This document shows, piece by piece, positions 1 to 64,000 of a stretch of DNA of 64,000 nucleotides. Source of the stretch: Bacteroidia bacterium (GTDB lineage: Bacteria > Bacteroidota > Bacteroidia > Bacteroidales > GWA2-32-17). The stretch is taken from the NCBI GenBank assembly GCA_016218155.1, contig JACREQ010000046.1, forward strand, positions 62,001 through 126,000. The letters are read 5' to 3'. A program made the position numbers and the translations under genes. The notes under the pieces were generated by a model. The model was given only the letters and a program-made list of their open reading frames with translations, did not search any database and was not told the origin of the DNA. Position 1 is the stretch's first letter, and each line of letters starts with the position of its first letter.

Positions 1-39
1 AATAAAAACTGTTATTAAAAGTACGTAATTCGCTTTCAT
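1..39 (-). CDS. 5' end of an exported protein, cut by the window edge
   Basis: Reading leftwards from an ATG at 37-39, the frame is open to the window edge and begins MKANYVLLITVFI. This is a basic start followed by a hydrophobic run, as in a signal peptide. It lies beyond the terminator of the neighbouring operon, so it would be a separate transcript. Only 13 codons are visible, so the product cannot be named. Confidence 0.45.
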   Translation of the reverse strand, partial: MKANYVLLITVFI

Positions 40-94
40 ATTTTTTTATTTTTATTTTTTCTGAGACGAATAACTGCTAATAAAGTTACAATAA

Positions 95-129
95 AATAAA
101 AATCCCCATTAAGATTGTTAATGGGGATT
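95..129 (-). terminator. Rho-independent terminator of the 151-4476 operon
   Basis: A perfect 12-bp inverted repeat (101-112 with 118-129, arm AATCCCCATTAA, 5-nt loop) is followed on the minus strand by a T-rich run. It lies just after the stop codon of the last gene of the minus-strand operon. Confidence 0.8.
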
Positions 130-150
130 TCTTTAATTGTAAATAATCTG

Positions 151-1107
151 TTACCAGAAACTTTTATAAGTTACGTTCTGTGGTTGTCCATTTCCATAAG
201 CAACACCAACATCACGATAAGCTTTAATCATATCTCTTTCAAGTCCAATTTCTTTATCATATTTAAAATCCCACTCACGTTTATCAACTTCTTTAATTCG
301 TTTAGCAATTTTATCAGATAAAGCTTTAGATTCATTGAAACAAGCTGATTTTGGGTCGATTGTTGCTAAAATTGCTCCGGCTGACTGAGCTGCATCCCAA
401 CTTTGACCAGCATTCCAAAGGTTATTTGCTTCAAGAAGTTTTGTTTTACATTCGAAATCAATTTTCTGTTGAAAAATTGCAGGAACAACAGCCATACATT
501 TATTCCAGCATTCAGTACAAACATCAGGTACAGCAGTTAGTTTCCAAATAGCTTCGTCGAATTTATTCTGACCTGCAAGTGTTTTAGCTTCTTTTATTAT
601 TATGTCACATTGAGCATTATAATATTCAATTATTTTAGTTTTACCTTTTTCAATAAAAGATTGATAATTTGGGTCGGAGGTTTTAATTGCTTTAAGAGCT
701 GCATTGTAAGCTTTTGTTTCGTTTTCACCAACACCTTTACATGTTGTTGTATAACTTGAGAAACTTTTACCTTCGAATCCATCACCAATGTAAAGGGTTA
801 CATCAAGAGTATAAGCTTGCATAGGAGGAGCAGTAGCAGTAATATCTTTAGTAGTTACCATTACATTTGCTGTAATAATAAATCTTGAATTCATTGCATC
901 TCCACCCATTCCATTTGCAGTAACAATTTGCATAAGTTTGTTCTCTAGATTTTTCTTTGCAATAACAGGCATGTTTTCGATCTGATCTGGAACCCATACT
1001 GCTAATGCTAGACGACCTTTGTCAGACATTTTTCCTGCTGTTTGTGCTTGTGAAAAACTAATGCTCATCACAAAAATCAGCAATAAAACAATATTTAACT
1101 TTTTCAT
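151..1107 (-). CDS. Exported protein of unknown function, cysteine-containing
   Basis: I do not recognise a named family. The 318-residue product begins with a signal peptide (about residues 1-21, ending SQAQ) and is predicted to leave the cytoplasm. The first half looks like a mixed alpha/beta domain. The second half (about 150-290) is helical, with paired cysteines (CTECWNKC) and alanine-rich helices resembling TPR-like repeats (GQNKFDEAIWKL, AGQSWDAAQSAG). It is the last gene of a five-gene minus-strand run with gaps of about 10-30 nt, and a strong terminator follows. Its neighbours are likewise exported proteins without known function, so it probably belongs to one envelope complex with them. 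That link is inferred from the layout only. Confidence 0.8.
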   Translation of the reverse strand: MKKLNIVLLLIFVMSISFSQAQTAGKMSDKGRLALAVWVPDQIENMPVIAKKNLENKLMQIVTANGMGGDAMNSRFIITANVMVTTKDITATAPPMQAYTLDVTLYIGDGFEGKSFSSYTTTCKGVGENETKAYNAALKAIKTSDPNYQSFIEKGKTKIIEYYNAQCDIIIKEAKTLAGQNKFDEAIWKLTAVPDVCTECWNKCMAVVPAIFQQKIDFECKTKLLEANNLWNAGQSWDAAQSAGAILATIDPKSACFNESKALSDKIAKRIKEVDKREWDFKYDKEIGLERDMIKAYRDVGVAYGNGQPQNVTYKSFW

Positions 1108-1128
1108 TTTTTTAATATTTTAATTTAA

Positions 1129-2085
1129 TTATTTACCACCTAATACTATAGTAGCTTGTCCTAAACCTTTCATCATAAGTTTATTTACAATACCGTAAGG
1201 TGGGTTTTTTAAATGATTTTGTAATCCTTTGCAAAATCCTCTAGCGTCAATTGCCTTACCGGTTTCGTCATAAAGAGGAATACGAACTTGTTCGAAAAGC
1301 ATCATGTCGGCTGTTGCATCGGTTGTACTGAAACGACCTTTAACAGTATTTTTTGCCATCCAATCTTCAATCTGAGCACTTAATTCTTTACCTTCATAAT
1401 CAGTTTCAAGATCATTTTCCCATGAATCAAACTTTTTAATTCTTACAATAATTTCTCTTCCATTTTCGAACATATCATTAAAATGGGTTTGTAAAGAATT
1501 ATTAAAATTATCAAGGTGAGCAAGAACAGCTTCTTCTAACAAAACAGGTAATTCTGCTGAAAATGAAGGAGCGCCAGTTCCGGCTGCTGTTGCAATTTGT
1601 TTGTCGGTATATGAATCTAATCCCTGTAAGTTAAATGTAACAGATTTTTTTGGTCCGGTTGTATTAACAGTCCAAGTTAATTGCATAATAATATCTGCTT
1701 TAGCACTTTTCTTTAGTTTATCTATAGGACTTTCTGAAACACCAGCACCTTCTTTGCTAGTTAACATTGCATCTTCTGCACTTTCGCTAGCAAGACTTTT
1801 TAAAACTGATTCAGCATTTTTTAATGGAAAACCTCTGTCTGCCATTAATCCGTTTATTTTGCTGATAACTAAAAGTAAATCTGCATTTTCCTGAAATGCT
1901 TTTTTGTAATCAGAAACTTTTACCTTGGTGCCTTGATTATCATATTCTATCATGTAGCCATTAGTATTACACCAAACATCACTAGGTAAAATCATAATAG
2001 TAGGTTTTTTGGCTTGAGAAAATGCCGAATTTAAACCTAACAGCATAAAAGCTGCAATTAATACTGTATTAAGAACTTTTTTCAT
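1129..2085 (-). CDS. Exported protein, probably DUF6175-like
   Basis: The protein has 318 residues with a signal peptide (1-24, ending AFSQA). Directly after it comes KPTIMILPSDVWC, a segment I associate from memory with the Bacteroidota family DUF6175; this assignment is tentative. The rest is a soluble mixed alpha/beta protein with no membrane segment. A helical stretch rich in Ser, Ala and Glu runs from about residue 95 to 130. It is the fourth gene of the five-gene cluster, 21 nt before the next gene, so co-expression is likely. The LPSDVWC and 'ADIIMQL' segments are reminiscent of CsgG/LPP20-type envelope proteins that bind other lipoproteins, but I cannot show this from sequence alone. 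Confidence 0.75.
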   Translation of the reverse strand: MKKVLNTVLIAAFMLLGLNSAFSQAKKPTIMILPSDVWCNTNGYMIEYDNQGTKVKVSDYKKAFQENADLLLVISKINGLMADRGFPLKNAESVLKSLASESAEDAMLTSKEGAGVSESPIDKLKKSAKADIIMQLTWTVNTTGPKKSVTFNLQGLDSYTDKQIATAAGTGAPSFSAELPVLLEEAVLAHLDNFNNSLQTHFNDMFENGREIIVRIKKFDSWENDLETDYEGKELSAQIEDWMAKNTVKGRFSTTDATADMMLFEQVRIPLYDETGKAIDARGFCKGLQNHLKNPPYGIVNKLMMKGLGQATIVLGGK

Positions 2086-2116
2086 GTTATTTTTTGTTTT
2101 AGTTTATAATTTTAAA

Positions 2117-2611
2117 TTATTTAAGAATGCCGTCAGCTTTCATTTTGGCTATTAATTCAGCTCTAAGAACTCTAACAACAACACCATATTTTTCCTGAGA
2201 TCCAGATTGTTTTCTTTCCTTAATTACTTCTGTATGGTATTTTGATCCGTCCTTTTCTGATACGAATTCTTTATAAGCACCGCCATCGGCAAAAAATTTA
2301 TTAAAATAATCTTCGTGTCTTTCCTGTGCATTAACCTCAAAAATAACTGGTTTAACATTGCATTCAGATTTACCATTGCTTATTCCTGTAAATAGTACAT
2401 CTTTAACTGCGTTTTTATATGCCTGTTCAATAGCATCTGCTCTGTTTCTTCCATCTCCCCAGCTTTTTAGTGTTTGAGAACCGTCTTGTTCAACACCCAT
2501 GCATTCAGTTTTAAAAGTATAATTTGCAGCTATCTTTTTTTGTGGTTTACAGTTGCACATTAAAACTACACTGAGAATACATACGGTAACAATTAATAGT
2601 TTGCTTTTCAT
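2117..2611 (-). CDS. Exported or lipoprotein paralogue A, LPP20-like
   Basis: The 164-residue product has an N-terminal hydrophobic segment ending LMCNCK. A lipid-anchored cysteine is possible, but the -1 residue (Asn) is atypical. The body contains ADAIEQAYKNAVKDVLFTGI followed by FADGGAYKEFVSE and ends in a GVVVRVLRAELIAKM helix. The same order of motifs occurs in the next gene upstream (2630-3151), so the two are diverged tandem duplicates. The 'A-x-x-A-x-x-x-A' helix after a Trp/Ser turn resembles the LPP20/FlgT envelope fold. That is a similarity by eye, not a proven assignment. The gene sits third from the end of the unknown operon. Confidence 0.75.
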   Translation of the reverse strand: MKSKLLIVTVCILSVVLMCNCKPQKKIAANYTFKTECMGVEQDGSQTLKSWGDGRNRADAIEQAYKNAVKDVLFTGISNGKSECNVKPVIFEVNAQERHEDYFNKFFADGGAYKEFVSEKDGSKYHTEVIKERKQSGSQEKYGVVVRVLRAELIAKMKADGILK

Positions 2612-2629
2612 ATGTTAAGAGTTTATGGT

Positions 2630-3151
2630 TTAAAATCCAGAATTTAAAGATTTTATAATGCCTGCAGCTTCTAAATCTTTTCTAAGATCATCTTTAGCAA
2701 CAGATACTACTACTCCAATTTTATATTCTTTACCAACTTTTAATCTGTCTCCTTCACCTATTGCACCGTCGCCTGTTACACTAACAAATTTCATGTATTT
2801 TCCGCCATCTGCAAAAAAATCAGTAAAAAATTCTTCTTTTTCCTGTTCTAATGCAGGATTATTTGTTAATGGTTTTTGTGTGCAACCTGCGCCGGTTCCT
2901 GTAAAGCCTTTAAAAATAATTCCATGAACAGCATTTTTCTTTGCTTGATTAATAGCTACATCTGGTTTTTTTGAATATGACCATACTTTTACTAAATATG
3001 ATCCCTGAGCACCAACTGATACACATTCAACTTCGTATCTCCATTCAGCAGTAGCTTTGTCAGCTTTCTTTTTTGCTTGTGCATTTACTGTAAATGTTAA
3101 ACCTATTACCAATATTAATAAAAGGTTTGCTTTAAATAAGATTGTTTTCAT
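2630..3151 (-). CDS. Exported paralogue B, LPP20-like
   Basis: The 173-residue product has a signal peptide (1-25, ending VNAQA) and then a lysine-rich start. The core (VECVSVGAQGSYLVKVWSYS, AINQAKKNAVHGIIFKGFTG, FFADGGKYMKFVSV, KIGVVVSVAKDDL) aligns motif for motif with the product of 2117-2611. Unlike that paralogue it shows no candidate lipobox, so the two copies may differ in location: one soluble in the periplasm and one anchored. The 18-nt gap to its paralogue and the 8-nt gap from the upstream gene mark one operon. Function is unknown. Confidence 0.75.
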   Translation of the reverse strand: MKTILFKANLLLILVIGLTFTVNAQAKKKADKATAEWRYEVECVSVGAQGSYLVKVWSYSKKPDVAINQAKKNAVHGIIFKGFTGTGAGCTQKPLTNNPALEQEKEEFFTDFFADGGKYMKFVSVTGDGAIGEGDRLKVGKEYKIGVVVSVAKDDLRKDLEAAGIIKSLNSGF

Positions 3152-3159
3152 TGTTAAGT

Positions 3160-4476
3160 TTATTTTAATTGTTTGATTAACATTCCAGAATAAAATTTCT
3201 TGCCTCCACTAAATGTGGTACAATTAGGTACTGGTTTACCATCAATTTCAGTAACTGCTGGTTCGTCGGCAGCATTATATCTGTTATCCCAAATTAAATC
3301 TTTTTCTACTTTAATAGTTCCTTTACTTACATATTTTGTTAAACCTTTTTCGTCAATTGTTTGTTCTAGAACTTCAAATTTTTCTCCACCTTCAAGACCT
3401 TCTTTCATTCCTATTTTTGCAGTAATTGGGTCACCAGAAAATAATGGAGTTTTTGTTTTAAATACATCGTATTCTTTTTGAAGTTTTGCATAAACTGCAT
3501 CAATTGTTCTAATTGTAGCTTTAGTGATAATTTGTTCTTCAGTTCTTTTTTCTTTTAATGAAAATAAAACCAAGCCAACAGCTTTTTCTTCTCCAACATA
3601 TTCTAATTTAAATAAATCGGTGTTGTCGAATGCTTCTTTTTTCTTAGTGTCGATGTTCGATTTATCAATCCATAAGTCGTTATAAAATACAGCTTCTATT
3701 GAGTCGTTCCATGTTAATTTATATAAATACGAAGTAGCCCAAACTGAATATCCTTCTTTTGCTTTTTCATATGCTTCATCAGCTGCTTTTAATGCTGCAG
3801 TTTGAGCTGCCGGAATTTTCATTTGACGAGCAGAAATTTTTGCAGCATCTCTAGTTACAGCTGCTACTACTTCATTTGAAACAAAATTAAATTTAGATAT
3901 TACTACAAAAGTATTACCTATTAATTCAATACCTGCATCAGCTAATGATGAAGTTCCTCGTGCCGATCCTTTAGCAATATTTGCTTGCATTTCAGATGCA
4001 TTATAAGAACCTCTCTCACCAATTAAATTCATGTCGAAGGAACCATCTGCTTGTCTGTTAAACCATTTTGCAACAAGTTTATTAGCAACTTTTTCTTTTT
4101 TAAGATATTTTTCGATTTGAGTAGCTAATTCAATAGAAGCAGAGTCTGTTTGAGTATCAGCAGCTTTTGATGCTAATTTTCCCATTTTTGATTTCTCTTT
4201 GTATAATCCAGCTTTCTCTTCTTTTGTTAATGGGTAATTCTTCTGATCAAATGATTTTTGGTCAATAGAATGATCATTATATTTGTCAGGAAAAGGTGCT
4301 GTATTAAAAGCTTTTAAAATGACATCTTTTTGTGGAAAATTTTCTGATTCAACTATCATAGTATGTAATGAACTTCTACGATATTTAGTTTCAGTTTTTC
4401 CATCTTTTGACTGAGCCATTGTTGTAATTGCTAGTCCGGTTACTACAAGTGTAGTCAATAATAATCTTTTTTTCAT
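3160..4476 (-). CDS. Exported protein of unknown function, first gene of the operon
   Basis: The 438-residue product has a signal peptide (1-21, ending TMAQS). I do not recognise the family. A charged, Lys/Asp-rich N-terminal third is followed by a helical segment around 185-240 (ALKAADEAYEKAKEGYSVWA). A beta-rich C-terminal part contains GMKEGLEGGEKFEVLEQ, resembling a small barrel module that sits around Gly-rich turns. No membrane segment follows the signal peptide and no T9SS tag is present. It begins the five-gene run and is preceded by a 198-nt AT-rich gap. Conserved positions would have to come from homologues; I offer no function. Confidence 0.75.
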   Translation of the reverse strand: MKKRLLLTTLVVTGLAITTMAQSKDGKTETKYRRSSLHTMIVESENFPQKDVILKAFNTAPFPDKYNDHSIDQKSFDQKNYPLTKEEKAGLYKEKSKMGKLASKAADTQTDSASIELATQIEKYLKKEKVANKLVAKWFNRQADGSFDMNLIGERGSYNASEMQANIAKGSARGTSSLADAGIELIGNTFVVISKFNFVSNEVVAAVTRDAAKISARQMKIPAAQTAALKAADEAYEKAKEGYSVWATSYLYKLTWNDSIEAVFYNDLWIDKSNIDTKKKEAFDNTDLFKLEYVGEEKAVGLVLFSLKEKRTEEQIITKATIRTIDAVYAKLQKEYDVFKTKTPLFSGDPITAKIGMKEGLEGGEKFEVLEQTIDEKGLTKYVSKGTIKVEKDLIWDNRYNAADEPAVTEIDGKPVPNCTTFSGGKKFYSGMLIKQLK

Positions 4477-4674
4477 CTTGTTTATCAGGTTTTTATTTGT
4501 AGAAAAATTGTAAATATTTTAGGTTAATAATTAAGTTTAAGTGTGCAAATTACGGTCTTTATATTAATAAAAAAAATATTTTTTTTGTAGTTGTAATTTA
4601 GCTGGTTATACCATTTAAGGTTTGATAATACAACTAAGTTAGCAAAGTGATTCTATATTACTATAAGATATATT

Positions 4675-5556
4675 TTATCTGTAAATTTCTTTTTTTGCTG
4701 CAAGCAAAGTGTTTTTTAATAAGCTTACAATGGTCATTGGTCCAACACCACCAGGAACTGGAGTAATAAAGCTGCATTTTGGAGCAATCTCGTCAAATTT
4801 CACATCACCGGTAAGTTTAAAACCAGAGTTTGTAAGTTCTGATTTTACTCTTGTTGTGCCTACATCTATAACAACTGCACCATCTTTTACCATTCCGGCT
4901 TTTACAAATTCCGGCTGACCTAATGCAGCAATAATTATATCAGCTGATGCGCAAATTGTTTCCAGATTTTTTGAACGACTATGAAGTACAGTTACAGTAG
5001 CATCGCCATAATTTCCTTTTTGTGAAAGCAAAATACTTATAGGGCGACCAACAATATTACTTCTTCCTAACACAACGCAGTGTTTTCCGGAAGTTTCAAT
5101 TTTATATCTTTTTAAAAGTTCTATAATTCCATATGGTGTTGCAGATACAAAAGAAGGCATACCCAATACTGTTCGTCCTATATTTATAGGATGAAAACCA
5201 TCAACATCTTTAGTCGGATCAATTGCTTCAATTACTGACTGCTCGTTTATATGCTTTGGTAAAGGTAGCTGAACGATAAAGCCATCAATATCTTTGTTGT
5301 TGTTAAGTTCATGTACTTTTGCAAGTAATTCTTTTTCTGTAACATTATCCTCAAAACGAATAAGACTTGAATTAAAACCAACTTCTTCGCATGATTTCAC
5401 TTTGTTAGCAACATAAGTCTCACTACCACCATCATGTCCCACTAAAATTGCAGCTAAATGTGGAATTTTACCTCCGGATTTTTTAATATTTTCAACTTCT
5501 ATAGCTATTTCAGCTTTTATTTCAAGAGATATTTTTTTTCCATCGATAAGTTCCAT
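4675..5556 (-). CDS. folD: Bifunctional methylenetetrahydrofolate dehydrogenase / cyclohydrolase FolD
   Basis: FolD interconverts 5,10-methylene-, 5,10-methenyl- and 10-formyl-tetrahydrofolate in the cytoplasm, using NADP(+). The 293-residue length is normal for the family. Visible hallmarks are the catalytic YxxxK pair (Y48, K52 in [14 protein letters not shown]), the QLPLPKH substrate loop, [12 protein letters not shown], the nucleotide-binding [12 protein letters not shown] motif and the C-terminal [12 protein letters not shown] signature. The usual PCTP motif reads SATP here, a variant I have seen in Bacteroidota enzymes. It lies 48 nt downstream of ffh on the same strand and is probably co-transcribed with it, an order I recall from other Bacteroidota. 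Confidence 0.97.
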
Positions 5557-5604
5557 ACTTTTTTATACATTAAGTATTTTAGACACTTTTAACTTTAGGC
5601 AATT

Positions 5605-6939
5605 TTATTTCGGTTGTTGCATATTACGCATTGCATTTTTCAATTTGTTATTGCCGCCACTAAACATCTTCATCATTCTGCGTGTTTCGTCAAATTGTTT
5701 TATTAGTCGATTCACTTCCTGTATGTCTGTTCCACTTCCAGTTGCGATACGTTTACGACGACTACCATTAATAATAACCGGATTGCTTCGTTCTTCTGGA
5801 GTCATAGCACGAATAATTGCTTCAATGCTTTTAAATGCATTGTCGTCAATGTCAACATTTTTAAGTGCCTTGCCCATTCCCGGAATCATAGAAGCAAGTT
5901 CTTTAACGTTACCCATTTTTTTAATCTGCTGAATCTGAGAAAGGAAATCGTCGAAGCTAAATTGATTTTTAGCAATTTTCTTTTGTAGCTTTCTGGCTTC
6001 TTCTACGTCATATTGTTCTTGTGCGCGTTCTACCAAAGATACTATATCACCCATACCTAAAATACGGTCGGCCATACGTTCAGGATAGAAAACATCAAGT
6101 GCATCAATTTTTTCACCAGTTCCTACAAACTTTATAGGTTTATTTACAATTGATTTAATAGATAATGCAGCACCACCTCTTGTATCACCATCAAGTTTTG
6201 TTAAAACTACTCCATTAAAATCTAATCTTTCGTTAAATTCTTTGGCAGTATTAACAGCATCCTGACCAGTCATTGAGTCAACAACAAAAAGAATTTCTTC
6301 AGGTGAAACTGCTTGTTTAATTGCAGCAATTTCATTCATCATTTGCTCATCAATCGCCAAACGACCAGCTGTATCTATAATTACAGTATTAATGCCTTTT
6401 AGTTTTGCTTCTTTAATTGCATCCTGAGCAATTTTTACAGCATTCATATTTCCTTCCTGGCTATAAACAGGAACAGATATCTGTTCGCCAAGAACTTTTA
6501 ATTGTTCGATAGCAGCAGGACGGTAAACGTCGCATGCAGCCAACAAAACAGTACGTCCTTTTTTTGTTGTTAAATAGTTAGCAAGCTTAGCAGAGAAAGT
6601 AGTTTTACCTGAACCTTGTAAACCCGACATTAAAATTACAGTAGGATTTCCTTTAATATTAATGTCAACACGTTGACCGCCCATTAATGAAGCAAGTTCG
6701 TCGTGTACAATTTTTATTAACATCTGTCCGGGTTTCACAGACTTTAATACATCCTGACCTAAAGCTTTTTCTTTAACAAGATCTGTAAAAGTCTTTGCAA
6801 TTTTATAATTTACGTCGGCATCAAGTAAAGCTCTGCGAACCTCTTTAAGTGTTTCGGCTACGTTGATTTCTGTTATACGTCCTTCGCCCTTAAGTAATTT
6901 GAACGATTTTTCGAGTTTGTCTGCTAAATTTTCAAACAT
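5605..6939 (-). CDS. ffh: Signal recognition particle protein Ffh
   Basis: Ffh binds signal sequences of nascent membrane proteins and, as a GTPase with 4.5S RNA and FtsY, delivers ribosomes to the translocon. The 444 residues show the helical N domain and then the G domain: the P-loop GLQGSGKTTFSAKLANYL near residue 106, DVYRPAA, DTAGRL, and TKLDGDTRGGAALS. The methionine-rich M domain follows (PGMGKALKNV, then INGSRRKRIATGSG, the RNA- and signal-binding helix region). Length and motif order are canonical. A good -7 element (TAACTTTG) lies 22 nt before the ATG, supporting this start. Confidence 0.98.
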   Translation of the reverse strand: MFENLADKLEKSFKLLKGEGRITEINVAETLKEVRRALLDADVNYKIAKTFTDLVKEKALGQDVLKSVKPGQMLIKIVHDELASLMGGQRVDINIKGNPTVILMSGLQGSGKTTFSAKLANYLTTKKGRTVLLAACDVYRPAAIEQLKVLGEQISVPVYSQEGNMNAVKIAQDAIKEAKLKGINTVIIDTAGRLAIDEQMMNEIAAIKQAVSPEEILFVVDSMTGQDAVNTAKEFNERLDFNGVVLTKLDGDTRGGAALSIKSIVNKPIKFVGTGEKIDALDVFYPERMADRILGMGDIVSLVERAQEQYDVEEARKLQKKIAKNQFSFDDFLSQIQQIKKMGNVKELASMIPGMGKALKNVDIDDNAFKSIEAIIRAMTPEERSNPVIINGSRRKRIATGSGTDIQEVNRLIKQFDETRRMMKMFSGGNNKLKNAMRNMQQPK

Positions 6940-6960
6940 GAATATTTATTTTTTGGGTAG

Positions 6961-6968
6961 CAAAGTTA
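6961..6968 (-). promoter_or_regulatory. -7 promoter element of ffh-folD
   Basis: The minus strand reads TAACTTTG, an exact match to the Bacteroidota -7 consensus TAnnTTTG, 22 nt before the ffh ATG. No clear TTG is seen at -33. Start of transcription would fall near 6954. Confidence 0.5.
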
Positions 6969-7106
6969 AAAAAAATGCACTAAAAATCAGCTTGAAATTT
7001 TTTCATTGATTTCAGCCAATAATATCGATAGTAAAATGTTTGCAATTAAGAATATTATGAAAAATGCTTTAGAGATTCTTTTCTTAAAGAATGAAGCTTG
7101 TTTAAT

Positions 7107-7652
7107 CTAGTGAAAATTATAATTTAAAGAAACACCTACACTTGGAATAACTTCTCCATTTCTGTAAATTAATGTGCCACCCAGGTTTGGAGTAACAGTT
7201 AAATCTTTTAGAGGTTGCAAATGAATGTTAATGCCAAAGTTACATGAAAGTACAAAACTTGGATTGTCATAGAGATTAATTTCGGAACCAAGTGGGCTTA
7301 TATAAGGTGAGATTTCAATATTTTCTTTTGGGTATGCATGGTAACTAACACCCTCAGGAATCATGAAAGATAAAAGAAGGGCATCGCTTGAACTTGCGAA
7401 AATTAAACCGAGTAAAGATGGATTTATATGAGCTGTAACTTCACCCTTGTCATTATAACCCATTCCATATCTGTAATTCAAGGCAACATGATGACTTAAA
7501 AAATACTCTCCGCAAAGTCCAAACATTGGAATTTGTTTATATCTGAAAGTATTTAACTGACCATAAACTCCTAATCTAAAATCACCTTTTTCCTGAGAAA
7601 ATAAAATTAGCGAAGAAGAAATTAGGGTAATTATTAAAATTAGTTTTCGCAT
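7107..7652 (-). CDS. Small outer-membrane beta-barrel-like protein
   Basis: The 181-residue product has a signal peptide (1-19, ending LFSQE). After it come alternating short amphipathic strands separated by turns (FRLGVYGQL, HHVALNYRYGMGY, SFVLSCNFGINIHL, TVTPNLGGTLIYR), and the chain ends VGVSLNYNFH. Closing on an aromatic residue or its neighbour is typical of outer-membrane barrels. Eight or so strands could fit. I cannot assign a substrate or a family. It is a single-gene unit between the ffh promoter region and the divergent ECF sigma gene. Confidence 0.75.
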   Translation of the reverse strand: MRKLILIITLISSSLILFSQEKGDFRLGVYGQLNTFRYKQIPMFGLCGEYFLSHHVALNYRYGMGYNDKGEVTAHINPSLLGLIFASSSDALLLSFMIPEGVSYHAYPKENIEISPYISPLGSEINLYDNPSFVLSCNFGINIHLQPLKDLTVTPNLGGTLIYRNGEVIPSVGVSLNYNFH

Positions 7653-7745
7653 TTTTAATATTTAAGTACAAGTAATAACAAATAATATTCCTAAAATTAA
7701 TAAAAAATTAGATAACAGAATTATAAATTATATAATAATTATTTG

Positions 7746-7753
7746 TAAATTTG
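7746..7753 (+). promoter_or_regulatory. Possible -7 element upstream of the ECF sigma gene
   Basis: TAAATTTG matches TAnnTTTG in the divergent gap between 7652 and 7872. The distance to the start codon (about 119 nt) is long and no -33 TTG is evident, so this is tentative. Confidence 0.35.
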
Positions 7754-7871
7754 TCGAATACAGCAGATTAACAATTTTATTAATTAATTTTCGTTAAATA
7801 TTTAATTTTTTATTGTTTATCGGGCAACGAAAATAAGCTCTAATTTGTCTTACAATTAAAAAAGGTACTTA

Positions 7872-8423
7872 ATGATACCTGAAAAAAAACTAGTAGAACT
7901 ATGTCTCAAAAAAGATTCGAGTGCCTTGGATCAGCTTTACAACAGCTATTCCAGCAAGATGTACGGAGTTTGTTTGAGATATGCAAAAAATCGTGATGAT
8001 GCTCAGGATTTACTTCACGATGGTTTTATTAAGGTTTATACAGGGTTGAATGAGTACAAGTTTGAAGGTTCTTTAGAAGGCTGGATAAGAAGAATTATGG
8101 TAAACACCGCAATTAACTTCTACAAACGTAAATCGGGGCATTATTTTTCTGAGATTGACGGTAATGAAGAAGTTTTTAACGGGTATGAAGAAAACATAAT
8201 TGAGCAGATTTCTGCAGCAGAATTGCTTGGTTATATTAACGAAATGCCCGATGGTTACAGGATGGTGTTTAACATGTATGTGATTGAAGGATACCAACAC
8301 AACGAAATTGCGGAAATACTCGGAATTTCTGATGGTACCTCAAAATCCCAGTTGATGAAGGCAAGAAAGTATCTTATGAAAAAAGTTAAAAAAGAGGCTT
8401 ATGAAAACGTTTACGGAAAATAA
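7872..8423 (+). CDS. RNA polymerase sigma-70 factor, ECF subfamily
   Basis: This alternative sigma factor directs RNA polymerase to a specific regulon in response to an envelope signal. The 183 residues show region 2 (about 20-95: ALDQLYNSYSSKMYGVCLRY, DAQDLLHDGFIKVY, WIRRIMVNTAINFYKR) and region 4 (about 125-172), including the helix-turn-helix HNEIAEILGISDGTSKSQL. Region 3 is absent, as expected of ECF factors. Its last 23 bases overlap the start of the next gene in another frame, implying translational coupling to that membrane protein, which has an anti-sigma-like N-terminus. The regulon is unknown. Confidence 0.95.
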   Translation: MIPEKKLVELCLKKDSSALDQLYNSYSSKMYGVCLRYAKNRDDAQDLLHDGFIKVYTGLNEYKFEGSLEGWIRRIMVNTAINFYKRKSGHYFSEIDGNEEVFNGYEENIIEQISAAELLGYINEMPDGYRMVFNMYVIEGYQHNEIAEILGISDGTSKSQLMKARKYLMKKVKKEAYENVYGK

Positions 8424-9702
8424 TTTTGATGAACTTTTCAAAGAAAAGTTTTCAAATTTTGGAGAAAATCCTCCCGAAAGTGTTTTGCAACGCATTAAAA
8501 ATACTGCATCAAATTTACCGCAACAAGTTCCATTCTGGAAAAAGGGTGGCTTCTTTGCAGGTATTGGTGGTGCTATATTATTAATTTTTGGAGTTGTATT
8601 AATTAATTCGTTTAGTACAAACAATGAAAAGGTAGTGCTAAAAAATACTTTAGTAAATAATGTTATAACTGATAATATTACACCTGAAAATAATGTCAAT
8701 GAAAATGTTGCTATTGAAAATGTAAATGTTATAAATAATAATAATGAAGTTAAGACTGAAGTTGAACAAGATTTTAATTCTGTAAAAGTTGAAAATAATG
8801 AGATAGTAGTTAATACTGATAAAATTGACAATAATATTAGTAAGAATCTTACAACTGAAGAAAAATCAACTAATAAAAATACTTTTACTGGAAACAACAA
8901 TAATAATAACAATCAACAGCCAAACCTAAATTTTATTGTTAATGTTAGTATTAAGGCTGCTACATGTCGTAAAGCAAACGGAAAGGCAACTCTTGCATCA
9001 AATGATCAGACTGTGAAATTTTTCTGGACAGAATTTGATTCAAATTCTGCAATTGATTTTAAGGACAACCTCTTTTCTGGTACTTATAAAGTAAAAGCAG
9101 TAAATGCTAATGGAAATGAAAAATTATTTACCGTTAATATTCCTGATAGTGGTGTAATAAGAACACGTTTTACTCATTATGAAATGACACAAACTATCGG
9201 TGTGCCTGTTTACTTTACAAATAAGACTACTGTAGATGGAAATAATTTCGAACAGGTAGAAAGTATATATTTTAAATGGTATTTTGGTGATGGAAATACT
9301 TCAAATGAAGCAAATCCTGAATATTATTATAAATCTACTGGACCATTTGTTGTTGCATTAGTTGCCTATAATTCAGTTGGCTGTAAAGATAGTGTTTGTT
9401 CTTTCCCAATTAATATTGCAGGTTCAGATATTGATTTTCCAAATGTGTTTACTCCAAATGGTGATGGCGAAAGTGATGTGTTTAAGCCAATAGCTAAAGG
9501 AATAACTTCATTCCATTGTGTTATATATAACAGAAATGGAAATCAAGTATATGAATTTTCTGATCCTGAGCAAGGTTGGGATGGTAAAATAAATCATGGC
9601 TTACAAATGGCCACCCCCGGAACATATTATTATACTATTAAAGGAGTTGGTGTTGATGGAAAAATAATAAATCACAAACAATTCTTAGATGTAAGATATT
9701 AA
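8401..9702 (+). CDS. Single-pass membrane protein with anti-sigma-like N-terminus, PKD domain and gliding-motility C-terminal domain
   Basis: The 433-residue product overlaps the sigma gene by 23 nt. Residues 1-45 are hydrophilic and contain FDELFKEKFSNFGENPPESV, a pattern I know from the cytoplasmic start of Bacteroidota anti-sigma-type membrane proteins. One membrane helix follows (about 48-70), then a long Asn/Val/Glu linker (70-175). A PKD-like fold comes next (FKWYFGDGNTSNEANPEYYY, about 290-345). The C-terminus is a CHU_C / T9SS type B domain (FPNVFTPNGDGESDVFKP to the end). There is no cleavable signal peptide, so the protein should remain in the inner membrane with the sorting domain in the periplasm. 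It is a candidate regulator of the sigma factor that senses T9SS state (inference). Confidence 0.88.
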   Translation: MKTFTENNFDELFKEKFSNFGENPPESVLQRIKNTASNLPQQVPFWKKGGFFAGIGGAILLIFGVVLINSFSTNNEKVVLKNTLVNNVITDNITPENNVNENVAIENVNVINNNNEVKTEVEQDFNSVKVENNEIVVNTDKIDNNISKNLTTEEKSTNKNTFTGNNNNNNNQQPNLNFIVNVSIKAATCRKANGKATLASNDQTVKFFWTEFDSNSAIDFKDNLFSGTYKVKAVNANGNEKLFTVNIPDSGVIRTRFTHYEMTQTIGVPVYFTNKTTVDGNNFEQVESIYFKWYFGDGNTSNEANPEYYYKSTGPFVVALVAYNSVGCKDSVCSFPINIAGSDIDFPNVFTPNGDGESDVFKPIAKGITSFHCVIYNRNGNQVYEFSDPEQGWDGKINHGLQMATPGTYYYTIKGVGVDGKIINHKQFLDVRY

Positions 9703-9722
9703 ATTAGGTGTTGATTTTTGGG

Positions 9723-9758
9723 ATAGGCAAACAATTAAAAATGTTTGCCTATTTTTTA
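9723..9758. terminator. Bidirectional terminator between convergent genes
   Basis: An 11-bp perfect stem (9723-9733 with 9742-9752, arm ATAGGCAAACA, 8-nt loop) is followed by a T run on the plus strand. It overlaps the last codon of the minus-strand lipoprotein gene. Confidence 0.75.
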
Positions 9759-10297
9759 TTTTCTTTTTCCTTAAAAGAACCAAGAATTTTATTAATAACC
9801 GGTAAATAAGTTTGCTTATTTGATTCGCTACACCAAACAGTAACTTCATAAAATTTCATTTTACCTTCAAAAATTCCTGAATAAAAACAAACATTCTGAT
9901 TGCTGCTATCTCTATTATAAACCCCGCAAATAGTAAAAAATAAACTTTTATATCCATTAACAGTTGTGTCTTTAGGTGTATTAAGATTGCCACCTTCAAG
10001 GGTTTCGTCAAGAATATTATTTGCTACAAAATTATAGTAATCGTATATTGATGTGGTTTCAAAATTCTCAACTATAGAATCATCGTAAACCACAACAGAT
10101 AATCCATTTAGATAATCGCTTGTGTCTTCAATTAAATTTAATACAGAACCTTCCTGAACTTCATTAGGCTGGATAAGGTTTGAGGGAACTAGAATCGAGA
10201 ACTCATTATTTCCTGTTTCAAGAAAATTATCTGAATTTTCATTACAAGAGCAAATAATAAAAGCTGAAAATATAATTAAACAAAATGTTCTGATCAT
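9749..10297 (-). CDS. Lipoprotein of unknown function
   Basis: The 182-residue product has a lipoprotein signal peptide with lipobox ending IICSC (Cys at about residue 18), followed by an Asn/Ser/Asp-rich tether. The body alternates predicted strands and helices (FSILVPSNLIQP, LSVVVYDD, GYKSLFFTICGVYN, MKFYEVTVWCSE, LPVINKILGSF). This resembles the small alpha/beta 'PsbP/LpqN-like' lipoproteins, but I cannot assign it. Its ATG shares a base with the stop codon of the nuclease gene upstream (TAATG), showing translational coupling, and it ends the three-gene PAS-nuclease-lipoprotein operon. Confidence 0.8.
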   Translation of the reverse strand: MIRTFCLIIFSAFIICSCNENSDNFLETGNNEFSILVPSNLIQPNEVQEGSVLNLIEDTSDYLNGLSVVVYDDSIVENFETTSIYDYYNFVANNILDETLEGGNLNTPKDTTVNGYKSLFFTICGVYNRDSSNQNVCFYSGIFEGKMKFYEVTVWCSESNKQTYLPVINKILGSFKEKENKK

Positions 10298-11589
10298 TAC
10301 TTTATTTTAATTACTTTGATAGTAGAATTTTTATACTTTCCGGCAATATTAATATAATATAAGCCATTTAATAAATAATCAGTAGGGATATTTAAATAGT
10401 TGAATCCGTTTGTAATATTGAATGAATATTTTGCTGCGATATTACCTATTTGATTGTATATTGTTATATTATATTTGTCTTCATGTTCAGAAAGAATTTC
10501 TATCTCTGCATTATCGGAAATAGGGTTCTGAAATTTAATTGACTGTGGTTTATAGTTATTGTCATTTATGCTAATAGCAGCAGTCTGGTTGATCTTAATT
10601 TTTAATGTTACAGGTAAGTGATCAGACATATTAGCCAGTGCTGATACAACATTTGATGGCACGGAATAATTGGCCGGACTATTAATGCTTTGATTAAATC
10701 TGTTGCCATCTTGTCCCACAGCTGTGTATGAATTTTGTACATATTGCACTTTTGCAATGTTATTCATTATATAAAATGAAGCTAGAATAAAATCAAATCT
10801 GTCATCCATTCCGCCAGAGGCTTTACATGTATTATTTACGTCTGTATTTGTGCTTTGTGTGTGATATAGCTTATATGCAGAGTTATTATACCATGTACCT
10901 ATTTTATTTACCGGGTCGTAAAACCTTATATTTGAATTAGTATAATTAATTAGATTTTGAAAACTAGTTTCAGTTGCCGATTGAACATTAAAATCTCCCA
11001 TAACTGTAACATTACCCATATTATTGCTGTTTATGGCATTAAGATAATTCATTAAAGTAAGAGTTTCGGCAGCTCTATCAGTTTGATCAGCTGACGTTGA
11101 TCCTGCTTTAAGATGCATCTGGATACAAGTAAAAAAAACAGTGTCAAATAAAGTTGATAAATCAGGACTGTTATAGTGAAATTTATAAATCATTATATCT
11201 CTTACTCCTGTTGGTAAGTAATTTTGCGAGTATAATGTTACCTTTCTTGAGTCGTAGTATATTGTACTCACAATTGTTGAAGAATTTGAATTAACATAAT
11301 TTGCTTTTCTATACCAGGTAACCCCGTTACGATTAAAAACGCTGTCAAGCAGGCGTTGGGCAGTTGAGTTTCCCGAACCCAATTCATTTACCCCAAATAT
11401 GTCGGGTTTAACGTAGGAGAATATATTTCTTAAATATCCGTCTTTTGAGTTTACGTTGTTATTTGTTAAAGTGCAATAAGATGTAAGCTCATCGTAATTT
11501 AATAAATTGTAGGTCATTATTTTTAATGTGTCCTGAGCATTAAGAGTCAAGCTACAAAAAATCGTAAATAAAGTGATGATGTTTTTCAA
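10297..11589 (-). CDS. Secreted endonuclease/exonuclease/phosphatase-family protein with T9SS type A tag
   Basis: This is an EEP-superfamily phosphodiesterase/nuclease, predicted to act outside the cell. The 430 residues show a signal peptide (1-18, ending LNAQD), then the metal-binding start TLKIMTYNLLNYD, the 'NELG' glutamate, QMHLKAGS, the MGDFNVQS motif and the terminal MSDHLPVTLKI motif. Together these supply the catalytic Asn, Glu, Asp and His set. The last ~80 residues (from SIKFQNPISDNAEIEIL to IKVIKIK) form a type A T9SS sorting domain. It sits 13 nt after the PAS gene and overlaps the lipoprotein gene by one base. The substrate (DNA, RNA or a phospho-ester) is not determined by the sequence. 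Confidence 0.9.
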   Translation of the reverse strand: MKNIITLFTIFCSLTLNAQDTLKIMTYNLLNYDELTSYCTLTNNNVNSKDGYLRNIFSYVKPDIFGVNELGSGNSTAQRLLDSVFNRNGVTWYRKANYVNSNSSTIVSTIYYDSRKVTLYSQNYLPTGVRDIMIYKFHYNSPDLSTLFDTVFFTCIQMHLKAGSTSADQTDRAAETLTLMNYLNAINSNNMGNVTVMGDFNVQSATETSFQNLINYTNSNIRFYDPVNKIGTWYNNSAYKLYHTQSTNTDVNNTCKASGGMDDRFDFILASFYIMNNIAKVQYVQNSYTAVGQDGNRFNQSINSPANYSVPSNVVSALANMSDHLPVTLKIKINQTAAISINDNNYKPQSIKFQNPISDNAEIEILSEHEDKYNITIYNQIGNIAAKYSFNITNGFNYLNIPTDYLLNGLYYINIAGKYKNSTIKVIKIK

Positions 11590-11602
11590 AATGTTATATT
11601 TT

Positions 11603-11941
11603 TTATTTTCTTACAAAGTGATTCATTGATACAGGTATTTCAAAAGAAAATTCAATCATTCCCATAACTTTTCCATTTTCATTCCATGGGGCCTGGTAAA
11701 TCATTTTTTTAATTCCGTTTTTTTCAATTGTATATGCATTGGTAGTGTTATTTGATAGCATTTCGGCTATTTTACTGTTTGAAACTTGATTGTGATAATC
11801 TTTAAGATTAGTTCCAATTAAAGCTTCGCCTCCGTAATTCTCAAATACTTTAGCAGATTTTTTATTCATATATAGAATCTTGCCATCTTTGTCGCTAACA
11901 GTAATTGCAACCGGTAGTTCAGATAAAAATAAGTCAGTCAT
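11603..11941 (-). CDS. Stand-alone PAS-domain protein
   Basis: The 112-residue cytoplasmic protein consists of little more than one PAS fold: LPVAITVSDKDGKILYMNKK, then SAKVFENYGGEALIGTNLKD, and a beta meander ending VMGMIEFSFEIP. No kinase, cyclase or DNA-binding domain is attached. PAS folds bind small ligands or cofactors or mediate protein contacts, so it may be a detached sensor working with a kinase elsewhere, such as the hybrid kinase at 14836-17118. It is the first gene of an operon with a secreted nuclease and a lipoprotein. A -7 element lies 20 nt before its ATG. Confidence 0.85.
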   Translation of the reverse strand: MTDLFLSELPVAITVSDKDGKILYMNKKSAKVFENYGGEALIGTNLKDYHNQVSNSKIAEMLSNNTTNAYTIEKNGIKKMIYQAPWNENGKVMGMIEFSFEIPVSMNHFVRK

Positions 11942-11960
11942 ATAATAGTTTTTATTAATG

Positions 11961-11968
11961 CAAAGTTA
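11961..11968 (-). promoter_or_regulatory. -7 element of the PAS-nuclease-lipoprotein operon
   Basis: The minus strand reads TAACTTTG, an exact TAnnTTTG match 20 nt before the PAS gene's ATG at 11941. No convincing -33 TTG is visible. Confidence 0.5.
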
Positions 11969-12075
11969 TTGCTATTTATAATTTTTTTAACATTAAGTTA
12001 TTTAATTTTTTAAATCGGTAATTGCTAAACTATCCAAAAGAATTACTTTTACTCCTTAATAGTAAATAATTACAT

Positions 12076-14349
12076 CTGAAAAAATTATTAATAATATTAG
12101 TGTTATTTGCTGCAAACCATAATCTTGTATGTGGCATTAATGATACTTTAATTATTAATAAAATTAATAAGCTGCTTAAAGAGTCGCGTTCAAACCTTGG
12201 TGTAAATAATGAAAAGGTTTATAAATTATCAGGTGAAGCATTGGCATTGTCCCGCCAGAATAAACTTAAAGATTTAGAAGCTTCGTCGTTAAATATCTTT
12301 GGTTATTACTATTTGTATATAAGTGAATTTGATGAAGCTATAAAATATTTTGAAAGATCGCTATTGATTTATCAAACTTTAAAAGATACTTCAGGCATAG
12401 CAAATGAGCATTTTATGATAGGACAAGGACATTTTTATAAAGGAAATTATAAAAATGCAATGACTCATTACGAATTTGCTTATAATCTCGCAAAAATCAA
12501 ATCGGATAGTTCTCAACAGGTAAGCTTACTTTTTGAGATTGGTTATGTAAATTATTCTCAGGGAAACTTAAAGGTTGCATTATCATTTTTTCAGGAGGGA
12601 TTAACAGTTGCAGAAAAGATTCCAGATGGTGAGTCGAAATCAAATTCACTATACAATAGTATTGGAGATATTTATTTTGAGTGGGGTGATTACATAAAAG
12701 CAAAAGAATATTTTAATAAAGCTTTATTGGTAAGTAGAAAAATAAAAAGTGTTCAAGGCGAGGCGTATGCAATTAATAATATTGGAAATGTTTATTTAAA
12801 GTTGATGCAGTTTGATCTTGCTTTAGAGAATTATAATGAATCAAAAAAAATATTTCAGGAAAGTGGCTATAAGCAAGGTGTTGCAATTACTCTTAATAAT
12901 ATTGGGATGACCTATGAGGAAAGTGGTGATAATATTAAAGCGATTAGGTTTTATGAAGAGTCAATCAGAATAAAAAAGGATATTGGCGATCAGGTCGGAG
13001 TTTCAAAAACTTATGGAGTAATTGCCGATTTACTTATTAAAGAAGGTGAATATAATCAGGCAATTTCAAGAATAGAAAAAAGTCAACAAATTGCAATAGC
13101 AATTCATCTTCAAACACAAATAAAAGATAATTACCGCACATTGTCAAAAGCATTTAAAAAGCTTGGAGATAATGAAAAGGCGCTATATTATTACGAAAAA
13201 TTCTTTGCTTTAAACGATTCGCTTTTTAACGAGGAGACACAAAAACAATTTGCAGAAATGCAGACCCGTTTTGAGACAAACCAAAAGCAAAAGGAGATTG
13301 AATTACTCCACAAAGAAAAGACATTAAAGAATATTGAATTAAGTCAGAAAAATGAAATACTTACTAAACAAAAGACAATAATTTTATCAGTTGTATTTGT
13401 TTTAATTCTAGTAATTATTTTTTCATTTGTTATTTATCGGCAATTCAGACAAAAGAAAATTGCAAATGAAATACTGAAACAGCAAAAGGAGGAAATTTCG
13501 GCACAACGTGATGAGATTTCAACGCAGCGAGACCAGATTGAAATACATCGCGATGAAATAAGCGTTATAAATAAAGATTTAACTGCAAGTATAAGATATG
13601 CATTAAGAATTCAACAGGCGTTATTACCGGATGAGGTTACAATTAACAAAATGTTTGGTGAACATTTTCTTATTTATTTGCCAAAAGATATTGTTAGTGG
13701 TGATTTTTATTGGACAAGTTCAAGATTGGAAACTGATGGTAGTACAACTATAATTATTGCCTGCGCTGATTGTACTGGACATGGTGTGCCAGGTGCATTT
13801 ATGAGCATTGTTGCAATGAATTTACTGGAAAAAGCTGTGCATTCAGAAAAATTATTACATCCTTCTGAAGTGTTAAATTATATAACAAATGGTATTCATA
13901 AACTTCTGCGCCATTCTAATTCAAATTCTGATTTAAAAGACGGGATGGATATTGCACTGTGCAGCTTAAATCGTAATAATGGAAAACTTGAATATGCAGG
14001 AGCAAGAAATCCATTAGTGTATATTTCGGGAGGAAAGCTTTTTGAACTAAAAGGTAATAAGCATTTTATTGGCGATGCAATAGGGGTAAATAATTTTAAA
14101 GGATATACAAATCATCATGTAAATCTTAATAAAGATGATATTATTTATATGTTTACCGATGGTTATGCTGATCAGTTTGATGGAATAAATAGAAAAAAAT
14201 ACATGAATTCGCGATTAAAGGAATTACTTCATAAGAACAGCCATAAATCAATGGAAATTCAAGGTGAAATTATTCTTCGTACTCATTTTGAATGGAAACA
14301 AAATCAACCGCAGGTTGATGATATTTTGGTGTTGGGTATTAAAGTATAA
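12076..14349 (+). CDS. TPR-containing membrane PP2C/SpoIIE-type serine phosphatase
   Basis: Tetratricopeptide repeats in the periplasm probably sense a partner and control a cytoplasmic PP2C-type phosphatase of the SpoIIE/RsbU class. From the annotated GTG (12100), the TPR units occupy about residues 40-380 (e.g. EAIKYFERSLLIYQTL, GDYIKAKEYFNKALLV, NIGNVYLKLMQFDLALENY). A membrane helix lies at about 427-446, a coiled coil at 450-500, and the phosphatase at 505-749, with metal-site motifs VSGDFYW, CADCTGHGVPGAFMS and FTDGYADQFDG. The frame is open upstream to 12070 and reads KKLLIILVLFAANHNLVCG, a signal peptide, so translation probably starts at CTG 12076. The stop lies 2 nt from the convergent CoA-binding gene. 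Confidence 0.9.
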   Translation: MKKLLIILVLFAANHNLVCGINDTLIINKINKLLKESRSNLGVNNEKVYKLSGEALALSRQNKLKDLEASSLNIFGYYYLYISEFDEAIKYFERSLLIYQTLKDTSGIANEHFMIGQGHFYKGNYKNAMTHYEFAYNLAKIKSDSSQQVSLLFEIGYVNYSQGNLKVALSFFQEGLTVAEKIPDGESKSNSLYNSIGDIYFEWGDYIKAKEYFNKALLVSRKIKSVQGEAYAINNIGNVYLKLMQFDLALENYNESKKIFQESGYKQGVAITLNNIGMTYEESGDNIKAIRFYEESIRIKKDIGDQVGVSKTYGVIADLLIKEGEYNQAISRIEKSQQIAIAIHLQTQIKDNYRTLSKAFKKLGDNEKALYYYEKFFALNDSLFNEETQKQFAEMQTRFETNQKQKEIELLHKEKTLKNIELSQKNEILTKQKTIILSVVFVLILVIIFSFVIYRQFRQKKIANEILKQQKEEISAQRDEISTQRDQIEIHRDEISVINKDLTASIRYALRIQQALLPDEVTINKMFGEHFLIYLPKDIVSGDFYWTSSRLETDGSTTIIIACADCTGHGVPGAFMSIVAMNLLEKAVHSEKLLHPSEVLNYITNGIHKLLRHSNSNSDLKDGMDIALCSLNRNNGKLEYAGARNPLVYISGGKLFELKGNKHFIGDAIGVNNFKGYTNHHVNLNKDDIIYMFTDGYADQFDGINRKKYMNSRLKELLHKNSHKSMEIQGEIILRTHFEWKQNQPQVDDILVLGIKV

Positions 14350-14351
14350 TG

Positions 14352-14819
14352 TTATTTTTTTAATTCTTCAGGTAATCTGCCTAAAGTTTTTCTAACCCAG
14401 TAATGAAATTTATGTCCACCCGAGCCGAATGCCATCATCGGACAAATACCATAAACATATTCTATCTTATTATCTTTGCAAAACTTAATAGATTCAGGAG
14501 TAGCCGAGCCTTTGCCCGAGCCTTTCTGCATCCATACCCTTTTAATATTAGTGTTTTTTACTGAATAAACAATTTCATCTGTGAGATTTTGGTTGGTGGC
14601 AATTATAATTGAATCAACTTCAGATGGAAGGTCATTTACTTTATTATAACATTTTACACCATCAATTTCATTTGTGTTAGGGTTGATAGGATAAATATTA
14701 TAGCCTTTCTTTGATAACTCTGTAAGAAGTATATTTCCAATGTTAGTTTTTTTAGTTCTTGAGATACCAGCAATTGCAATATTTTTTGAATTTTTAAAAT
14801 TATTAATAGTATTTTGCAT
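14352..14819 (-). CDS. CoA-binding-domain protein (YccU-like)
   Basis: The 155-residue cytoplasmic protein consists of a Rossmann-type CoA-binding domain: NIAIAGISRTKKTNIGNILL at the start (Gly-containing nucleotide loop), YNIYPINPNTNEIDGVKCY, VDSIIIATN, and KRVWMQKGSGKGSATPES, with a terminal motif around GICPMMAFGSGGHKFHYW. The family is widespread and small; its physiological role is mostly unknown, with CoA or a CoA-ester as presumed ligand. It lies 16 nt downstream of the hybrid kinase on the same strand and ends 2 nt from the convergent phosphatase gene, so it is likely co-transcribed with the kinase. Confidence 0.9.
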   Translation of the reverse strand: MQNTINNFKNSKNIAIAGISRTKKTNIGNILLTELSKKGYNIYPINPNTNEIDGVKCYNKVNDLPSEVDSIIIATNQNLTDEIVYSVKNTNIKRVWMQKGSGKGSATPESIKFCKDNKIEYVYGICPMMAFGSGGHKFHYWVRKTLGRLPEELKK

Positions 14820-14835
14820 ATCTAATTATAATTTG

Positions 14836-17118
14836 TTATTTCTTTAATTTCTTAATAAGTGTGAATAATTTCTCAGAATCAATTGGCTTAGAAATATAAC
14901 CGTCACTACCAGCATTAATACTTTTTTGCTTGTCGGACTCAAAGGCAAAAGCAGTCTGAATTATTACCGGAATATCAGGATTAAATTCTTTTATCTGTTT
15001 CATCGCATCATAGCCGTTAATTTCAGGTAGCTGAACATCCATAAGGATGATGTCAATATGAGGATTATGTTTTACTATATCTATAGCGTCTTTCCCATTA
15101 TTTGTTTCAATTAGGTTAATATTGAAAGGCTCAAAAAGTTCTTTTAGATAAGTAAGGTTGGTTAGGTCATCTTCAACAATTAAGATAGTATAGTTATTGA
15201 AATTAGAGTTCTTGATATTTATTGATATTTCTTCTGGATTTTCATTTGAAGAAATTTTGTATGGCATCGAAAAATAGAATGTAGTTCCTTTGTCAGTTGA
15301 GGAATCAAGCCATATCTTTCCACCTAATAATTCGGCACATGCTTTTGAAATTGCCAATCCGAGTCCAGCACCACCATATAATTTTTCGATATTTCCTGCA
15401 CCTTGAATAAATCTTTCAAAAACCATATGTTTTTTTTCTTCCTGAATTCCAATACCAGTATCTTTTACATGAAAAAGAAGTTCATTGTTTTTTAAAGTAT
15501 AACCAAACTCAATAGATCCGGTTTCTGTAAATTTTGTTGCGTTGCTTAATAAATTGGTTAATATTTGTCTTAATCTGGTTTCATCGGTAAAAATAAATGC
15601 ATTATTATCTGTAAGGCAAGTTGTAGATTTTAGTTGTATTTGTGTTTTGCACTTTGTGATTAATTGAGAATGATATATCGAATAAAGTTCTTTAATTAGT
15701 TTGTTAATATTAATTTTAGATTCATGAATTATCATTTGTTTTGCATCAATTTTTGAAATATCAATAATGTCATTTATAAGATTTAATAAATGGCTGCCAC
15801 TTGTATTTATTATTTCAATATATTTTACTCTTTGTTCTGAAGTTATATTCTCTTTTTTGAGAAGTTTTGCAAAACCAATAATGCCATTCATTGGTGTTCT
15901 TATTTCGTGGCTCATATTAGCAAGAAATGCAGATTTTAGTTTCTCATTTTCTTCTGCTTTTTCTTTAGCTTTTATAAGTTCTTCTTCCATTTGTTTGCGT
16001 TCGGAGAAATCACGAAAAAATGATTGATAAGTTTTATCGGGCATCATTTTCGTATTCATTTCAATTGGAAGTAGAGTTCCGTCTTTTCTGGTTAATCTTC
16101 TTTCTGTTCTAACAATTTGCCCTTGTGTTAACAGGTCATACCTTAGTGGCTTTAAACTTGCTTCTTCTGCAGTGAAAAGTTGTTTCATGTTCATTTTAAG
16201 CAATTCATCTTTTGAGTAGCCTGTCATTTCGCATGCACGTGGATTTACTCCAATAAAATTACCAGTTGGATCGCCATGAAAAATTGCATCTACTGCATTT
16301 TCTACAAGCTGAAAATATTGTTCCTGAGTTCTTTTTAATTCATCCTTAGCTTTTTTTTGTTCAGTAATATCTCTGGCAACAGAGATGATAACTTTTTTAC
16401 CAAAAAAATTGCCAGAAGTGCAATTTACTTCTTTTGGGAAAATGCTCCCATCATTTTTTAGTCCCCAAAACTCGAATGATTGTGGTTCACCATTAAAAGC
16501 TTTTATTAAAGCTTCAGAAACTTTTTTCAAATCATTTTTTCCGGGAGCTGATACAAATTCTGGTGTTTTTCCAATAAAAAAATCTTTAGAATAACCATAC
16601 ATTTTTTCGGCAGTTTTATTTACTTCTAAAAATGTTCCGGTTTCATCTAGAATATATACAGCTTCAGAAATACTATCTAAAATTCCCTGATAAGTTTTAT
16701 GGGAAATAAGTATTTGTTCTTCGGCTTTTTTTCTCTCAGTTATATCTCTTCCTGAAGAAAGGAAGCCAATAATTTTACCGTTATTAAGAATTGGGGATGA
16801 ATTAATTTCAAAAGTATGCCTTTCTCTTTTATAATTTAATAAGTCAATTTCAAATAATCTTCTGTCAAGAAAGCCTTCAATTCTTTCAGTTATATTTTTT
16901 TTAATTGTTTCATGACTTTCAATAGGAATAAATTCTAATAAATTATGTTCCTTATAATTTTCAATATTAATTCCTGTAAATTCAATCCCGGCTTTGTTTA
17001 TATATGTTAATTTCCCATCAAATCCATAGCTTATTATTATGTCTTTTGAAGTTTCGGAAAGCAATCTGAATTTTTCTTCACTGAGTTTTAATTCATTAAT
17101 AGATAGTTCTTTGCACAT
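14836..17118 (-). CDS. Hybrid sensor histidine kinase with three PAS domains and a receiver
   Basis: A soluble, multi-PAS hybrid kinase. PAS1 (about 10-125), PAS2 (135-260) and PAS3 (265-385) are followed by HisKA with the phospho-accepting His in FLANMSHEIRTPMNG (about residue 404). A HATPase_c domain follows (N box LTNLLSNATKFT, G1 VKDTGIGI, G2 GAGLGLAIS). A C-terminal receiver carries the acceptor Asp in LMDVQLPEING (about 690). No membrane helix is present. I chose ATG 17118 rather than TTG 17187 because a -7 element lies at 17185-17192, which would place the TTG at or upstream of the transcription start. The CoA-binding gene follows at 16 nt. Confidence 0.93.
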   Translation of the reverse strand: MCKELSINELKLSEEKFRLLSETSKDIIISYGFDGKLTYINKAGIEFTGINIENYKEHNLLEFIPIESHETIKKNITERIEGFLDRRLFEIDLLNYKRERHTFEINSSPILNNGKIIGFLSSGRDITERKKAEEQILISHKTYQGILDSISEAVYILDETGTFLEVNKTAEKMYGYSKDFFIGKTPEFVSAPGKNDLKKVSEALIKAFNGEPQSFEFWGLKNDGSIFPKEVNCTSGNFFGKKVIISVARDITEQKKAKDELKRTQEQYFQLVENAVDAIFHGDPTGNFIGVNPRACEMTGYSKDELLKMNMKQLFTAEEASLKPLRYDLLTQGQIVRTERRLTRKDGTLLPIEMNTKMMPDKTYQSFFRDFSERKQMEEELIKAKEKAEENEKLKSAFLANMSHEIRTPMNGIIGFAKLLKKENITSEQRVKYIEIINTSGSHLLNLINDIIDISKIDAKQMIIHESKININKLIKELYSIYHSQLITKCKTQIQLKSTTCLTDNNAFIFTDETRLRQILTNLLSNATKFTETGSIEFGYTLKNNELLFHVKDTGIGIQEEKKHMVFERFIQGAGNIEKLYGGAGLGLAISKACAELLGGKIWLDSSTDKGTTFYFSMPYKISSNENPEEISINIKNSNFNNYTILIVEDDLTNLTYLKELFEPFNINLIETNNGKDAIDIVKHNPHIDIILMDVQLPEINGYDAMKQIKEFNPDIPVIIQTAFAFESDKQKSINAGSDGYISKPIDSEKLFTLIKKLKK

Positions 17119-17184
17119 GGGTAGCTGAGGCTGTTGTAAAATGTTAAATATTATTCCGAATGAAGCATAGTAAATTAAACTTTG

Positions 17185-17192
17185 CAAAGTTA
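17185..17192 (-). promoter_or_regulatory. -7 element of the hybrid kinase gene
   Basis: The minus strand reads TAACTTTG, an exact TAnnTTTG match. Transcription would begin near 17179, giving a leader of about 60 nt to the ATG at 17118 and excluding the TTG at 17187. Confidence 0.45.
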
Positions 17193-17258
17193 ATAATTAT
17201 TTAATTTATCCTCCATAAGTATAACTGTTAATTATAGATGAGTTATTTTCTAATTAAT

Positions 17259-17266
17259 TATATTTG
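17259..17266 (+). promoter_or_regulatory. -7 element of the ATP-grasp gene
   Basis: TATATTTG matches TAnnTTTG and ends only 4 nt before the ATG at 17271. Transcription would begin at or within a few bases of that ATG, suggesting a leaderless or nearly leaderless mRNA. Confidence 0.45.
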
Positions 17267-17270
17267 TAAA

Positions 17271-18242
17271 ATGAATATATGTATCTTAACTGTAGATAAT
17301 AATAATTTAAGCTCTTCGATTAGTAAATACGAGCCTGTTGCAAACCCTTTGCCTTATTTAAATGAGCATAATTGTGAACAGCATTTTATTTCTTTTGATA
17401 AAAGTATTGAACAGCTAAAAACACTTTTAAATAAACAATTTGATGTTTTTTTGAATTTATGTGATGGTGCAAATGGGGAAAATAGACCGGGTTTAGAAAT
17501 TGTTCGCGAACTTGAGAAAGCGAAAGTTGCATTTACAGGTGCAAACTCTAGTTGTTACGAGCCTTCAAGATTAGAAATGAAAAATGCCTGCATAAGAGCA
17601 GGCATAAATATTCCTAAGGGTATTATTGTTAACGACATTAGCAAAATGAATTATTTACTAAATGAATTAAGTTTTCCAATGATTGTTAAACATTTTAATA
17701 GTTATAATAGTATTGGAATGACAAAAGATTCTGTGGTAAATAACAAAGAAGAATTAGAGTTACAAATAAATAAAATAGTTGGATTATTTGGTAGTGCTAT
17801 GGTTGAAGAATATATTTCAGGATATGAATTTACTGCACTTGTTGTGGAAAATCCTTTATTTGGAAATAATCCAATTGTTTTTAATCCTATGCAAATAATT
17901 TTTCCAAAGGGTGAATCATTTAAGCATTTTGATTTGAAATGGAAAAGTCATATTTCAATGAAGTATACTCCTGTTTTAAATGAAAAAGTTTCTGCAGATA
18001 TAAAAAAAATGTCTTTAAATATGTTTAAAACATTGCAGTGTACCGGATATGCACGTTGTGATATAAGAATGAATGCTATGGGAGAGTTGTATATGCTGGA
18101 GATTAATCCTAACTGTAGTATTTATTTCCCAAAGGAAGATCCTTCAAGTGCTGATGAAATATTATTTGCCGAAGAAAAAGGTCATGCTATATTTACCGAC
18201 TTAATTTTAAAAAGTGCTTTCAACCGTCGTCAACTAAGTTGA
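17271..18242 (+). CDS. ATP-grasp ligase, D-alanine-D-alanine-ligase-like
   Basis: The protein has the D-Ala-D-Ala ligase fold but is not clearly Ddl. With start ATG 17271 it has 323 residues. Visible are the N-terminal MNICILTVDNNN strand, FDVFLNLCDGANGENRPGLE, VAFTGANSS, the ATP-binding central domain (FPMIVKHFNSYNSIGMTKDS, AMVEEYISGYEFTALVVE) and the metal-site end MLEINPNCSIYFP. A YARCDIRMN segment precedes it. Ddl-specific substrate residues cannot be confirmed by eye, so it may ligate another amino acid or dipeptide. A start 11 codons upstream (17238) is open but would cross the -7 element at 17259-17266. Transcription is divergent from the hybrid kinase gene. Confidence 0.88.
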   Translation: MNICILTVDNNNLSSSISKYEPVANPLPYLNEHNCEQHFISFDKSIEQLKTLLNKQFDVFLNLCDGANGENRPGLEIVRELEKAKVAFTGANSSCYEPSRLEMKNACIRAGINIPKGIIVNDISKMNYLLNELSFPMIVKHFNSYNSIGMTKDSVVNNKEELELQINKIVGLFGSAMVEEYISGYEFTALVVENPLFGNNPIVFNPMQIIFPKGESFKHFDLKWKSHISMKYTPVLNEKVSADIKKMSLNMFKTLQCTGYARCDIRMNAMGELYMLEINPNCSIYFPKEDPSSADEILFAEEKGHAIFTDLILKSAFNRRQLS

Positions 18243-18275
18243 TATCATAACAAATATCACTTAAATCAAAGTTAT

Positions 18276-18283
18276 TATATTTG
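18276..18283 (+). promoter_or_regulatory. -7 element of miaB
   Basis: TATATTTG matches TAnnTTTG and lies 20 nt before the miaB ATG, giving a short leader. Confidence 0.5.
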
Positions 18284-18303
18284 TATTTCTTGAATAATAA
18301 TAA

Positions 18304-19626
18304 ATGAAAAAATTCTATATTGAAACTTATGGCTGTCAGATGAATGTTTCTGATAGTGAAATTGTAGCATCAATACTCAAAAGTTCTGATTATATTCACA
18401 CTGAAAATGCAGAAGAAGCTGATGTAATTCTTGTAAATACTTGTAGTATCCGCGAAAATGCAGAACAAAGAGTACATGGCAGGTTGAATGTGTTCAGGCT
18501 TTTAAAGAAAAAATCGCCACATATTGTTGTGGGCGTTCTTGGTTGTATGGCTGAAAGGCTAAAAGAAGATCTTTTAGAAAATGAAAAAGTTGTTGATATA
18601 GTTGTAGGTCCTGATAGTTATCGCGATTTGCCAAAGCTGTTAGAAAACGCTGAAACAGGTCAGAAAGCTGTAAATGTATATCTTTCTCAGGAGGAAACTT
18701 ATGCAGATATTTCGCCTGTAAGATATGATAGTAATGGTGTGTCGGCTTTTGTTTCGATTATGCGTGGGTGTCAGAATATGTGCTCGTATTGTATTGTGCC
18801 TTATGTTAGAGGTGTTGAACGAAGCAGAAAGCCTGATACGATTATTAATGAAGTTGGCGATTTGATAAAAAAAGGATATAAGGAAGTAACTTTAATTGGG
18901 CAGAATGTTGACTCTTTTAATTATTCTGATGAATCTGATGTTGACACATCATTTTCGAATTTACTTGAAATTGTTGCTGTAACTTACCCGAAAATTAGAA
19001 TTCGGTTTAGCACTAACCATCCTAAAGATTTAAGTGATAGTGTTCTTGAAGTAATGGCAAAGTACGATAATATTTGTAAAAGTATTCATTTGCCTGTACA
19101 GTCTGGAAGTACAAATACATTAACAAGAATGAACAGAGGTTATAGCAGAGACTGGTACCTTGATAGAATTAATTCAATAAAAAGAATAGTTCTTGATTGT
19201 GCAATTTCAACTGATATAATGGTTGGATTTTGTGGAGAAACAGAAGAAGATCACAAAGAAACATTATCATTAATGGAATTGATTTGTTATGATTTTGCTT
19301 TTATGTTTAAATATTCTGAACGTCCAGGTACATATGCTTCAAAAAATATGAAAGATGATGTGCCTGAAGAAATTAAAGTGCGAAGGTTAAATGATGTAAT
19401 TGAATTACAAAGAAAACTGAGTAAGGATTCAAAACAAATTGACGTTGGTAAAAAGTATGAAGTGTTAATTGAAGGATTTTCAAAAAAATCTAAAGAAGAA
19501 TTGGTAGGCAGAAATTCACAGAACAAAGTAATTGTTTTTCCATCAAAAACTAATCAGCCTGGTGAATTTGTTATGGTAGAGGTGATTAAGTGCACTTCAG
19601 GAACATTAATTGGTAAACTGATTTAA
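18304..19626 (+). CDS. miaB: tRNA-2-methylthio-N6-dimethylallyladenosine synthase MiaB
   Basis: MiaB is a radical-SAM enzyme that adds a methylthio group to i6A37 of tRNAs reading UNN codons. The 440 residues are the usual length. The N-terminal UPF0004 domain has its three cluster cysteines (C11 in YGCQMN, C47 in NTCSIRENAEQR, C81 in LGCMAERL). The radical-SAM motif is RGCQNMCSYC with C156, C160 and C163. The C-terminal TRAM domain covers the last ~65 residues (GKKYEVLIEG to TSGTLIGKLI). It is probably co-transcribed with the AhpD-like gene 13 nt downstream. Confidence 0.97.
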   Translation: MKKFYIETYGCQMNVSDSEIVASILKSSDYIHTENAEEADVILVNTCSIRENAEQRVHGRLNVFRLLKKKSPHIVVGVLGCMAERLKEDLLENEKVVDIVVGPDSYRDLPKLLENAETGQKAVNVYLSQEETYADISPVRYDSNGVSAFVSIMRGCQNMCSYCIVPYVRGVERSRKPDTIINEVGDLIKKGYKEVTLIGQNVDSFNYSDESDVDTSFSNLLEIVAVTYPKIRIRFSTNHPKDLSDSVLEVMAKYDNICKSIHLPVQSGSTNTLTRMNRGYSRDWYLDRINSIKRIVLDCAISTDIMVGFCGETEEDHKETLSLMELICYDFAFMFKYSERPGTYASKNMKDDVPEEIKVRRLNDVIELQRKLSKDSKQIDVGKKYEVLIEGFSKKSKEELVGRNSQNKVIVFPSKTNQPGEFVMVEVIKCTSGTLIGKLI

Positions 19627-19639
19627 AAGTTTAAATACT

Positions 19640-19981
19640 ATGTCAAAACTTGTAAATGACTTTAGGGAATATCGTAAGCGTATGAACGATAAAATTCTTG
19701 CTTCGGATAATAAGGTGATAAAACGTATTTACAGTGTAGATACTCTTGCTTATCAGGAAGGTGTTTTATCTTCTAAAACAAAAGAAATGCTTGGTTTGGT
19801 AAGCTCTTTAGTTCTTAGATGTGATGATTGTGTAAAATATCATTTAGAAAAATGTTACGAATTAAAAGTTACTACTGAAGAACTTTTTGAAATATTGTCT
19901 GTTGCAAACCTGGTTGGTGGTACAATAGTTATTCCTCATACAAGAAGAGCAGTTGAATATTGGGAAGAATTAAGCTGTTAA
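19640..19981 (+). CDS. Carboxymuconolactone-decarboxylase / AhpD-like protein
   Basis: The 113-residue helical protein carries LRCDDCVKYHLEKC, the CxxCxxxH motif of AhpD-like proteins (C61, C64, H68). In that family the cysteine pair does peroxidase-linked thiol chemistry. The rest (TEELFEILSVANLVGGTIVI, TRRAVEYWEEL) is typical of the CMD family. Whether it acts as a true peroxidase partner is not shown, as no ahpC is nearby. It follows miaB at 13 nt. About 200 nt of AT-rich sequence with no gene and no clear promoter follows it. Confidence 0.9.
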   Translation: MSKLVNDFREYRKRMNDKILASDNKVIKRIYSVDTLAYQEGVLSSKTKEMLGLVSSLVLRCDDCVKYHLEKCYELKVTTEELFEILSVANLVGGTIVIPHTRRAVEYWEELSC

Positions 19982-20180
19982 TGTTTATAAGTTTTTTTAT
20001 TGAGATTTAATTTATTAGTTTGTAATGTATTGTAATTAAGGTTAGTAGATTTAATTAGAGGCCTTAATTAAAAAAATGGTGTAATAATAAAGTATATATA
20101 ATAATATAGAGAATTTAAAAATTAATTACCATATTAGTAACACCAATAAATTTTATTTTTATTTACCTAAAGCTATTATA

Positions 20181-23084
20181 ATGAGAACATTTAAAAACTT
20201 AATTCTGATTTTATTGTGCTTCTTTTCAAGTAATTTTGTTTTAGTTGCACAAACTGTTGATGCAAATGCAGTTGATGGACGCATTTATGTCAAATTTAAA
20301 AACGATGCTCCCATGAATTTTTCAATTAAAATGGGAAAAGTATTAGTTGATAATGTTAATTTCTTAAGAGGCTTGAAAGATGAGTTTCAGATTACTTCAA
20401 TGAGAAATACATTCTGGCAAACTACTGATCCAAGTCTTCATCGGATTTTTATGATTGAGTTTGCTAATAAAACAGAAGTAAATGAATTAATTAAAGCCAT
20501 AGAGCAGAATCCTGAAATTGAGTATGCTGAGAAAGCACCTTATTATCGTATAAGTTTTACTCCGAATGATGCAAATTATGCTACAGTTGGTAACCGTTGG
20601 CATTTGGATAAAATAAATGCAACAACTGCTTGGGATGTAACACATGGAAGTGCAACAATAAAAATAGCTGTTATTGATAATGCTATAAATACTACTCATC
20701 CTGATTTAGTGAATAAAGTAGTATCGTCAATAGATTTAGCTGATGGTGATGCAAATACAGCTCCTCCTGCAACATCAACTATATGGTCACACGGAACACA
20801 CACCTCGGGTTTGGTAGGTGCTCAAACAAATAACTCAACAGGTACAGCTTCAATCGGATTTGATTGTAGCATTATTGCAATTAAAGCAGGTAAGGATGCA
20901 GATGGTGGACAAGGTGTATCTTCCATGTATGAAGGAATCACATGGGCAGCAGATAACGGTGCAGATATTTTAAGTATGTCTTTTGGTGGTCCTGGTTTTT
21001 TTGCAACTATGCAAATGATTGTTGATTATGCATACAATAAAGGCTGTGTGCTTGTTGCAGCAGCAGGTAATAATGGAGCTGGTGATGAGGATCCTAACAA
21101 TGTGAATTATATAGGATATCCAGCAGCTTGTAATCATGTTATTTCAGTAGGCGCAACAAATGGTAATGATAAAGCTGCTTCATTCTCTGAATTCGGTACA
21201 TGGATAGATGTTATGGCTCCTGGTGGCTACCAGAATGATGGTGGACTTATGGATATGATATTAAATAACTCAGTTTATAGCACAACTTCTCCTAATACTT
21301 ATGGTAAAATGCAGGGAACTTCAATGGCATGTCCTATTGCAGCCGGACTTTGTGGTTTAATGTTATCTGTTGATCCTACATTAACTCCTGATAAAGTAGA
21401 ACAATATTTAAAAGCAACATGTACTAACATTGAATCACTTCAGGATGCAGCTCATCAGGGAATGGTTGGTGCCGGTAGAATAAATGCATTTGCAGCCGTA
21501 ACAATGGTGCAGGATAGCATATCTCCTGTAGTTGCTAACTTTACTTGTAGTGGTAATTTTATTAATGCAGGTGGGTTTGCAAATTTTACAGATTTATCAG
21601 TTGGTACAATTACTGGATGGTCCTGGTCTTTCCCGGGATCTAATACATTAACATCAACAGTTCAGAACCCACAAAATATTCAATATAATACTCCCGGTCA
21701 ATATACAGTAACACTAACAGTAACTGATGGTACAAATAGTAGCACTGAAATAAAAACTGCATTTATTACAGTTCAACAACCTGCAAATAGTGCATGGATA
21801 GAGCAAGCTAGTGGTTTTGCACAATTGTACAGAGGTGCATATAATATTAGTATAGTGAGTGATTCAATAGCCTGGTCTACTGCCATTGATGGTACAACTG
21901 GTGCTGCAGTTAAGGAATATACAAGAACAACAAATGCTGGCACAACATGGACTCCAGGAACTATTAATGTAACAGGATCTTTTGCTCCTTCAAATATTGT
22001 TGCAATGACTGATCAGAAAGCATGGGTTGGAATGTATCCAACAACAGGTGCTGGTGGTAAAGTGTATATTACAACAGATGGTGGAACAACATGGACAGGA
22101 CAAGGAACAACTGCAATGTTTTCAAATTCGGCTAGCTTTTTAAATATTGCCCATTTTTATAACGAGTTGGAAGGATATTGCATGGGTGATCCAGTTAGCA
22201 ATGTATTTGAAATTTATACAACAAGTGATGGAGGTCTTACATGGACAGCTGTTCCATCTGCAAATATTCCTGTTGCTTTATCTGGAGAAATGGGTTGGAC
22301 TGGTGTTTACGATGCATTTGGAAATGTGTCATGGTTTGGAACTAATAAAGGAAGAATATTTAAATCAACTGACAAAGGTTTAACATGGACAGTTCTTACT
22401 CCGGGATTAACAGATGTTCAGAAAATTACTTTTAATAATGAGAATAATGGAATTGCACAGCAAATTGTTTATAATACAAGTACCGGTGCAATAACAACTC
22501 TTACAATGAAAGTTACAAATGATGGAGGTGCAACCTGGAATACAGTAACACCAGGTGTTGGAATGGGTAAAAGTGATATTTGTGCAGTACCTAATCTTCC
22601 TGGTAAATATTATTCTGTAGGAACTGATGGAGGAGCAAGTAGTGCAGCAAATTATAATAGCTCTTATAGTTTAGATTATGGCACAACATGGACAGTCGTA
22701 GATACAGCTGTTCAATATATTTCTGTAGAATTTATGGATGATTATACAGGCTGGGCAGGAGGATTTAGTCAGAATGCTACTACAAGTGGAATTTTTAAAT
22801 GGGATACTAATGTTTCTGTTCCTAAAAATGATAATGATGTCGAATCAACATTATTATATCCAAATCCTTCAAATGGTAATATCTCAATTAATTTTGGAAA
22901 CTTACAGGGAAAAATAAGTATTGTAGTATATGATATTTTTGGAAAGGAAATCAGTTCTGCAAATACTGATATTAACTTAGGTCAGATTTTAAATTTTGAT
23001 TTTTCGAATTTTGCTAAAGGAATATATATAGCAAAGATTAATTCTAAGAATGAACAAGCTGTTCATAAGTTTGTAATTGAGTAA
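20181..23084 (+). CDS. Secreted subtilisin-family serine protease with PKD, beta-propeller-like and T9SS type A domains
   Basis: A 967-residue extracellular S8 peptidase. After the signal peptide (1-24, ending VAQT) and a propeptide-like region (about 30-125), the catalytic domain shows Asp166 (AVIDNAI), His204 (WSHGTHTSG), oxyanion Asn297 (AAGNNGAG) and Ser381 (GTSMACPIAAGL). A PKD fold follows at about 450-535. About 540-870 is built of repeats with TTDGGTTWT / TSDGGLTWT Asp-box-like motifs, as in sortilin/BNR propellers. The end (LLYPNPSNGNISINFG to VHKFVIE) is a type A T9SS sorting domain. All three catalytic residues are present, so it should be active. An 18-bp stem terminator follows. 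Confidence 0.95.
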   Translation: MRTFKNLILILLCFFSSNFVLVAQTVDANAVDGRIYVKFKNDAPMNFSIKMGKVLVDNVNFLRGLKDEFQITSMRNTFWQTTDPSLHRIFMIEFANKTEVNELIKAIEQNPEIEYAEKAPYYRISFTPNDANYATVGNRWHLDKINATTAWDVTHGSATIKIAVIDNAINTTHPDLVNKVVSSIDLADGDANTAPPATSTIWSHGTHTSGLVGAQTNNSTGTASIGFDCSIIAIKAGKDADGGQGVSSMYEGITWAADNGADILSMSFGGPGFFATMQMIVDYAYNKGCVLVAAAGNNGAGDEDPNNVNYIGYPAACNHVISVGATNGNDKAASFSEFGTWIDVMAPGGYQNDGGLMDMILNNSVYSTTSPNTYGKMQGTSMACPIAAGLCGLMLSVDPTLTPDKVEQYLKATCTNIESLQDAAHQGMVGAGRINAFAAVTMVQDSISPVVANFTCSGNFINAGGFANFTDLSVGTITGWSWSFPGSNTLTSTVQNPQNIQYNTPGQYTVTLTVTDGTNSSTEIKTAFITVQQPANSAWIEQASGFAQLYRGAYNISIVSDSIAWSTAIDGTTGAAVKEYTRTTNAGTTWTPGTINVTGSFAPSNIVAMTDQKAWVGMYPTTGAGGKVYITTDGGTTWTGQGTTAMFSNSASFLNIAHFYNELEGYCMGDPVSNVFEIYTTSDGGLTWTAVPSANIPVALSGEMGWTGVYDAFGNVSWFGTNKGRIFKSTDKGLTWTVLTPGLTDVQKITFNNENNGIAQQIVYNTSTGAITTLTMKVTNDGGATWNTVTPGVGMGKSDICAVPNLPGKYYSVGTDGGASSAANYNSSYSLDYGTTWTVVDTAVQYISVEFMDDYTGWAGGFSQNATTSGIFKWDTNVSVPKNDNDVESTLLYPNPSNGNISINFGNLQGKISIVVYDIFGKEISSANTDINLGQILNFDFSNFAKGIYIAKINSKNEQAVHKFVIE

Positions 23085-23093
23085 TATGTATGA

Positions 23094-23139
23094 TTTTGAT
23101 AAAAAAGTTGGTGTTATTTAACCAACTTTTTTATCAAAA
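23094..23139 (+). terminator. Terminator of the subtilase gene
   Basis: A perfect 18-bp inverted repeat pairs 23094-23111 with 23122-23139 (10-nt loop); the right arm contains a T6 run. It separates the protease from the fibre array. Confidence 0.75.
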
Positions 23140-23152
23140 TTTTGATTAATAA

Positions 23153-23184
23153 TTTGCTTTGTAAGTTAAATTGAAATATTTTTG
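23153..23184 (+). promoter_or_regulatory. Promoter of the first array operon
   Basis: TTTG at 23153-23156, a 20-nt spacer, and TATTTTTG at 23177-23184 match the Bacteroidota -33/-7 pattern. The ATG of the T9SS-tagged gene follows 24 nt later. Confidence 0.6.
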
Positions 23185-23208
23185 ATAAAATATTAATAAA
23201 AGTTTGAA

Positions 23209-23703
23209 ATGAAAAGAATTACACTTACACTAATAGTTAGCATATTTGCATTATACACTATTGATGCGCAGCAGATTACGCCACAGGTAATAGCTTCTTC
23301 AGGTGGTTATACTCAAAATGGAGGTTATTCAGTTAGCTGGACATTAGGCGAACCAGTAATTGCTACAGCTACTAATAGCGGAACTACATTAACTCAGGGT
23401 TTTCAACAACCGAGTTATGATGTGGTTGCAATAACAACACAAACTATTCAGGATTTTGATGTAAATGTTTTCCCAAATCCTGCAACAGACTATATCGTAA
23501 TTGACTGGACAACAGATAAAGATAATACGCTTTATATTACTTTATTCGATTTAGCTGGTAAAAAGATTTCTGAGCAAACTTGTGAATCTTCTCAAGATAA
23601 GATTTCTGTAAATATGTCGCAATTGGCTTCTTCTAATTATCTTTTAGAAGTAAGAGACAAAAACTATCAGTACACCAAGATTTTCCGTATCGCTAAAAAA
23701 TAA
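23209..23703 (+). CDS. Short T9SS-tagged secreted protein heading the fibre array
   Basis: The 164-residue product has a signal peptide (1-20, ending IDAQQ). A compact domain follows with SSGGYTQNGGYSVSWTLGEP and TTLTQGFQQPSY (about 28-75). The type A T9SS sorting domain starts at VNVFPNPATDYIVIDW and ends KIFRIAKK. I recall this compact domain plus sorting tag from Bacteroidota genomes near tail-fibre-domain genes, but it has no known function that I can state. It lies 14 nt upstream of the first array gene and shares its promoter. Because the eight fibres carry no sorting tag themselves, it is a candidate surface anchor or chaperone for them (inference). Confidence 0.8.
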   Translation: MKRITLTLIVSIFALYTIDAQQITPQVIASSGGYTQNGGYSVSWTLGEPVIATATNSGTTLTQGFQQPSYDVVAITTQTIQDFDVNVFPNPATDYIVIDWTTDKDNTLYITLFDLAGKKISEQTCESSQDKISVNMSQLASSNYLLEVRDKNYQYTKIFRIAKK

Positions 23704-23717
23704 TTTATTCCTTTTTT

Positions 23718-25913
23718 ATGAAAAAAGTATTTCTTGCAATAATAGCAGGACTGCTATTTTATTGCTCAAACGCTCAATCACCATTATCTTTCCAATATCA
23801 AGCAGTAGTTAGAAATGCTAGTGGTAATGCAATAGTTTCGCAATCAGTTAATTTTAGGTTGAGTATAATATCTGGTTCTGTTTCGGGGACTGTTGAATAT
23901 GTTGAAACTCACTTAGCAACAACAAATACAGTTGGTGTTGTAAATCTTGCGGTAGGGAATGGTTTGCCTGTTACAGGAATATTTGCTTCAATTAACTGGT
24001 CAACATTGCCACACTTTATTAAAGTAGAAGCTGATCCAACTGGAGGTACAAATTATTTAGATATGGGTACTACACAATTATTAAGTGTTCCATATGCGTT
24101 GTATTCTGAAACATCAGGAAATGCAGGTGATACTGTCTGGTCAAAATCTGGAAATAATATTCATAATAATAATTCAGGTAATGTTGGAGTTGGAGTAAAT
24201 AACCCTAATGGTAGAATGGTAGTTCAGGGTAGTTCTTCTGCTTTAGCTACAGATCCATTATTCGAAGTAAAGAATTCAGCAGGTCAAACGGTATTTGTTG
24301 TTTATCAGGATAGTGTAAATGTGTTTGTAAACGATGATGCAATTCAGTCAAATCGTGGAGGTTTTGCAGTTAGTGGTAGAAATAGTTCTAAATCAATTAC
24401 TCACAATTATCTTAAGGTAACTCCTGATAAAACAAGAATATATTTAAATGAAGATGCTGCAAGAGATGGCTTTGCAGTTATGGGTATTAATTCAGGTGGA
24501 TTAAAGGACTATTTAAATGTAAGTGTTGATACAAACGAAATAATAAATCCAAGTCAGCCAAGAATTTTATGGTATCCAACCAAAGAAGCATTTCTTACTG
24601 GCAGAGTTCTAGTTGAAAATAAGGATAGTGTTGGCTTAAATTCTTTTGCTTCAGGTTTCGAATCAAAAGCAATTGGAAATTGGTCGCAGGCATTAGGATT
24701 TAAATCCCGTGCGAGAGGGGCATTTTCAACTGCAATAGGTCGTTTTGCAAATGCAGGTTATGCAAATTCATTTGCTTTTGGAAAGTATGCAACTGCTAAT
24801 AATTTTAATGCATATGCAATGGGCGATTCTGCTTTAGCTAATGGATCTGCATCATTCTCTTTTGGAACAGGTTCTCAGGCATTAGGAGATGGTAGTTTTG
24901 CTATCGGATCGTGGAGAAGAGATTTAAGTGGGCAGGTTTTTAATTATCCTACTGTTGCTTCTGGAAACAGTGCCTTTGCTATTGGTATGGGATCTACTGC
25001 AATTGGTAACGGATCTTTTGCTATTGGTACAAATGATTCTACCACTTATTTAGGAGCATTTGCTATAGGTTATGATAATACAAGTTCAGGACAGCAAAGC
25101 TTTAGTGTTGGAAGTTATAATCATTCAAGGGAGCTTCTATCATTTTCAATTGGTGCTTGGAATAACTCAACTAATATTGCAAGTTTTGCAATTGGCACTG
25201 AAAATTCAGTTACAGGAATTCATGCAACTGCTGTTGGTGATTTAAACAATGCTTCCGGTACTGAATCAATGGCTATTGGTCAATTTAATAGTTCTACGGG
25301 AGATCATGCGTTTTCAACTGGATACTATACTACTGCTCAGGCAGCGTATTCATTGGTGTTTGGAAGGTATAATGAAATTTCTGGAGATTTATCAAATTGG
25401 ATTTCTACTGACCCTCTTTTTGTATTAGGAAATGGTTCTAATTCTGTTGCTCGTTCAAATGCAGTTACGGTTCTTAAAAACGGTAATGTTGGAATTGGAA
25501 TATCTGTACCAGTTTATCAATTACAACTTGCTATGAATTCTGCAGCTAAGCCAGGATCTGCTACATGGACAATAACTTCAGATATTCGTTTGAAAGATGT
25601 TAAAGGTAGTTATAACAAAGGACTAAATGAAATTTGTAAACTAAACCCAATTATTTATAGGTATAAAAAAGATAATCTTTTTAAAATTAAAGAGACTGAA
25701 ATAGATTTTTATGGATTTAGTGCGCAAGATGTTCAAAAAGTTTTTCCTGAAGCGGTGTCTGAAAAAGACGGTTATCTTAATCTGGATATTCATTCTATCA
25801 TAATAGCACAGGTAAATGCAATAAAAGAATTGAAAGTTATGATAGATAAATTATCAAAAGATAATGCAGAACTAAAATCAGAAATAAATAATTTAAAGAT
25901 TTTAAAACAATAA
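23718..25913 (+). CDS. Array gene 1: fibre protein with YadA-type head and S74 chaperone domain
   Basis: The 731-residue product shows the layout of the whole family. Signal peptide (1-19) is followed by an N-terminal domain (20-135: LSFQYQAVVRNASGNAIVSQ ... MGTTQLLSVPYALYSE). The middle module (about 164-265) carries FEVKNSAGQTVFVVYQDSVN and SNRGGFAVSGRNSSKS. Residues 308-555 are YadA-head repeats (e.g. NGSFAIGTND, GSQALGDGSFAIG). An S74 domain starts at the cleavage motif SDIRLK (Ser621), and a terminal coiled coil ends the chain. S74 domains trimerise fibres and then cut themselves off, as in phage tail spikes. This copy has the most YadA-like head and no collagen or strand linkers. It shares an operon with the T9SS-tagged gene. 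Confidence 0.88.
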   Translation: MKKVFLAIIAGLLFYCSNAQSPLSFQYQAVVRNASGNAIVSQSVNFRLSIISGSVSGTVEYVETHLATTNTVGVVNLAVGNGLPVTGIFASINWSTLPHFIKVEADPTGGTNYLDMGTTQLLSVPYALYSETSGNAGDTVWSKSGNNIHNNNSGNVGVGVNNPNGRMVVQGSSSALATDPLFEVKNSAGQTVFVVYQDSVNVFVNDDAIQSNRGGFAVSGRNSSKSITHNYLKVTPDKTRIYLNEDAARDGFAVMGINSGGLKDYLNVSVDTNEIINPSQPRILWYPTKEAFLTGRVLVENKDSVGLNSFASGFESKAIGNWSQALGFKSRARGAFSTAIGRFANAGYANSFAFGKYATANNFNAYAMGDSALANGSASFSFGTGSQALGDGSFAIGSWRRDLSGQVFNYPTVASGNSAFAIGMGSTAIGNGSFAIGTNDSTTYLGAFAIGYDNTSSGQQSFSVGSYNHSRELLSFSIGAWNNSTNIASFAIGTENSVTGIHATAVGDLNNASGTESMAIGQFNSSTGDHAFSTGYYTTAQAAYSLVFGRYNEISGDLSNWISTDPLFVLGNGSNSVARSNAVTVLKNGNVGIGISVPVYQLQLAMNSAAKPGSATWTITSDIRLKDVKGSYNKGLNEICKLNPIIYRYKKDNLFKIKETEIDFYGFSAQDVQKVFPEAVSEKDGYLNLDIHSIIIAQVNAIKELKVMIDKLSKDNAELKSEINNLKILKQ

Positions 25914-25991
25914 AACTTATTTTTTTTTCAAGTTGTTAAATTATTAAGTGTAATATATTCAAAAAGATTTTGTTTCATTTTGACGAATAGC

Positions 25992-26022
25992 TTGACTCTG
26001 ATTTTTTTATTTTATATTTTTG
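25992..26022 (+). promoter_or_regulatory. Promoter of array gene 2
   Basis: TTG at 25992-25994, a 20-nt spacer and TATTTTTG at 26015-26022 match the Bacteroidota pattern, 27 nt before the ATG. A perfect 16-bp palindrome (26024-26039) lies just downstream, over the predicted start of transcription. Confidence 0.55.
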
Positions 26023-26049
26023 AAGATTATATATAATCTATCTTAAACT

Positions 26050-29000
26050 ATGAAAAAGATCACTTTGTTATTTGTCAGTTTTTTAATCACATATGCGACA
26101 TTTGCTCAAGCTCCAAAAACTTTTCAATATCAGGCAGTAGTTCGCGATGTAAGTGGAAATGCATTGCAGTCGCAGTCTGTAAATTTTCAATTAAGTATAA
26201 TTTCAGGTTCTGTTTCGGGAACCGTTGAGTATGTTGAAACTCATAATACTGTAACGAATCAATTTGGAATAGTTACTCTTTCTGTTGGTTTAGGTACTCC
26301 TGTAACAGGTGTCTTTGCATCAATAAATTGGGGTGGTAACTTACATTTTATTAAAGTTGAAGCAGATCCAACTGGTGGTACAAGCTATATTGATATGGGT
26401 ACTACACAATTATTAAGCATACCTTATGCGCTTTATGCTGAGACAGCCGGTAATGCAGGTCAAACTTATACTGCCGGAAATGGTATAGATATTACAGGCA
26501 ATGTTGTTGCAAATACAGCTCCTGATCAAATAGTTGTCCTAAATTCAGGTTCAGGTGCAAGCATTACAGGTGTATATCCTAATTTTACTGTAACAAATAC
26601 TCAACCTGATCAGATTCTGAATTTATCAGGTTCAGGTTCTACTTCAGTTACTGGAACGTATCCGAATTTTACGATTTCAAGTACTGACAATAATACTACA
26701 TATACTGCTGGTTCCGGATTGAATTTAATAGGTACAACTTTCTCAAATACAGCACCAGATCAGACAATAACATTAGGTAGTGGAACAGGGATAGGGGTTA
26801 CAGGAGCATACCCGTCTTTTACTGTTACAAATTCAAGCCCAAATGCAACTCATACCGGAGATGTTACAGGTTCTGGTGCTTTAACTATTGCGAACAATGC
26901 AGTAACAACATCCAAAATTGCAGATGGAAATGTGACTGCTGCAAAACTTAACAATATGTCAGCAACAAGTGGTCAGGTGTTAAAGTATAATGGGACTAGC
27001 TGGGCTCCTGCTACTGATAATAATACTGCTTATTCTGCAGGAACAGGTATAAATGTAACTGGTACAACCATATCAAACACTGCTCCCGATCAGACTGTCT
27101 CTTTAACTCAGGGTGGAGCTACAACTATTACTGGAACTTATCCAAATTTTACAATCTCAAGTACTGATAATAATACTACATATACAGCAGGTACCGGATT
27201 GGGATTGACTGGTACAGTCTTTAGTTCGACACAAACTTTGGCACAGACCTTAACAAATGGTAATAGTGCTGGAACAAGTAGTATTTTAATGAACAATCAA
27301 AGTATAACAGGCGCAAATATTATTGGATTGGGTACTAATAATGCTAATTACTTTGATTTATTTTGGGGGCATATTCGTGATTATGCAGGAAGTCATGGTG
27401 TTGCTGGACAAGTTCTTACTGTAAGGGGAACTAGCCCAAATACATTTGTGTATTGGGAAAATCCATTAATATCTTCAGTTGGAAGTGGATTAAGTTTAAG
27501 CGGAAATACTTTAAATAGTGTATGGAGTGTAAACGGTAACCATATTTATAATAATAATACAGGTAATGTTGGAGTTGGAATAAATAACCCAGTAGGTAAA
27601 ATGGTAGTAAAAGGTGATGCATCTGCACTACCAACGGATCCTTTATTTGAAGTTAAGAATGCTGCAGGTCAGACTGTTTTTGTTGTTTATCCTGATAGTG
27701 TCCATATTTACGTAAAAGATACCGGTGCAAAATCAAATAAAGGAGGTTTTGCTGTAAGTGGTAGAAATAATTCAAAAGCTCTAACTCATGATTTTCTTTA
27801 TGTTGATCCAGATTATACAAGAGTATATACCGGAGATACTTTAGCTGGCTTTGGTGTTCAAAATATTGGAACAACATCTGATAATAGTTATATGCAAATG
27901 ACCCCAAAAAATTATTTTATTGGCCATGATGCTGGAAATAGTACTACTACTGGAAAATATAATTCATTTATTGGTTATCAAAGTGGTTTTGCCAATATTG
28001 CAGGGAGTTATAATGTTTTTCTTGGGTATAATACAGGTTATAATAACACAGCAAGTAATAACTTATTTCTGGGTTATGAAACTGGTAAAAATAATACTAT
28101 AGGTACATTTAATTCATTCATTGGACATCAGTCGGGTTTTTCTAATATTGATGGAAATCAAAATACAGCCAATGGATATATGACATTAAACCATAATACT
28201 ACAGGTGATTATAATACAGCAATGGGGTCTTATGCATTATACAATAATACAATAGGAAATGATAATACTGCAGTTGGTAATATGGTGTTATTTGCAAATA
28301 CAACAGGAATTGATAATATCGCAATTGGTTCAAGTTCATTACAAAATAACATAACAGGTAGCCAGAATACAGCTGTTGGGGCTGCAGTATTAAGATTAGG
28401 GACTGCTTCAAGTAATAATTCTGCACTTGGATATTTAACAGGTTATAATTCTTCAGGGTCTAATAATACTTTTATGGGATATCGTACTGGATATAATACA
28501 TCTGGCTCTAATAATGCTTTTATGGGTTATGATGCTGGATTTAATTCTACCGGAAGTAATAATGTTTTCGTTGGATTTGGTGCAGGTTATAGCACATCAG
28601 CATCTTATGATGCATTTATTGGGTATCAAGCAGGTTATAGCAATACATCTGGTTCTCAAAATACTGCAATTGGTTATCAGGCTTTATATGATAATACTAT
28701 TGCCAGTTTTACAACTGCTGTTGGTTCATATGCTTTAGCAAACAATACTACCGGTAATGATAATACAGCAATTGGTAACCTTGCACTTTATTCAAATGTT
28801 ACTGGTAGTGGTAATATTGCTACTGGTTCAAGTGCTTTACAGAATAATACAGGAAGTAATAATACAGCAAACGGTGCTGCAGCATTAAGAAGTAATACAA
28901 CAGGTATTAATAATACTGCATTAGGTTATGCTGCATTTTATAATGGAAATTATAATAATTCAACAGCTTTGGGTGCAAATACAGTTATAAATCAGAGTAA

Positions 29001-29493
29001 TAAAGTAAGAATTGGTGATGCTTCAACTACAGTAATCGAAGGTCAGGTAGCATATACATGGCCATCAGACGGAAGATTTAAAAATAATGTTACCGAGGAA
29101 GTAAAAGGACTTGATTTTATTACTAAACTAAGACCAATTGTTTACAATTTCGATACTCGTAAATTTGATGCTTTTTTAATGAAAGATATGAGTGATAGCT
29201 TAAGGGAAGATTTAATGAGTAAAAAAGATTATACTTCATCATCAAGTGTTCGACAAACAGGTTTTATTGCTCAGGAAATTGAAGTTGCTGCCAAAGAATG
29301 TGGTTATAATTTTAATGGATTACATATACCTGAAAATGATAATGATAATTATAGTGTAGCATATTCATTATTTACAGTTCCTTTAGTTAAAGCAGTGCAA
29401 GAATTAAATGCAAAAAATCAGGAGCTTATGCAAATAAATAATGACCTTCAAAAGAGAATAGAAGCTCTTGAAAAGATTGTTTTGAATAAATAA
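26050..29493 (+). CDS. Array gene 2: fibre protein with strand linkers and S74 domain
   Basis: The 1147-residue product adds, between the N-terminal domain (to about 137) and the middle module (from about 513), several linkers of the type YTAGNGIDITG ... TYPNFTVTNTQPDQ. A tail-fibre block NNAVTTSKIADGNVTAAKLN is also present. The middle module is the 'KGDASALP ... VHIYVKD ... SNKGGF' subtype. The head (about 625-980) mixes FIGYQSGF-type and NTAIGYQALY-type repeats of about 16 residues. S74 begins at SDGRFK (Ser1006) and contains RQTGFIAQEIEVAAKE; a coiled coil (QINNDLQKRIEALEK) closes. The S74 part is closest to that of array gene 6. Confidence 0.88.
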   Translation: MKKITLLFVSFLITYATFAQAPKTFQYQAVVRDVSGNALQSQSVNFQLSIISGSVSGTVEYVETHNTVTNQFGIVTLSVGLGTPVTGVFASINWGGNLHFIKVEADPTGGTSYIDMGTTQLLSIPYALYAETAGNAGQTYTAGNGIDITGNVVANTAPDQIVVLNSGSGASITGVYPNFTVTNTQPDQILNLSGSGSTSVTGTYPNFTISSTDNNTTYTAGSGLNLIGTTFSNTAPDQTITLGSGTGIGVTGAYPSFTVTNSSPNATHTGDVTGSGALTIANNAVTTSKIADGNVTAAKLNNMSATSGQVLKYNGTSWAPATDNNTAYSAGTGINVTGTTISNTAPDQTVSLTQGGATTITGTYPNFTISSTDNNTTYTAGTGLGLTGTVFSSTQTLAQTLTNGNSAGTSSILMNNQSITGANIIGLGTNNANYFDLFWGHIRDYAGSHGVAGQVLTVRGTSPNTFVYWENPLISSVGSGLSLSGNTLNSVWSVNGNHIYNNNTGNVGVGINNPVGKMVVKGDASALPTDPLFEVKNAAGQTVFVVYPDSVHIYVKDTGAKSNKGGFAVSGRNNSKALTHDFLYVDPDYTRVYTGDTLAGFGVQNIGTTSDNSYMQMTPKNYFIGHDAGNSTTTGKYNSFIGYQSGFANIAGSYNVFLGYNTGYNNTASNNLFLGYETGKNNTIGTFNSFIGHQSGFSNIDGNQNTANGYMTLNHNTTGDYNTAMGSYALYNNTIGNDNTAVGNMVLFANTTGIDNIAIGSSSLQNNITGSQNTAVGAAVLRLGTASSNNSALGYLTGYNSSGSNNTFMGYRTGYNTSGSNNAFMGYDAGFNSTGSNNVFVGFGAGYSTSASYDAFIGYQAGYSNTSGSQNTAIGYQALYDNTIASFTTAVGSYALANNTTGNDNTAIGNLALYSNVTGSGNIATGSSALQNNTGSNNTANGAAALRSNTTGINNTALGYAAFYNGNYNNSTALGANTVINQSNKVRIGDASTTVIEGQVAYTWPSDGRFKNNVTEEVKGLDFITKLRPIVYNFDTRKFDAFLMKDMSDSLREDLMSKKDYTSSSSVRQTGFIAQEIEVAAKECGYNFNGLHIPENDNDNYSVAYSLFTVPLVKAVQELNAKNQELMQINNDLQKRIEALEKIVLNK

Positions 29494-29617
29494 TTGCCTT
29501 TTAAAAAATATATAGGTATTTGAATAATACTTAGTTTTATTTGCTTTAAAATTTATAATAATTTAATTTTAAGTCACATTTTAAATAGAATTTAAAAATC
29601 AGAAAACGTAACTGTAT

Positions 29618-32600
29618 ATGAAACAATTTATTGTATTATTTATTAGTCTAATGCTTTGTGCAACTGTTTTTGCGCAAACACCACAATCATTTCAATATCA
29701 ATGTGTGGTTCGTGATTTAAGCGGTGCTGCTATTGTTAATCAGCCTGTTAATTTCCAGCTGAGTATTTTGTCTGGTAGTCCAACTGGAAATTTAATGTAT
29801 GTAGAAACTCAATTAGTAACTACTAATTCATTTGGGTTGGTTTCAATTTCAATTGGAACCGGAACACAAGTTAGCGGTGATTTTACTATCATTGATTGGG
29901 GAAATGCCTTACATTTTTTAAAAGTAGAAGCAGATCCAACCGGAGGCTCTAGTTTTATTGATATGGGAACAACTCAGTTATTGAGTGTTCCTTATGCACT
30001 TTATGCAAAGACTGCTGGAAATGGCGGAGTTAATGGTGTTTCTGTGAATTGGCAGGGAACTTATTCATCTCCACCTTCTTCTCCTTCATTAAATGATGGA
30101 TATTATAATTCAGTTGATGGTATATCTTATATTTATGATGGCTCACAATGGCAAATTATTTCAAAGGATGGAGCTCAAGGAATTCAGGGAATACAGGGTC
30201 CTCAAGGTCTTCAGGGAATTCAGGGTAATGATGGTCTTCAGGGTAATGATGGAATTTCTATAGAATGGTTAGGAACTTTTGCTTCAGCTCCGTCTTTACC
30301 TTTACTTAATCAAGGTTATTATAACTCAACTGATGGAAAATCATATATCTATGATGGAACTTCGTGGCAATTAATCGCACAGGATGGAGCTCAGGGCTTA
30401 CAGGGAATTCAGGGTTTGCAGGGTAATCAAGGAATTCAAGGTTTACAGGGAGTACAGGGTATTCAAGGGCTTCAAGGAGTCGCAGGAACTGCTGGGCAAA
30501 ATGGTATTTCACTAAATTGGATTGGAACATTAACAGTTGCGCCATCTTCACCTTTGTTAAACGATGCATATTATAATTCTACTTTAGGTAAATCATATGT
30601 TTATAATGGATCATCATGGCAAATAATTTCTCAGGATGGAACACAGGGTTTGCAGGGAATTCAGGGATTGCAGGGAACTCAAGGTTTACAAGGAAATCCC
30701 GGAATAAACGGTATCTCTATTTCATGGCTGGGAACATATGCCGCAGCCCCTGGTAGTCCTACATTAAATCAGGCTTATTATAATTCAACAGATAAGAAAT
30801 CTTATATTTATAATGGTTCTGCATGGCAAATGATTTCACAGGATGGGTTAAATGGAACAAATGGTACAAATGGTTTAAATGGTAGTAATGGAACAAATGG
30901 AAATTCTGTTTTAAGCGGGACTGTAAACCCAACAACACAAGGTGTAAATGGTGATTTTTATATTAATACAACAACTAACACAATATTTGGTCCTAAAACT
31001 GCAGGTGTTTGGGGTAGTGGTGTATCAATAATTGGACCTCAAGGGTTGGCCGGTACAAATGGTACAAATGGAATTAACGGTACAAATGGAACAAATGGAT
31101 ATTCGATTTTAAATGGAACGTTAAACCCAACAACACAAGGTGTAAATGGTGATTTTTATATTAATACAACAACTAACACAATATTTGGTCCTAAAACTGC
31201 AGGTGTTTGGGGTACCGGAACTTCTTTAATTGGACCTCAGGGTATAGCTGGTACTAATGGAATAAATGGAACTAACGGTATTAACGGAACATCTGTAATT
31301 AATGGTACAGTAAATCCAACAACTCAGGGAGTAAATGGTGATTTTTACATTAATACAACAACTAACACAATATTTGGCCCTAAAACAGCTGGTATTTGGG
31401 GTAGCGGAACTTCATTAATAGGACCTCAAGGAATAGCTGGCACAAATGGTACAAACGGAATAAATGGTACAAATGGATCAAACGGAACTAATGGTTATTC
31501 TGTTTTGAATGGCACTTCCAACCCAACAACTCAGGGTGTAAATGGCGATTTTTATATAAATACATCAACAAGTACATTATTTGGACCAAAAGCAGCTGGA
31601 GCATGGGGAACCGGAACATCATTAATAGGACCTCAAGGTATTCAGGGGATTCAAGGTCCTGCCGGTACTGGTCTTACAAATAAGGGTAATTGGTTAAGTG
31701 GTACAAATTATGTAAATGGTGACTATGTTTTTGATCGTTCTACAGGTAGTGCATCTGTAAATTCAATGTGGATTTGTCAGACAGCAGTTACACCTTCTAC
31801 AACTCAACCATATTTAGATCCATCGCATTGGGTTGAATTTCAAGCACCAGCTGGGCCACAGGGTACCGCCGGAACAAATGGCACAGATGGTAAGACTATA
31901 TTAAATGGAACTGTTGATCCTACAACTCAAGGAATAAATGGTGATTTTTATATTAATACTTCAACTAATAAAATATTTGGACCTAAAACTGCTGGTGTTT
32001 GGGGAGTTGGGGTTACGTTAGTTGGTCCTCAGGGTGTTGCTGGAACAAATGGAACAAATGGCACAAACGGTACTAACGGAACAAATGGTTATTCTGTTTT
32101 AAATGGGACTGTAAATCCAACAACTCAAGGTGTAAATGGCGATTTTTATATTAATACAACAACAAGCACATTGTTTGGACCTAAAACAGCAGGAGTATGG
32201 GGAAGTGGAACTTCATTAGTGGGACCTCAGGGTATTGCAGGTACAAATGGCACAAATGGTACAAATGGCACAAATGGTTTTACTGTTTTAAGTGGTACAG
32301 TAAATCCTACTACTCAGGGTGTAAATGGCGATTTTTATATTAATACAACATCAAGCACAATATTTGGTCCTAAAACTGCCGGAGTATGGGGAACCGGAAC
32401 ATCAATAGTCGGTCCACAAGGTGTTGCCGGAACAAATGGAACAAATGGAACAAATGGTACAAATGGTTACACAGTGTTAAATGGTACTTCAAATCCAACA
32501 ACACAGGGTGTAAATGGCGATTTTTACATTAATACAATAACTAATACGATTTTTGGACCTAAGACTGCTGGTGTTTGGGGAACTGGTACTTCGCTTGTAG

Positions 32601-35599
32601 GACCAGCAGGTACATATACAGCTGGAACAGGGATTCAAATTTCGGGTGGTGTTATAACAAATACATCTCCTAATCAAACTGTAACAATATCTGCAGGTAC
32701 CGGAATGTCAGTTACCGGAACTTATCCTAGTTTTACAGTTACTAATGCTAGTCCAAATGTTACTCATACAGGAGATGTTACTGGTGCAAGTGCGTTAACA
32801 ATTGCAAATAATGCTGTAACAACAGTAAAAATTGCAGATGGAAATGTTACTGCAGCAAAACTAAATTCAATGGCAGCAACTAATGGACAAGTTTTAAAAT
32901 TTAATGGTGCTAATTGGGCTCCTAATACAGATTTAAATACAACATACAGCTCAGGAACCGGTATTACAGTTTCAGGAAGTACAATTAATGCAAATACAAC
33001 AACGGCTTTATGGAATGCTAATCAGTTACAATCAAGAAATGTTTCAAGTACAGCACCTTCATCAGGTCAGGTACTCGGATGGAATGGTACATCATGGTTG
33101 CCAGTTTCAGATAATAATGCTGGAACTCCTGGCGGTTTAAACAAAACGATTCAATTTAATAATTCTGGAACTTTTGCTGGAAATGCAAATTTAATGTGGG
33201 ATAATTCAAATGAAAGACTTGGTGTAGGTCTATCCAATCCAGCTGGTAGAATGGTTGTTCAGGGAAGTGCAACTGCTTCTGCTACTGAACCTCTATTTGA
33301 AGTGAAAAATGCAGCTGGTCAGACAGTTTTTGTTGTTTATCCTGATAGTGTAAATGTTTTTGTTAATGATGATGTTATACAATCTAACAGAGGAGGGTTT
33401 GCTGTTAGTGGCAGAAATAGTTCAAAAGGATTGACTCATAATTTTCTTAAAGTTACTCCTGATAGTACCAGAATTTATACAGGAGATACAATTAAAGGTT
33501 TTGGAGTAAGAAATATTGGAACTTCTTCCAAAACTTCATACTTGCAACTGACACCGAGAAATTATTTTATTGGACACGAGGCAGGTAAAAGTATTTTAAA
33601 CACTGGAGTATATAATTCTTTTATGGGTTACATGTCTGGTAGGTCTACTACAAGCGGTGATAATAATGTTTTCCTTGGTTATAAATCAGGATATTCAAAT
33701 ACAGGTGGAACCGATGGTGTGTTTTTAGGTTATAATGCAGGTTACAGTAATACTACAGGAGTAAATAATGTTTTTGTAGGAAAAAGTGCGGGTTATGCAA
33801 ATTCTATTGGGTATAGCAACACTTTTATGGGTGAAGATGCCGGTTATAGTAATACAAATGGTTATTATAATTCATTCTTTGGTTATTATTCCGGACGGGC
33901 TAATACAACAGGCTATAGTAATACTTTTATGGGAGATCATGCTGGTTATAGTAATTTAACTGGTGTAAGAAATACATTTATTGGAGCATCGTCTGGGTCG
34001 GCAAATGTTACAGGAAATTATAACTCGTTGTTAGGTTTTTATTCAGGGTATTTAGCTACATTAGGTAATAATAATGTGTTTTTTGGATATTATGGTGGCT
34101 ATAATGCAGATAGTACTGATGATTGTGTAATTATAGGTTCAAGAAGCGGATATTCAGCAGATAAAAGTTCTAATTCAATATCCATTGGTTCATATAGCGG
34201 ATATTATAATAATTCAGCAAATAATATATTTTTAGGATATAGATCTGGTTTTTATAATACTACTGCAGCTAATAACTCATTTATAGGAACTGAAAGTGGT
34301 TATAATAATACAACTGGTATAAAAAATATTTTTCTTGGATATAGAACAGGTTATTATAATACTGATGGGTATAAAAATGTTTTTATTGGAGATCAGGCCG
34401 GATATAAAAATGCTTCTGGAAGTTCTTTAGTTTGTATAGGAGATAGCGCCGGAGCAAATAATACAGCTAGTAATAATATTTTTATCGGAAGTCAGGCAGG
34501 AAGAAGTAATACAACTGGAGGTTATAATTTATTTATGGGAAGTTCGGCTGGTGCGGCAAACTTAACAGGTGATGGAAATACTTATTTAGGTTGGGCTTCT
34601 GGTGCAGGTAACAATGGAGCAAATAATGTTATGATTGGATATTGGGCAGGACTTTTGGCAACAAATAGCAACAGAAATATTTTTGTTGGGCAAGGTGCAG
34701 GTGTTGCAAATACTGGTGATGACAATATCTTTATTGGTTATGTAACTGGTAACGGAGGCTACAGTGGAAATATTTTTCTTGGTAATCAGCTATCTTTAGC
34801 AGGAAATAATAAATTAGTTATTGAGGGTGCAAGCGATGAAGTTAATCCACTTATTTATGGTGAGTTTGATAATGATATTTTAAAATTAAATGGAAATGTT
34901 GGAATCTCAAAAGCCCCTGCTACAGATTTGGACGTTAATGGATCTTTAAGAGCATGCGGTGCCACATGGCCAACTACAGGAGCTGGAGTAGAAATTGCGT
35001 ATAGTGGAGGAATAGGGTATATTCAATCATATGACAGAGGTACTTTTACATGGAAAGATTTACGATTAGGCGGTAATGTAACACCTACTGTTAATAATAC
35101 ATTTACATTAGGATCTTCTACTTATAAATGGACAGCAGTATATGCAACAAATGGTACAATACAAACTTCAGACCGTAGATTAAAAGAAAATATTAAAAAT
35201 TTAAGATATGGTTTGAATGATGTTATGAAACTTAACCCTGTTACATTTAACTGGAAAGAATCGGTTGATAAATCTAATAAGATTGGACTAATAGCTCAGG
35301 ATTTGCAGTTAGTTATTCCTGAAGTTGTAATTGAAGGTGCTGATAGTTTAAAAACTCTTGGAGTAAATTATTCTGATTTAATACCTGTGTTGATTAATGC
35401 TATTAAGGATCAGCAGTCTATAATTGAAAAAATGAGTAATGATAATATCCAATTGAAAACTGATAATAGTAATTTGAAATCAAAAGTTGACAATATAGAA
35501 AATCAGGTAAATGAATTAAGTAAAAGAAATAACGAACTTGAGAAATTAAAAGCAGAAATAGAAATTCTTAAAACAAATCTAGGTGTTTCTAAGAAATAA
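29618..35599 (+). CDS. Array gene 3: giant fibre protein with collagen-like and repeat modules
   Basis: At 1993 residues this is the largest gene here. After the N-terminal domain come four WxGT repeats (about 145-405, e.g. WLGTFASAPSLPLLNQGYYN), each followed by collagen-like Gly-X-Y runs (GIQGLQGNQGIQGLQGVQG). Eight copies of a ~66-residue unit follow (NPTTQGVNGDFYINT ... FGPKTAGVWG ... GPQGIAG), separated by NGTNGTNG tracts. An insert at about 686-735 (GDYVFDRSTG, MWICQTAV, HWVEF) looks like a small carbohydrate-binding fold. Middle module from about 1208, FIG/FLGY repeats about 1315-1760, S74 from SDRRLK (Ser1851), coiled coil at the end. The collagen-like tracts suggest a long flexible trimeric stalk. 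Confidence 0.87.
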   Translation: MKQFIVLFISLMLCATVFAQTPQSFQYQCVVRDLSGAAIVNQPVNFQLSILSGSPTGNLMYVETQLVTTNSFGLVSISIGTGTQVSGDFTIIDWGNALHFLKVEADPTGGSSFIDMGTTQLLSVPYALYAKTAGNGGVNGVSVNWQGTYSSPPSSPSLNDGYYNSVDGISYIYDGSQWQIISKDGAQGIQGIQGPQGLQGIQGNDGLQGNDGISIEWLGTFASAPSLPLLNQGYYNSTDGKSYIYDGTSWQLIAQDGAQGLQGIQGLQGNQGIQGLQGVQGIQGLQGVAGTAGQNGISLNWIGTLTVAPSSPLLNDAYYNSTLGKSYVYNGSSWQIISQDGTQGLQGIQGLQGTQGLQGNPGINGISISWLGTYAAAPGSPTLNQAYYNSTDKKSYIYNGSAWQMISQDGLNGTNGTNGLNGSNGTNGNSVLSGTVNPTTQGVNGDFYINTTTNTIFGPKTAGVWGSGVSIIGPQGLAGTNGTNGINGTNGTNGYSILNGTLNPTTQGVNGDFYINTTTNTIFGPKTAGVWGTGTSLIGPQGIAGTNGINGTNGINGTSVINGTVNPTTQGVNGDFYINTTTNTIFGPKTAGIWGSGTSLIGPQGIAGTNGTNGINGTNGSNGTNGYSVLNGTSNPTTQGVNGDFYINTSTSTLFGPKAAGAWGTGTSLIGPQGIQGIQGPAGTGLTNKGNWLSGTNYVNGDYVFDRSTGSASVNSMWICQTAVTPSTTQPYLDPSHWVEFQAPAGPQGTAGTNGTDGKTILNGTVDPTTQGINGDFYINTSTNKIFGPKTAGVWGVGVTLVGPQGVAGTNGTNGTNGTNGTNGYSVLNGTVNPTTQGVNGDFYINTTTSTLFGPKTAGVWGSGTSLVGPQGIAGTNGTNGTNGTNGFTVLSGTVNPTTQGVNGDFYINTTSSTIFGPKTAGVWGTGTSIVGPQGVAGTNGTNGTNGTNGYTVLNGTSNPTTQGVNGDFYINTITNTIFGPKTAGVWGTGTSLVGPAGTYTAGTGIQISGGVITNTSPNQTVTISAGTGMSVTGTYPSFTVTNASPNVTHTGDVTGASALTIANNAVTTVKIADGNVTAAKLNSMAATNGQVLKFNGANWAPNTDLNTTYSSGTGITVSGSTINANTTTALWNANQLQSRNVSSTAPSSGQVLGWNGTSWLPVSDNNAGTPGGLNKTIQFNNSGTFAGNANLMWDNSNERLGVGLSNPAGRMVVQGSATASATEPLFEVKNAAGQTVFVVYPDSVNVFVNDDVIQSNRGGFAVSGRNSSKGLTHNFLKVTPDSTRIYTGDTIKGFGVRNIGTSSKTSYLQLTPRNYFIGHEAGKSILNTGVYNSFMGYMSGRSTTSGDNNVFLGYKSGYSNTGGTDGVFLGYNAGYSNTTGVNNVFVGKSAGYANSIGYSNTFMGEDAGYSNTNGYYNSFFGYYSGRANTTGYSNTFMGDHAGYSNLTGVRNTFIGASSGSANVTGNYNSLLGFYSGYLATLGNNNVFFGYYGGYNADSTDDCVIIGSRSGYSADKSSNSISIGSYSGYYNNSANNIFLGYRSGFYNTTAANNSFIGTESGYNNTTGIKNIFLGYRTGYYNTDGYKNVFIGDQAGYKNASGSSLVCIGDSAGANNTASNNIFIGSQAGRSNTTGGYNLFMGSSAGAANLTGDGNTYLGWASGAGNNGANNVMIGYWAGLLATNSNRNIFVGQGAGVANTGDDNIFIGYVTGNGGYSGNIFLGNQLSLAGNNKLVIEGASDEVNPLIYGEFDNDILKLNGNVGISKAPATDLDVNGSLRACGATWPTTGAGVEIAYSGGIGYIQSYDRGTFTWKDLRLGGNVTPTVNNTFTLGSSTYKWTAVYATNGTIQTSDRRLKENIKNLRYGLNDVMKLNPVTFNWKESVDKSNKIGLIAQDLQLVIPEVVIEGADSLKTLGVNYSDLIPVLINAIKDQQSIIEKMSNDNIQLKTDNSNLKSKVDNIENQVNELSKRNNELEKLKAEIEILKTNLGVSKK
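30924..32600 (+). repeat. Eight tandem in-frame repeats of about 198 bp in array gene 3
   Basis: Each unit encodes the NGDFYINT...FGPKTAGVWG module plus a Gly-rich spacer. Copies 1 and 2 share a 93-bp identical tract (30924-31016 and 31122-31214, offset 198). Later copies diverge more, and one is followed by the carbohydrate-binding-like insert. Spacers consist of 9-bp Thr-Asn-Gly units, so copy number can change without breaking the frame. Confidence 0.85.
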
Positions 35600-35628
35600 T
35601 TGATTTCTTTATTGATGTATTTTAAAGT

Positions 35629-35678
35629 CTTTATTATAAAAAAACCTGAATTTTAATTCAGGTTTTTTTATAATAAAG
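35629..35678 (+). terminator. Perfect 24-bp stem terminator after array gene 3
   Basis: Arms 35629-35652 and 35655-35678 are exactly complementary, with a 2-nt loop. The stem includes A7/T7 runs, so it could work in both directions. It marks the end of the third transcription unit. Confidence 0.8.
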
Positions 35679-35685
35679 AAAATTG

Positions 35686-35693
35686 TAAATTTG
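35686..35693 (+). promoter_or_regulatory. -7 element of array gene 4
   Basis: TAAATTTG matches TAnnTTTG, 29 nt before the ATG. The region where a -33 element would lie is occupied by the upstream terminator hairpin, so no TTG can be recognised. Confidence 0.4.
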
Positions 35694-35722
35694 ACAAATA
35701 ACCTAAATAATAATTAATTTTT

Positions 35723-38494
35723 ATGAAAAAAATAGCTATACTTTTTTTGACATGTATGTCATTTGTAAATTTAATTTTAGCTCAATCTCCACAGTCTTTT
35801 CATTACCAGTGTGTTGTTCGCGATGCATTGGGAAATGTTTTGAGCAATCAATCTGTTAGTTTTCAATTAAGTATTATATCAGGCACTTCAACAGGCAATG
35901 TTGAATTTATGGAAACTCATGTTGGTATAACAAACCAATTTGGAGTTGTGAATTTAATGGTTGGTAATGGTGTAGTTTCAGTAGGAGATTTATCTTTAGT
36001 AAACTGGGGTGGTGCAAATCATTACTTAAAAGTAGAAGCCAATTTAGGCAGTGGATACATCGACATGGGAACCACTCAATTATTATCTGTTCCATATGCT
36101 TTGTACTCTGAAAATTCTGGTGATACATTATGGGTTAAAAATGGTTCAAACATTTATAATTCAAATTCAGGAAATGTTGGTGTAGGTATTAATAACCCGA
36201 TTGGTAAAATGGTTGTTAAAGGCGATGCTACTGCACTGCCAACTGATCCATTATTTGAAGTAAAAAATGCAGCTGGTCAAACTGTGTTTGTTGTTTATCC
36301 CGATAGCGTTCATATTTATGTTAAAGATGAAGGTGCAAAATCAAATAAAGGAGGTTTTGCAGTTAGCGGTAGAAATAGCTCAAAAGCTATTACAAATAAC
36401 TATTTAACTGTTGATCCTGATATTACAAGAATTTACACTGGCGATACTATCGGAGGTTTTGGTGTTGAGAATATCGGAAGTACTAGTTCTACAAGTTATA
36501 TGCATCTTAATCCTAGTAATTATTTTATCGGACATGGTTCAGGACAGAATATTGTAAATGGAATTTATAATAATGTTATGGGTTATATGGCTGGTGCAAG
36601 TTTAACAAATGGCTCGAATAATTCTATTATCGGATATCGTGCCGGTCAAAATCTTACTATTGGTGGCAGTAATATTATAATTGGTTATGAAGCAGCAACA
36701 AATTCTGCTGATATGATCTATAATACCATTATGGGATATAGGTCTGGTTACCAGTTAACAAGTTGTCAGCAGAATGTTATGATTGGATATGAAACAGGCT
36801 TTTCAACAACTACTGGTTCTTTAAATACAGCAGTAGGTTCATTTGCACTTCATAACAATATATCTGGTTCTTCTAATGTTGCAGTTGGAAATAATGCAAT
36901 GTATTCGAATACAGTTGGTACTAATAATACTGCTATTGGTAGTAATACTTTAATGTTAAATACCTCAGGATCTCAAAATACAGCAGTGGGTCAAGGAACT
37001 TTAAATAATAATACTATAGGGTCAAGAAACTCTGCATTTGGTTTATATTCAATGTATAGTAATACTATTGGTGAAGATAATACCGCAATTGGAACTAGCA
37101 CCTTATATATGAATACCGAAGGTCTAAATAATACTGCATTAGGTTCAGGTGCACTTTTAAATAATACATCTGGAGACTATAATGTTGCAATAGGTGCTTA
37201 TGCGCTTCAACATAGTAATGCAAGTTACAATACTGCAATTGGAAATTTCTCGTTAAATGAAAATACAACAGGAGAATGGAATACCGCTATTGGGGAAAGT
37301 ACTTTGCGGTATAATACAATTGGTCATGATAATTTAGGAACTGGCTTTAGTGCTTTAATGATGAATTCAACAGGGAATAGTAATTCGGCATATGGTAATT
37401 ATGCGTTAATTAATAATTTAACAGGTAGTTATAATACAGCTATAGGTAGTTCTGCATTAAATAATAATTCCACAGGTATAGAGAATACTGCTGTTGGAAC
37501 TTCAGCACAGTTAAATAATACAAGCGGTAATTATAATACTGCAGTTGGTATGAATGCTTCCAGAGCCAATACAACCGGAAATGCTAATATCTCTATTGGA
37601 CATAGTACTATGTATAATTCAGGATCAGGCTCCCGAAATATTGCTATCGGAAATTCTGCATTATACAATAACACCGCAAGTGATAATGTCGCAATTGGAG
37701 ATATTGCAATGCGTCTTAATACATCTGGAAATACAAATACCTCAGTAGGGAAAAGTTCGATGGTTCAGAATACCACTGGATCAAACAATGCAGCTTTTGG
37801 ATCTTATTCACTTTATGCTAACTCTACAGGTAATTACAATCTTGCAATAGGTCCAATGGCTTTGTATAATTGCGAAAATTCGAATGAAAATGTAGCAGTA
37901 GGTTATTATTCGCTGTATAATGTTACAACCGGAAATGAAAATACCGCTGTAGGAAAAGATGCAGGACCAGCTGTTGCAGGTAGTGGTTTGTGGAGTACTG
38001 TAGCACTGGGATATTTAGCAAGACCAACAACCGATTTTCAGGCTGTAATTGGAAATGTTTGGATGACTAGTATTGGAGGGTATGTTGGTTGGTCAAATCT
38101 TTCTGATGGAAGATTTAAAACTAATGTAAAAGATGATGTTCATGGTCTTGACTTTATTTTAAAATTAAAACCTGTTACTTATAATCTTGATATTAATGGG
38201 TTATCGTCGCATTTAGGGAACGAATTTAATATTGAAGATGCAAAACGTTCAGGTAAAGAAAATATGAGATATACAGGCTTTGTTGCTCAGGATGTTGAGA
38301 AAATTGCTAATGAACTGAATTTTGATTTTAGTGGAATTGATAAACCTAAAAATGCAAATGGTCATTATGCGTTGCGATATGCAGAATTTGTTGTTCCAAT
38401 TATTAAAGCAATGCAAGAGCAACAGAAACAAATTGAAGACCTTAAGAAACAAATTGAAGATTTAAAATCAATTGTAAATAATACTCAGAAATAG
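35723..38494 (+). CDS. Array gene 4: fibre protein with the longest bead-like head
   Basis: The 923-residue product goes straight from the N-terminal domain (to about 133) to the middle module (from about 161, 'KGDATALP ... VHIYVKD ... SNKGGF' subtype), with no strand or collagen linkers. Nearly 500 residues (about 270-770) are then head repeats, mostly the NTAIGSNTLMLNTSGSQNTA type. S74 starts at SDGRFK (Ser794) with YTGFVAQDVEKIANELNFDF, and the end is a strong coiled coil (QEQQKQIEDLKKQIEDLK). Its S74 domain pairs with that of array gene 5. The relative lack of linkers suggests a short stalk with a large head. Confidence 0.88.
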   Translation: MKKIAILFLTCMSFVNLILAQSPQSFHYQCVVRDALGNVLSNQSVSFQLSIISGTSTGNVEFMETHVGITNQFGVVNLMVGNGVVSVGDLSLVNWGGANHYLKVEANLGSGYIDMGTTQLLSVPYALYSENSGDTLWVKNGSNIYNSNSGNVGVGINNPIGKMVVKGDATALPTDPLFEVKNAAGQTVFVVYPDSVHIYVKDEGAKSNKGGFAVSGRNSSKAITNNYLTVDPDITRIYTGDTIGGFGVENIGSTSSTSYMHLNPSNYFIGHGSGQNIVNGIYNNVMGYMAGASLTNGSNNSIIGYRAGQNLTIGGSNIIIGYEAATNSADMIYNTIMGYRSGYQLTSCQQNVMIGYETGFSTTTGSLNTAVGSFALHNNISGSSNVAVGNNAMYSNTVGTNNTAIGSNTLMLNTSGSQNTAVGQGTLNNNTIGSRNSAFGLYSMYSNTIGEDNTAIGTSTLYMNTEGLNNTALGSGALLNNTSGDYNVAIGAYALQHSNASYNTAIGNFSLNENTTGEWNTAIGESTLRYNTIGHDNLGTGFSALMMNSTGNSNSAYGNYALINNLTGSYNTAIGSSALNNNSTGIENTAVGTSAQLNNTSGNYNTAVGMNASRANTTGNANISIGHSTMYNSGSGSRNIAIGNSALYNNTASDNVAIGDIAMRLNTSGNTNTSVGKSSMVQNTTGSNNAAFGSYSLYANSTGNYNLAIGPMALYNCENSNENVAVGYYSLYNVTTGNENTAVGKDAGPAVAGSGLWSTVALGYLARPTTDFQAVIGNVWMTSIGGYVGWSNLSDGRFKTNVKDDVHGLDFILKLKPVTYNLDINGLSSHLGNEFNIEDAKRSGKENMRYTGFVAQDVEKIANELNFDFSGIDKPKNANGHYALRYAEFVVPIIKAMQEQQKQIEDLKKQIEDLKSIVNNTQK

Positions 38495-38514
38495 CTTGTA
38501 GGTCAAGCTGTTTT
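38493..38514 (+). terminator. Weak hairpin at the end of array gene 4
   Basis: A 6-bp stem (AGCTTG 38493-38498 with CAAGCT 38504-38509) overlaps the stop codon and is followed by TTTT. It is short and may not terminate efficiently. Confidence 0.3.
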
Positions 38515-38591
38515 GTTCATTATTGGTTAAAGCTTGTTTCTAAATGGGAATTATTTTTCAACAATATTTTATTATATAGAAGAATTTATCG

Positions 38592-38633
38592 AAATTTGTG
38601 TTAAATAACATATTTGTAATTTAACACAAATTT
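38592..38633. promoter_or_regulatory. 15-bp perfect inverted repeat before array gene 5
   Basis: Arms 38592-38606 and 38619-38633 (AAATTTGTGTTAAAT and its complement) are separated by 12 nt, and the right arm ends 2 nt before the ATG. A near-match to the -7 element (CATATTTG) lies in the spacer. It could be an operator or a leader hairpin that masks the start codon. Confidence 0.5.
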
Positions 38634-38635
38634 AA

Positions 38636-41143
38636 ATGAGAAAAGTTTTTTTTCTGCTAATAATTACATTTATTAGTACCGATTTTATTTTCGCACAAGC
38701 TCCTCAATCATTCCAATATCAGGCTGTTATTCGTGATGCTAGTGGGAATGTGCTTCAGTCTCAATCTGTAAATTTTAAATTAAGTATTATTTCAGGTTCT
38801 GTTTCAGGAACTGTTGAATATGTTGAAAATCATAATTCCGTTACAAATCAATTTGGAATTGTGACCTTAAATGTTGGTTTAGGTTTGCCGGTAACTGGAA
38901 TATTTTCTTCAATTAACTGGTCAGCATCGTCACACTTTATTAAAGTTGAAGCGGATCCAGCCGGTGGAACAAGTTATTTAGATATGGGAACTACACAGTT
39001 ATTGAGCGTTCCATATGCATTATATGCCGAAACATCAGGCAATGCAGGACAAACATATACATCAGGAAGTGGCATTGATATTACAGGTAATGTTATAACA
39101 AATACAGCACCCGATCAAACTGTTAATTTAACACAGGCTGGAGCTACAACAATTACTGGAACATATCCAAACTTTACAATTTCAAGTACTGATAACAATT
39201 CAACTTATACTGCTGGTACTGGAATAAATTTAACAGGAACAACTATTACAAATACTTCACCTGATCAAACAGTTTCTTTAACCCAGGGTGGTGCCACTAC
39301 TATTAGCGGAACATATCCAAACTTTACAATTAGTAGTACCGATTTAAATTCTGGAACACCCGGTGGTTTAAATAAAACAATTCAATTTAATAATTCAGGT
39401 ACTTTTGGTGGAAATACAAATTTTGTATGGGATAATTCAAACGAAAGATTAGGTGTTGGTACAACCAGTCCATTGGGCAGAATGGTGGTTCAGGGAAGTG
39501 CAACAGCTTTAGCTACAGAGCCACTTTTTGAAGTAAAAAATAAAGCAGGACAAACAGTTTTTGTTGTTTACGAAGACAGCGTTAATGTATATGTTAACGA
39601 TGATGCTATACAATCTAATCGTGGAGGATTTGCTGTTAGTGGTAGAAATAACTCAAAAGCAATAACAAATAATTACCTAAGAGTCACTCCTGACAACACT
39701 AGAATTCATACTGGTGATTCATTAACCGGCTTTGGTGTTTCTGATTTAAACGGTGGTCCAACTGCAAATTATATGCAAATGACTCCTAAAAACTATTTTA
39801 TTGGCCATGAGGCTGGAAAAGAGTTAACATTAAACACAGCAAATACAGGAAAGTACAATTCATTTATTGGTTATCAAAGTGGTTATAGTAATACATCGGG
39901 TATAAAAAATTATTTTATTGGATATCGCTCAGGATTTAACAATTTATCTGGAAATAGCAACATTTTTATTGGAGATAGTGTGGGATACTCAAATACATCA
40001 GGTTTTAAAAATATTTTCATAGGAAACAGCACCGGCTTTGCAAACACAAATGGATATTCTAATGTTTTTATGGGTCATAAATCTGGCTATTCAAATATTT
40101 CCGGATATGATAACGTTTTTATTGGTGACCATGCAGGATACGGAAATACAATAGGCTTTTACAATGTTTACATAGGTTACAATACAGGTTACTCTACAAC
40201 TTCAGGTAGTTATAACACAGCGCAAGGGTATAAGTCATTATATTCTAACACAACTGGTGAAACTAATACAGCAACTGGATTTCAAGCATTACAAGATAAT
40301 ACAACCGGATCAAACAATATTGCAATTGGAGTTAATGCAATGCAACATAATAATACCGGATTCCTAAATTTGGCCATTGGTAACTATTCATTGAATAACA
40401 ATTTTGATGGTTATTCAAATGTTGCGTTTGGATCTTATGCACTCTGGGTAAATAATAATGGATATCAAAACACAGCTATTGGATCTGGTTCTTTATATAA
40501 TAATTCAAGTGGTTATTATAATACTTCAGTTGGAGCGAGTACTCTAAACCAGAACATTACAGGCTTCTACAATACTGCACTAGGATATAACTCAAATGTA
40601 ATATCCGATGGACTATCAAATACAACAGCATTAGGATTTAATGCAATGACAACAGCTAGTAACCAAGTACGTATTGGAAATTGGGATGTAACTAGTATTG
40701 GTGGGTTTACAGATTGGTCCAATATTTCAGATAAAAGATTTAAAAAAGATATTAAAAACAATGTACCAGGTCTAGATTTTATTTTAAAATTAGAGCCAGT
40801 AACATATCATTTGGATATTGAAAATATAGCAAATTACTTTAATTCTCCTGATTCAATTAGAATAAAAGATTCTGAAATTTTTAAAGGTAATATATTGCAA
40901 ACAGGATTTATTGCTCAAGATGTTGAAAAAGCTGCTAATGAATTAGGGTTTGATTTTAGTGGGGTTGATAAGCCAAAAAATAAAAATGATTTCTATGGAC
41001 TTAGATATGCAGAATTTACAGTCCCTTTAGTAAAAGCAGTGCAGGAATTAAATGAAAAATTAATAAAAGAAAATGAAGAACAAAAAATAGTAATTGAAAA
41101 ACTAATTCAAAGAATTGAAAAAATAGAAAATAACATAAAATAA
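38636..41143 (+). CDS. Array gene 5: fibre protein, S74 domain
   Basis: The 835-residue product has two or three strand linkers (about 140-255; the sequence is shared almost unchanged with array gene 6). The middle module (from about 280) is the 'QGSATALA ... VNVYVND ... SNRGGF' subtype. A moderate head (about 395-675) opens with the FIGYQSGYSN type and ends with the NTAIGSGSLY type. S74 begins at SDKRFK (Ser698) and continues LQTGFIAQDVEKAANELGFD; the coiled coil ends IEKLIQRIEKIEN. Only 2 nt separate its stop from the next start, so genes 5 and 6 form one translationally linked unit. Confidence 0.88.
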   Translation: MRKVFFLLIITFISTDFIFAQAPQSFQYQAVIRDASGNVLQSQSVNFKLSIISGSVSGTVEYVENHNSVTNQFGIVTLNVGLGLPVTGIFSSINWSASSHFIKVEADPAGGTSYLDMGTTQLLSVPYALYAETSGNAGQTYTSGSGIDITGNVITNTAPDQTVNLTQAGATTITGTYPNFTISSTDNNSTYTAGTGINLTGTTITNTSPDQTVSLTQGGATTISGTYPNFTISSTDLNSGTPGGLNKTIQFNNSGTFGGNTNFVWDNSNERLGVGTTSPLGRMVVQGSATALATEPLFEVKNKAGQTVFVVYEDSVNVYVNDDAIQSNRGGFAVSGRNNSKAITNNYLRVTPDNTRIHTGDSLTGFGVSDLNGGPTANYMQMTPKNYFIGHEAGKELTLNTANTGKYNSFIGYQSGYSNTSGIKNYFIGYRSGFNNLSGNSNIFIGDSVGYSNTSGFKNIFIGNSTGFANTNGYSNVFMGHKSGYSNISGYDNVFIGDHAGYGNTIGFYNVYIGYNTGYSTTSGSYNTAQGYKSLYSNTTGETNTATGFQALQDNTTGSNNIAIGVNAMQHNNTGFLNLAIGNYSLNNNFDGYSNVAFGSYALWVNNNGYQNTAIGSGSLYNNSSGYYNTSVGASTLNQNITGFYNTALGYNSNVISDGLSNTTALGFNAMTTASNQVRIGNWDVTSIGGFTDWSNISDKRFKKDIKNNVPGLDFILKLEPVTYHLDIENIANYFNSPDSIRIKDSEIFKGNILQTGFIAQDVEKAANELGFDFSGVDKPKNKNDFYGLRYAEFTVPLVKAVQELNEKLIKENEEQKIVIEKLIQRIEKIENNIK

Positions 41144-41145
41144 CC

Positions 41146-44100
41146 ATGAAAAAAACTCTTATTTCAAGCATTTTAATAATGCTTTCAATGCTGTTGTTTG
41201 CTCAGTCTCCTCAGTCTTTCCTATATCAGGCTGTAGTTCGCGATGCATCTGGTATTGCAATGGCAAATCAAACTGTAAGCTTTCAGATTAGTATTATCTC
41301 CGGATCAATAAATGGGACAGTTGATTATATCGAAACCCATACAGCAACTACAAATGCTTTCGGAATTGTAACCCTTTCTATTGGAAGTGGCAATACTACC
41401 GGAAATTTTGCAGGTATTAGCTGGGGTAGTGCTGTACACTTTATTAAGGTTGAAGCCGATCCCCTTGGAGGAACAAGTTACATAGATATGGGAACTACAC
41501 AGTTATTGAGTGTTCCATATGCATTATATGCCGAAACATCAGGCAATGCAGGACAAACTTATACATCCGGAACTGGCATTGATATTACAGGCAATGTTAT
41601 AACAAATACAACTCCTGATCAGACTGTTGTTATAAACTCCGGAACTGGAACAAGCGTTACAGGTACATACCCTAATTTTACAATAAATAATACACAACCT
41701 GATCAAACTGTAAACTTAACAGGAGCAGGTTCTACATCTGTAAGTGGTACATATCCTAATTTTTTAATTACATCTACTGGTGGAACTGTTCCTTACACTG
41801 CTGGTAGCGGAATAGATGTAACAGGAACAACAATAAGTAATACAGCACCCGATCAAACTGTTAATTTAACACAGGCTGGAGCTACAACAATTACTGGAAC
41901 ATATCCTAATTTTACTATTTCAAGTACTGATAACAATACAACATACACTGCAGGAACTGGAATAAATGTTACAGGTACAACAATTTCAAATACAGCTCCA
42001 GACCAAACAGTAACTTTAACTCAAGGTGGTGCAACAACAGTAACAGGAACATATCCAAATTTTACAATTTCAAGTACAGATAATAATACAACATATACTG
42101 CTGGATCTGGCTTAAGTTTAACAGGTACAACATTTTCTAACACATCTCCCGATCAGACTGTAACAATGGTAAATGGAACAGGGATTACTATTACCGGATC
42201 TTATCCGACATTCACGGTTACTAACTCTAGTCCAAATGCCACTCATACCGGCGATGTAACAGGTGCAGGCGCTTTAACAATTGCTAACAATGCTGTAACA
42301 ACATCTAAAATTGCTGATGGAAGTGTTACTGCAGTAAAGCTTAATTCAATGTCTGCAACAAACGGGCAAGCATTAAAATTTAATGGAACAAACTGGGCTC
42401 CTGCTACAGATAACAATACAACTTATACTGCTGGTACTGGTATAAATGTTACAGGAACAACAATTACAAACACCTCACCAGATCAGACTGTTTCTTTAAC
42501 TCAGGGTGGTGCCACTACTATTAGCGGAACATATCCAAACTTTACAATTAGTAGTACCGATTTAAATTCCGGTACCCCCGGTGGTTTAAATAAAACAATT
42601 CAATTTAATAACTCAGGTTCGTTCGGAGGAAATACAAACTTTGTATGGGATAATTCAAACGAAAGATTAGGTGTTGGTACAACCAGTCCACTAGGTAGAA
42701 TGGTGGTTCAGGGAAGTGCAACAGCTTTAGCTACAGAGCCACTTTTTGAAGTGAAAAATAAAGCGGGACAAACAGTTTTTGTTGTTTATGAAGACAGCGT
42801 AAATGTTTTTGTTAACGACGATGCTATTCAGGCTAACAGAGGAGGTTTTGCTGTAAGTGGAAGAAATAGCGCAAAAGCACTCACACATAATTATTTGCAT
42901 GTCACGCCTGACAGTACTAGAGTTTTTACGGCTAACCCTTCTGCAGGATTTGGTGTTTGTAATATTAGTACAGGAACTTCTACAAGTTATATGAATCTTA
43001 CTCCTGATAATTATTTTATTGGACATCAGGCAGGTGATGCAATAACAACCGGTATCTATAATTCTTTTATTGGATATCAATCGGGTTTAAATAATAATAC
43101 TGGAAGTAATAACTTGTTTTTTGGATATAAGTCAGGAGCATTAAATACACTTGGTTTAAGTAATGTTTTTATTGGTAATGTTGTTGGATATACTAACTCT
43201 GCAGGTGGAAATAATGTTTTTATCGGCGATAGTGCAGGATATTATAACACAACAAGTAGCTATAGTGTATTTTTGGGTAAGGGAACTGGTAAAGGTAATA
43301 CAACCGGTCAGTATAATTCATTTCTTGGATATCAGTCGGGTTATAAAAATGGTGCAGGTACTTATAATGTTTTTATGGGATATCGTGCTGGATATAGTAA
43401 TACTGTAAGTTATAATACTTTTATCGGATTTCAGTCCGGATTGAAAAATACTACAGGTACTTATAATTCATTTATTGGATATGAATCAGGAAAAGAAAAT
43501 GTTGATGGAAGTTATAATGTTGCAATAGGTAAAAGTGCTTTTACAGCCAATGTGTCAGGCGGATTAAATGTAGCTATTGGTTATGATGCATTAAATAGTA
43601 ATACAACTGGTTTTACTAATGTTGCATGTGGATGGGGTGCAATGAATTCAAATACCTCTGGACAGGATAATGTTGGTATTGGAACTGTAGCAATGGGTTA
43701 TAATATTAATGGAGGGTCAAATACTTCAATAGGTGCTTTTTCTACTTCATATAACACTGCAGGAAATAATCTTGTTGCTCTAGGATATCAGTCACTAAGA
43801 GGAAATACAATAGGAAATAACAATACAGCATTGGGAGTGGGTTCATTGTGGGCAAATACAACAGGATCAAATAATACTGCCATTGGTTATAATTCATATA
43901 GTACTGGTATATATTCAAACTCAACAGCATTAGGTGCAAATTCAATTATTAGTCAAAATAATAAAGTAAGAATTGGAGATGCCACAGTTACCGTAATTGA
44001 AGGTCAGGTTGCATATACTTTTCCTTCTGATGCAAGATTTAAAAATAATATAACAGAAGATGTAAAAGGGTTGGATTTTATAACAAAATTAAGACCAGTT

Positions 44101-44460
44101 GAATATAACTTTGATACTCGTAAATTTGATGAATTTATTATGCAGGATATGTCTGATAGTTTGCGTAAAGCAATTATGAGCAAAAAGAATTATAGCGAAT
44201 CGTCAAATATAAGACAAACAGGTTTTATAGCTCAGGAGGTAGAACAGGCTGCTAAAGAAAGTGGTTATGATTTCAATGGATTGCATAAGCCCGAAAATGA
44301 CAAGGATAATTATAGTGTAGCTTATTCTTTATTTACTGTACCTTTGGTAAAAGCTGTTCAGGAACAGCAAATTATTATTCAAAAACAACAGAATGATATC
44401 GATTTTTTAAAGAAACAATTAGATGAATTAAATAATAAGATTAAAGAGTTTCAAAAATAA
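41146..44460 (+). CDS. Array gene 6: fibre protein with many strand linkers
   Basis: The 1104-residue product carries the most strand linkers of the array (five YTAGTGINVTGTTISNTAP-type units plus the SKIADGSVTAVKLNSM block, about 140-500). The middle module starts at about 518 ('QGSATALA ... VNVFVND ... ANRGGF'). The head (about 625-940) is mixed. S74 starts at SDARFK (Ser961) with RQTGFIAQEVEQAAKESGYD, and the coiled coil is long (IIIQKQQNDIDFLKKQLDEL). The DNA of its linker and middle module is nearly identical in places to gene 5 (68-bp exact tract), while its S74 matches gene 2, so it looks mosaic. Confidence 0.88.
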   Translation: MKKTLISSILIMLSMLLFAQSPQSFLYQAVVRDASGIAMANQTVSFQISIISGSINGTVDYIETHTATTNAFGIVTLSIGSGNTTGNFAGISWGSAVHFIKVEADPLGGTSYIDMGTTQLLSVPYALYAETSGNAGQTYTSGTGIDITGNVITNTTPDQTVVINSGTGTSVTGTYPNFTINNTQPDQTVNLTGAGSTSVSGTYPNFLITSTGGTVPYTAGSGIDVTGTTISNTAPDQTVNLTQAGATTITGTYPNFTISSTDNNTTYTAGTGINVTGTTISNTAPDQTVTLTQGGATTVTGTYPNFTISSTDNNTTYTAGSGLSLTGTTFSNTSPDQTVTMVNGTGITITGSYPTFTVTNSSPNATHTGDVTGAGALTIANNAVTTSKIADGSVTAVKLNSMSATNGQALKFNGTNWAPATDNNTTYTAGTGINVTGTTITNTSPDQTVSLTQGGATTISGTYPNFTISSTDLNSGTPGGLNKTIQFNNSGSFGGNTNFVWDNSNERLGVGTTSPLGRMVVQGSATALATEPLFEVKNKAGQTVFVVYEDSVNVFVNDDAIQANRGGFAVSGRNSAKALTHNYLHVTPDSTRVFTANPSAGFGVCNISTGTSTSYMNLTPDNYFIGHQAGDAITTGIYNSFIGYQSGLNNNTGSNNLFFGYKSGALNTLGLSNVFIGNVVGYTNSAGGNNVFIGDSAGYYNTTSSYSVFLGKGTGKGNTTGQYNSFLGYQSGYKNGAGTYNVFMGYRAGYSNTVSYNTFIGFQSGLKNTTGTYNSFIGYESGKENVDGSYNVAIGKSAFTANVSGGLNVAIGYDALNSNTTGFTNVACGWGAMNSNTSGQDNVGIGTVAMGYNINGGSNTSIGAFSTSYNTAGNNLVALGYQSLRGNTIGNNNTALGVGSLWANTTGSNNTAIGYNSYSTGIYSNSTALGANSIISQNNKVRIGDATVTVIEGQVAYTFPSDARFKNNITEDVKGLDFITKLRPVEYNFDTRKFDEFIMQDMSDSLRKAIMSKKNYSESSNIRQTGFIAQEVEQAAKESGYDFNGLHKPENDKDNYSVAYSLFTVPLVKAVQEQQIIIQKQQNDIDFLKKQLDELNNKIKEFQK

Positions 44461-44477
44461 TTTGCTTTATTTTTTAC

Positions 44478-44518
44478 AAAAATCCTATTAATAAATATTT
44501 AATTAATAGGATTTTTTT
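44478..44518 (+). terminator. Terminator after array gene 6
   Basis: A perfect 15-bp stem (44478-44492 with 44502-44516) runs into a T7 stretch. It separates units 5-6 and 7-8. Confidence 0.85.
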
Positions 44519-44546
44519 AAATTTACATTAAACTTGAATTTAAGCT

Positions 44547-46565
44547 ATGAAAAGATTTTTATTCTCTTTAACAATGTGCTTGATTGTTGTAACTACTTTT
44601 GCGCAGGTCCCGCAAACCTTTCAATATCAGGCTGTAATTCGTGATGTATCCGGTACTGCAATGGTAAATCAATCTGTGAATTTTCAGATTAGTATCCTGT
44701 CTGGCTCTGTAACCGGCACTGCTGTTTATGTAGAAACACATACTGCATCAACTAATGCATATGGCATAGTAGCTTTAAATATAGGTTCAGGAATTCCTGT
44801 AACAGGAACTTTGTCATCAATTAACTGGGAAAGTGCATCACACTTTATAAAAGTAGAAGCCGACCCTACAGGCGGTACAAGTTATTTAGATATGGGTACA
44901 ACCCAGCTATTATCTGTACCTTATGCACTAAATTCATTAAAAGCAAATCAGGCGGTAAGTGCTGATAATGCTACTAATGCAAATAATGCAGCACATTCTG
45001 TGTCTTCAGATTATGCCACTGTTGCAGGAACAGCAAACTATGTAGGTGGAACAGGAATTGACATAACAGGTTCAACTGTTACAAATACATCACCCGATCA
45101 GACTGTAACTTTAACTCAGGGTGGTGCTACAACAATAAGTGGAACATATCCAAACTTTACAATTAGTAGTACAGATTTAAATTCAGGAACTCCGGGTGGA
45201 TTAAATAAATCAATACAGTTTAATAACGCTGGTGTTTTTGGTGGTAATTCAAATTTAATGTGGGATAACTCAAATGAGAGGTTGGGTATTGGATTAAGTA
45301 ACCCTTCAGGTAGAATGGTAGTTCAGGGAAGTGCAACAGCTTTGGCCACAGAACCTCTTTTCGAAGTAAAAAACAAATCAGGACAAACAGTTTTTGTTGT
45401 TTATGAAGACAGCGTAAATGTTTTTGTGAACGACGATGTTATTCAGTCTAATCGTGGAGGGTTTGCAGTGAGTGGAAGAAATAATGCAAAAGCATTTACA
45501 AATAAATATTTGCACGTTACTCCTGATAATTCTAAAATATGGACAAAAGATACTTTAACTGGTTTTGGAATTAAAAATATTGGAACTTCCACAAAAACCA
45601 GCTATATGCAATTAACACCAAATAATTATTTAATAGGACATGAGACAGGAATAAATATAACAACTGGCAAGTATAATTCATTTATTGGATATCAGGCTGG
45701 ATATTTAAATACTGTTGGGTATAATAATTACTTTTTTGGTTATAGAGCAGGATATAGTAATATTGATGGCTATAGCAATATATTTATAGGCGATAGTTGT
45801 GGCTTCGCTAATACTTCAGGATATTGGAATACTGCCAATGGATATAAAGCAATGAAAGTAAATACAACCGGATGGAATAATACTGCAATAGGCGTATTTG
45901 CGCTATATAAAAATACTTCAGGAAATTATAATACAGGTGTCGGATTAGATGCCCTTTATTCAAATACAACCGGACAAAGTAATGTTGCAATTGGTTTTAA
46001 TGCACTTTTAGTTTGTAATGGTGGAAATAATAATACTGCTATTGGTACATCAGCATATTCAAGTGGAACTTTTTTTAATTCTACTGCCATAGGTTCAAAT
46101 ACTGTAATAACTGCAAATAATCAAGTAGCATTGGGTAATAATTCAATTACCACATTCTACTGCATGGGTGCTTATGTTGGCACTGTTGGAGTTACAAATA
46201 GAGATCTTTTTGTTGATAATACTGGTAAAATTGGTTATGTCGCTTCATCAAAACGATACAAAAACTCTATATCAGACATGGAAAATATTAATTGGTTATA
46301 TGACTTAAGACCTGTTAATTATTGTTATAACAATGATGATACAAAAAGAAAACAATATGGATTAATTGCAGAGGAAGTTGAAAAATTAAATCCATTATTT
46401 GTAAGTTATAATCCGGATGGTTCTGTTGAAACTGTAAATTATAGCAGTTTTATTTCTCCAATGTTAAAAGCCTTACAGGATCAAAAAAAGAAAACAGAAG
46501 AATTACAGAAAATAAATAGCGAATTGCAAAAAAGAATAGAAACTTTAGAAAATAAAATCAAATAG
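44547..46565 (+). CDS. Array gene 7: shortest fibre protein, altered S74 motif
   Basis: The 672-residue product has, after the N-terminal domain, an alanine/asparagine-rich stretch (SADNATNANNAAHSVSSDYA, about 137-160) also found in gene 8. One strand linker follows, then the middle module (from about 253, 'VNVFVND ... SNRGGF'), a short head (about 370-530), and an S74-like end. The cleavage motif reads SSKRYK (Ser567): the Asp after the serine is lost. The domain then has YGLIAEEVEKLNPLFV, the classic S74 core, and a coiled coil. It may fold and trimerise without cutting itself. It is 2 nt upstream of gene 8. Confidence 0.87.
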   Translation: MKRFLFSLTMCLIVVTTFAQVPQTFQYQAVIRDVSGTAMVNQSVNFQISILSGSVTGTAVYVETHTASTNAYGIVALNIGSGIPVTGTLSSINWESASHFIKVEADPTGGTSYLDMGTTQLLSVPYALNSLKANQAVSADNATNANNAAHSVSSDYATVAGTANYVGGTGIDITGSTVTNTSPDQTVTLTQGGATTISGTYPNFTISSTDLNSGTPGGLNKSIQFNNAGVFGGNSNLMWDNSNERLGIGLSNPSGRMVVQGSATALATEPLFEVKNKSGQTVFVVYEDSVNVFVNDDVIQSNRGGFAVSGRNNAKAFTNKYLHVTPDNSKIWTKDTLTGFGIKNIGTSTKTSYMQLTPNNYLIGHETGINITTGKYNSFIGYQAGYLNTVGYNNYFFGYRAGYSNIDGYSNIFIGDSCGFANTSGYWNTANGYKAMKVNTTGWNNTAIGVFALYKNTSGNYNTGVGLDALYSNTTGQSNVAIGFNALLVCNGGNNNTAIGTSAYSSGTFFNSTAIGSNTVITANNQVALGNNSITTFYCMGAYVGTVGVTNRDLFVDNTGKIGYVASSKRYKNSISDMENINWLYDLRPVNYCYNNDDTKRKQYGLIAEEVEKLNPLFVSYNPDGSVETVNYSSFISPMLKALQDQKKKTEELQKINSELQKRIETLENKIK

Positions 46566-46567
46566 AA

Positions 46568-49500
46568 ATGAGAAAATTATTTTTTCTAAGCATTTTCGTA
46601 ATGCTTTCAATGTGCATTAATGCACAGACTCCACAAGGATTCCAGTATCAGGCTGTCATTCGTGATGCATCAGGTACTGCAATGGTAAATCAATCTGTGA
46701 ATTTTCAGATTAGTATAATCTCAGGTTCTGTAAGCGGAACACCTGTTTATATTGAAACACATATTGGCTCAACCAATGCTTATGGAATAGTAGTTTTAAA
46801 TATTGGCTCAGGTACTCCTGTAACAGGTACCTTGTCAGCAATAAACTGGGAAAGTGCTTCTCACTTTATAAAGGTAGAGGCTGATCCAACCGGAGGTACA
46901 AGTTATTTAGATATGGGCACAACTCAATTGTTATCTGTTCCATATGCTTTAAATTCATTAAAAGCTAATCAGGCAGTAAATGCTGATAATGCAACAAATG
47001 CAAATTATGCTACAGTAGCAGGAACAGCAAACTATGTTGGTGGTACTGGAATTGATATTACTGGCTCAGTAGTTACAAATACAGCACCTGATCAAACTGT
47101 ATCATTAACTCAGGGAGGTTCAACAACAATAAGTGGTACATATCCAAATTTTACTATTTCGAGTACCGATAACAATACAACTTATAATGCAGGAACAGGA
47201 ATTAATGTAACAGGTACAACTATTTCAAATACTGCTCCTGACCAAACAATAACATTAAGCCAAAGTGGTGCAACAACAGTTACTGGAACCTACCCAAACT
47301 TTACAATATCAAGTACTGATAACAATACAACTTATACTGCTGGATCTGGTTTAAGTTTAACAGGTACAACTTTTGTAAACACTGCACCCGATCAGACTGT
47401 AACAATGACAAGTGGAACAGGAATTTCTGTTACTGGTTCTTATCCGTCTTATACTGTTACTAATTCTAGTCCAAATGCAACACATACAGGAGACGTCACA
47501 GGTTCAGGCGCATTAACCATTGCAAACAATGCTGTAACAACATCCAAAATTGCAGATGGAAATGTAACTGCTGTAAAACTTAACAATATGTCGGCAACTA
47601 ATGGTCAGGTATTAAAATTTAATGGTACAAACTGGGCTCCGGCAATAGATGCTAATACCACTTATACAGCAGGAGCAGGGTTAAGTTTATCAGGAACATT
47701 GTTTGCAAATACAGCACCTGATCAAACTGTCTCTTTAACTCAGGGTGGTGCAACAACAATAAGTGGAACATATCCTAACTTCACAATTAGTAGTACTGAT
47801 TTAAACTCAGGTACTCCGGGTGGTTTTAATAAAACTGTTCAGTTTAATAATTCTGGTTCTTTTGGTGGCGATACTGCAATGACATGGGATAATGCAAATA
47901 AAAGGTTAGGTGTTGGATTAACTAATCCAAATGGTAGATTGGTTGTTCGTGGAAGTGCATTGGCTCCTGCTACAGAACCATTATTTGAAGTTAAAAATGC
48001 CGCTGGTCAAACTGTATTTGTTGTTTACCCTGATAGTGTTCACATTTATGTTAAAGATGGTGGTGCAAAATCAAATAAAGGGGGTTTCGCAGTAAGCGGT
48101 AGAAACAGTTCAAAGGCTTTTACAAATAATTTTCTTTCAGTAACACCCGATAGTACCAGAATTTTTACAGGAGATACTATTTCCGGTTTTGGAGTTGAAA
48201 ACCTTGGTGCCGGAGCTTCAACAAGCTATATGCACTTAACACCAAATAATTATTTTATTGGACATCTTTCTGGCGATGCTATTACTTCCGGTTTGTACAA
48301 TTCATTTGTTGGTTACCAGTCTGGAAAGAGCAATTCAAATGGAAGTTATAACGTGTTTATGGGTTATCAGACTGGTTTTGCAAACGTAGCTGGAGCCTAT
48401 AATACATTTATTGGTTATTTATCTGGAAAGTTTAATACAAGTAGTGATAATACATTTTTAGGATATAAAGCAGGTATGTCTCACCAAACAGGAGGTGGCA
48501 ATGTATTTATAGGAAGTAAAGCTGGTCAGAATGATATTTCAGGAGTTCAAAATATATTTATTGGCGAAAATTCAGGCTTCTCTAATAATAATGGATCATA
48601 TAATGTTTCACTTGGATTTGAAAGCGGTTTTAACAATGTATTTGGCTCTTATAATACTTTTCTGGGTTATCAATCTGGCTATAATAATATAAATGCTTCT
48701 AATAATGTTATTATGGGTTATCAGTCAGGATTTAATAATAATGGAAATAGTAACGTATTATTGGGAAATCAATGTGGATACAGCAATACCTGGGGTTATA
48801 GTAATGTAATGTTAGGAAATATGGCCGGATATAGTAATGTAAATGGATTTGTAAATACATTTATTGGAGAATTAGCCGGTTATTATAACACAGATGGTAC
48901 TAACAACGTGTTTATTGGTTATCAGAGCGGATATAAAAACACAATTGCTAATGGAAATATTTTTATTGGACGTCAGACCGGATACAATAATTTAACAGGA
49001 CATGGGAATTTGTTCATGGGTAATTATGCTGGTTTTATGAATACAGCTGGAGCGAATAATGTTTACCTCGGTTATAATGCCGGTATGAATTCTTTAGGAA
49101 ATAATAATGTTAATATCGGACAGTCTGCTAATGAGCATAATGTTAATGGAATAAATAATGTTAGTCTTGGTGCATTTGCAGGGTTTTGGTCAACTGGAAA
49201 TTATAATTTATTCCTGGGATATCAAGCTGGTAATAATAATACTGGAAGTAATAATATATTCTTAGGTGAAAATTCTGGTTATAACGATTTTGGCTCAGGG
49301 AAATTATATATAGAAAACTCGTCTAATATTACAAATCCACTTGTAAATGGAGATTTTACTAATGATAGGTTCGCAGTAAACCGACAGGCTGATACATATC
49401 CTTTTCAGGTTGGAACTGACGCAACTACTGGTAATGGTGCTTATTTGACAGCAGGTGGTACATGGACAAATACTTCATCAATTACACTTAAAGATAGATT

Positions 49501-49774
49501 TGTAACAATTAACAATAATGATTTCTTAACAAAGATTAAAAACCTCGAAATTAAAGGATGGTTTTATAAAGAAACTCAGGAATATCATATTGGTCCGTTT
49601 GCCGAAGATTTTTATAATGCATTCGGAACAGGTGTTTTAAACGAACCTAATTATCTTGGAAAATCTTTAGCAGCAAGTGATGTTGCAGGAGTAAGCCTTC
49701 TGGCAGTTCAACAACTTATAAAAGAAATTGAATTACTAAAAGCCGAAATTGAAAAATTAAAAGCAGCAAAATAA
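46568..49774 (+). CDS. Array gene 8: fibre protein with diverged S74 domain
   Basis: The 1068-residue product shares its first ~160 residues closely with gene 7 (including NADNATNANYATVAGTANYV), then has several strand linkers (to about 440). The middle module (from about 454) is the 'VHIYVKD ... SNKGGF' subtype, unlike gene 7. A long head of FIGYQSGYKN-type repeats (565-905) follows. The end is a reduced S74-like domain starting SSITLK (Ser970): Ser and Lys positions are kept but Asp is Ser, followed by IGPFAEDFYNAFGTGV and a coiled coil (IELLKAEIEKLKAAK). Auto-cleavage is doubtful. A strong terminator ends the array. Confidence 0.87.
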   Translation: MRKLFFLSIFVMLSMCINAQTPQGFQYQAVIRDASGTAMVNQSVNFQISIISGSVSGTPVYIETHIGSTNAYGIVVLNIGSGTPVTGTLSAINWESASHFIKVEADPTGGTSYLDMGTTQLLSVPYALNSLKANQAVNADNATNANYATVAGTANYVGGTGIDITGSVVTNTAPDQTVSLTQGGSTTISGTYPNFTISSTDNNTTYNAGTGINVTGTTISNTAPDQTITLSQSGATTVTGTYPNFTISSTDNNTTYTAGSGLSLTGTTFVNTAPDQTVTMTSGTGISVTGSYPSYTVTNSSPNATHTGDVTGSGALTIANNAVTTSKIADGNVTAVKLNNMSATNGQVLKFNGTNWAPAIDANTTYTAGAGLSLSGTLFANTAPDQTVSLTQGGATTISGTYPNFTISSTDLNSGTPGGFNKTVQFNNSGSFGGDTAMTWDNANKRLGVGLTNPNGRLVVRGSALAPATEPLFEVKNAAGQTVFVVYPDSVHIYVKDGGAKSNKGGFAVSGRNSSKAFTNNFLSVTPDSTRIFTGDTISGFGVENLGAGASTSYMHLTPNNYFIGHLSGDAITSGLYNSFVGYQSGKSNSNGSYNVFMGYQTGFANVAGAYNTFIGYLSGKFNTSSDNTFLGYKAGMSHQTGGGNVFIGSKAGQNDISGVQNIFIGENSGFSNNNGSYNVSLGFESGFNNVFGSYNTFLGYQSGYNNINASNNVIMGYQSGFNNNGNSNVLLGNQCGYSNTWGYSNVMLGNMAGYSNVNGFVNTFIGELAGYYNTDGTNNVFIGYQSGYKNTIANGNIFIGRQTGYNNLTGHGNLFMGNYAGFMNTAGANNVYLGYNAGMNSLGNNNVNIGQSANEHNVNGINNVSLGAFAGFWSTGNYNLFLGYQAGNNNTGSNNIFLGENSGYNDFGSGKLYIENSSNITNPLVNGDFTNDRFAVNRQADTYPFQVGTDATTGNGAYLTAGGTWTNTSSITLKDRFVTINNNDFLTKIKNLEIKGWFYKETQEYHIGPFAEDFYNAFGTGVLNEPNYLGKSLAASDVAGVSLLAVQQLIKEIELLKAEIEKLKAAK

Positions 49775-49804
49775 CAAATAATAAGAAAGCCCTGAAAAGG
49801 CAGG

Positions 49805-49837
49805 AGTGGTCGGAAGAAATTCCGACCACTTTTTTTA
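49805..49837 (+). terminator. Terminator of the fibre array
   Basis: A perfect 11-bp GC-containing stem (49805-49815 with 49820-49830, GAAA loop) is followed by seven T. An inverted copy lies at 50062-50118. Confidence 0.9.
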
Positions 49838-49954
49838 TGTCTTATTGAATAATTCAGGGTTCCCTCCAAATTTAAGAACAATTAATGCAATTACTAAATT
49901 TCTAATAATAAATAAGTTATATGCTAGTTTAGTTTTAATGCACCTTTACTCACA

Positions 49955-50022
49955 GTCATCCTGAGGTTCTCGAAGGATTTGCCCGCAAACTCTCACACAT
50001 GTTTCGAGAGCCTCAACATGAC
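49955..50022. repeat. REP-like intergenic hairpin, copy 1
   Basis: GTCATCCTGAGGTTCTCGAA (49955-49974) pairs with its near-complement at 50003-50022 (17 of 20 positions). The start GTCATnCTGAG is the widespread intergenic palindrome motif seen in many Bacteroidota. It lies in the 508-nt gap 49775-50282, which contains no gene. Confidence 0.7.
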
Positions 50023-50061
50023 CCCATTGGGAATAAGATATAATTTACTTTGTTATAAAAC

Positions 50062-50094
50062 AAAAATGGCCGGAAGAAAAATCTTCCGACCACT
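50062..50094 (-). terminator. Inverted duplicate of the array terminator, facing the minus strand
   Basis: The minus strand folds into a 10-bp stem (50068-50077 with 50082-50091, one G-T wobble) followed by ATTTTTGTTTT. The sequence is a near copy, in opposite orientation, of 49786-49836, sharing 18 bases without change next to the stem. It can end transcription coming from the cassette gene at 50283-51122. Confidence 0.7.
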
Positions 50095-50130
50095 CCTGCT
50101 GAAAAGGGCTTTTATTACTCTCATTATCGA

Positions 50131-50272
50131 ACCTAACAGTTGGCAGTTGAATTTGGTAGGCTATTACTTGCAGTGAATGTCAAACCGCTAAAATGATTGA
50201 ACTTTGTTATAATTGTCAAGTTGCCCATCAGCCGCGGCGGACAGCCTGCTAAATTTTAACCGTGTGTTAGGG
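50131..50272 (-). other. attC-like imperfect palindrome
   Basis: A ~142-bp element is bounded by CCTAACA (50132-50138) and TGTTAGG (50265-50271). Inside these, a second paired block matches at 11 of 13 positions. The outer boxes resemble the RYYYAAC and GTTRRRY core sites of integron attC sites. The size and stem-loop layout agree with attC, which I treat as likely but not proven. Confidence 0.5.
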
Positions 50273-51157
50273 GCTGGGCATTTTATTGTTCTATTATTAT
50301 TTTATCAATTTTAATCAATTTACTGTTTTCGTACAATTTATAAAAATAGATTCCTGACTTATAGGCCTCAATATTTTTTTCAATGTCACCATTATATAGA
50401 ATCTTGAAGGAGTCCATTATAACACCATTTACATTTAGTATTTCAATTCGATATTCCTTATTGTTATTGTCAAAATGCGAAAAATGCAATTTATGATTTG
50501 CAGGAATCGGGTATACTTGAAAAGTATTGTTATTAATTAATGTTTTATTGTCAGTAATAGTAGTATAATACATTGCGGTGTCATTTTCAGCATAACCCAA
50601 CAATGTATGAGGGCCACCAATTAAACCATATTCGCCTGGATATAATAAACCACATAAACTACCAATACCTTCATACCATGTTTCGCAATGAAATGGGTCA
50701 AATATGTCCCCTTCATAATATAACATCATTATTTTTCTGTTTCGTCCTTCATAAAACTCAGTGTCGATATAGCCAACAATTAGGTTAACATTTAAAAGAT
50801 GAATTGTATCGCCTACAAGTGCATTAAAATCATAAAGTAAAATATCTTGTGGAGAGCATTTTAAAAATACTTTTCCATTTGCCTCACGAATAAAGGAATA
50901 ATTTGACCAATAGTATGGAGAATTATTACCTTCCTTTATTTTTATACATGAATCAGCACCTATGATTGTGTCTCCATCAGATTTAATGTAATATGTATAG
51001 GTCTGCAAAGGGTCACAATTGTCCGCATAAATATGCCATAATTTATAAGTGTTTTCTACCATAAACTGGCTATAAATAGTGCTTGTTAAAAAAAATAGAA
51101 AAACTGTTAAAATTGTTTTCATATGCTTATGTTTATATTTTTATGCCTTGCCCCTAA
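50137..51157 (-). mobile_element. Candidate single integron-type gene cassette
   Basis: On the minus strand the segment starts at TTG|TTAGGGGC (51157) and ends at CTG|TTAGGTTC (50137), enclosing one gene followed by the attC-like palindrome. If the ends are joined into a circle, the recreated site has GCCCCTAACA and TGTTAGGGGC as exact complements, which is expected of a cassette that inserted at a secondary G/TT site. The attC part is more GC-rich than its surroundings. No integrase is present in the window. Confidence 0.45.
50283..51122 (-). CDS. Cassette-borne secreted protein with T9SS type A tag
   Basis: The 279-residue product has a signal peptide (1-18, ending IYSQF). An Asp/Tyr-rich beta domain follows (e.g. 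NCDPLQTYTYYIKSDGDTII, LKCSPQDILLYDFNALVGDT, TWYEGIGSLCGLLYPGEYGL). The type A T9SS sorting domain spans about 195-279 (FQVYPIPANHKLHFSHFD to KIDKIIIEQ). The central domain has few cysteines and no catalytic motif I recognise. It is enclosed by attC-like core sites, so it appears to have been acquired as a cassette. Cassette proteins with sorting tags are consistent with surface traits. Confidence is high that it is a gene, low for any function. Confidence 0.85.
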   Translation of the reverse strand: MKTILTVFLFFLTSTIYSQFMVENTYKLWHIYADNCDPLQTYTYYIKSDGDTIIGADSCIKIKEGNNSPYYWSNYSFIREANGKVFLKCSPQDILLYDFNALVGDTIHLLNVNLIVGYIDTEFYEGRNRKIMMLYYEGDIFDPFHCETWYEGIGSLCGLLYPGEYGLIGGPHTLLGYAENDTAMYYTTITDNKTLINNNTFQVYPIPANHKLHFSHFDNNNKEYRIEILNVNGVIMDSFKILYNGDIEKNIEAYKSGIYFYKLYENSKLIKIDKIIIEQ

Positions 51158-51183
51158 CAATAATATATACCCAACATTTTTTA

Positions 51184-54100
51184 TCATCTTACTATCGATA
51201 CTGCCCCGGTAATTGCTTTTTCGTTATTATGCAAATTAACAATAAATAAATATGCTCCCATTGGTAAATCTTTTCCTTTAAATTGCCCATCCCATTGAGT
51301 ACTTCTGTTTTTATATTCTAATCCTGCTCCGTTAAATTTAAAAAGAATATCGCCCCAACGGTTAAATATTTCAATTGTAACATCAGAATATGTTTCAATT
51401 CCTTTTATTTCCCATGTATCATTAACCAAATCGTTATTTGGAGTAAAAACTGTAGGGATTTCAAATTCAATAATAATGTCAGAATCTGCTGTTGCTGTAC
51501 ATCCAAAATTATCAGTTATTGTTACAATGTATGAGCCCGATTGTGAAATTGTAAATGTGCTATTAGTATTGCCGTTATTCCATGAATAAGTATATGGGGA
51601 GCTACCGCCGTTAACTTCTGCAAGAACATTATTTAATGTTGTAACAATATTTACCGAAACAGGTGGACTTCCTTCTAAATTAATTGTTTTTGTTAATGTA
51701 CATAAGTTTGCATCACTTACAGTTAATATATATATGCCATGTGTAAGACTTGTTAATGAAGATGTGTTTGCTCCGTTCGACCAGTAATATGTATACGCAG
51801 GAGTTCCACCTGTTACAGTAGTGGTAATGCTTCCAATACTATCGTTGGTACATAATGTTCCAATGTTAATTGTAGAAATATCTAATGAGTCGGGTTCACT
51901 TATCTGGTATGATTGTGAACTTGTACAGTTATTTCCATCATTAATTGTAACAATATAAATACCGGGTGCTAAACCATAAATATCCTGTGATATTGCCGAA
52001 TTATTCCATGTGTAATTATATGGTTGTATTCCACCGGTCACCTGAAGATCAATACTTCCATTGGAGTTGTTTTTGCATTTAACATTTGAAGTTGTTCCTG
52101 TTATTGCAATTGCTTGTGGCTGATCAACGATTGCTATAAGTGTGTCAGAGCAACTATTAAAATCTGTAATTGTCAAACTGTAAATTCCTGAACTAATGTT
52201 AAGGTTATTTGCAGCGCTGATGCCATTGCTCCAGCTATAGTTGTAGGGAGTTACACCTCCCTGAACATTTGCACTAACCGAGCCATTTGTGCCATTAAAA
52301 CAATGAACAGAAACTATGCTTAATGAAGTAATTAATGGATTTGGTTCAATAACCGATTCCGAAGCAACAGCTGTACAGCCATTGTCATCTGTTATTGTAA
52401 CCCAATATGAACCTGAAGCAACTGCATTAAGGTCTTCTGTAGTTGCGTTGTTGTCCCATAAAAATGTGTAAGGTGACGTGCCACCTGTAACATTTATTCC
52501 TACCATTCCATCTGTATATCCATAACAGGTAACTGGTAAAGACGAAATTAAAACATCAACGTGGGTGGGTTGTAAAAGAGTGTCGTATTTAATATTGTTA
52601 CATCCGTTATTATCAGTAACAATTAAAAAATAATTTCCTCCTGTTAAGTTTTCAGCTATTGCATCAGTATCGCTATTCGACCATACATATGTGTATGGCT
52701 GTGTTCCACCAATAACTGTAGCAGATAATATTCCGTCATTTTCACCGAAACAGGAAATGTTTGTTTCTGAAATTGAAATAGAAATGGAATCTGGTTGAGT
52801 TATTGTTACTTGTTGTGATAAACTACAGTTATTGTCATCTTTAATTGTTACGTAGTATGTTCCTGCAGCCATATTTATTAAATTTTGCTGAGATGAGCCT
52901 TGTAACCATGAATATGTGTAGTTACCTGCAACAGTTCCGCCACTAACTGTAGTATTTATTGTTCCGTTATTTTGTCCATAACAAATTGCGTTATTTATTG
53001 TAAATGATGCTGTAATAGCCGATGGTTGTGTTATGTTAATATTAGTAACCGACTGGCAACTGTTTTGATCAGAAATTGTTATTTGATAGTTTCCTGCCGA
53101 AAGAGTATCGATTTGAGAACTAACCGAACCATTACCATTTCCTGTCACACCATTTGACCATGTGTAAGTTAAAACTCCTGTTCCAGTTGCAGTAACCTGT
53201 GCTTTGCCATCGTGTCCGTTATTACAACTTATGTTATTAATTATATTTGAGTTTAAAACTGGTGCACCTAAATCACTTACTGTAGTTGATCCTGTTTTAC
53301 TACAGCCATTCTGATCTGTTACTGTTACGTTATATGTACCTGATGTTAAATTTGTGGCTGTTGTGTTTGTTTGTGAATTACTCCAGATATAAGAATAATT
53401 TCCCCATCCGCCGGTTGGGTTAACTGTAGCACTTCCATTATTGTTTCCACATGTTGCATTTGTATTTGTAAGTCCGATTGTTAATGCAGTTGGAATTGTA
53501 ACTGTACCATTTGAAACAGTAGAAGTACAGCCATTTTGTGTTACCTGCAACGATACATTATATGTTTGTCCTGCTGTACCTGTTAGTAATTGAGGACCCT
53601 GACCTGTTCCTGGATTTGCTGTAGCTCCTCCAAAATTCCACGAATATGTTCCTGCTGCGGTTGCAGTTCCGTTATATGTTATATTTGCTGCAGTTCCGTT
53701 ACAAATTGGATTTTGTGCTGTAAATGATGAGGTTGGAATATTATTTACATTTATTATAACAGGGTATCTGTGACCTTCGCATATTGAATTGTTGTGTGTT
53801 ATATAATAAGTAGTAGTGTCAAATAATACCGGTGTGGTAAATGTTGTGTTATTTGTTAATATTGCAGATCCACCTGTTTGCGTACTATACCAGTTAAATG
53901 TTCCGTAACCTGTGGGCGATGTTATATTTAAGGTTGCTGTATTCCCGTCACATATTGTTGGATTTATTGCTACAGGTTCAGGTTCTCCAAGCATAAACGC
54001 ATATGGTGAAAAACTTGCTGGAAGGGTAGAAGTTAAATGTCCGTTATTTGCACCTGCTGCAGGTATTGTTGTGTTTAAAACATAATTCCAGTTGGTTGCC

Positions 54101-55674
54101 GGGGGCTGTGTACCGCGTAGAGCAGATATACTGCATTCTGTCATTCCTGATTGAAAATCTGATGATAAATTATATGAGAAATTTACTGTTCCTGTAGGAT
54201 TACCTGCATCAGGCAGAATTTTTGTCCAATATGAAGAGTAATATGTACCTGAGTTTTGAGTGCTATCCTGATTAACTGAGATTGTTGAGGCACCACCAGC
54301 AGCTGTTAAATTTAAAACCAAAGGACGGTATTTATGCAAAATACTATTTGAAACTCCTACCGGATAAGTATAATTATTAGGTGCAACAATAGCTCTTTTT
54401 AAATTCCCAGCTATATAACTGCTTGCAGAATATCCGACAGGAATTGATATAGGATCGTTGTTACTAACATATAACTCATAATTTAATGTACTGTTTCTTG
54501 TATATAAAATTCCATTTGTAAGTTGTAACTCAAATGTTATATTTATGTTAGTTGCAAGTTTAACACCTGCACCACTGTTGTCAATAGTTACTTTATACAA
54601 ACTGCTGTTGCAGCTTAAAGTCTGAGGGGTTGTTGCATTAGTTCCTGTCATCAAAACTCTTCCTGTAGATGCTGTATAAGTGGCAACAGGGTTTACAACA
54701 AAATTTCCTTTTACATATAGTCGTTTTACTCCGTTTGCATTCCAGGTTCCATTACTTACCGTAAAATTATTCGAAACATATAAATTTCCCAAAGTATTAT
54801 CAACACCAGTAATTGGACTTGCGCTACCTGATGTTTTTGACACATCAATATTCCAGAAGGGATTTAAATCAGGAAAAGCCTGATAAATTGTCTGGCTGAT
54901 TGGTTGACATGAACTGTAAGTATCATATTTTACACTTATTGTTCCTGTACCACAAATAAATGTTCCGTTTGAAGTCCAGTTACCATATAAGTAAATAGTT
55001 TTTGAACCTGCATTAACAGTAGCACCTGCATTTATAACAACGTGGTTTAAATAAAAACTATATGCACCACTTAACTGAGTGTTACCGTCAAATGTTACTG
55101 TTGAATTAGGATTGCCTTGTGAGTTTCTGTTAAATGTTCCGTCTGCAATAAAATTGCCTTTTATGATGGTGTTAACCGGGTGTGCAGACAGACCTTTGCC
55201 AACTGCGGCATTTGTGTTCATCGATCTTAAATTGTAAAATGTTGAAACAGTATTGCCTTCTATGCCTTGTCCATCTGTACCGTTAAATATAACTGTGCCT
55301 GTTCCGCAATTAAATGTACCGTAGTTTATAAAATTTCCGGTTTGCTGAATTGTACCAGTGTTTAAATTTAAAGTTCCCCATATTCCACAATTACCACCAA
55401 GATTTGTGTTGCCTTGTAAAGTTAAGGTTTTGTCGCTTAAATTTAATGTACCACCTGTGTTTATAGTAATTTTATAAATAACAGAATTTGCATTTAATGT
55501 TATATTAGCGCCGTTTACTATAATAACACTATCATTAATACCCGGAATTACACCACCAACCCATGATGCTGTACTACTCCAGTTTCCTGTGGTAATTGTA
55601 CTTGAAATTGAACTTGCATTAAGTTCTGCAAAAATACTACATAACAATATTGATATGTAAAAAAACTTTTTCAT
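51184..55674 (-). CDS. SprB-repeat surface adhesin with T9SS type B C-terminus
   Basis: A 1496-residue cell-surface protein. Signal peptide begins MKKFFYISILLCSIFAELNA. A long beta-helix-like N-terminal half (about 20-430; repeated 'GTFNCGTGTVIFNG' turns) is followed by an Ig-like and a PKD-like fold. Eight full SprB repeats of about 75 residues and one partial repeat follow (e.g. CGNNNGSATVNPTGGWGNYS, GSYWVTITDDNGCTAVAS). The end is FEIPTVFTPNNDLVNDTWEI to the terminus, a CHU_C / type B sorting domain. SprB repeats belong to gliding adhesins in flavobacteria. An upstream ATG at 55725 is rejected because it falls within the promoter. The neighbouring SprF-like gene completes a familiar pair. 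Confidence 0.93.
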   Translation of the reverse strand: MKKFFYISILLCSIFAELNASSISSTITTGNWSSTASWVGGVIPGINDSVIIVNGANITLNANSVIYKITINTGGTLNLSDKTLTLQGNTNLGGNCGIWGTLNLNTGTIQQTGNFINYGTFNCGTGTVIFNGTDGQGIEGNTVSTFYNLRSMNTNAAVGKGLSAHPVNTIIKGNFIADGTFNRNSQGNPNSTVTFDGNTQLSGAYSFYLNHVVINAGATVNAGSKTIYLYGNWTSNGTFICGTGTISVKYDTYSSCQPISQTIYQAFPDLNPFWNIDVSKTSGSASPITGVDNTLGNLYVSNNFTVSNGTWNANGVKRLYVKGNFVVNPVATYTASTGRVLMTGTNATTPQTLSCNSSLYKVTIDNSGAGVKLATNINITFELQLTNGILYTRNSTLNYELYVSNNDPISIPVGYSASSYIAGNLKRAIVAPNNYTYPVGVSNSILHKYRPLVLNLTAAGGASTISVNQDSTQNSGTYYSSYWTKILPDAGNPTGTVNFSYNLSSDFQSGMTECSISALRGTQPPATNWNYVLNTTIPAAGANNGHLTSTLPASFSPYAFMLGEPEPVAINPTICDGNTATLNITSPTGYGTFNWYSTQTGGSAILTNNTTFTTPVLFDTTTYYITHNNSICEGHRYPVIINVNNIPTSSFTAQNPICNGTAANITYNGTATAAGTYSWNFGGATANPGTGQGPQLLTGTAGQTYNVSLQVTQNGCTSTVSNGTVTIPTALTIGLTNTNATCGNNNGSATVNPTGGWGNYSYIWSNSQTNTTATNLTSGTYNVTVTDQNGCSKTGSTTVSDLGAPVLNSNIINNISCNNGHDGKAQVTATGTGVLTYTWSNGVTGNGNGSVSSQIDTLSAGNYQITISDQNSCQSVTNINITQPSAITASFTINNAICYGQNNGTINTTVSGGTVAGNYTYSWLQGSSQQNLINMAAGTYYVTIKDDNNCSLSQQVTITQPDSISISISETNISCFGENDGILSATVIGGTQPYTYVWSNSDTDAIAENLTGGNYFLIVTDNNGCNNIKYDTLLQPTHVDVLISSLPVTCYGYTDGMVGINVTGGTSPYTFLWDNNATTEDLNAVASGSYWVTITDDNGCTAVASESVIEPNPLITSLSIVSVHCFNGTNGSVSANVQGGVTPYNYSWSNGISAANNLNISSGIYSLTITDFNSCSDTLIAIVDQPQAIAITGTTSNVKCKNNSNGSIDLQVTGGIQPYNYTWNNSAISQDIYGLAPGIYIVTINDGNNCTSSQSYQISEPDSLDISTINIGTLCTNDSIGSITTTVTGGTPAYTYYWSNGANTSSLTSLTHGIYILTVSDANLCTLTKTINLEGSPPVSVNIVTTLNNVLAEVNGGSSPYTYSWNNGNTNSTFTISQSGSYIVTITDNFGCTATADSDIIIEFEIPTVFTPNNDLVNDTWEIKGIETYSDVTIEIFNRWGDILFKFNGAGLEYKNRSTQWDGQFKGKDLPMGAYLFIVNLHNNEKAITGAVSIVR

Positions 55675-55694
55675 GTATTTAATATTTGTATATG

Positions 55695-55725
55695 CAAAAG
55701 TAGGGGTATTGATGCACTCTATCAA
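55695..55725 (-). promoter_or_regulatory. Promoter of the SprB-repeat gene
   Basis: On the minus strand TTG (55723-55725), a 20-nt spacer and TACTTTTG (55695-55702) give a full Bacteroidota promoter. It ends 21 nt before ATG 55674. Confidence 0.65.
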
Positions 55726-55826
55726 CTTATAAATACAAATGATTTAAACAATATTTTATAAATTGGTTTAAAACATTAACAAAAGCTAGATGTAAATCGG
55801 TTTAGTTATTTTATTAGCTTATTTGC

Positions 55827-55860
55827 AAAAAAAAAGCTGCCCTTGAAAAAGGACAGCTTT
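55827..55860 (-). terminator. Terminator of the PorP/SprF-like gene
   Basis: The minus strand forms a 12-bp stem with one mismatch (AAAGCTGTCCTT and its partner), followed by a long T run. It separates the SprF-like gene from the SprB-repeat gene. Confidence 0.8.
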
Positions 55861-55879
55861 ACATATTTTTTTTCTTAAA

Positions 55880-56809
55880 CTAGAGCAAACTTGAACCCTT
55901 GTTTGCACCTTCTTTAATATTGAAACCGATTAGTATTTCGTGGCTACCATTACTGTAATTTTTTATCTGACTTGTTGTATAGTCAAATGCGTAACCTACG
56001 TAGAACTTATTAAATTTAACACCTATCATTGCACAAATGTCTTTGCTTGAACGATATGAAACTCCTAACCAATAATTCTTTTTAAAGTATGTTTTTAAAT
56101 TGAAATCTAATTGAGTAGGTGTGTTGAAAGTAGATTTTACTAAAATAGATGGTTCTAATTCAAATGCATCACTTAAAGTAAATTTATACCCTGCAGTGAA
56201 AAAATAATGCCTGATAATTTGATTTTTTTCAGTCTGGTCAAGGTTAGCACTATCTAAATTGTATAATTTCATATCTAATTGAAGTAGCTGTGTTCCTGCC
56301 ATTCCAATAAAAAATTTAGGATTATATAAATACATTCCAAAGTCAGCATCTGGTGAGAATTTAGTAACCACACCATGATTTATTGCAGGATCATCATCTT
56401 GAATAGTAACCAATTTTGATTGATCAAATTTGAATTGAGCAGCTTTAAATGCTAAACCAAATGAAAGTTTTGTTTCTCCTGAAATTGGAAGATGATAAGA
56501 TCCGCAAACCTGAATACCGGTTCTGCTAATCGGACCAAATTTATCATTAAAAATGTATCCGCCTAAACCAACTCTTGCATTAGTAAAAAGGTAATGACCA
56601 CTTATAGCTTGTGTTGATGGTGCATCTTTAATTCCAACCCATTGCTGACGAGCAGTTAAACGAACTGGGAAATAATCAACACTACCTGCAATTGCCGGAT
56701 TAAGTAAAAAAGCATTCATCATATATTGAGAATACAATGGAAGCTGTTGAGCTTTAGCGCCAATACCAAAAAGAACAAAAGCTGTAAAAATGACTATCAG
56801 TTTTTTCAT
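55880..56809 (-). CDS. PorP/SprF-family T9SS outer-membrane protein
   Basis: PorP/SprF proteins are outer-membrane barrels that help export or hold T9SS type B cargo at the surface. The 309 residues show a signal peptide (1-20, ending AKAQQ) and then the family's opening LPLYSQYMMNAFLLNPAIAGS. RLTARQQWVGIKDAPSTQ follows, and amphipathic strands run to the end (GYAFDYTTSQIKNYSNGSHE, ILIGFNIKEG). The adjacent SprB-repeat gene is its probable client, mirroring the sprB-sprF pairing. Here the partner-like gene lies upstream and a terminator plus a separate promoter stand between them, so they are not one simple operon. Confidence 0.95.
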   Translation of the reverse strand: MKKLIVIFTAFVLFGIGAKAQQLPLYSQYMMNAFLLNPAIAGSVDYFPVRLTARQQWVGIKDAPSTQAISGHYLFTNARVGLGGYIFNDKFGPISRTGIQVCGSYHLPISGETKLSFGLAFKAAQFKFDQSKLVTIQDDDPAINHGVVTKFSPDADFGMYLYNPKFFIGMAGTQLLQLDMKLYNLDSANLDQTEKNQIIRHYFFTAGYKFTLSDAFELEPSILVKSTFNTPTQLDFNLKTYFKKNYWLGVSYRSSKDICAMIGVKFNKFYVGYAFDYTTSQIKNYSNGSHEILIGFNIKEGANKGSSLL

Positions 56810-57054
56810 ATTTTTGTTTTTTACTAAATTACACTTTCTTTTATACTTTAAAAAATAATATAAGGTTTCATTATCTTATGGTTGCGATAAATTAACTATA
56901 TCTTATAAATAAAGTAATTAAGAAATAATAGTAGTTTGTTTGTTTAATTAAAAAGCAAATTACTGAAAAAAAGAATTATAAAGCAAGAGGGCTGGCAAGA
57001 AAAATGATATAGTATTAAAAAAATCTTTAAAAGATTACTGTAACTGATACAAAT

Positions 57055-57089
57055 AAAAAAGCCAATCAAAAAATTTGATCGGCTTTTTT
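57055..57089 (-). terminator. Terminator of the lipoprotein gene
   Basis: A ~15-bp stem with one mismatch (57055-57070 with 57074-57089) is followed by T on the minus strand, 19 nt after the stop codon. The rest of the 298-nt gap 56810-57107 is AT-rich with nothing else recognised. Confidence 0.75.
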
Positions 57090-57107
57090 ATTATGATTAA
57101 TTTGAAA

Positions 57108-57968
57108 TTATTGACCTGAAGTTGAAGCTAATTTTTTGTATGAAAATGCAATTTTATCTAAATTATCACTTGGTGTTTCAACAACACTTGTTATTTTGAT
57201 AACTGCATAATTAGAACCTCCACGAAGTTTTGCAATATAAATATCATTTTGGGCAGGACTAGTTACTGTAGCAGCACCTGTACCAGCAGCATAAGCAGCA
57301 GTAGCTGATTCAACAGTTGCAGCTGTATAATCAAAACCAGCAGCAGCTTTTACATATAATGTAGTGTTGCCAGTTCCAGTTGTCCATGCGTTTACCCAAC
57401 CTAAAGCAACTGTTGATGTGTTTTTCATATCTTTACTTGTTTCAGTTCCACCTGAAGAAACACCAGCATTTGCTGCAAGATCCCAAGCACCTTGATTTGC
57501 ACCAATAAGATTCCAAACAACACCTGATGTATTTTCATAAGCTAATGTTGTACCAGCCGAAGCAGTATATTTTGTAATAGTATAAATTTTCTCAGTTGTC
57601 TGATCTTCTTTATCAGTTACTGTGAAGATTAATTCAACTGGATAAGTGTCAGTAGCTAAAAATGTACCTGTGTAGTTGTAAGTATAACTGGTTTTTCCAG
57701 CAAAATCAGCAGGAGCAGGAGTAATATTTACTGAAGTACCGCTTACTTTTTTCTTTGCTGTAAAAGTTGATATTTCACCTTCAGCAGCAACAGTTACGTT
57801 AAAAGTTACATCTATTGTAGCAACAGAAGTAAAGTTAAGTTCTTTAGATGTTTCATTGTTTGTAAATGAAATTGTTGGAGCTGGACTTGTAGCCTCATCT
57901 TTTTTACAACTTGTGAATAATGATGCACCTGCAACAAGTGCTAAAGCAAAAAATGTTAATTTTCTCAT
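57108..57968 (-). CDS. Lipoprotein with Ig-like beta domain, unknown function
   Basis: The 286-residue product has a lipoprotein signal peptide with lipobox ending LFTSC (Cys at about residue 20), then KKDEATSPAP as a tether. A beta-rich domain follows (about 30-130; FTNNETSKELNFTSVATIDV, YPVELIFTVTDKEDQTTEKI), which looks like an immunoglobulin/cadherin-type fold. The second half (about 145-280) has NLIGANQGAWDLAANAGVSS and ends DKIAFSYKKLAS, resembling Bacteroidota lipoproteins of unknown role. A strong promoter lies upstream at 58018-58050 and a terminator downstream, so it is a single-gene unit. Confidence 0.85.
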   Translation of the reverse strand: MRKLTFFALALVAGASLFTSCKKDEATSPAPTISFTNNETSKELNFTSVATIDVTFNVTVAAEGEISTFTAKKKVSGTSVNITPAPADFAGKTSYTYNYTGTFLATDTYPVELIFTVTDKEDQTTEKIYTITKYTASAGTTLAYENTSGVVWNLIGANQGAWDLAANAGVSSGGTETSKDMKNTSTVALGWVNAWTTGTGNTTLYVKAAAGFDYTAATVESATAAYAAGTGAATVTSPAQNDIYIAKLRGGSNYAVIKITSVVETPSDNLDKIAFSYKKLASTSGQ

Positions 57969-58017
57969 AGTTAATTAAATTTAAGTTTATAATAAAATTC
58001 GTTTTTTAAATTTGATG

Positions 58018-58050
58018 CAAATGTAAAGAGATTTATTTTAAATATGCAAA
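58018..58050 (-). promoter_or_regulatory. Promoter of the lipoprotein gene
   Basis: On the minus strand TTTG (58047-58050), a 21-nt spacer and TACATTTG (58018-58025) give both expected elements. The leader to the ATG at 57968 would be about 45 nt. Confidence 0.65.
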
Positions 58051-58270
58051 TTGTTTTTATGTTTGTTGATATTTTTTAATGTTTTTAACTATTAAAAATC
58101 AATTAGTTTATGTCTTTCAAGGCTGAATTTGTTGATATTCTTATAATTATTCAGGTATGCGAGTACCTGAATAATTTATAGGCTATGTTATAAATTGGTA
58201 ATATATGTAATAAACGTGACTTTAATATAGTATAACTTGCTTATTATATATGTTATACAAATAACCCTAA

Positions 58271-58340
58271 TGTCATACTGAGCGTAGTCGAAGTATCTAT
58301 TTGTTAGTAATATAGATTCTTCACTTTGTTCAGAATGACA
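58271..58340. repeat. REP-like intergenic hairpin, copy 2
   Basis: The left end TGTCATACTGAGCGTAGTCG and, on the minus strand, the right end TGTCATTCTGAACAAAGTGA are variants of the same motif as copy 1 and can pair into a long imperfect hairpin. It lies in the 390-nt gap 57969-58358. Apart from this repeat and the lipoprotein promoter, that gap holds nothing I recognise. Confidence 0.75.
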
Positions 58341-58358
58341 AATCTAATTGAACCCACA

Positions 58359-59345
58359 TTAATTTGCTTTAATGTTTACATTATAAGAACCGGTATTAGC
58401 TGCATTATATACAGTTTCATATATCGAAATGTAAAGCATTCCGCTTTCGTTCATAGTACCGTTAAATTTAGCTCCGGCAGTTGTAGCTGTACCAATTTCA
58501 CCTATTTTATATACTAATTGTCCGTATGTTGGATAAGTACTGCTAACAGCAGTTTCTAAGCTACCAGCTGCACCGTTGGGTGTGTATTTAGCATTCGATA
58601 ATGAAGCAAGTGTTACTTCACCTGTTGCAGTAATAGTAATTCTTTGTCCCTTTTTTACATTTATGCCAGTTCTGTACCATCCTCCGTTTGGGTTACCACT
58701 AATATATTTTGAAGCAGGAAGATTTACGATTTTAGAAAGTTCGCCTCCAGTTGAAGGAACGTAAGTTATTTCAATTTTCGACATTTTTTCTTTTGGAATA
58801 GTTAAGGCGCCAAATTCTGTTTTTATTTCAGCAGATGGAAATGTAAAAATTCCACCCATAGTATATTCACCATCAATAGATATGATGTCTTTTTCTCCAA
58901 CATTGTCAGTTAAATTAAGTATTGAATTTAATTCAGATACTAATTGCTCCAGACTATAAGAATTATCTACAGGAGGAGTGTATTTATCTGAATATAAATA
59001 ATCTGTGAGGATATATATTTCAGCGGCTTTAATTTTAAGTAATTCTTCATATGCAATCTTACGTGTCTCTTCAGTTTCATTTGAGAGTTGAGCAGCAAGA
59101 TTTTCTAGTTTTGTTTTATTTGTTCTGTCAGGTGTTAGTCCTACACTTATCGAACTTACATTTTTAATAGGTATTGACAGCTTTCCATAATCAGTTTGCA
59201 GATCAACATTTTTAATATTTATTGAACCATTGTAAATACTTCCATCACGTAATGTGATTTTAGCTTGTACATCATTTTTGTTTATTTGAGCAAATAAGTT
59301 AGCTGAAAATAAGGCAATTGTAAAGAATGCTAAAAGTTTTTTCAT
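58359..59345 (-). CDS. Exported protein with LecA (PA-IL)-like C-terminal lectin domain
   Basis: The 328-residue product has a signal peptide (1-19, ending LFAQI). A first domain (about 20-195) has two similar motifs: VQAKITLRDGSIYNGSI with KLSIPIKNVSSISV, and GEYTMGGIFTF with ALTIPKEKMSKIEI. These suggest an internal duplication around a helical segment (LAAQLSNETEETRKIAYEEL). The C-terminal ~115 residues (GWYRTGINVKKGQRITITAT ... LVYKIGEIG ... ANTGSYNVNI) follow the order and spacing of the Pseudomonas galactose lectin LecA, including its 'NxGSxxVN' end. Whether the sugar- and calcium-binding residues are kept needs an alignment. No T9SS tag is present; a -7 element lies upstream. Confidence 0.8.
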   Translation of the reverse strand: MKKLLAFFTIALFSANLFAQINKNDVQAKITLRDGSIYNGSINIKNVDLQTDYGKLSIPIKNVSSISVGLTPDRTNKTKLENLAAQLSNETEETRKIAYEELLKIKAAEIYILTDYLYSDKYTPPVDNSYSLEQLVSELNSILNLTDNVGEKDIISIDGEYTMGGIFTFPSAEIKTEFGALTIPKEKMSKIEITYVPSTGGELSKIVNLPASKYISGNPNGGWYRTGINVKKGQRITITATGEVTLASLSNAKYTPNGAAGSLETAVSSTYPTYGQLVYKIGEIGTATTAGAKFNGTMNESGMLYISIYETVYNAANTGSYNVNIKAN

Positions 59346-59380
59346 AGTGGGTAATAATTAATTGTTTGGTTTTCGATTAC

Positions 59381-59388
59381 CAAAAATA
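59381..59388 (-). promoter_or_regulatory. -7 element of the lectin-like gene
   Basis: The minus strand reads TATTTTTG, matching TAnnTTTG, 36 nt before the ATG at 59345. No -33 TTG is seen. Confidence 0.45.
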
Positions 59389-59470
59389 TTAAATTTTTTA
59401 ATTCGGTTGAATGTATTATTTCTTAATTATTTATAATTTGATTTTATTAAACTAATTGAGATTGGTATTT

Positions 59471-59508
59471 AAACAAAAAAGCTCCGAGTATTCGGAGCTT
59501 TTTTGTTT
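59471..59508 (-). terminator. Terminator of the lysyl-endopeptidase-like gene
   Basis: A perfect 17-bp stem (59471-59487 with 59492-59508, 4-nt loop) contains an A6/T6 run. It lies 16 nt past the stop codon on the minus strand. Confidence 0.85.
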
Positions 59509-59523
59509 AATGAATCAAAATTA

Positions 59524-62500
59524 TTATTCATGAATCAATTTAATAATTTTTGAGCTGTTATTTGCATTTACTTTTATAAAATAAATACCTTTTTCAAAAC
59601 CAGAAAGATTTAAGTTTATTTTAGTTTGTTTAGTGTTATTAAAACTATTCTGATAAACAGGTCTTCCTAAAATATCTGAAACTTCAATTGTCAATTCGTT
59701 TGAAATAACGCCGCTGATTTCAATACTGGTATTTGTTTTTGCCGGGTTAGGATATACATTAACAATTATTTGAGAATTGTTAGAATAAATTCCAACACCG
59801 ATAGCATTTACCGATTGAATAACATTGCTTGATCCACATGTACTGTATGCTGTAAGTGTTACAACATATAATCCCGAGGTTGCATATGTATGAGTCGGGT
59901 TATCTAATGTAGAAGTCTGTCCATCACCAAAGTCCCATAAATAACTGGTTGCACCTGTTGTTGTGTTTGTAAATGTAAAGTCAAGTTGATTTGCAGTATA
60001 AGTAAATCCTGTTGTTGGTAACGAACCTGCTACTGTAATTGTTAATGAGTTTGATGTGGCTGTATTTGCTGTTACACAAGTTTCAGATGAAGTTAAAATA
60101 CATGTTATAACATCATTATTATTTAGTGTAGTTGAAGAAACTGTTGGACTATTAGGTCCTGCATTTACTCCATTAATCTGCCATTGATATGAAGGTGTTG
60201 TTCCTCCGTTTGTAGGAACAGCAGTTGCTGTAACATTATCACCTGGACAAATTGTTGTATTAGGAGAGGAAATTGCAACTGAAGGAGTAACAGGTTGGTT
60301 AACTGTTACAGTAACACTATTTGAAGTTGCAGGGTTGCCTGTGGCGCAACTTGATGAAGAGGTCATTATACAAGTAATAACATCATTGTTGTTTAATGTA
60401 TTTGTTGTTACAGTTGCTGAGTTAGGACCAGCATTAACTCCATTAATTTGCCATTGATAAGAAGGTGTTGTACCTCCATTTGTTGGAGTTGCTGTAAATG
60501 TTGCATTTTCACCGGCACAAAGCGATGTTCCACCGTTTGATATAATTGATACTCCTGCAGGAACTGTTGCCTGTGAAGTAATTGTTATTGCATTTGAAGT
60601 AGCAGGACTTCCTGAAACACAGGTTTCGTTTGATGTCATAACGCATGTAACAATATCATTATTAGCTAAAGCAGTTGTTATAAACGTTGAACTATTTGTT
60701 CCAGCATTAACACCGTTAATTTGCCATTGATAAGCTGGTGTTGTACCACCGTTTACTGGGGTTGCAGTAAATGTAACACTTGTGCCAGGACAAATTGTTG
60801 TTGCACTTGCACTAATGTTTAAGCTAGCAGCGGCAGGTGTATTTATTGTAGCAATTACAGGAACTCTTGCACTAACACAGTCAGCTTCTTTAATTTCCCA
60901 GTCATATAACAAACCGTAGCGTGCAGTATTGCTGCAACTTGTTATACTGATTAATCCGGCAAGTGTATAAGGATATGTGAAATTAGAGGTTAATCTGTAT
61001 AGCTGAGAGTTTGCACCAACTGATAGCCTCATTGCTGTTCCAACCGGAATAGCAAAATTCAAATTAACTCTACTTACACCTGCAGGGATATTAACTGTTG
61101 TAGTTAGAATTACTGCACCTGTAGAACTTAAAAGTTGTATAGTTCTGTTTCCTGCATTACTTGCATTAACACTTGCAGAAACAAGTGTACATGGTGATGT
61201 GCAATCAAAAATTAAATATGTAGCAGTATTAGTAAATGCACCATTTGCAGTATTGTTTGTTGGACCAACATACTGACTTGGTTGTGAGATATGATTTGCA
61301 ACATAGTAAGTTGTTGTTGCAGCAATTGAAGGTGTTGTAAAAGTTGTTCCTGTTCCAAGGTCGGTACCTGCTGTTGCAGCATCAAACCAATGAAGAATAC
61401 CAGAACCGGTAGCAGAAAGATTTACAGTGCCAGTTCCACAGTTTGAAGCTCCCGTTGCAACAGGAGCTGCTGGCATATTGATTGTAATTAAGTTAGTTTT
61501 TACAACTTGATCATTTCCGTATGCGTTTGTTGCAGTCATTGTTACAGTATAAGTTCCATTTGTTGTGTAACTATGACTTGGGTTTTGTAATGTTGAAGTT
61601 TGTCCGTCACCAAAATCCCATGACCATGATGTTGGAATATTTGTAGAAATATCTGTAAATTGTACATCACCACCACATGTTGAGGTCATAGATGAAGTAA
61701 AGTCAGCAACAGGAGGTGTGGTTAAAGATGTAATATTAATGTCGTCAATGTGTAAGTTGTTACCAAATGCATTAACGCTTACAAATTTAAGTTTAACACT
61801 ATTGTTTGCATAAGCAGATAAGTCAACAGTTTCCATTCTCCATTGTGCAGCAGCATTAGGAGTAAATGCAGTTGTAGAAGCTGTAGTACTTGCTAAAGCA
61901 GCACCCGATTTATCGTAAATAGGTGTTGGGTTATATGTAACACCGCAATCTGTAGAAATATAAATTTGTAATCCATCAGCTTCAGTCTGGTATTGTCTAT
62001 AAGCAACATTAAATGTCATTTGTATTGCACCCGATGGAAATAATAAAGAAGGTGTAATTAATTCATCTGTTTGACCGGTAGTATTGTAATTAAAAAAGTC
62101 AACAGAAGCTGAAGCAGTACTTGTACCGTTGCCTGTTGTAGCTTTTCTTACCCAGGTAACTCCACCATCAGGGTTGTTTAAAGTCCAGTTAGTAGGAGCA
62201 AAGGTAGTTGCTTCAAAATCTTCGGTAAATGGTAATGCTTGTCCAGTAGATACTGTATAACTTAAAGTTTTAGTGTCATTTGTTAAATTTAAATCAGTGC
62301 CACCATTAGGTAATGTACAAGATGCATTAAAAGCATGAGTTCCCATTGCTAATGTAATTGAAGGGAAGGTAACTGTAGCTATTGCACCTGTTGCAAGATT
62401 TCCGGTCCATGCCTGGGTTACATTTGTGCCTCCGTCAATATTGTATCTTACCGATAAAGAGGTTAAAGCTGTTGTTCCATTATTTTTTATTACAACAGTA

Positions 62501-63936
62501 GGCACAATAGTTTGTGCAGAACAATATGTTGCAACCGGAATAGTTATTGAATTTAATTCAGCATCTAATGTTAATGATGGTAAACATGGATCATAACCAT
62601 CAATAAATTGTGGTGCAGTACCCAATGGGTCTAGCCAGTCACTTAATCTGGTAGCGCTTGTTCCTCCGCCTGTCCATGATGCAGCAACCTGACCATAATA
62701 ATCATTCATACTTGCAGCAGCAGCTCCGCAGGAAGATGGTCCACCATAAAGCTGACCAATAATTCTATGATTCTGATCATACACAGGTGATCCTGATGAT
62801 CCTGGTTCTGTACAAGTTGAGCCTACTGTCCAGAAAATCTGCCAGCAAGTAGCACTTGAATAAGTTGCAGAAACAGCAGCTTGTGAAGAAAGGCTGATTT
62901 TCTTTACATCTCCATCAGGGTGATGAATACATGCAGCAGATGTTGCAGGTGTTGTAGATCTTGACCAACCCGAATAATATGGATTAAATGTACAAGGAGG
63001 TGTTGCATTCATTTGAACGAGGCAAAAATCCGAACCGGCATTTCTTGCTTTTAAAGCACAACCAGAAGTTGTAACCTGATCGTGAGCTGGATTTGTTGTA
63101 TTTGTACAACCTGCACTTTGCCAGTTATACCAGAAAATCCACGATGCAAAATCATTACTTGTACTACAGTGATTAGCTGTTAATACATATGGAGTTCCAT
63201 TATTTGATGTATTGTTTATTAAAGCACCTGTACAAAAACCACTTCCTCCAACAACAAGCATACAAACCGAGCGAATTTGTTTTGACCAACCTGCAGAATC
63301 AGGGTTACAGGCAACATTACGTTGACAAGTACCGGAAGTTCCAAATCCTTTTTGAGCAAAATCAAATACATTTTGGTAACCATGTGTTACTCTGTCAAGA
63401 ATTAGTTCTCCGGAAAATGCTGCATTAGCAGGCTCAAAATATTCTAAAGTGATAGCTTCACCTGGAATTAAAGTTGTTGCAAAAATGCCTGAAGCAACAT
63501 TATTTGCACTTGTAAATGAACCTAGAACTTCAGAATGGTCTTCATTATACATAAATAATGTAGCACCATCAGGAAGTATAAATTTGCTAAATCCAAAATT
63601 CATTGTTAAAGCACCTTGTGAATAAATTCTTAGTCTCCACAATTTATCACCATTTGATAATACATCCCATGTACCTGATGTTTCCATGTTAATGTTAACA
63701 TCAATGTTTTTACCAAAGCGCCATGGAATGTCTTTATTGTTCTCATTTGCCAAATCCTCAGCTTTTAATAAAGCAACATTAATTGGTTGCATTGTTAAAG
63801 TCTGAACAGATTTCTGTACAGCAATTTTTTGATTAAAGCTAAGTGGTCTTCCACCATAGCTTAATTGTGCCAATAAACTTCCAGCAAATAGGAAATTTAA
63901 AATAATAGCAAAAAATAAAAGTCTAAATTTTTTCAT
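59524..63936 (-). CDS. Large secreted lysyl-endopeptidase-like S1 protease with PKD, Ig-like and T9SS type A domains
   Basis: A 1470-residue extracellular protein. Signal peptide (1-24, ending LLAQL) and a propeptide region (25-205) precede a trypsin-fold protease resembling lysyl endopeptidase, with His256 (LTANHC), Asp303 (NAGSDFCL) and Ser381 (EPGSSGSPV). Several cysteines suggest disulphides. Downstream are a CARDB/Ig-like fold, a MAM/jelly-roll-like domain (DINIT end), a PKD (SWDFGDGQTSTLQNPSHSY), and a middle beta domain (about 845-990). Three near-identical Ig-like repeats with YQWQINGVNAG follow, then a second PKD (YLWDFGDGQTSTLDNPTHTY) and the type A sorting domain (VNVYPNPAKTNTSIEIS to the end). 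The complete catalytic triad suggests activity. Confidence 0.94.
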   Translation of the reverse strand: MKKFRLLFFAIILNFLFAGSLLAQLSYGGRPLSFNQKIAVQKSVQTLTMQPINVALLKAEDLANENNKDIPWRFGKNIDVNINMETSGTWDVLSNGDKLWRLRIYSQGALTMNFGFSKFILPDGATLFMYNEDHSEVLGSFTSANNVASGIFATTLIPGEAITLEYFEPANAAFSGELILDRVTHGYQNVFDFAQKGFGTSGTCQRNVACNPDSAGWSKQIRSVCMLVVGGSGFCTGALINNTSNNGTPYVLTANHCSTSNDFASWIFWYNWQSAGCTNTTNPAHDQVTTSGCALKARNAGSDFCLVQMNATPPCTFNPYYSGWSRSTTPATSAACIHHPDGDVKKISLSSQAAVSATYSSATCWQIFWTVGSTCTEPGSSGSPVYDQNHRIIGQLYGGPSSCGAAAASMNDYYGQVAASWTGGGTSATRLSDWLDPLGTAPQFIDGYDPCLPSLTLDAELNSITIPVATYCSAQTIVPTVVIKNNGTTALTSLSVRYNIDGGTNVTQAWTGNLATGAIATVTFPSITLAMGTHAFNASCTLPNGGTDLNLTNDTKTLSYTVSTGQALPFTEDFEATTFAPTNWTLNNPDGGVTWVRKATTGNGTSTASASVDFFNYNTTGQTDELITPSLLFPSGAIQMTFNVAYRQYQTEADGLQIYISTDCGVTYNPTPIYDKSGAALASTTASTTAFTPNAAAQWRMETVDLSAYANNSVKLKFVSVNAFGNNLHIDDINITSLTTPPVADFTSSMTSTCGGDVQFTDISTNIPTSWSWDFGDGQTSTLQNPSHSYTTNGTYTVTMTATNAYGNDQVVKTNLITINMPAAPVATGASNCGTGTVNLSATGSGILHWFDAATAGTDLGTGTTFTTPSIAATTTYYVANHISQPSQYVGPTNNTANGAFTNTATYLIFDCTSPCTLVSASVNASNAGNRTIQLLSSTGAVILTTTVNIPAGVSRVNLNFAIPVGTAMRLSVGANSQLYRLTSNFTYPYTLAGLISITSCSNTARYGLLYDWEIKEADCVSARVPVIATINTPAAASLNISASATTICPGTSVTFTATPVNGGTTPAYQWQINGVNAGTNSSTFITTALANNDIVTCVMTSNETCVSGSPATSNAITITSQATVPAGVSIISNGGTSLCAGENATFTATPTNGGTTPSYQWQINGVNAGPNSATVTTNTLNNNDVITCIMTSSSSCATGNPATSNSVTVTVNQPVTPSVAISSPNTTICPGDNVTATAVPTNGGTTPSYQWQINGVNAGPNSPTVSSTTLNNNDVITCILTSSETCVTANTATSNSLTITVAGSLPTTGFTYTANQLDFTFTNTTTGATSYLWDFGDGQTSTLDNPTHTYATSGLYVVTLTAYSTCGSSNVIQSVNAIGVGIYSNNSQIIVNVYPNPAKTNTSIEISGVISNELTIEVSDILGRPVYQNSFNNTKQTKINLNLSGFEKGIYFIKVNANNSSKIIKLIHE

Positions 63937-64000
63937 AAACTTATGAATTAGTAATTATAAATTAGTTTTGGTTCGTAATTAGCAAATTGAATAACAAGCG

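Follow-up and report, generated by a model that had tools for sequence, protein, structure and literature searches.

The closest described relatives of the fibres reported here are the mosaic adhesive trimer (MAT) fibres of the predator Bdellovibrio bacteriovorus, surface-exposed prey-recognition fibres in which a beta-rich domain of ~130 aa follows the signal peptide (PMC10769870); they sit on the cell surface, and the anchor that holds them there was left unidentified in that work (PMC10769870). Three other systems resemble parts of the locus. The type Vc adhesins YadA and BpaC have heads (1p9h, 7o23) that are matched by the 14-residue head repeats of the first fibre, but our fibres lack an anchor barrel, would be exported and trimerised by other parts and, in genes 2-8, carry a 17-residue repeat. 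Phage tail spikes of the S74 type (endosialidase, the T5 L-shaped fibre, SPO1 gp2.52) share an S74 domain with SDxxxK and similar head repeats, whereas the fibres described here have a cellular signal peptide, an N domain and a chromosomal site. Finally, genes for type-B cargo of the type IX secretion system (T9SS) have a PorP/SprF anchor gene next to them (PMC9143113), so that a surface protein is encoded beside a dedicated T9SS-linked partner; in our locus that layout is reversed, with a big protein that lacks the C-terminal signal (CTD) and a small partner that has a type-A CTD.

The preliminary description of this locus had looked to YadA and to single proteins of Bacteroidota for its nearest kin and did not name the MAT superfamily, which proves closer. 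The likeness to MAT fibres extends to a signal peptide, a homologous beta-rich N domain, a long stalk and an S74 domain with Ser and Lys (replaced by other tips in relatives), to the abundance of paralogues (13 S74 and 8 NS74 in Bdellovibrio, 21 N-domain genes here) and to the conservation of the base while tips are exchanged. Unlike the Bdellovibrio genes, eight of those described here lie in one tandem array, have an additional FEVKN/GGFAVSGRN module and YadA-like heads, and are linked to a T9SS cargo gene. In our view, the products of the locus are probably eight trimeric surface fibres of MAT type, forming a repertoire, together with one partner delivered by the T9SS.

Results

The window (the whole stretch of DNA that was analysed, 64,000 nucleotides) derives from a lake-dwelling Bacteroidota bacterium with a multi-contig assembly. 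From 23718 to 49774 it holds eight plus-strand open reading frames (731, 1147, 1993, 923, 835, 1104, 672 and 1068 aa) with no internal stops and intergenic gaps of 2-141 nt; all eight consecutive genes of the preliminary description are present at the sizes given there, uninterrupted. That description had the array begin at 23209, but the segment 23209-23703 is a separate ninth gene with a T9SS type-A CTD.

23209..23703, plus strand: putative adaptor gene, 164 aa; signal peptide, unannotated domain of ~50 aa, T9SS type-A C-terminal signal
23718..25913, plus strand: fibre gene 1, 731 aa; N domain, M module, YadA-type head of 14-residue repeats, S74 (Ser621, SDIRLK), coiled coil
26050..29493, plus strand: fibre gene 2, 1147 aa; N domain, stalk of ~50-aa repeats, M module, head of 17-residue repeats, S74 (Ser1006, SDGRFK)
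29618..35599, plus strand: fibre gene 3, 1993 aa; N domain, collagen-like stalk, M module, head, S74 (Ser1851, SDRRLK)
35723..38494, plus strand: fibre gene 4, 923 aa; M module straight after the N domain, head, S74 (Ser794, SDGRFK)
38636..41143, plus strand: fibre gene 5, 835 aa; N domain, short stalk, M module, head, S74 (Ser698, SDKRFK)
41146..44460, plus strand: fibre gene 6, 1104 aa; N domain, stalk of ~50-aa repeats, M module, head, S74 (Ser961, SDARFK)
44547..46565, plus strand: fibre gene 7, 672 aa; S74 variant SSKRYK (Ser567), a different nearest relative for each of the three modules
46568..49774, plus strand: fibre gene 8, 1068 aa; stalk, M module, head, divergent S74 variant SSITLK (Ser970)

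All eight fibres follow a common plan of signal peptide, N domain, FEVKN...GGFAVSGRN (M) module, head repeats, S74-type chaperone and terminal coiled coil, the last called by eye from heptad-like tails. Every signal peptide has an Ala-Gln cleavage site and none has a lipobox. Head repeats are of the YadA type (14 residues) in gene 1 and of a 17-residue (7+10) type in genes 2-8. The S74-type C-terminal domain that had been reported for all of them was recovered with the Peptidase_S74 profile (PF13884) above the Pfam cut-off of 22 bits in seven, and gene 8 fell below it (20.2 bits, E 7e-4, with hmmscan; 26 bits in a six-frame search). Genes 1-6 carry the S74 motif as SDxxxK, whereas gene 7 has SSKRYK and gene 8 SSITLK; the Ser and Lys of the motif are present in 8/8 fibres and the Asp in 6/8. 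In gene 3, the S74 domain (E 3.7e-15) is accompanied by a collagen-like stalk (PF01391, E 8.4e-21) with 189-nt tandem repeats (30845-32580). The M module gave a poor monomer model (pLDDT 62, pTM 0.37).

As described before, the signal peptide, N domain and middle module are shared by all eight fibres, with pairwise identities of 48-79% in the N domain and 43-76% in the M module; the S74 end is more divergent, at 18 to 70%. Trees of the three modules disagree (AU p 8.5e-5 to <1e-50 for most groupings tested), indicating that modules have been exchanged, and the earlier view of a modular repertoire of S74-chaperoned fibres is borne out by a conserved base that carries exchanged stalks and tips. 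Recent gene conversion as the main process was rejected, there being no long tract between any of the eight genes above ~86% DNA identity.

An array of fibre genes occupies the same chromosomal site in two sister species (MAGs), where the fibre genes are partly different and the flanks are 77-87% identical; orthologues of gene 1 stand first in both of these arrays and an orthologue of gene 8 stands last in one. The genes are not decayed. The novelty claimed for the array holds insofar as no description of such fibre arrays in Bacteroidota was found in the part of the literature covered, but not as regards uniqueness, given the similar arrays in sister species and five-gene clusters elsewhere in the phylum. 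Altogether, the N domain is present in 83 of the 296 phylum genomes sampled, and in relatives the same base bears other tips (H-type lectin-like, Lcl_C or glycine-rich).

Each of the eight fibres matched the NCBIfam profile NF053851 (Bdello_MAT_N), also with the signal peptide removed (E 2e-10 to 3e-8), and all 76 relatives matched it too (best E 6.9e-16). The match spans only positions ~13-80 of the 162 in the profile, and the eight fibres scored about 26-42 bits; neither they nor the relatives reached the curated cut-off of 60 bits. N-domain matches lay far above chance (E down to 1e-75), and NF053851 had no match in 14 control genomes. By this profile comparison, the N domain is homologous to the N domain of Bdellovibrio MAT fibres, and the eight fibres, though homologous, fall outside the Bdellovibrio subfamily of NF053851. 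A model of the N domain (pLDDT 85) shows a signal helix followed by a beta-rich domain of seven strands, resembling the N-terminal part of Bdellovibrio MATs. Foldseek gave no match to this fold below E 1e-3, VIA-align aligned it (Z up to 7.0) with Ig-like domains found in GH2 enzymes and in complement/macroglobulin, and the N-domain profile found no match among PDB sequences. The Ig-like arrangement is common and points to no family.

The fibres have no recognisable outer-membrane export signal or anchor. None of the eight matched a type-A or type-B T9SS CTD (PF18962, PF13585, TIGR04183) or, in Pfam scans, a YadA anchor barrel, their C-termini consisting of S74 and coiled coil, and no convincing C-terminal type-A CTD was found among 64 complete N-domain proteins. 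A type Vc trimeric autotransporter was rejected on the lack of a C-terminal YadA barrel. N-domain genes occur only in genomes positive for the T9SS pore protein SprA (83/83, compared to 145/213 of the remaining genomes, p 5e-12), a co-occurrence that is confounded by phylogeny because the SprA-negative genomes include one large family. To our knowledge, the T9SS has been described only in Bacteroidota.

The gene upstream of the array stops 14 nt ahead of fibre gene 1. It lay within the span of the preliminary description, which left it uninterpreted, and is the most informative neighbour of the array. Its C-terminus matched PF18962 (E 1.1e-13, 51.7 bits, cut-off 27) and TIGR04183 (35.1 bits, cut-off 23), identifying the 164-aa product by profile as a T9SS type-A cargo, and its unannotated domain has the consensus AQ..SGG..GG.S.S.T.GE...LTQGFQQP. 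In an unbiased phylum-wide search with this pre-signal domain, 23 of 28 copies directly adjoined an N-domain gene, across ten families (chance <1e-39 under a generous null). Gene order varies, the N-domain gene mostly following the adaptor and sometimes preceding it; on a plasmid of Aureispira, whose RefSeq annotation is independent, the adaptor domain lies 3 nt upstream of an N-domain gene. Of the N-domain clusters, half or more have no detectable adaptor neighbour, among them several in the source genome, where the adaptor would therefore have to act in trans. No description of the pair of small gene and fibre in Bacteroidota was found in the part of the literature covered.

Discussion

A fibre repertoire is likely, and from the gene linkage and the T9SS co-occurrence we infer the adaptor step. 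The fibres very probably cross the inner membrane by Sec, with signal peptidase I cutting before the Gln. By homology and from the retained Ser and Lys, the C-terminal S74 domain would trimerise the chain, aid the folding of head and stalk and then cleave itself at the Ser, exposing the tip; self-cleavage is less sure for fibres 7 and 8 because the motif Asp is missing. The N domain would form the cell-proximal base common to all eight, and one base would present different binding ends, as head and tip vary and the stalk may consist of 50-aa repeats, be collagen-like or be absent. Since T9SS signal, lipobox and barrel are all missing from the fibres, we propose a role for the adaptor: the 164-aa protein may dock to the N domain and escort the fibre through the T9SS pore or, alternatively, once its signal is removed and it is attached to LPS, hold the fibre at the surface. 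More tentatively, this could be a phylum-wide two-component display in which a T9SS cargo with a mature length of ~65 aa carries CTD-less MAT-type trimers in trans and anchors them to LPS, with one adaptor per repertoire. The fibres likely let the cell adhere to other cells or to surfaces, or recognise them; the attachment or recognition role suggested earlier gains backing from homology to the surface-exposed recognition fibres of Bdellovibrio (PMC10769870). Predation by the host bacterium is no more than a possibility.

The fibres might instead be MAT-like surface adhesins that reach the surface by a different route, as in Bdellovibrio, the small T9SS gene encoding a co-transcribed but separate surface protein. 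Bdellovibrio MATs are surface-located, also with no known anchor (PMC10769870), at least half of the N-domain clusters have no detectable adaptor neighbour, and one adaptor for eight fibres would be unusual for a tight complex. However, the adjacency is kept in at least ten families and in either gene order, which is more than a shared operon history readily gives, and N-domain genes are confined to T9SS genomes; we therefore regard separate function as rather unlikely. Retention of the fibres in the periplasm, where they might for instance serve as envelope scaffolds, appears very unlikely. The Sec signal is the only one recognisable, and a Flavobacterium study used a fusion that had a Sec signal but lacked a CTD as its control for T9SS export (PMC10994853), yet for periplasmic proteins chains of up to 1993 aa with a collagen-like stalk are long, the Bdellovibrio homologues are surface fibres, and the linkage to T9SS cargo and the lectin-like tips of relatives speak against a periplasmic location.

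Least probable is an origin as tail fibres of a prophage, a phage remnant or an extracellular contractile injection system, even though phage tail spikes such as SPO1 gp2.52 are matched by the head repeats and S74 ends at ~32% identity and the tips of some relatives resemble phage tail tips. The signal peptide and N domain are not found on phage fibres, and the N domain occurs in 0 of 50,697 phage records and is absent from IMG/VR. Neighbours with a Pfam annotation are chromosomal housekeeping genes (SRP54, FolD, MiaB/RimO-like) and T9SS genes; none of the neighbours scanned matched a capsid, sheath or baseplate family, and the site is conserved in sister species. As the neighbours scanned include no virion or baseplate genes and phage records no N domain, this reading was rejected.

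With a MAT-type fibre repertoire at this locus, recognition fibres described from Bdellovibrio, as its repertoire for recognising prey, would extend to Bacteroidota with a T9SS, where in tandem array they evolve by module exchange. Many hypothetical proteins annotated as 'tail fiber domain-containing' or 'T9SS type A sorting domain-containing' could also be given names and functions in this way. The conserved pairing of adaptor and fibre provides a concrete, testable answer to how the outer membrane is crossed and the fibre held, a question left open for MATs. If the two-component display is true, it would amount to a 'hitch-hiker' use of the T9SS that has not been described before and would explain the route of the fibres to the surface.

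An intact array of eight modular fibre genes

The source contig of the window spans 223 kb of a 4.78-Mb genome, and on it the eight plus-strand open reading frames of the preliminary description were recovered exactly as claimed (window 23718-49774), with no interrupting stops and with intergenic gaps of 136, 124, 123, 141, 2, 86 and 2 nt from fibre gene 1 to fibre gene 8. The array had been said to begin at 23209; this position falls in a separate 164-aa gene, 14 nt before fibre gene 1. The shared signal peptide, N-terminal (N) domain, middle (M) module, repeat head and S74-type chaperone end were borne out in 8/8 proteins. All eight signal peptides have an Ala-Gln site and no lipobox, which fits signal peptidase I substrates of Bacteroidota (PMC5837995). 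S74 reached the Pfam cut-off in seven of the eight, while gene 8 scored 20.2 bits in hmmscan (cut-off 22) and 26 bits in a six-frame search; the catalytic Ser and Lys are retained throughout, and the motif Asp is absent from genes 7 and 8.

The head of gene 1 is a 14-residue YadA repeat that matches solved YadA and BpaC heads, whereas those of genes 2-8 (window 26050-49774) have a period of 17 (7+10) that matched no Pfam model; similar heads are present in phage tail spikes, e.g. SPO1 gp2.52. The stalk between N domain and M module is almost nil in genes 1 and 4, consists of ~50-aa repeats in genes 2 and 5-8, and is collagen-like and ~1050 residues long in gene 3. The locus is a real, intact and evolving repertoire of fibres resembling the mosaic adhesive trimers (MATs) of Bdellovibrio.

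Kinship with Bdellovibrio MAT fibres

The model of the Bdellovibrio MAT N-terminal domain, NCBIfam NF053851 (curated cut-off 60 bits), matched 8/8 fibres, also after signal-peptide removal (E 2e-10 to 3e-8 in all eight), as well as 76/76 Bacteroidota N domains, with 19 sites in the source genome and 0 in 14 control genomes. Because the match is partial (profile positions ~13-80 of 162) and always below the cut-off, it indicates homology to the Bdellovibrio subfamily but no place within it. In the N-domain structure prediction a signal helix precedes a beta-rich domain (pLDDT 85), a layout that agrees with the MAT base, as 21/21 Bdellovibrio MATs share a ~130-aa beta-rich domain directly behind the signal peptide (PMC10769870). 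No PDB homologue was reported for the MAT N domain (PMC10769870), and our PDB search with the fibres' N domain found no strong one. Bdellovibrio MATs were shown to be surface-exposed, with trimeric tips and glycan binding, and their S74 self-cleaves at the Ser of SDxxxK (PMC10769870). The present fibres may likewise form trimers, cleave themselves, be displayed at the surface and recognize ligands.

Prophage and autotransporter origins were also considered. Among the matches listed, similarity to phage tail spikes is confined to head and S74 (gene 2 residues ~517-1141), the N domain matched nothing in phage records or IMG/VR, and the annotated neighbours are chromosomal, comprising housekeeping genes (SRP54, FolD, MiaB/RimO-like) and T9SS cargo genes; a prophage is ruled out on these grounds. 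An autotransporter is ruled out by the absence of an anchor barrel.

A conserved base with exchanged distal parts

Pairwise identity among the eight paralogues is 48-79% in the N domain, 43-76% in M and 18-70% in the S74 end, and trees of the N, M and C-terminal modules from 23 proteins of the genus conflict. By its C-terminal end, gene 7 pairs with a contig C74 gene at 96/91 support, and AU tests reject this pairing both on N (p 8e-5) and on M (p 4e-4). An N clade of A_x1068, A_x707, O_110b and O_74a fails the AU test on both M and C (p <1e-70), and most further groupings were likewise rejected across modules (one exception, p 0.11). These p values are optimistic because clades were picked after the trees were seen, although the differences in likelihood are large. 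Over long tracts the eight genes share at most ~86% DNA identity, and the exchanges are therefore not recent.

Relatives that share this base bear other tips: H-type lectin-like (E 0.00036), Lcl_C, glycine-rich or gp53-like tail tip in place of S74, the first and last below cut-off.

N-domain fibres with non-S74 tips
L091:4289-6370 (-)
L061:10001-12847
L054:376-1710
L066:7425-9758

The same site in sister species

Comparison of array size in relatives, as the preliminary description had proposed, revealed similar arrays at the same site in the sister-species metagenome-assembled genomes Loclat_bin-05662 and LJ_bin-1023, with partly different gene content. Both keep the left flank (MiaB/RimO-like gene, subtilase and 164-aa gene, 84-87% identical, then a gene 1 orthologue); at the right end, Loclat_bin-05662 has a gene 8 orthologue and then SprB-repeat/PorP genes (77-80%). 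The interior holds orthologues of genes 2, 4, 5 and 6, none of genes 3 and 7, and a 1495/1498-aa gene common to both sisters and absent from the window's array. Contig breaks prevent an exact count, and the sister arrays probably hold nine or more genes.

Other genes beside the array (window coordinates)
20181-23084 (+): 967-aa subtilase (PKD, Sortilin-like repeats, T9SS CTD) immediately upstream of the array; 86% conserved in both sisters
51184-55725 (-): 1513-aa SprB-repeat, CHU_C (T9SS type-B) protein
55880-56809 (-): adjoining PorP/SprF gene; pair kept beside the array in Loclat_bin-05662
57108-57968 (-): 286-aa protein, no Pfam match, adjoins T9SS cargo genes
58359-59345 (-): 328-aa protein, sub-threshold PA-IL lectin match (E 0.0046), adjoins T9SS cargo genes

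N-domain genes number 21 in the source genome, 16, 11, 18 and 0 in congeners (the last a 74%-complete genome) and 0-7 in other family members; they occur in 83/296 genomes of the phylum sample, mostly 1-4, with at most 13 candidates scored per genome. Five-gene clusters were found in genomes G256 and G328. At G328:C4 203373-219560, G256:C1 2212592-2225061 and locus L084, four or five such genes stand in an array, and genome G351 has numerous M-module genes dispersed on small contigs. The array as such is a variant of an already known kind of fibre, and new as a variant.

A linked T9SS cargo gene as putative adaptor

No T9SS CTD was found in the eight fibres (0/8). The 64 complete N-domain proteins of the loci gave one weak internal match and no convincing terminal type-A CTD. 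Signal peptide, ~65 residues and a type-A CTD make up the 164-aa protein. It has five full-length matches in the source genome, itself included; each lies upstream of such an N-domain gene, at no more than 15 nt in four cases and at 662 nt in the fifth. Profile A4, built on the ~48-residue domain that precedes the CTD, found 28 copies in 18/148 phylum genomes. An N-domain gene begins directly downstream of 19 copies (<100 nt, same strand) and ends directly upstream of two, with two more likewise by coordinate arithmetic, so that 23/28 copies, in ten families, directly adjoin one. Among the other five, two lie at 0.66-0.76 kb and two at 0.9-1.3 kb from an N-domain gene, and one has none in sight. 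The chance of 23/28 adjacency is <1e-39 under a generous null; the A4 seeds were drawn from loci retrieved for their N domains and may favour adjacent copies, while the search itself was context-free. No Pfam or NCBIfam model covers this ~50-aa domain, and small type-A cargo proteins bearing it neighbour MAT-like N-domain genes phylum-wide.

Copies of the putative adaptor domain
Window 23209-23703 (+): 164-aa gene before fibre gene 1
L116-L119, L121-L126, L128-L131, L133, L134, L136-L139, L141-L143
L144:3512-3997, Aureispira anguillae plasmid pAUEa

Independently, RefSeq places on pAUEa, 3 nt ahead of the N-domain gene, a 161-aa protein annotated as 'T9SS type A sorting domain-containing protein', which matches the putative adaptor domain at 1.6e-15. 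The plasmid (Saprospiraceae) carries adaptor and differently tipped fibre gene adjoining a recombinase-family gene. SprA, the T9SS pore, is present in 83/83 N-domain-positive genomes and 145/213 others (p 5e-12), a comparison confounded by phylogeny.

Flavobacterium T9SS substrates leave the SprA pore CTD-first, complexed with PorV, in work with Sec-exported mCherry lacking a CTD as control (PMC10994853), and A-LPS linkage is the fate of type-A CTD proteins (PMC9143113). The small T9SS protein would supply the export signal and LPS anchor absent from the fibres, and would dock their conserved N domain. Because several N-domain clusters in the source genome have no adjoining adaptor, a single adaptor may serve many fibres in trans. 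Within the locus, novelty and testability are both greatest for this linked, putative T9SS adaptor.
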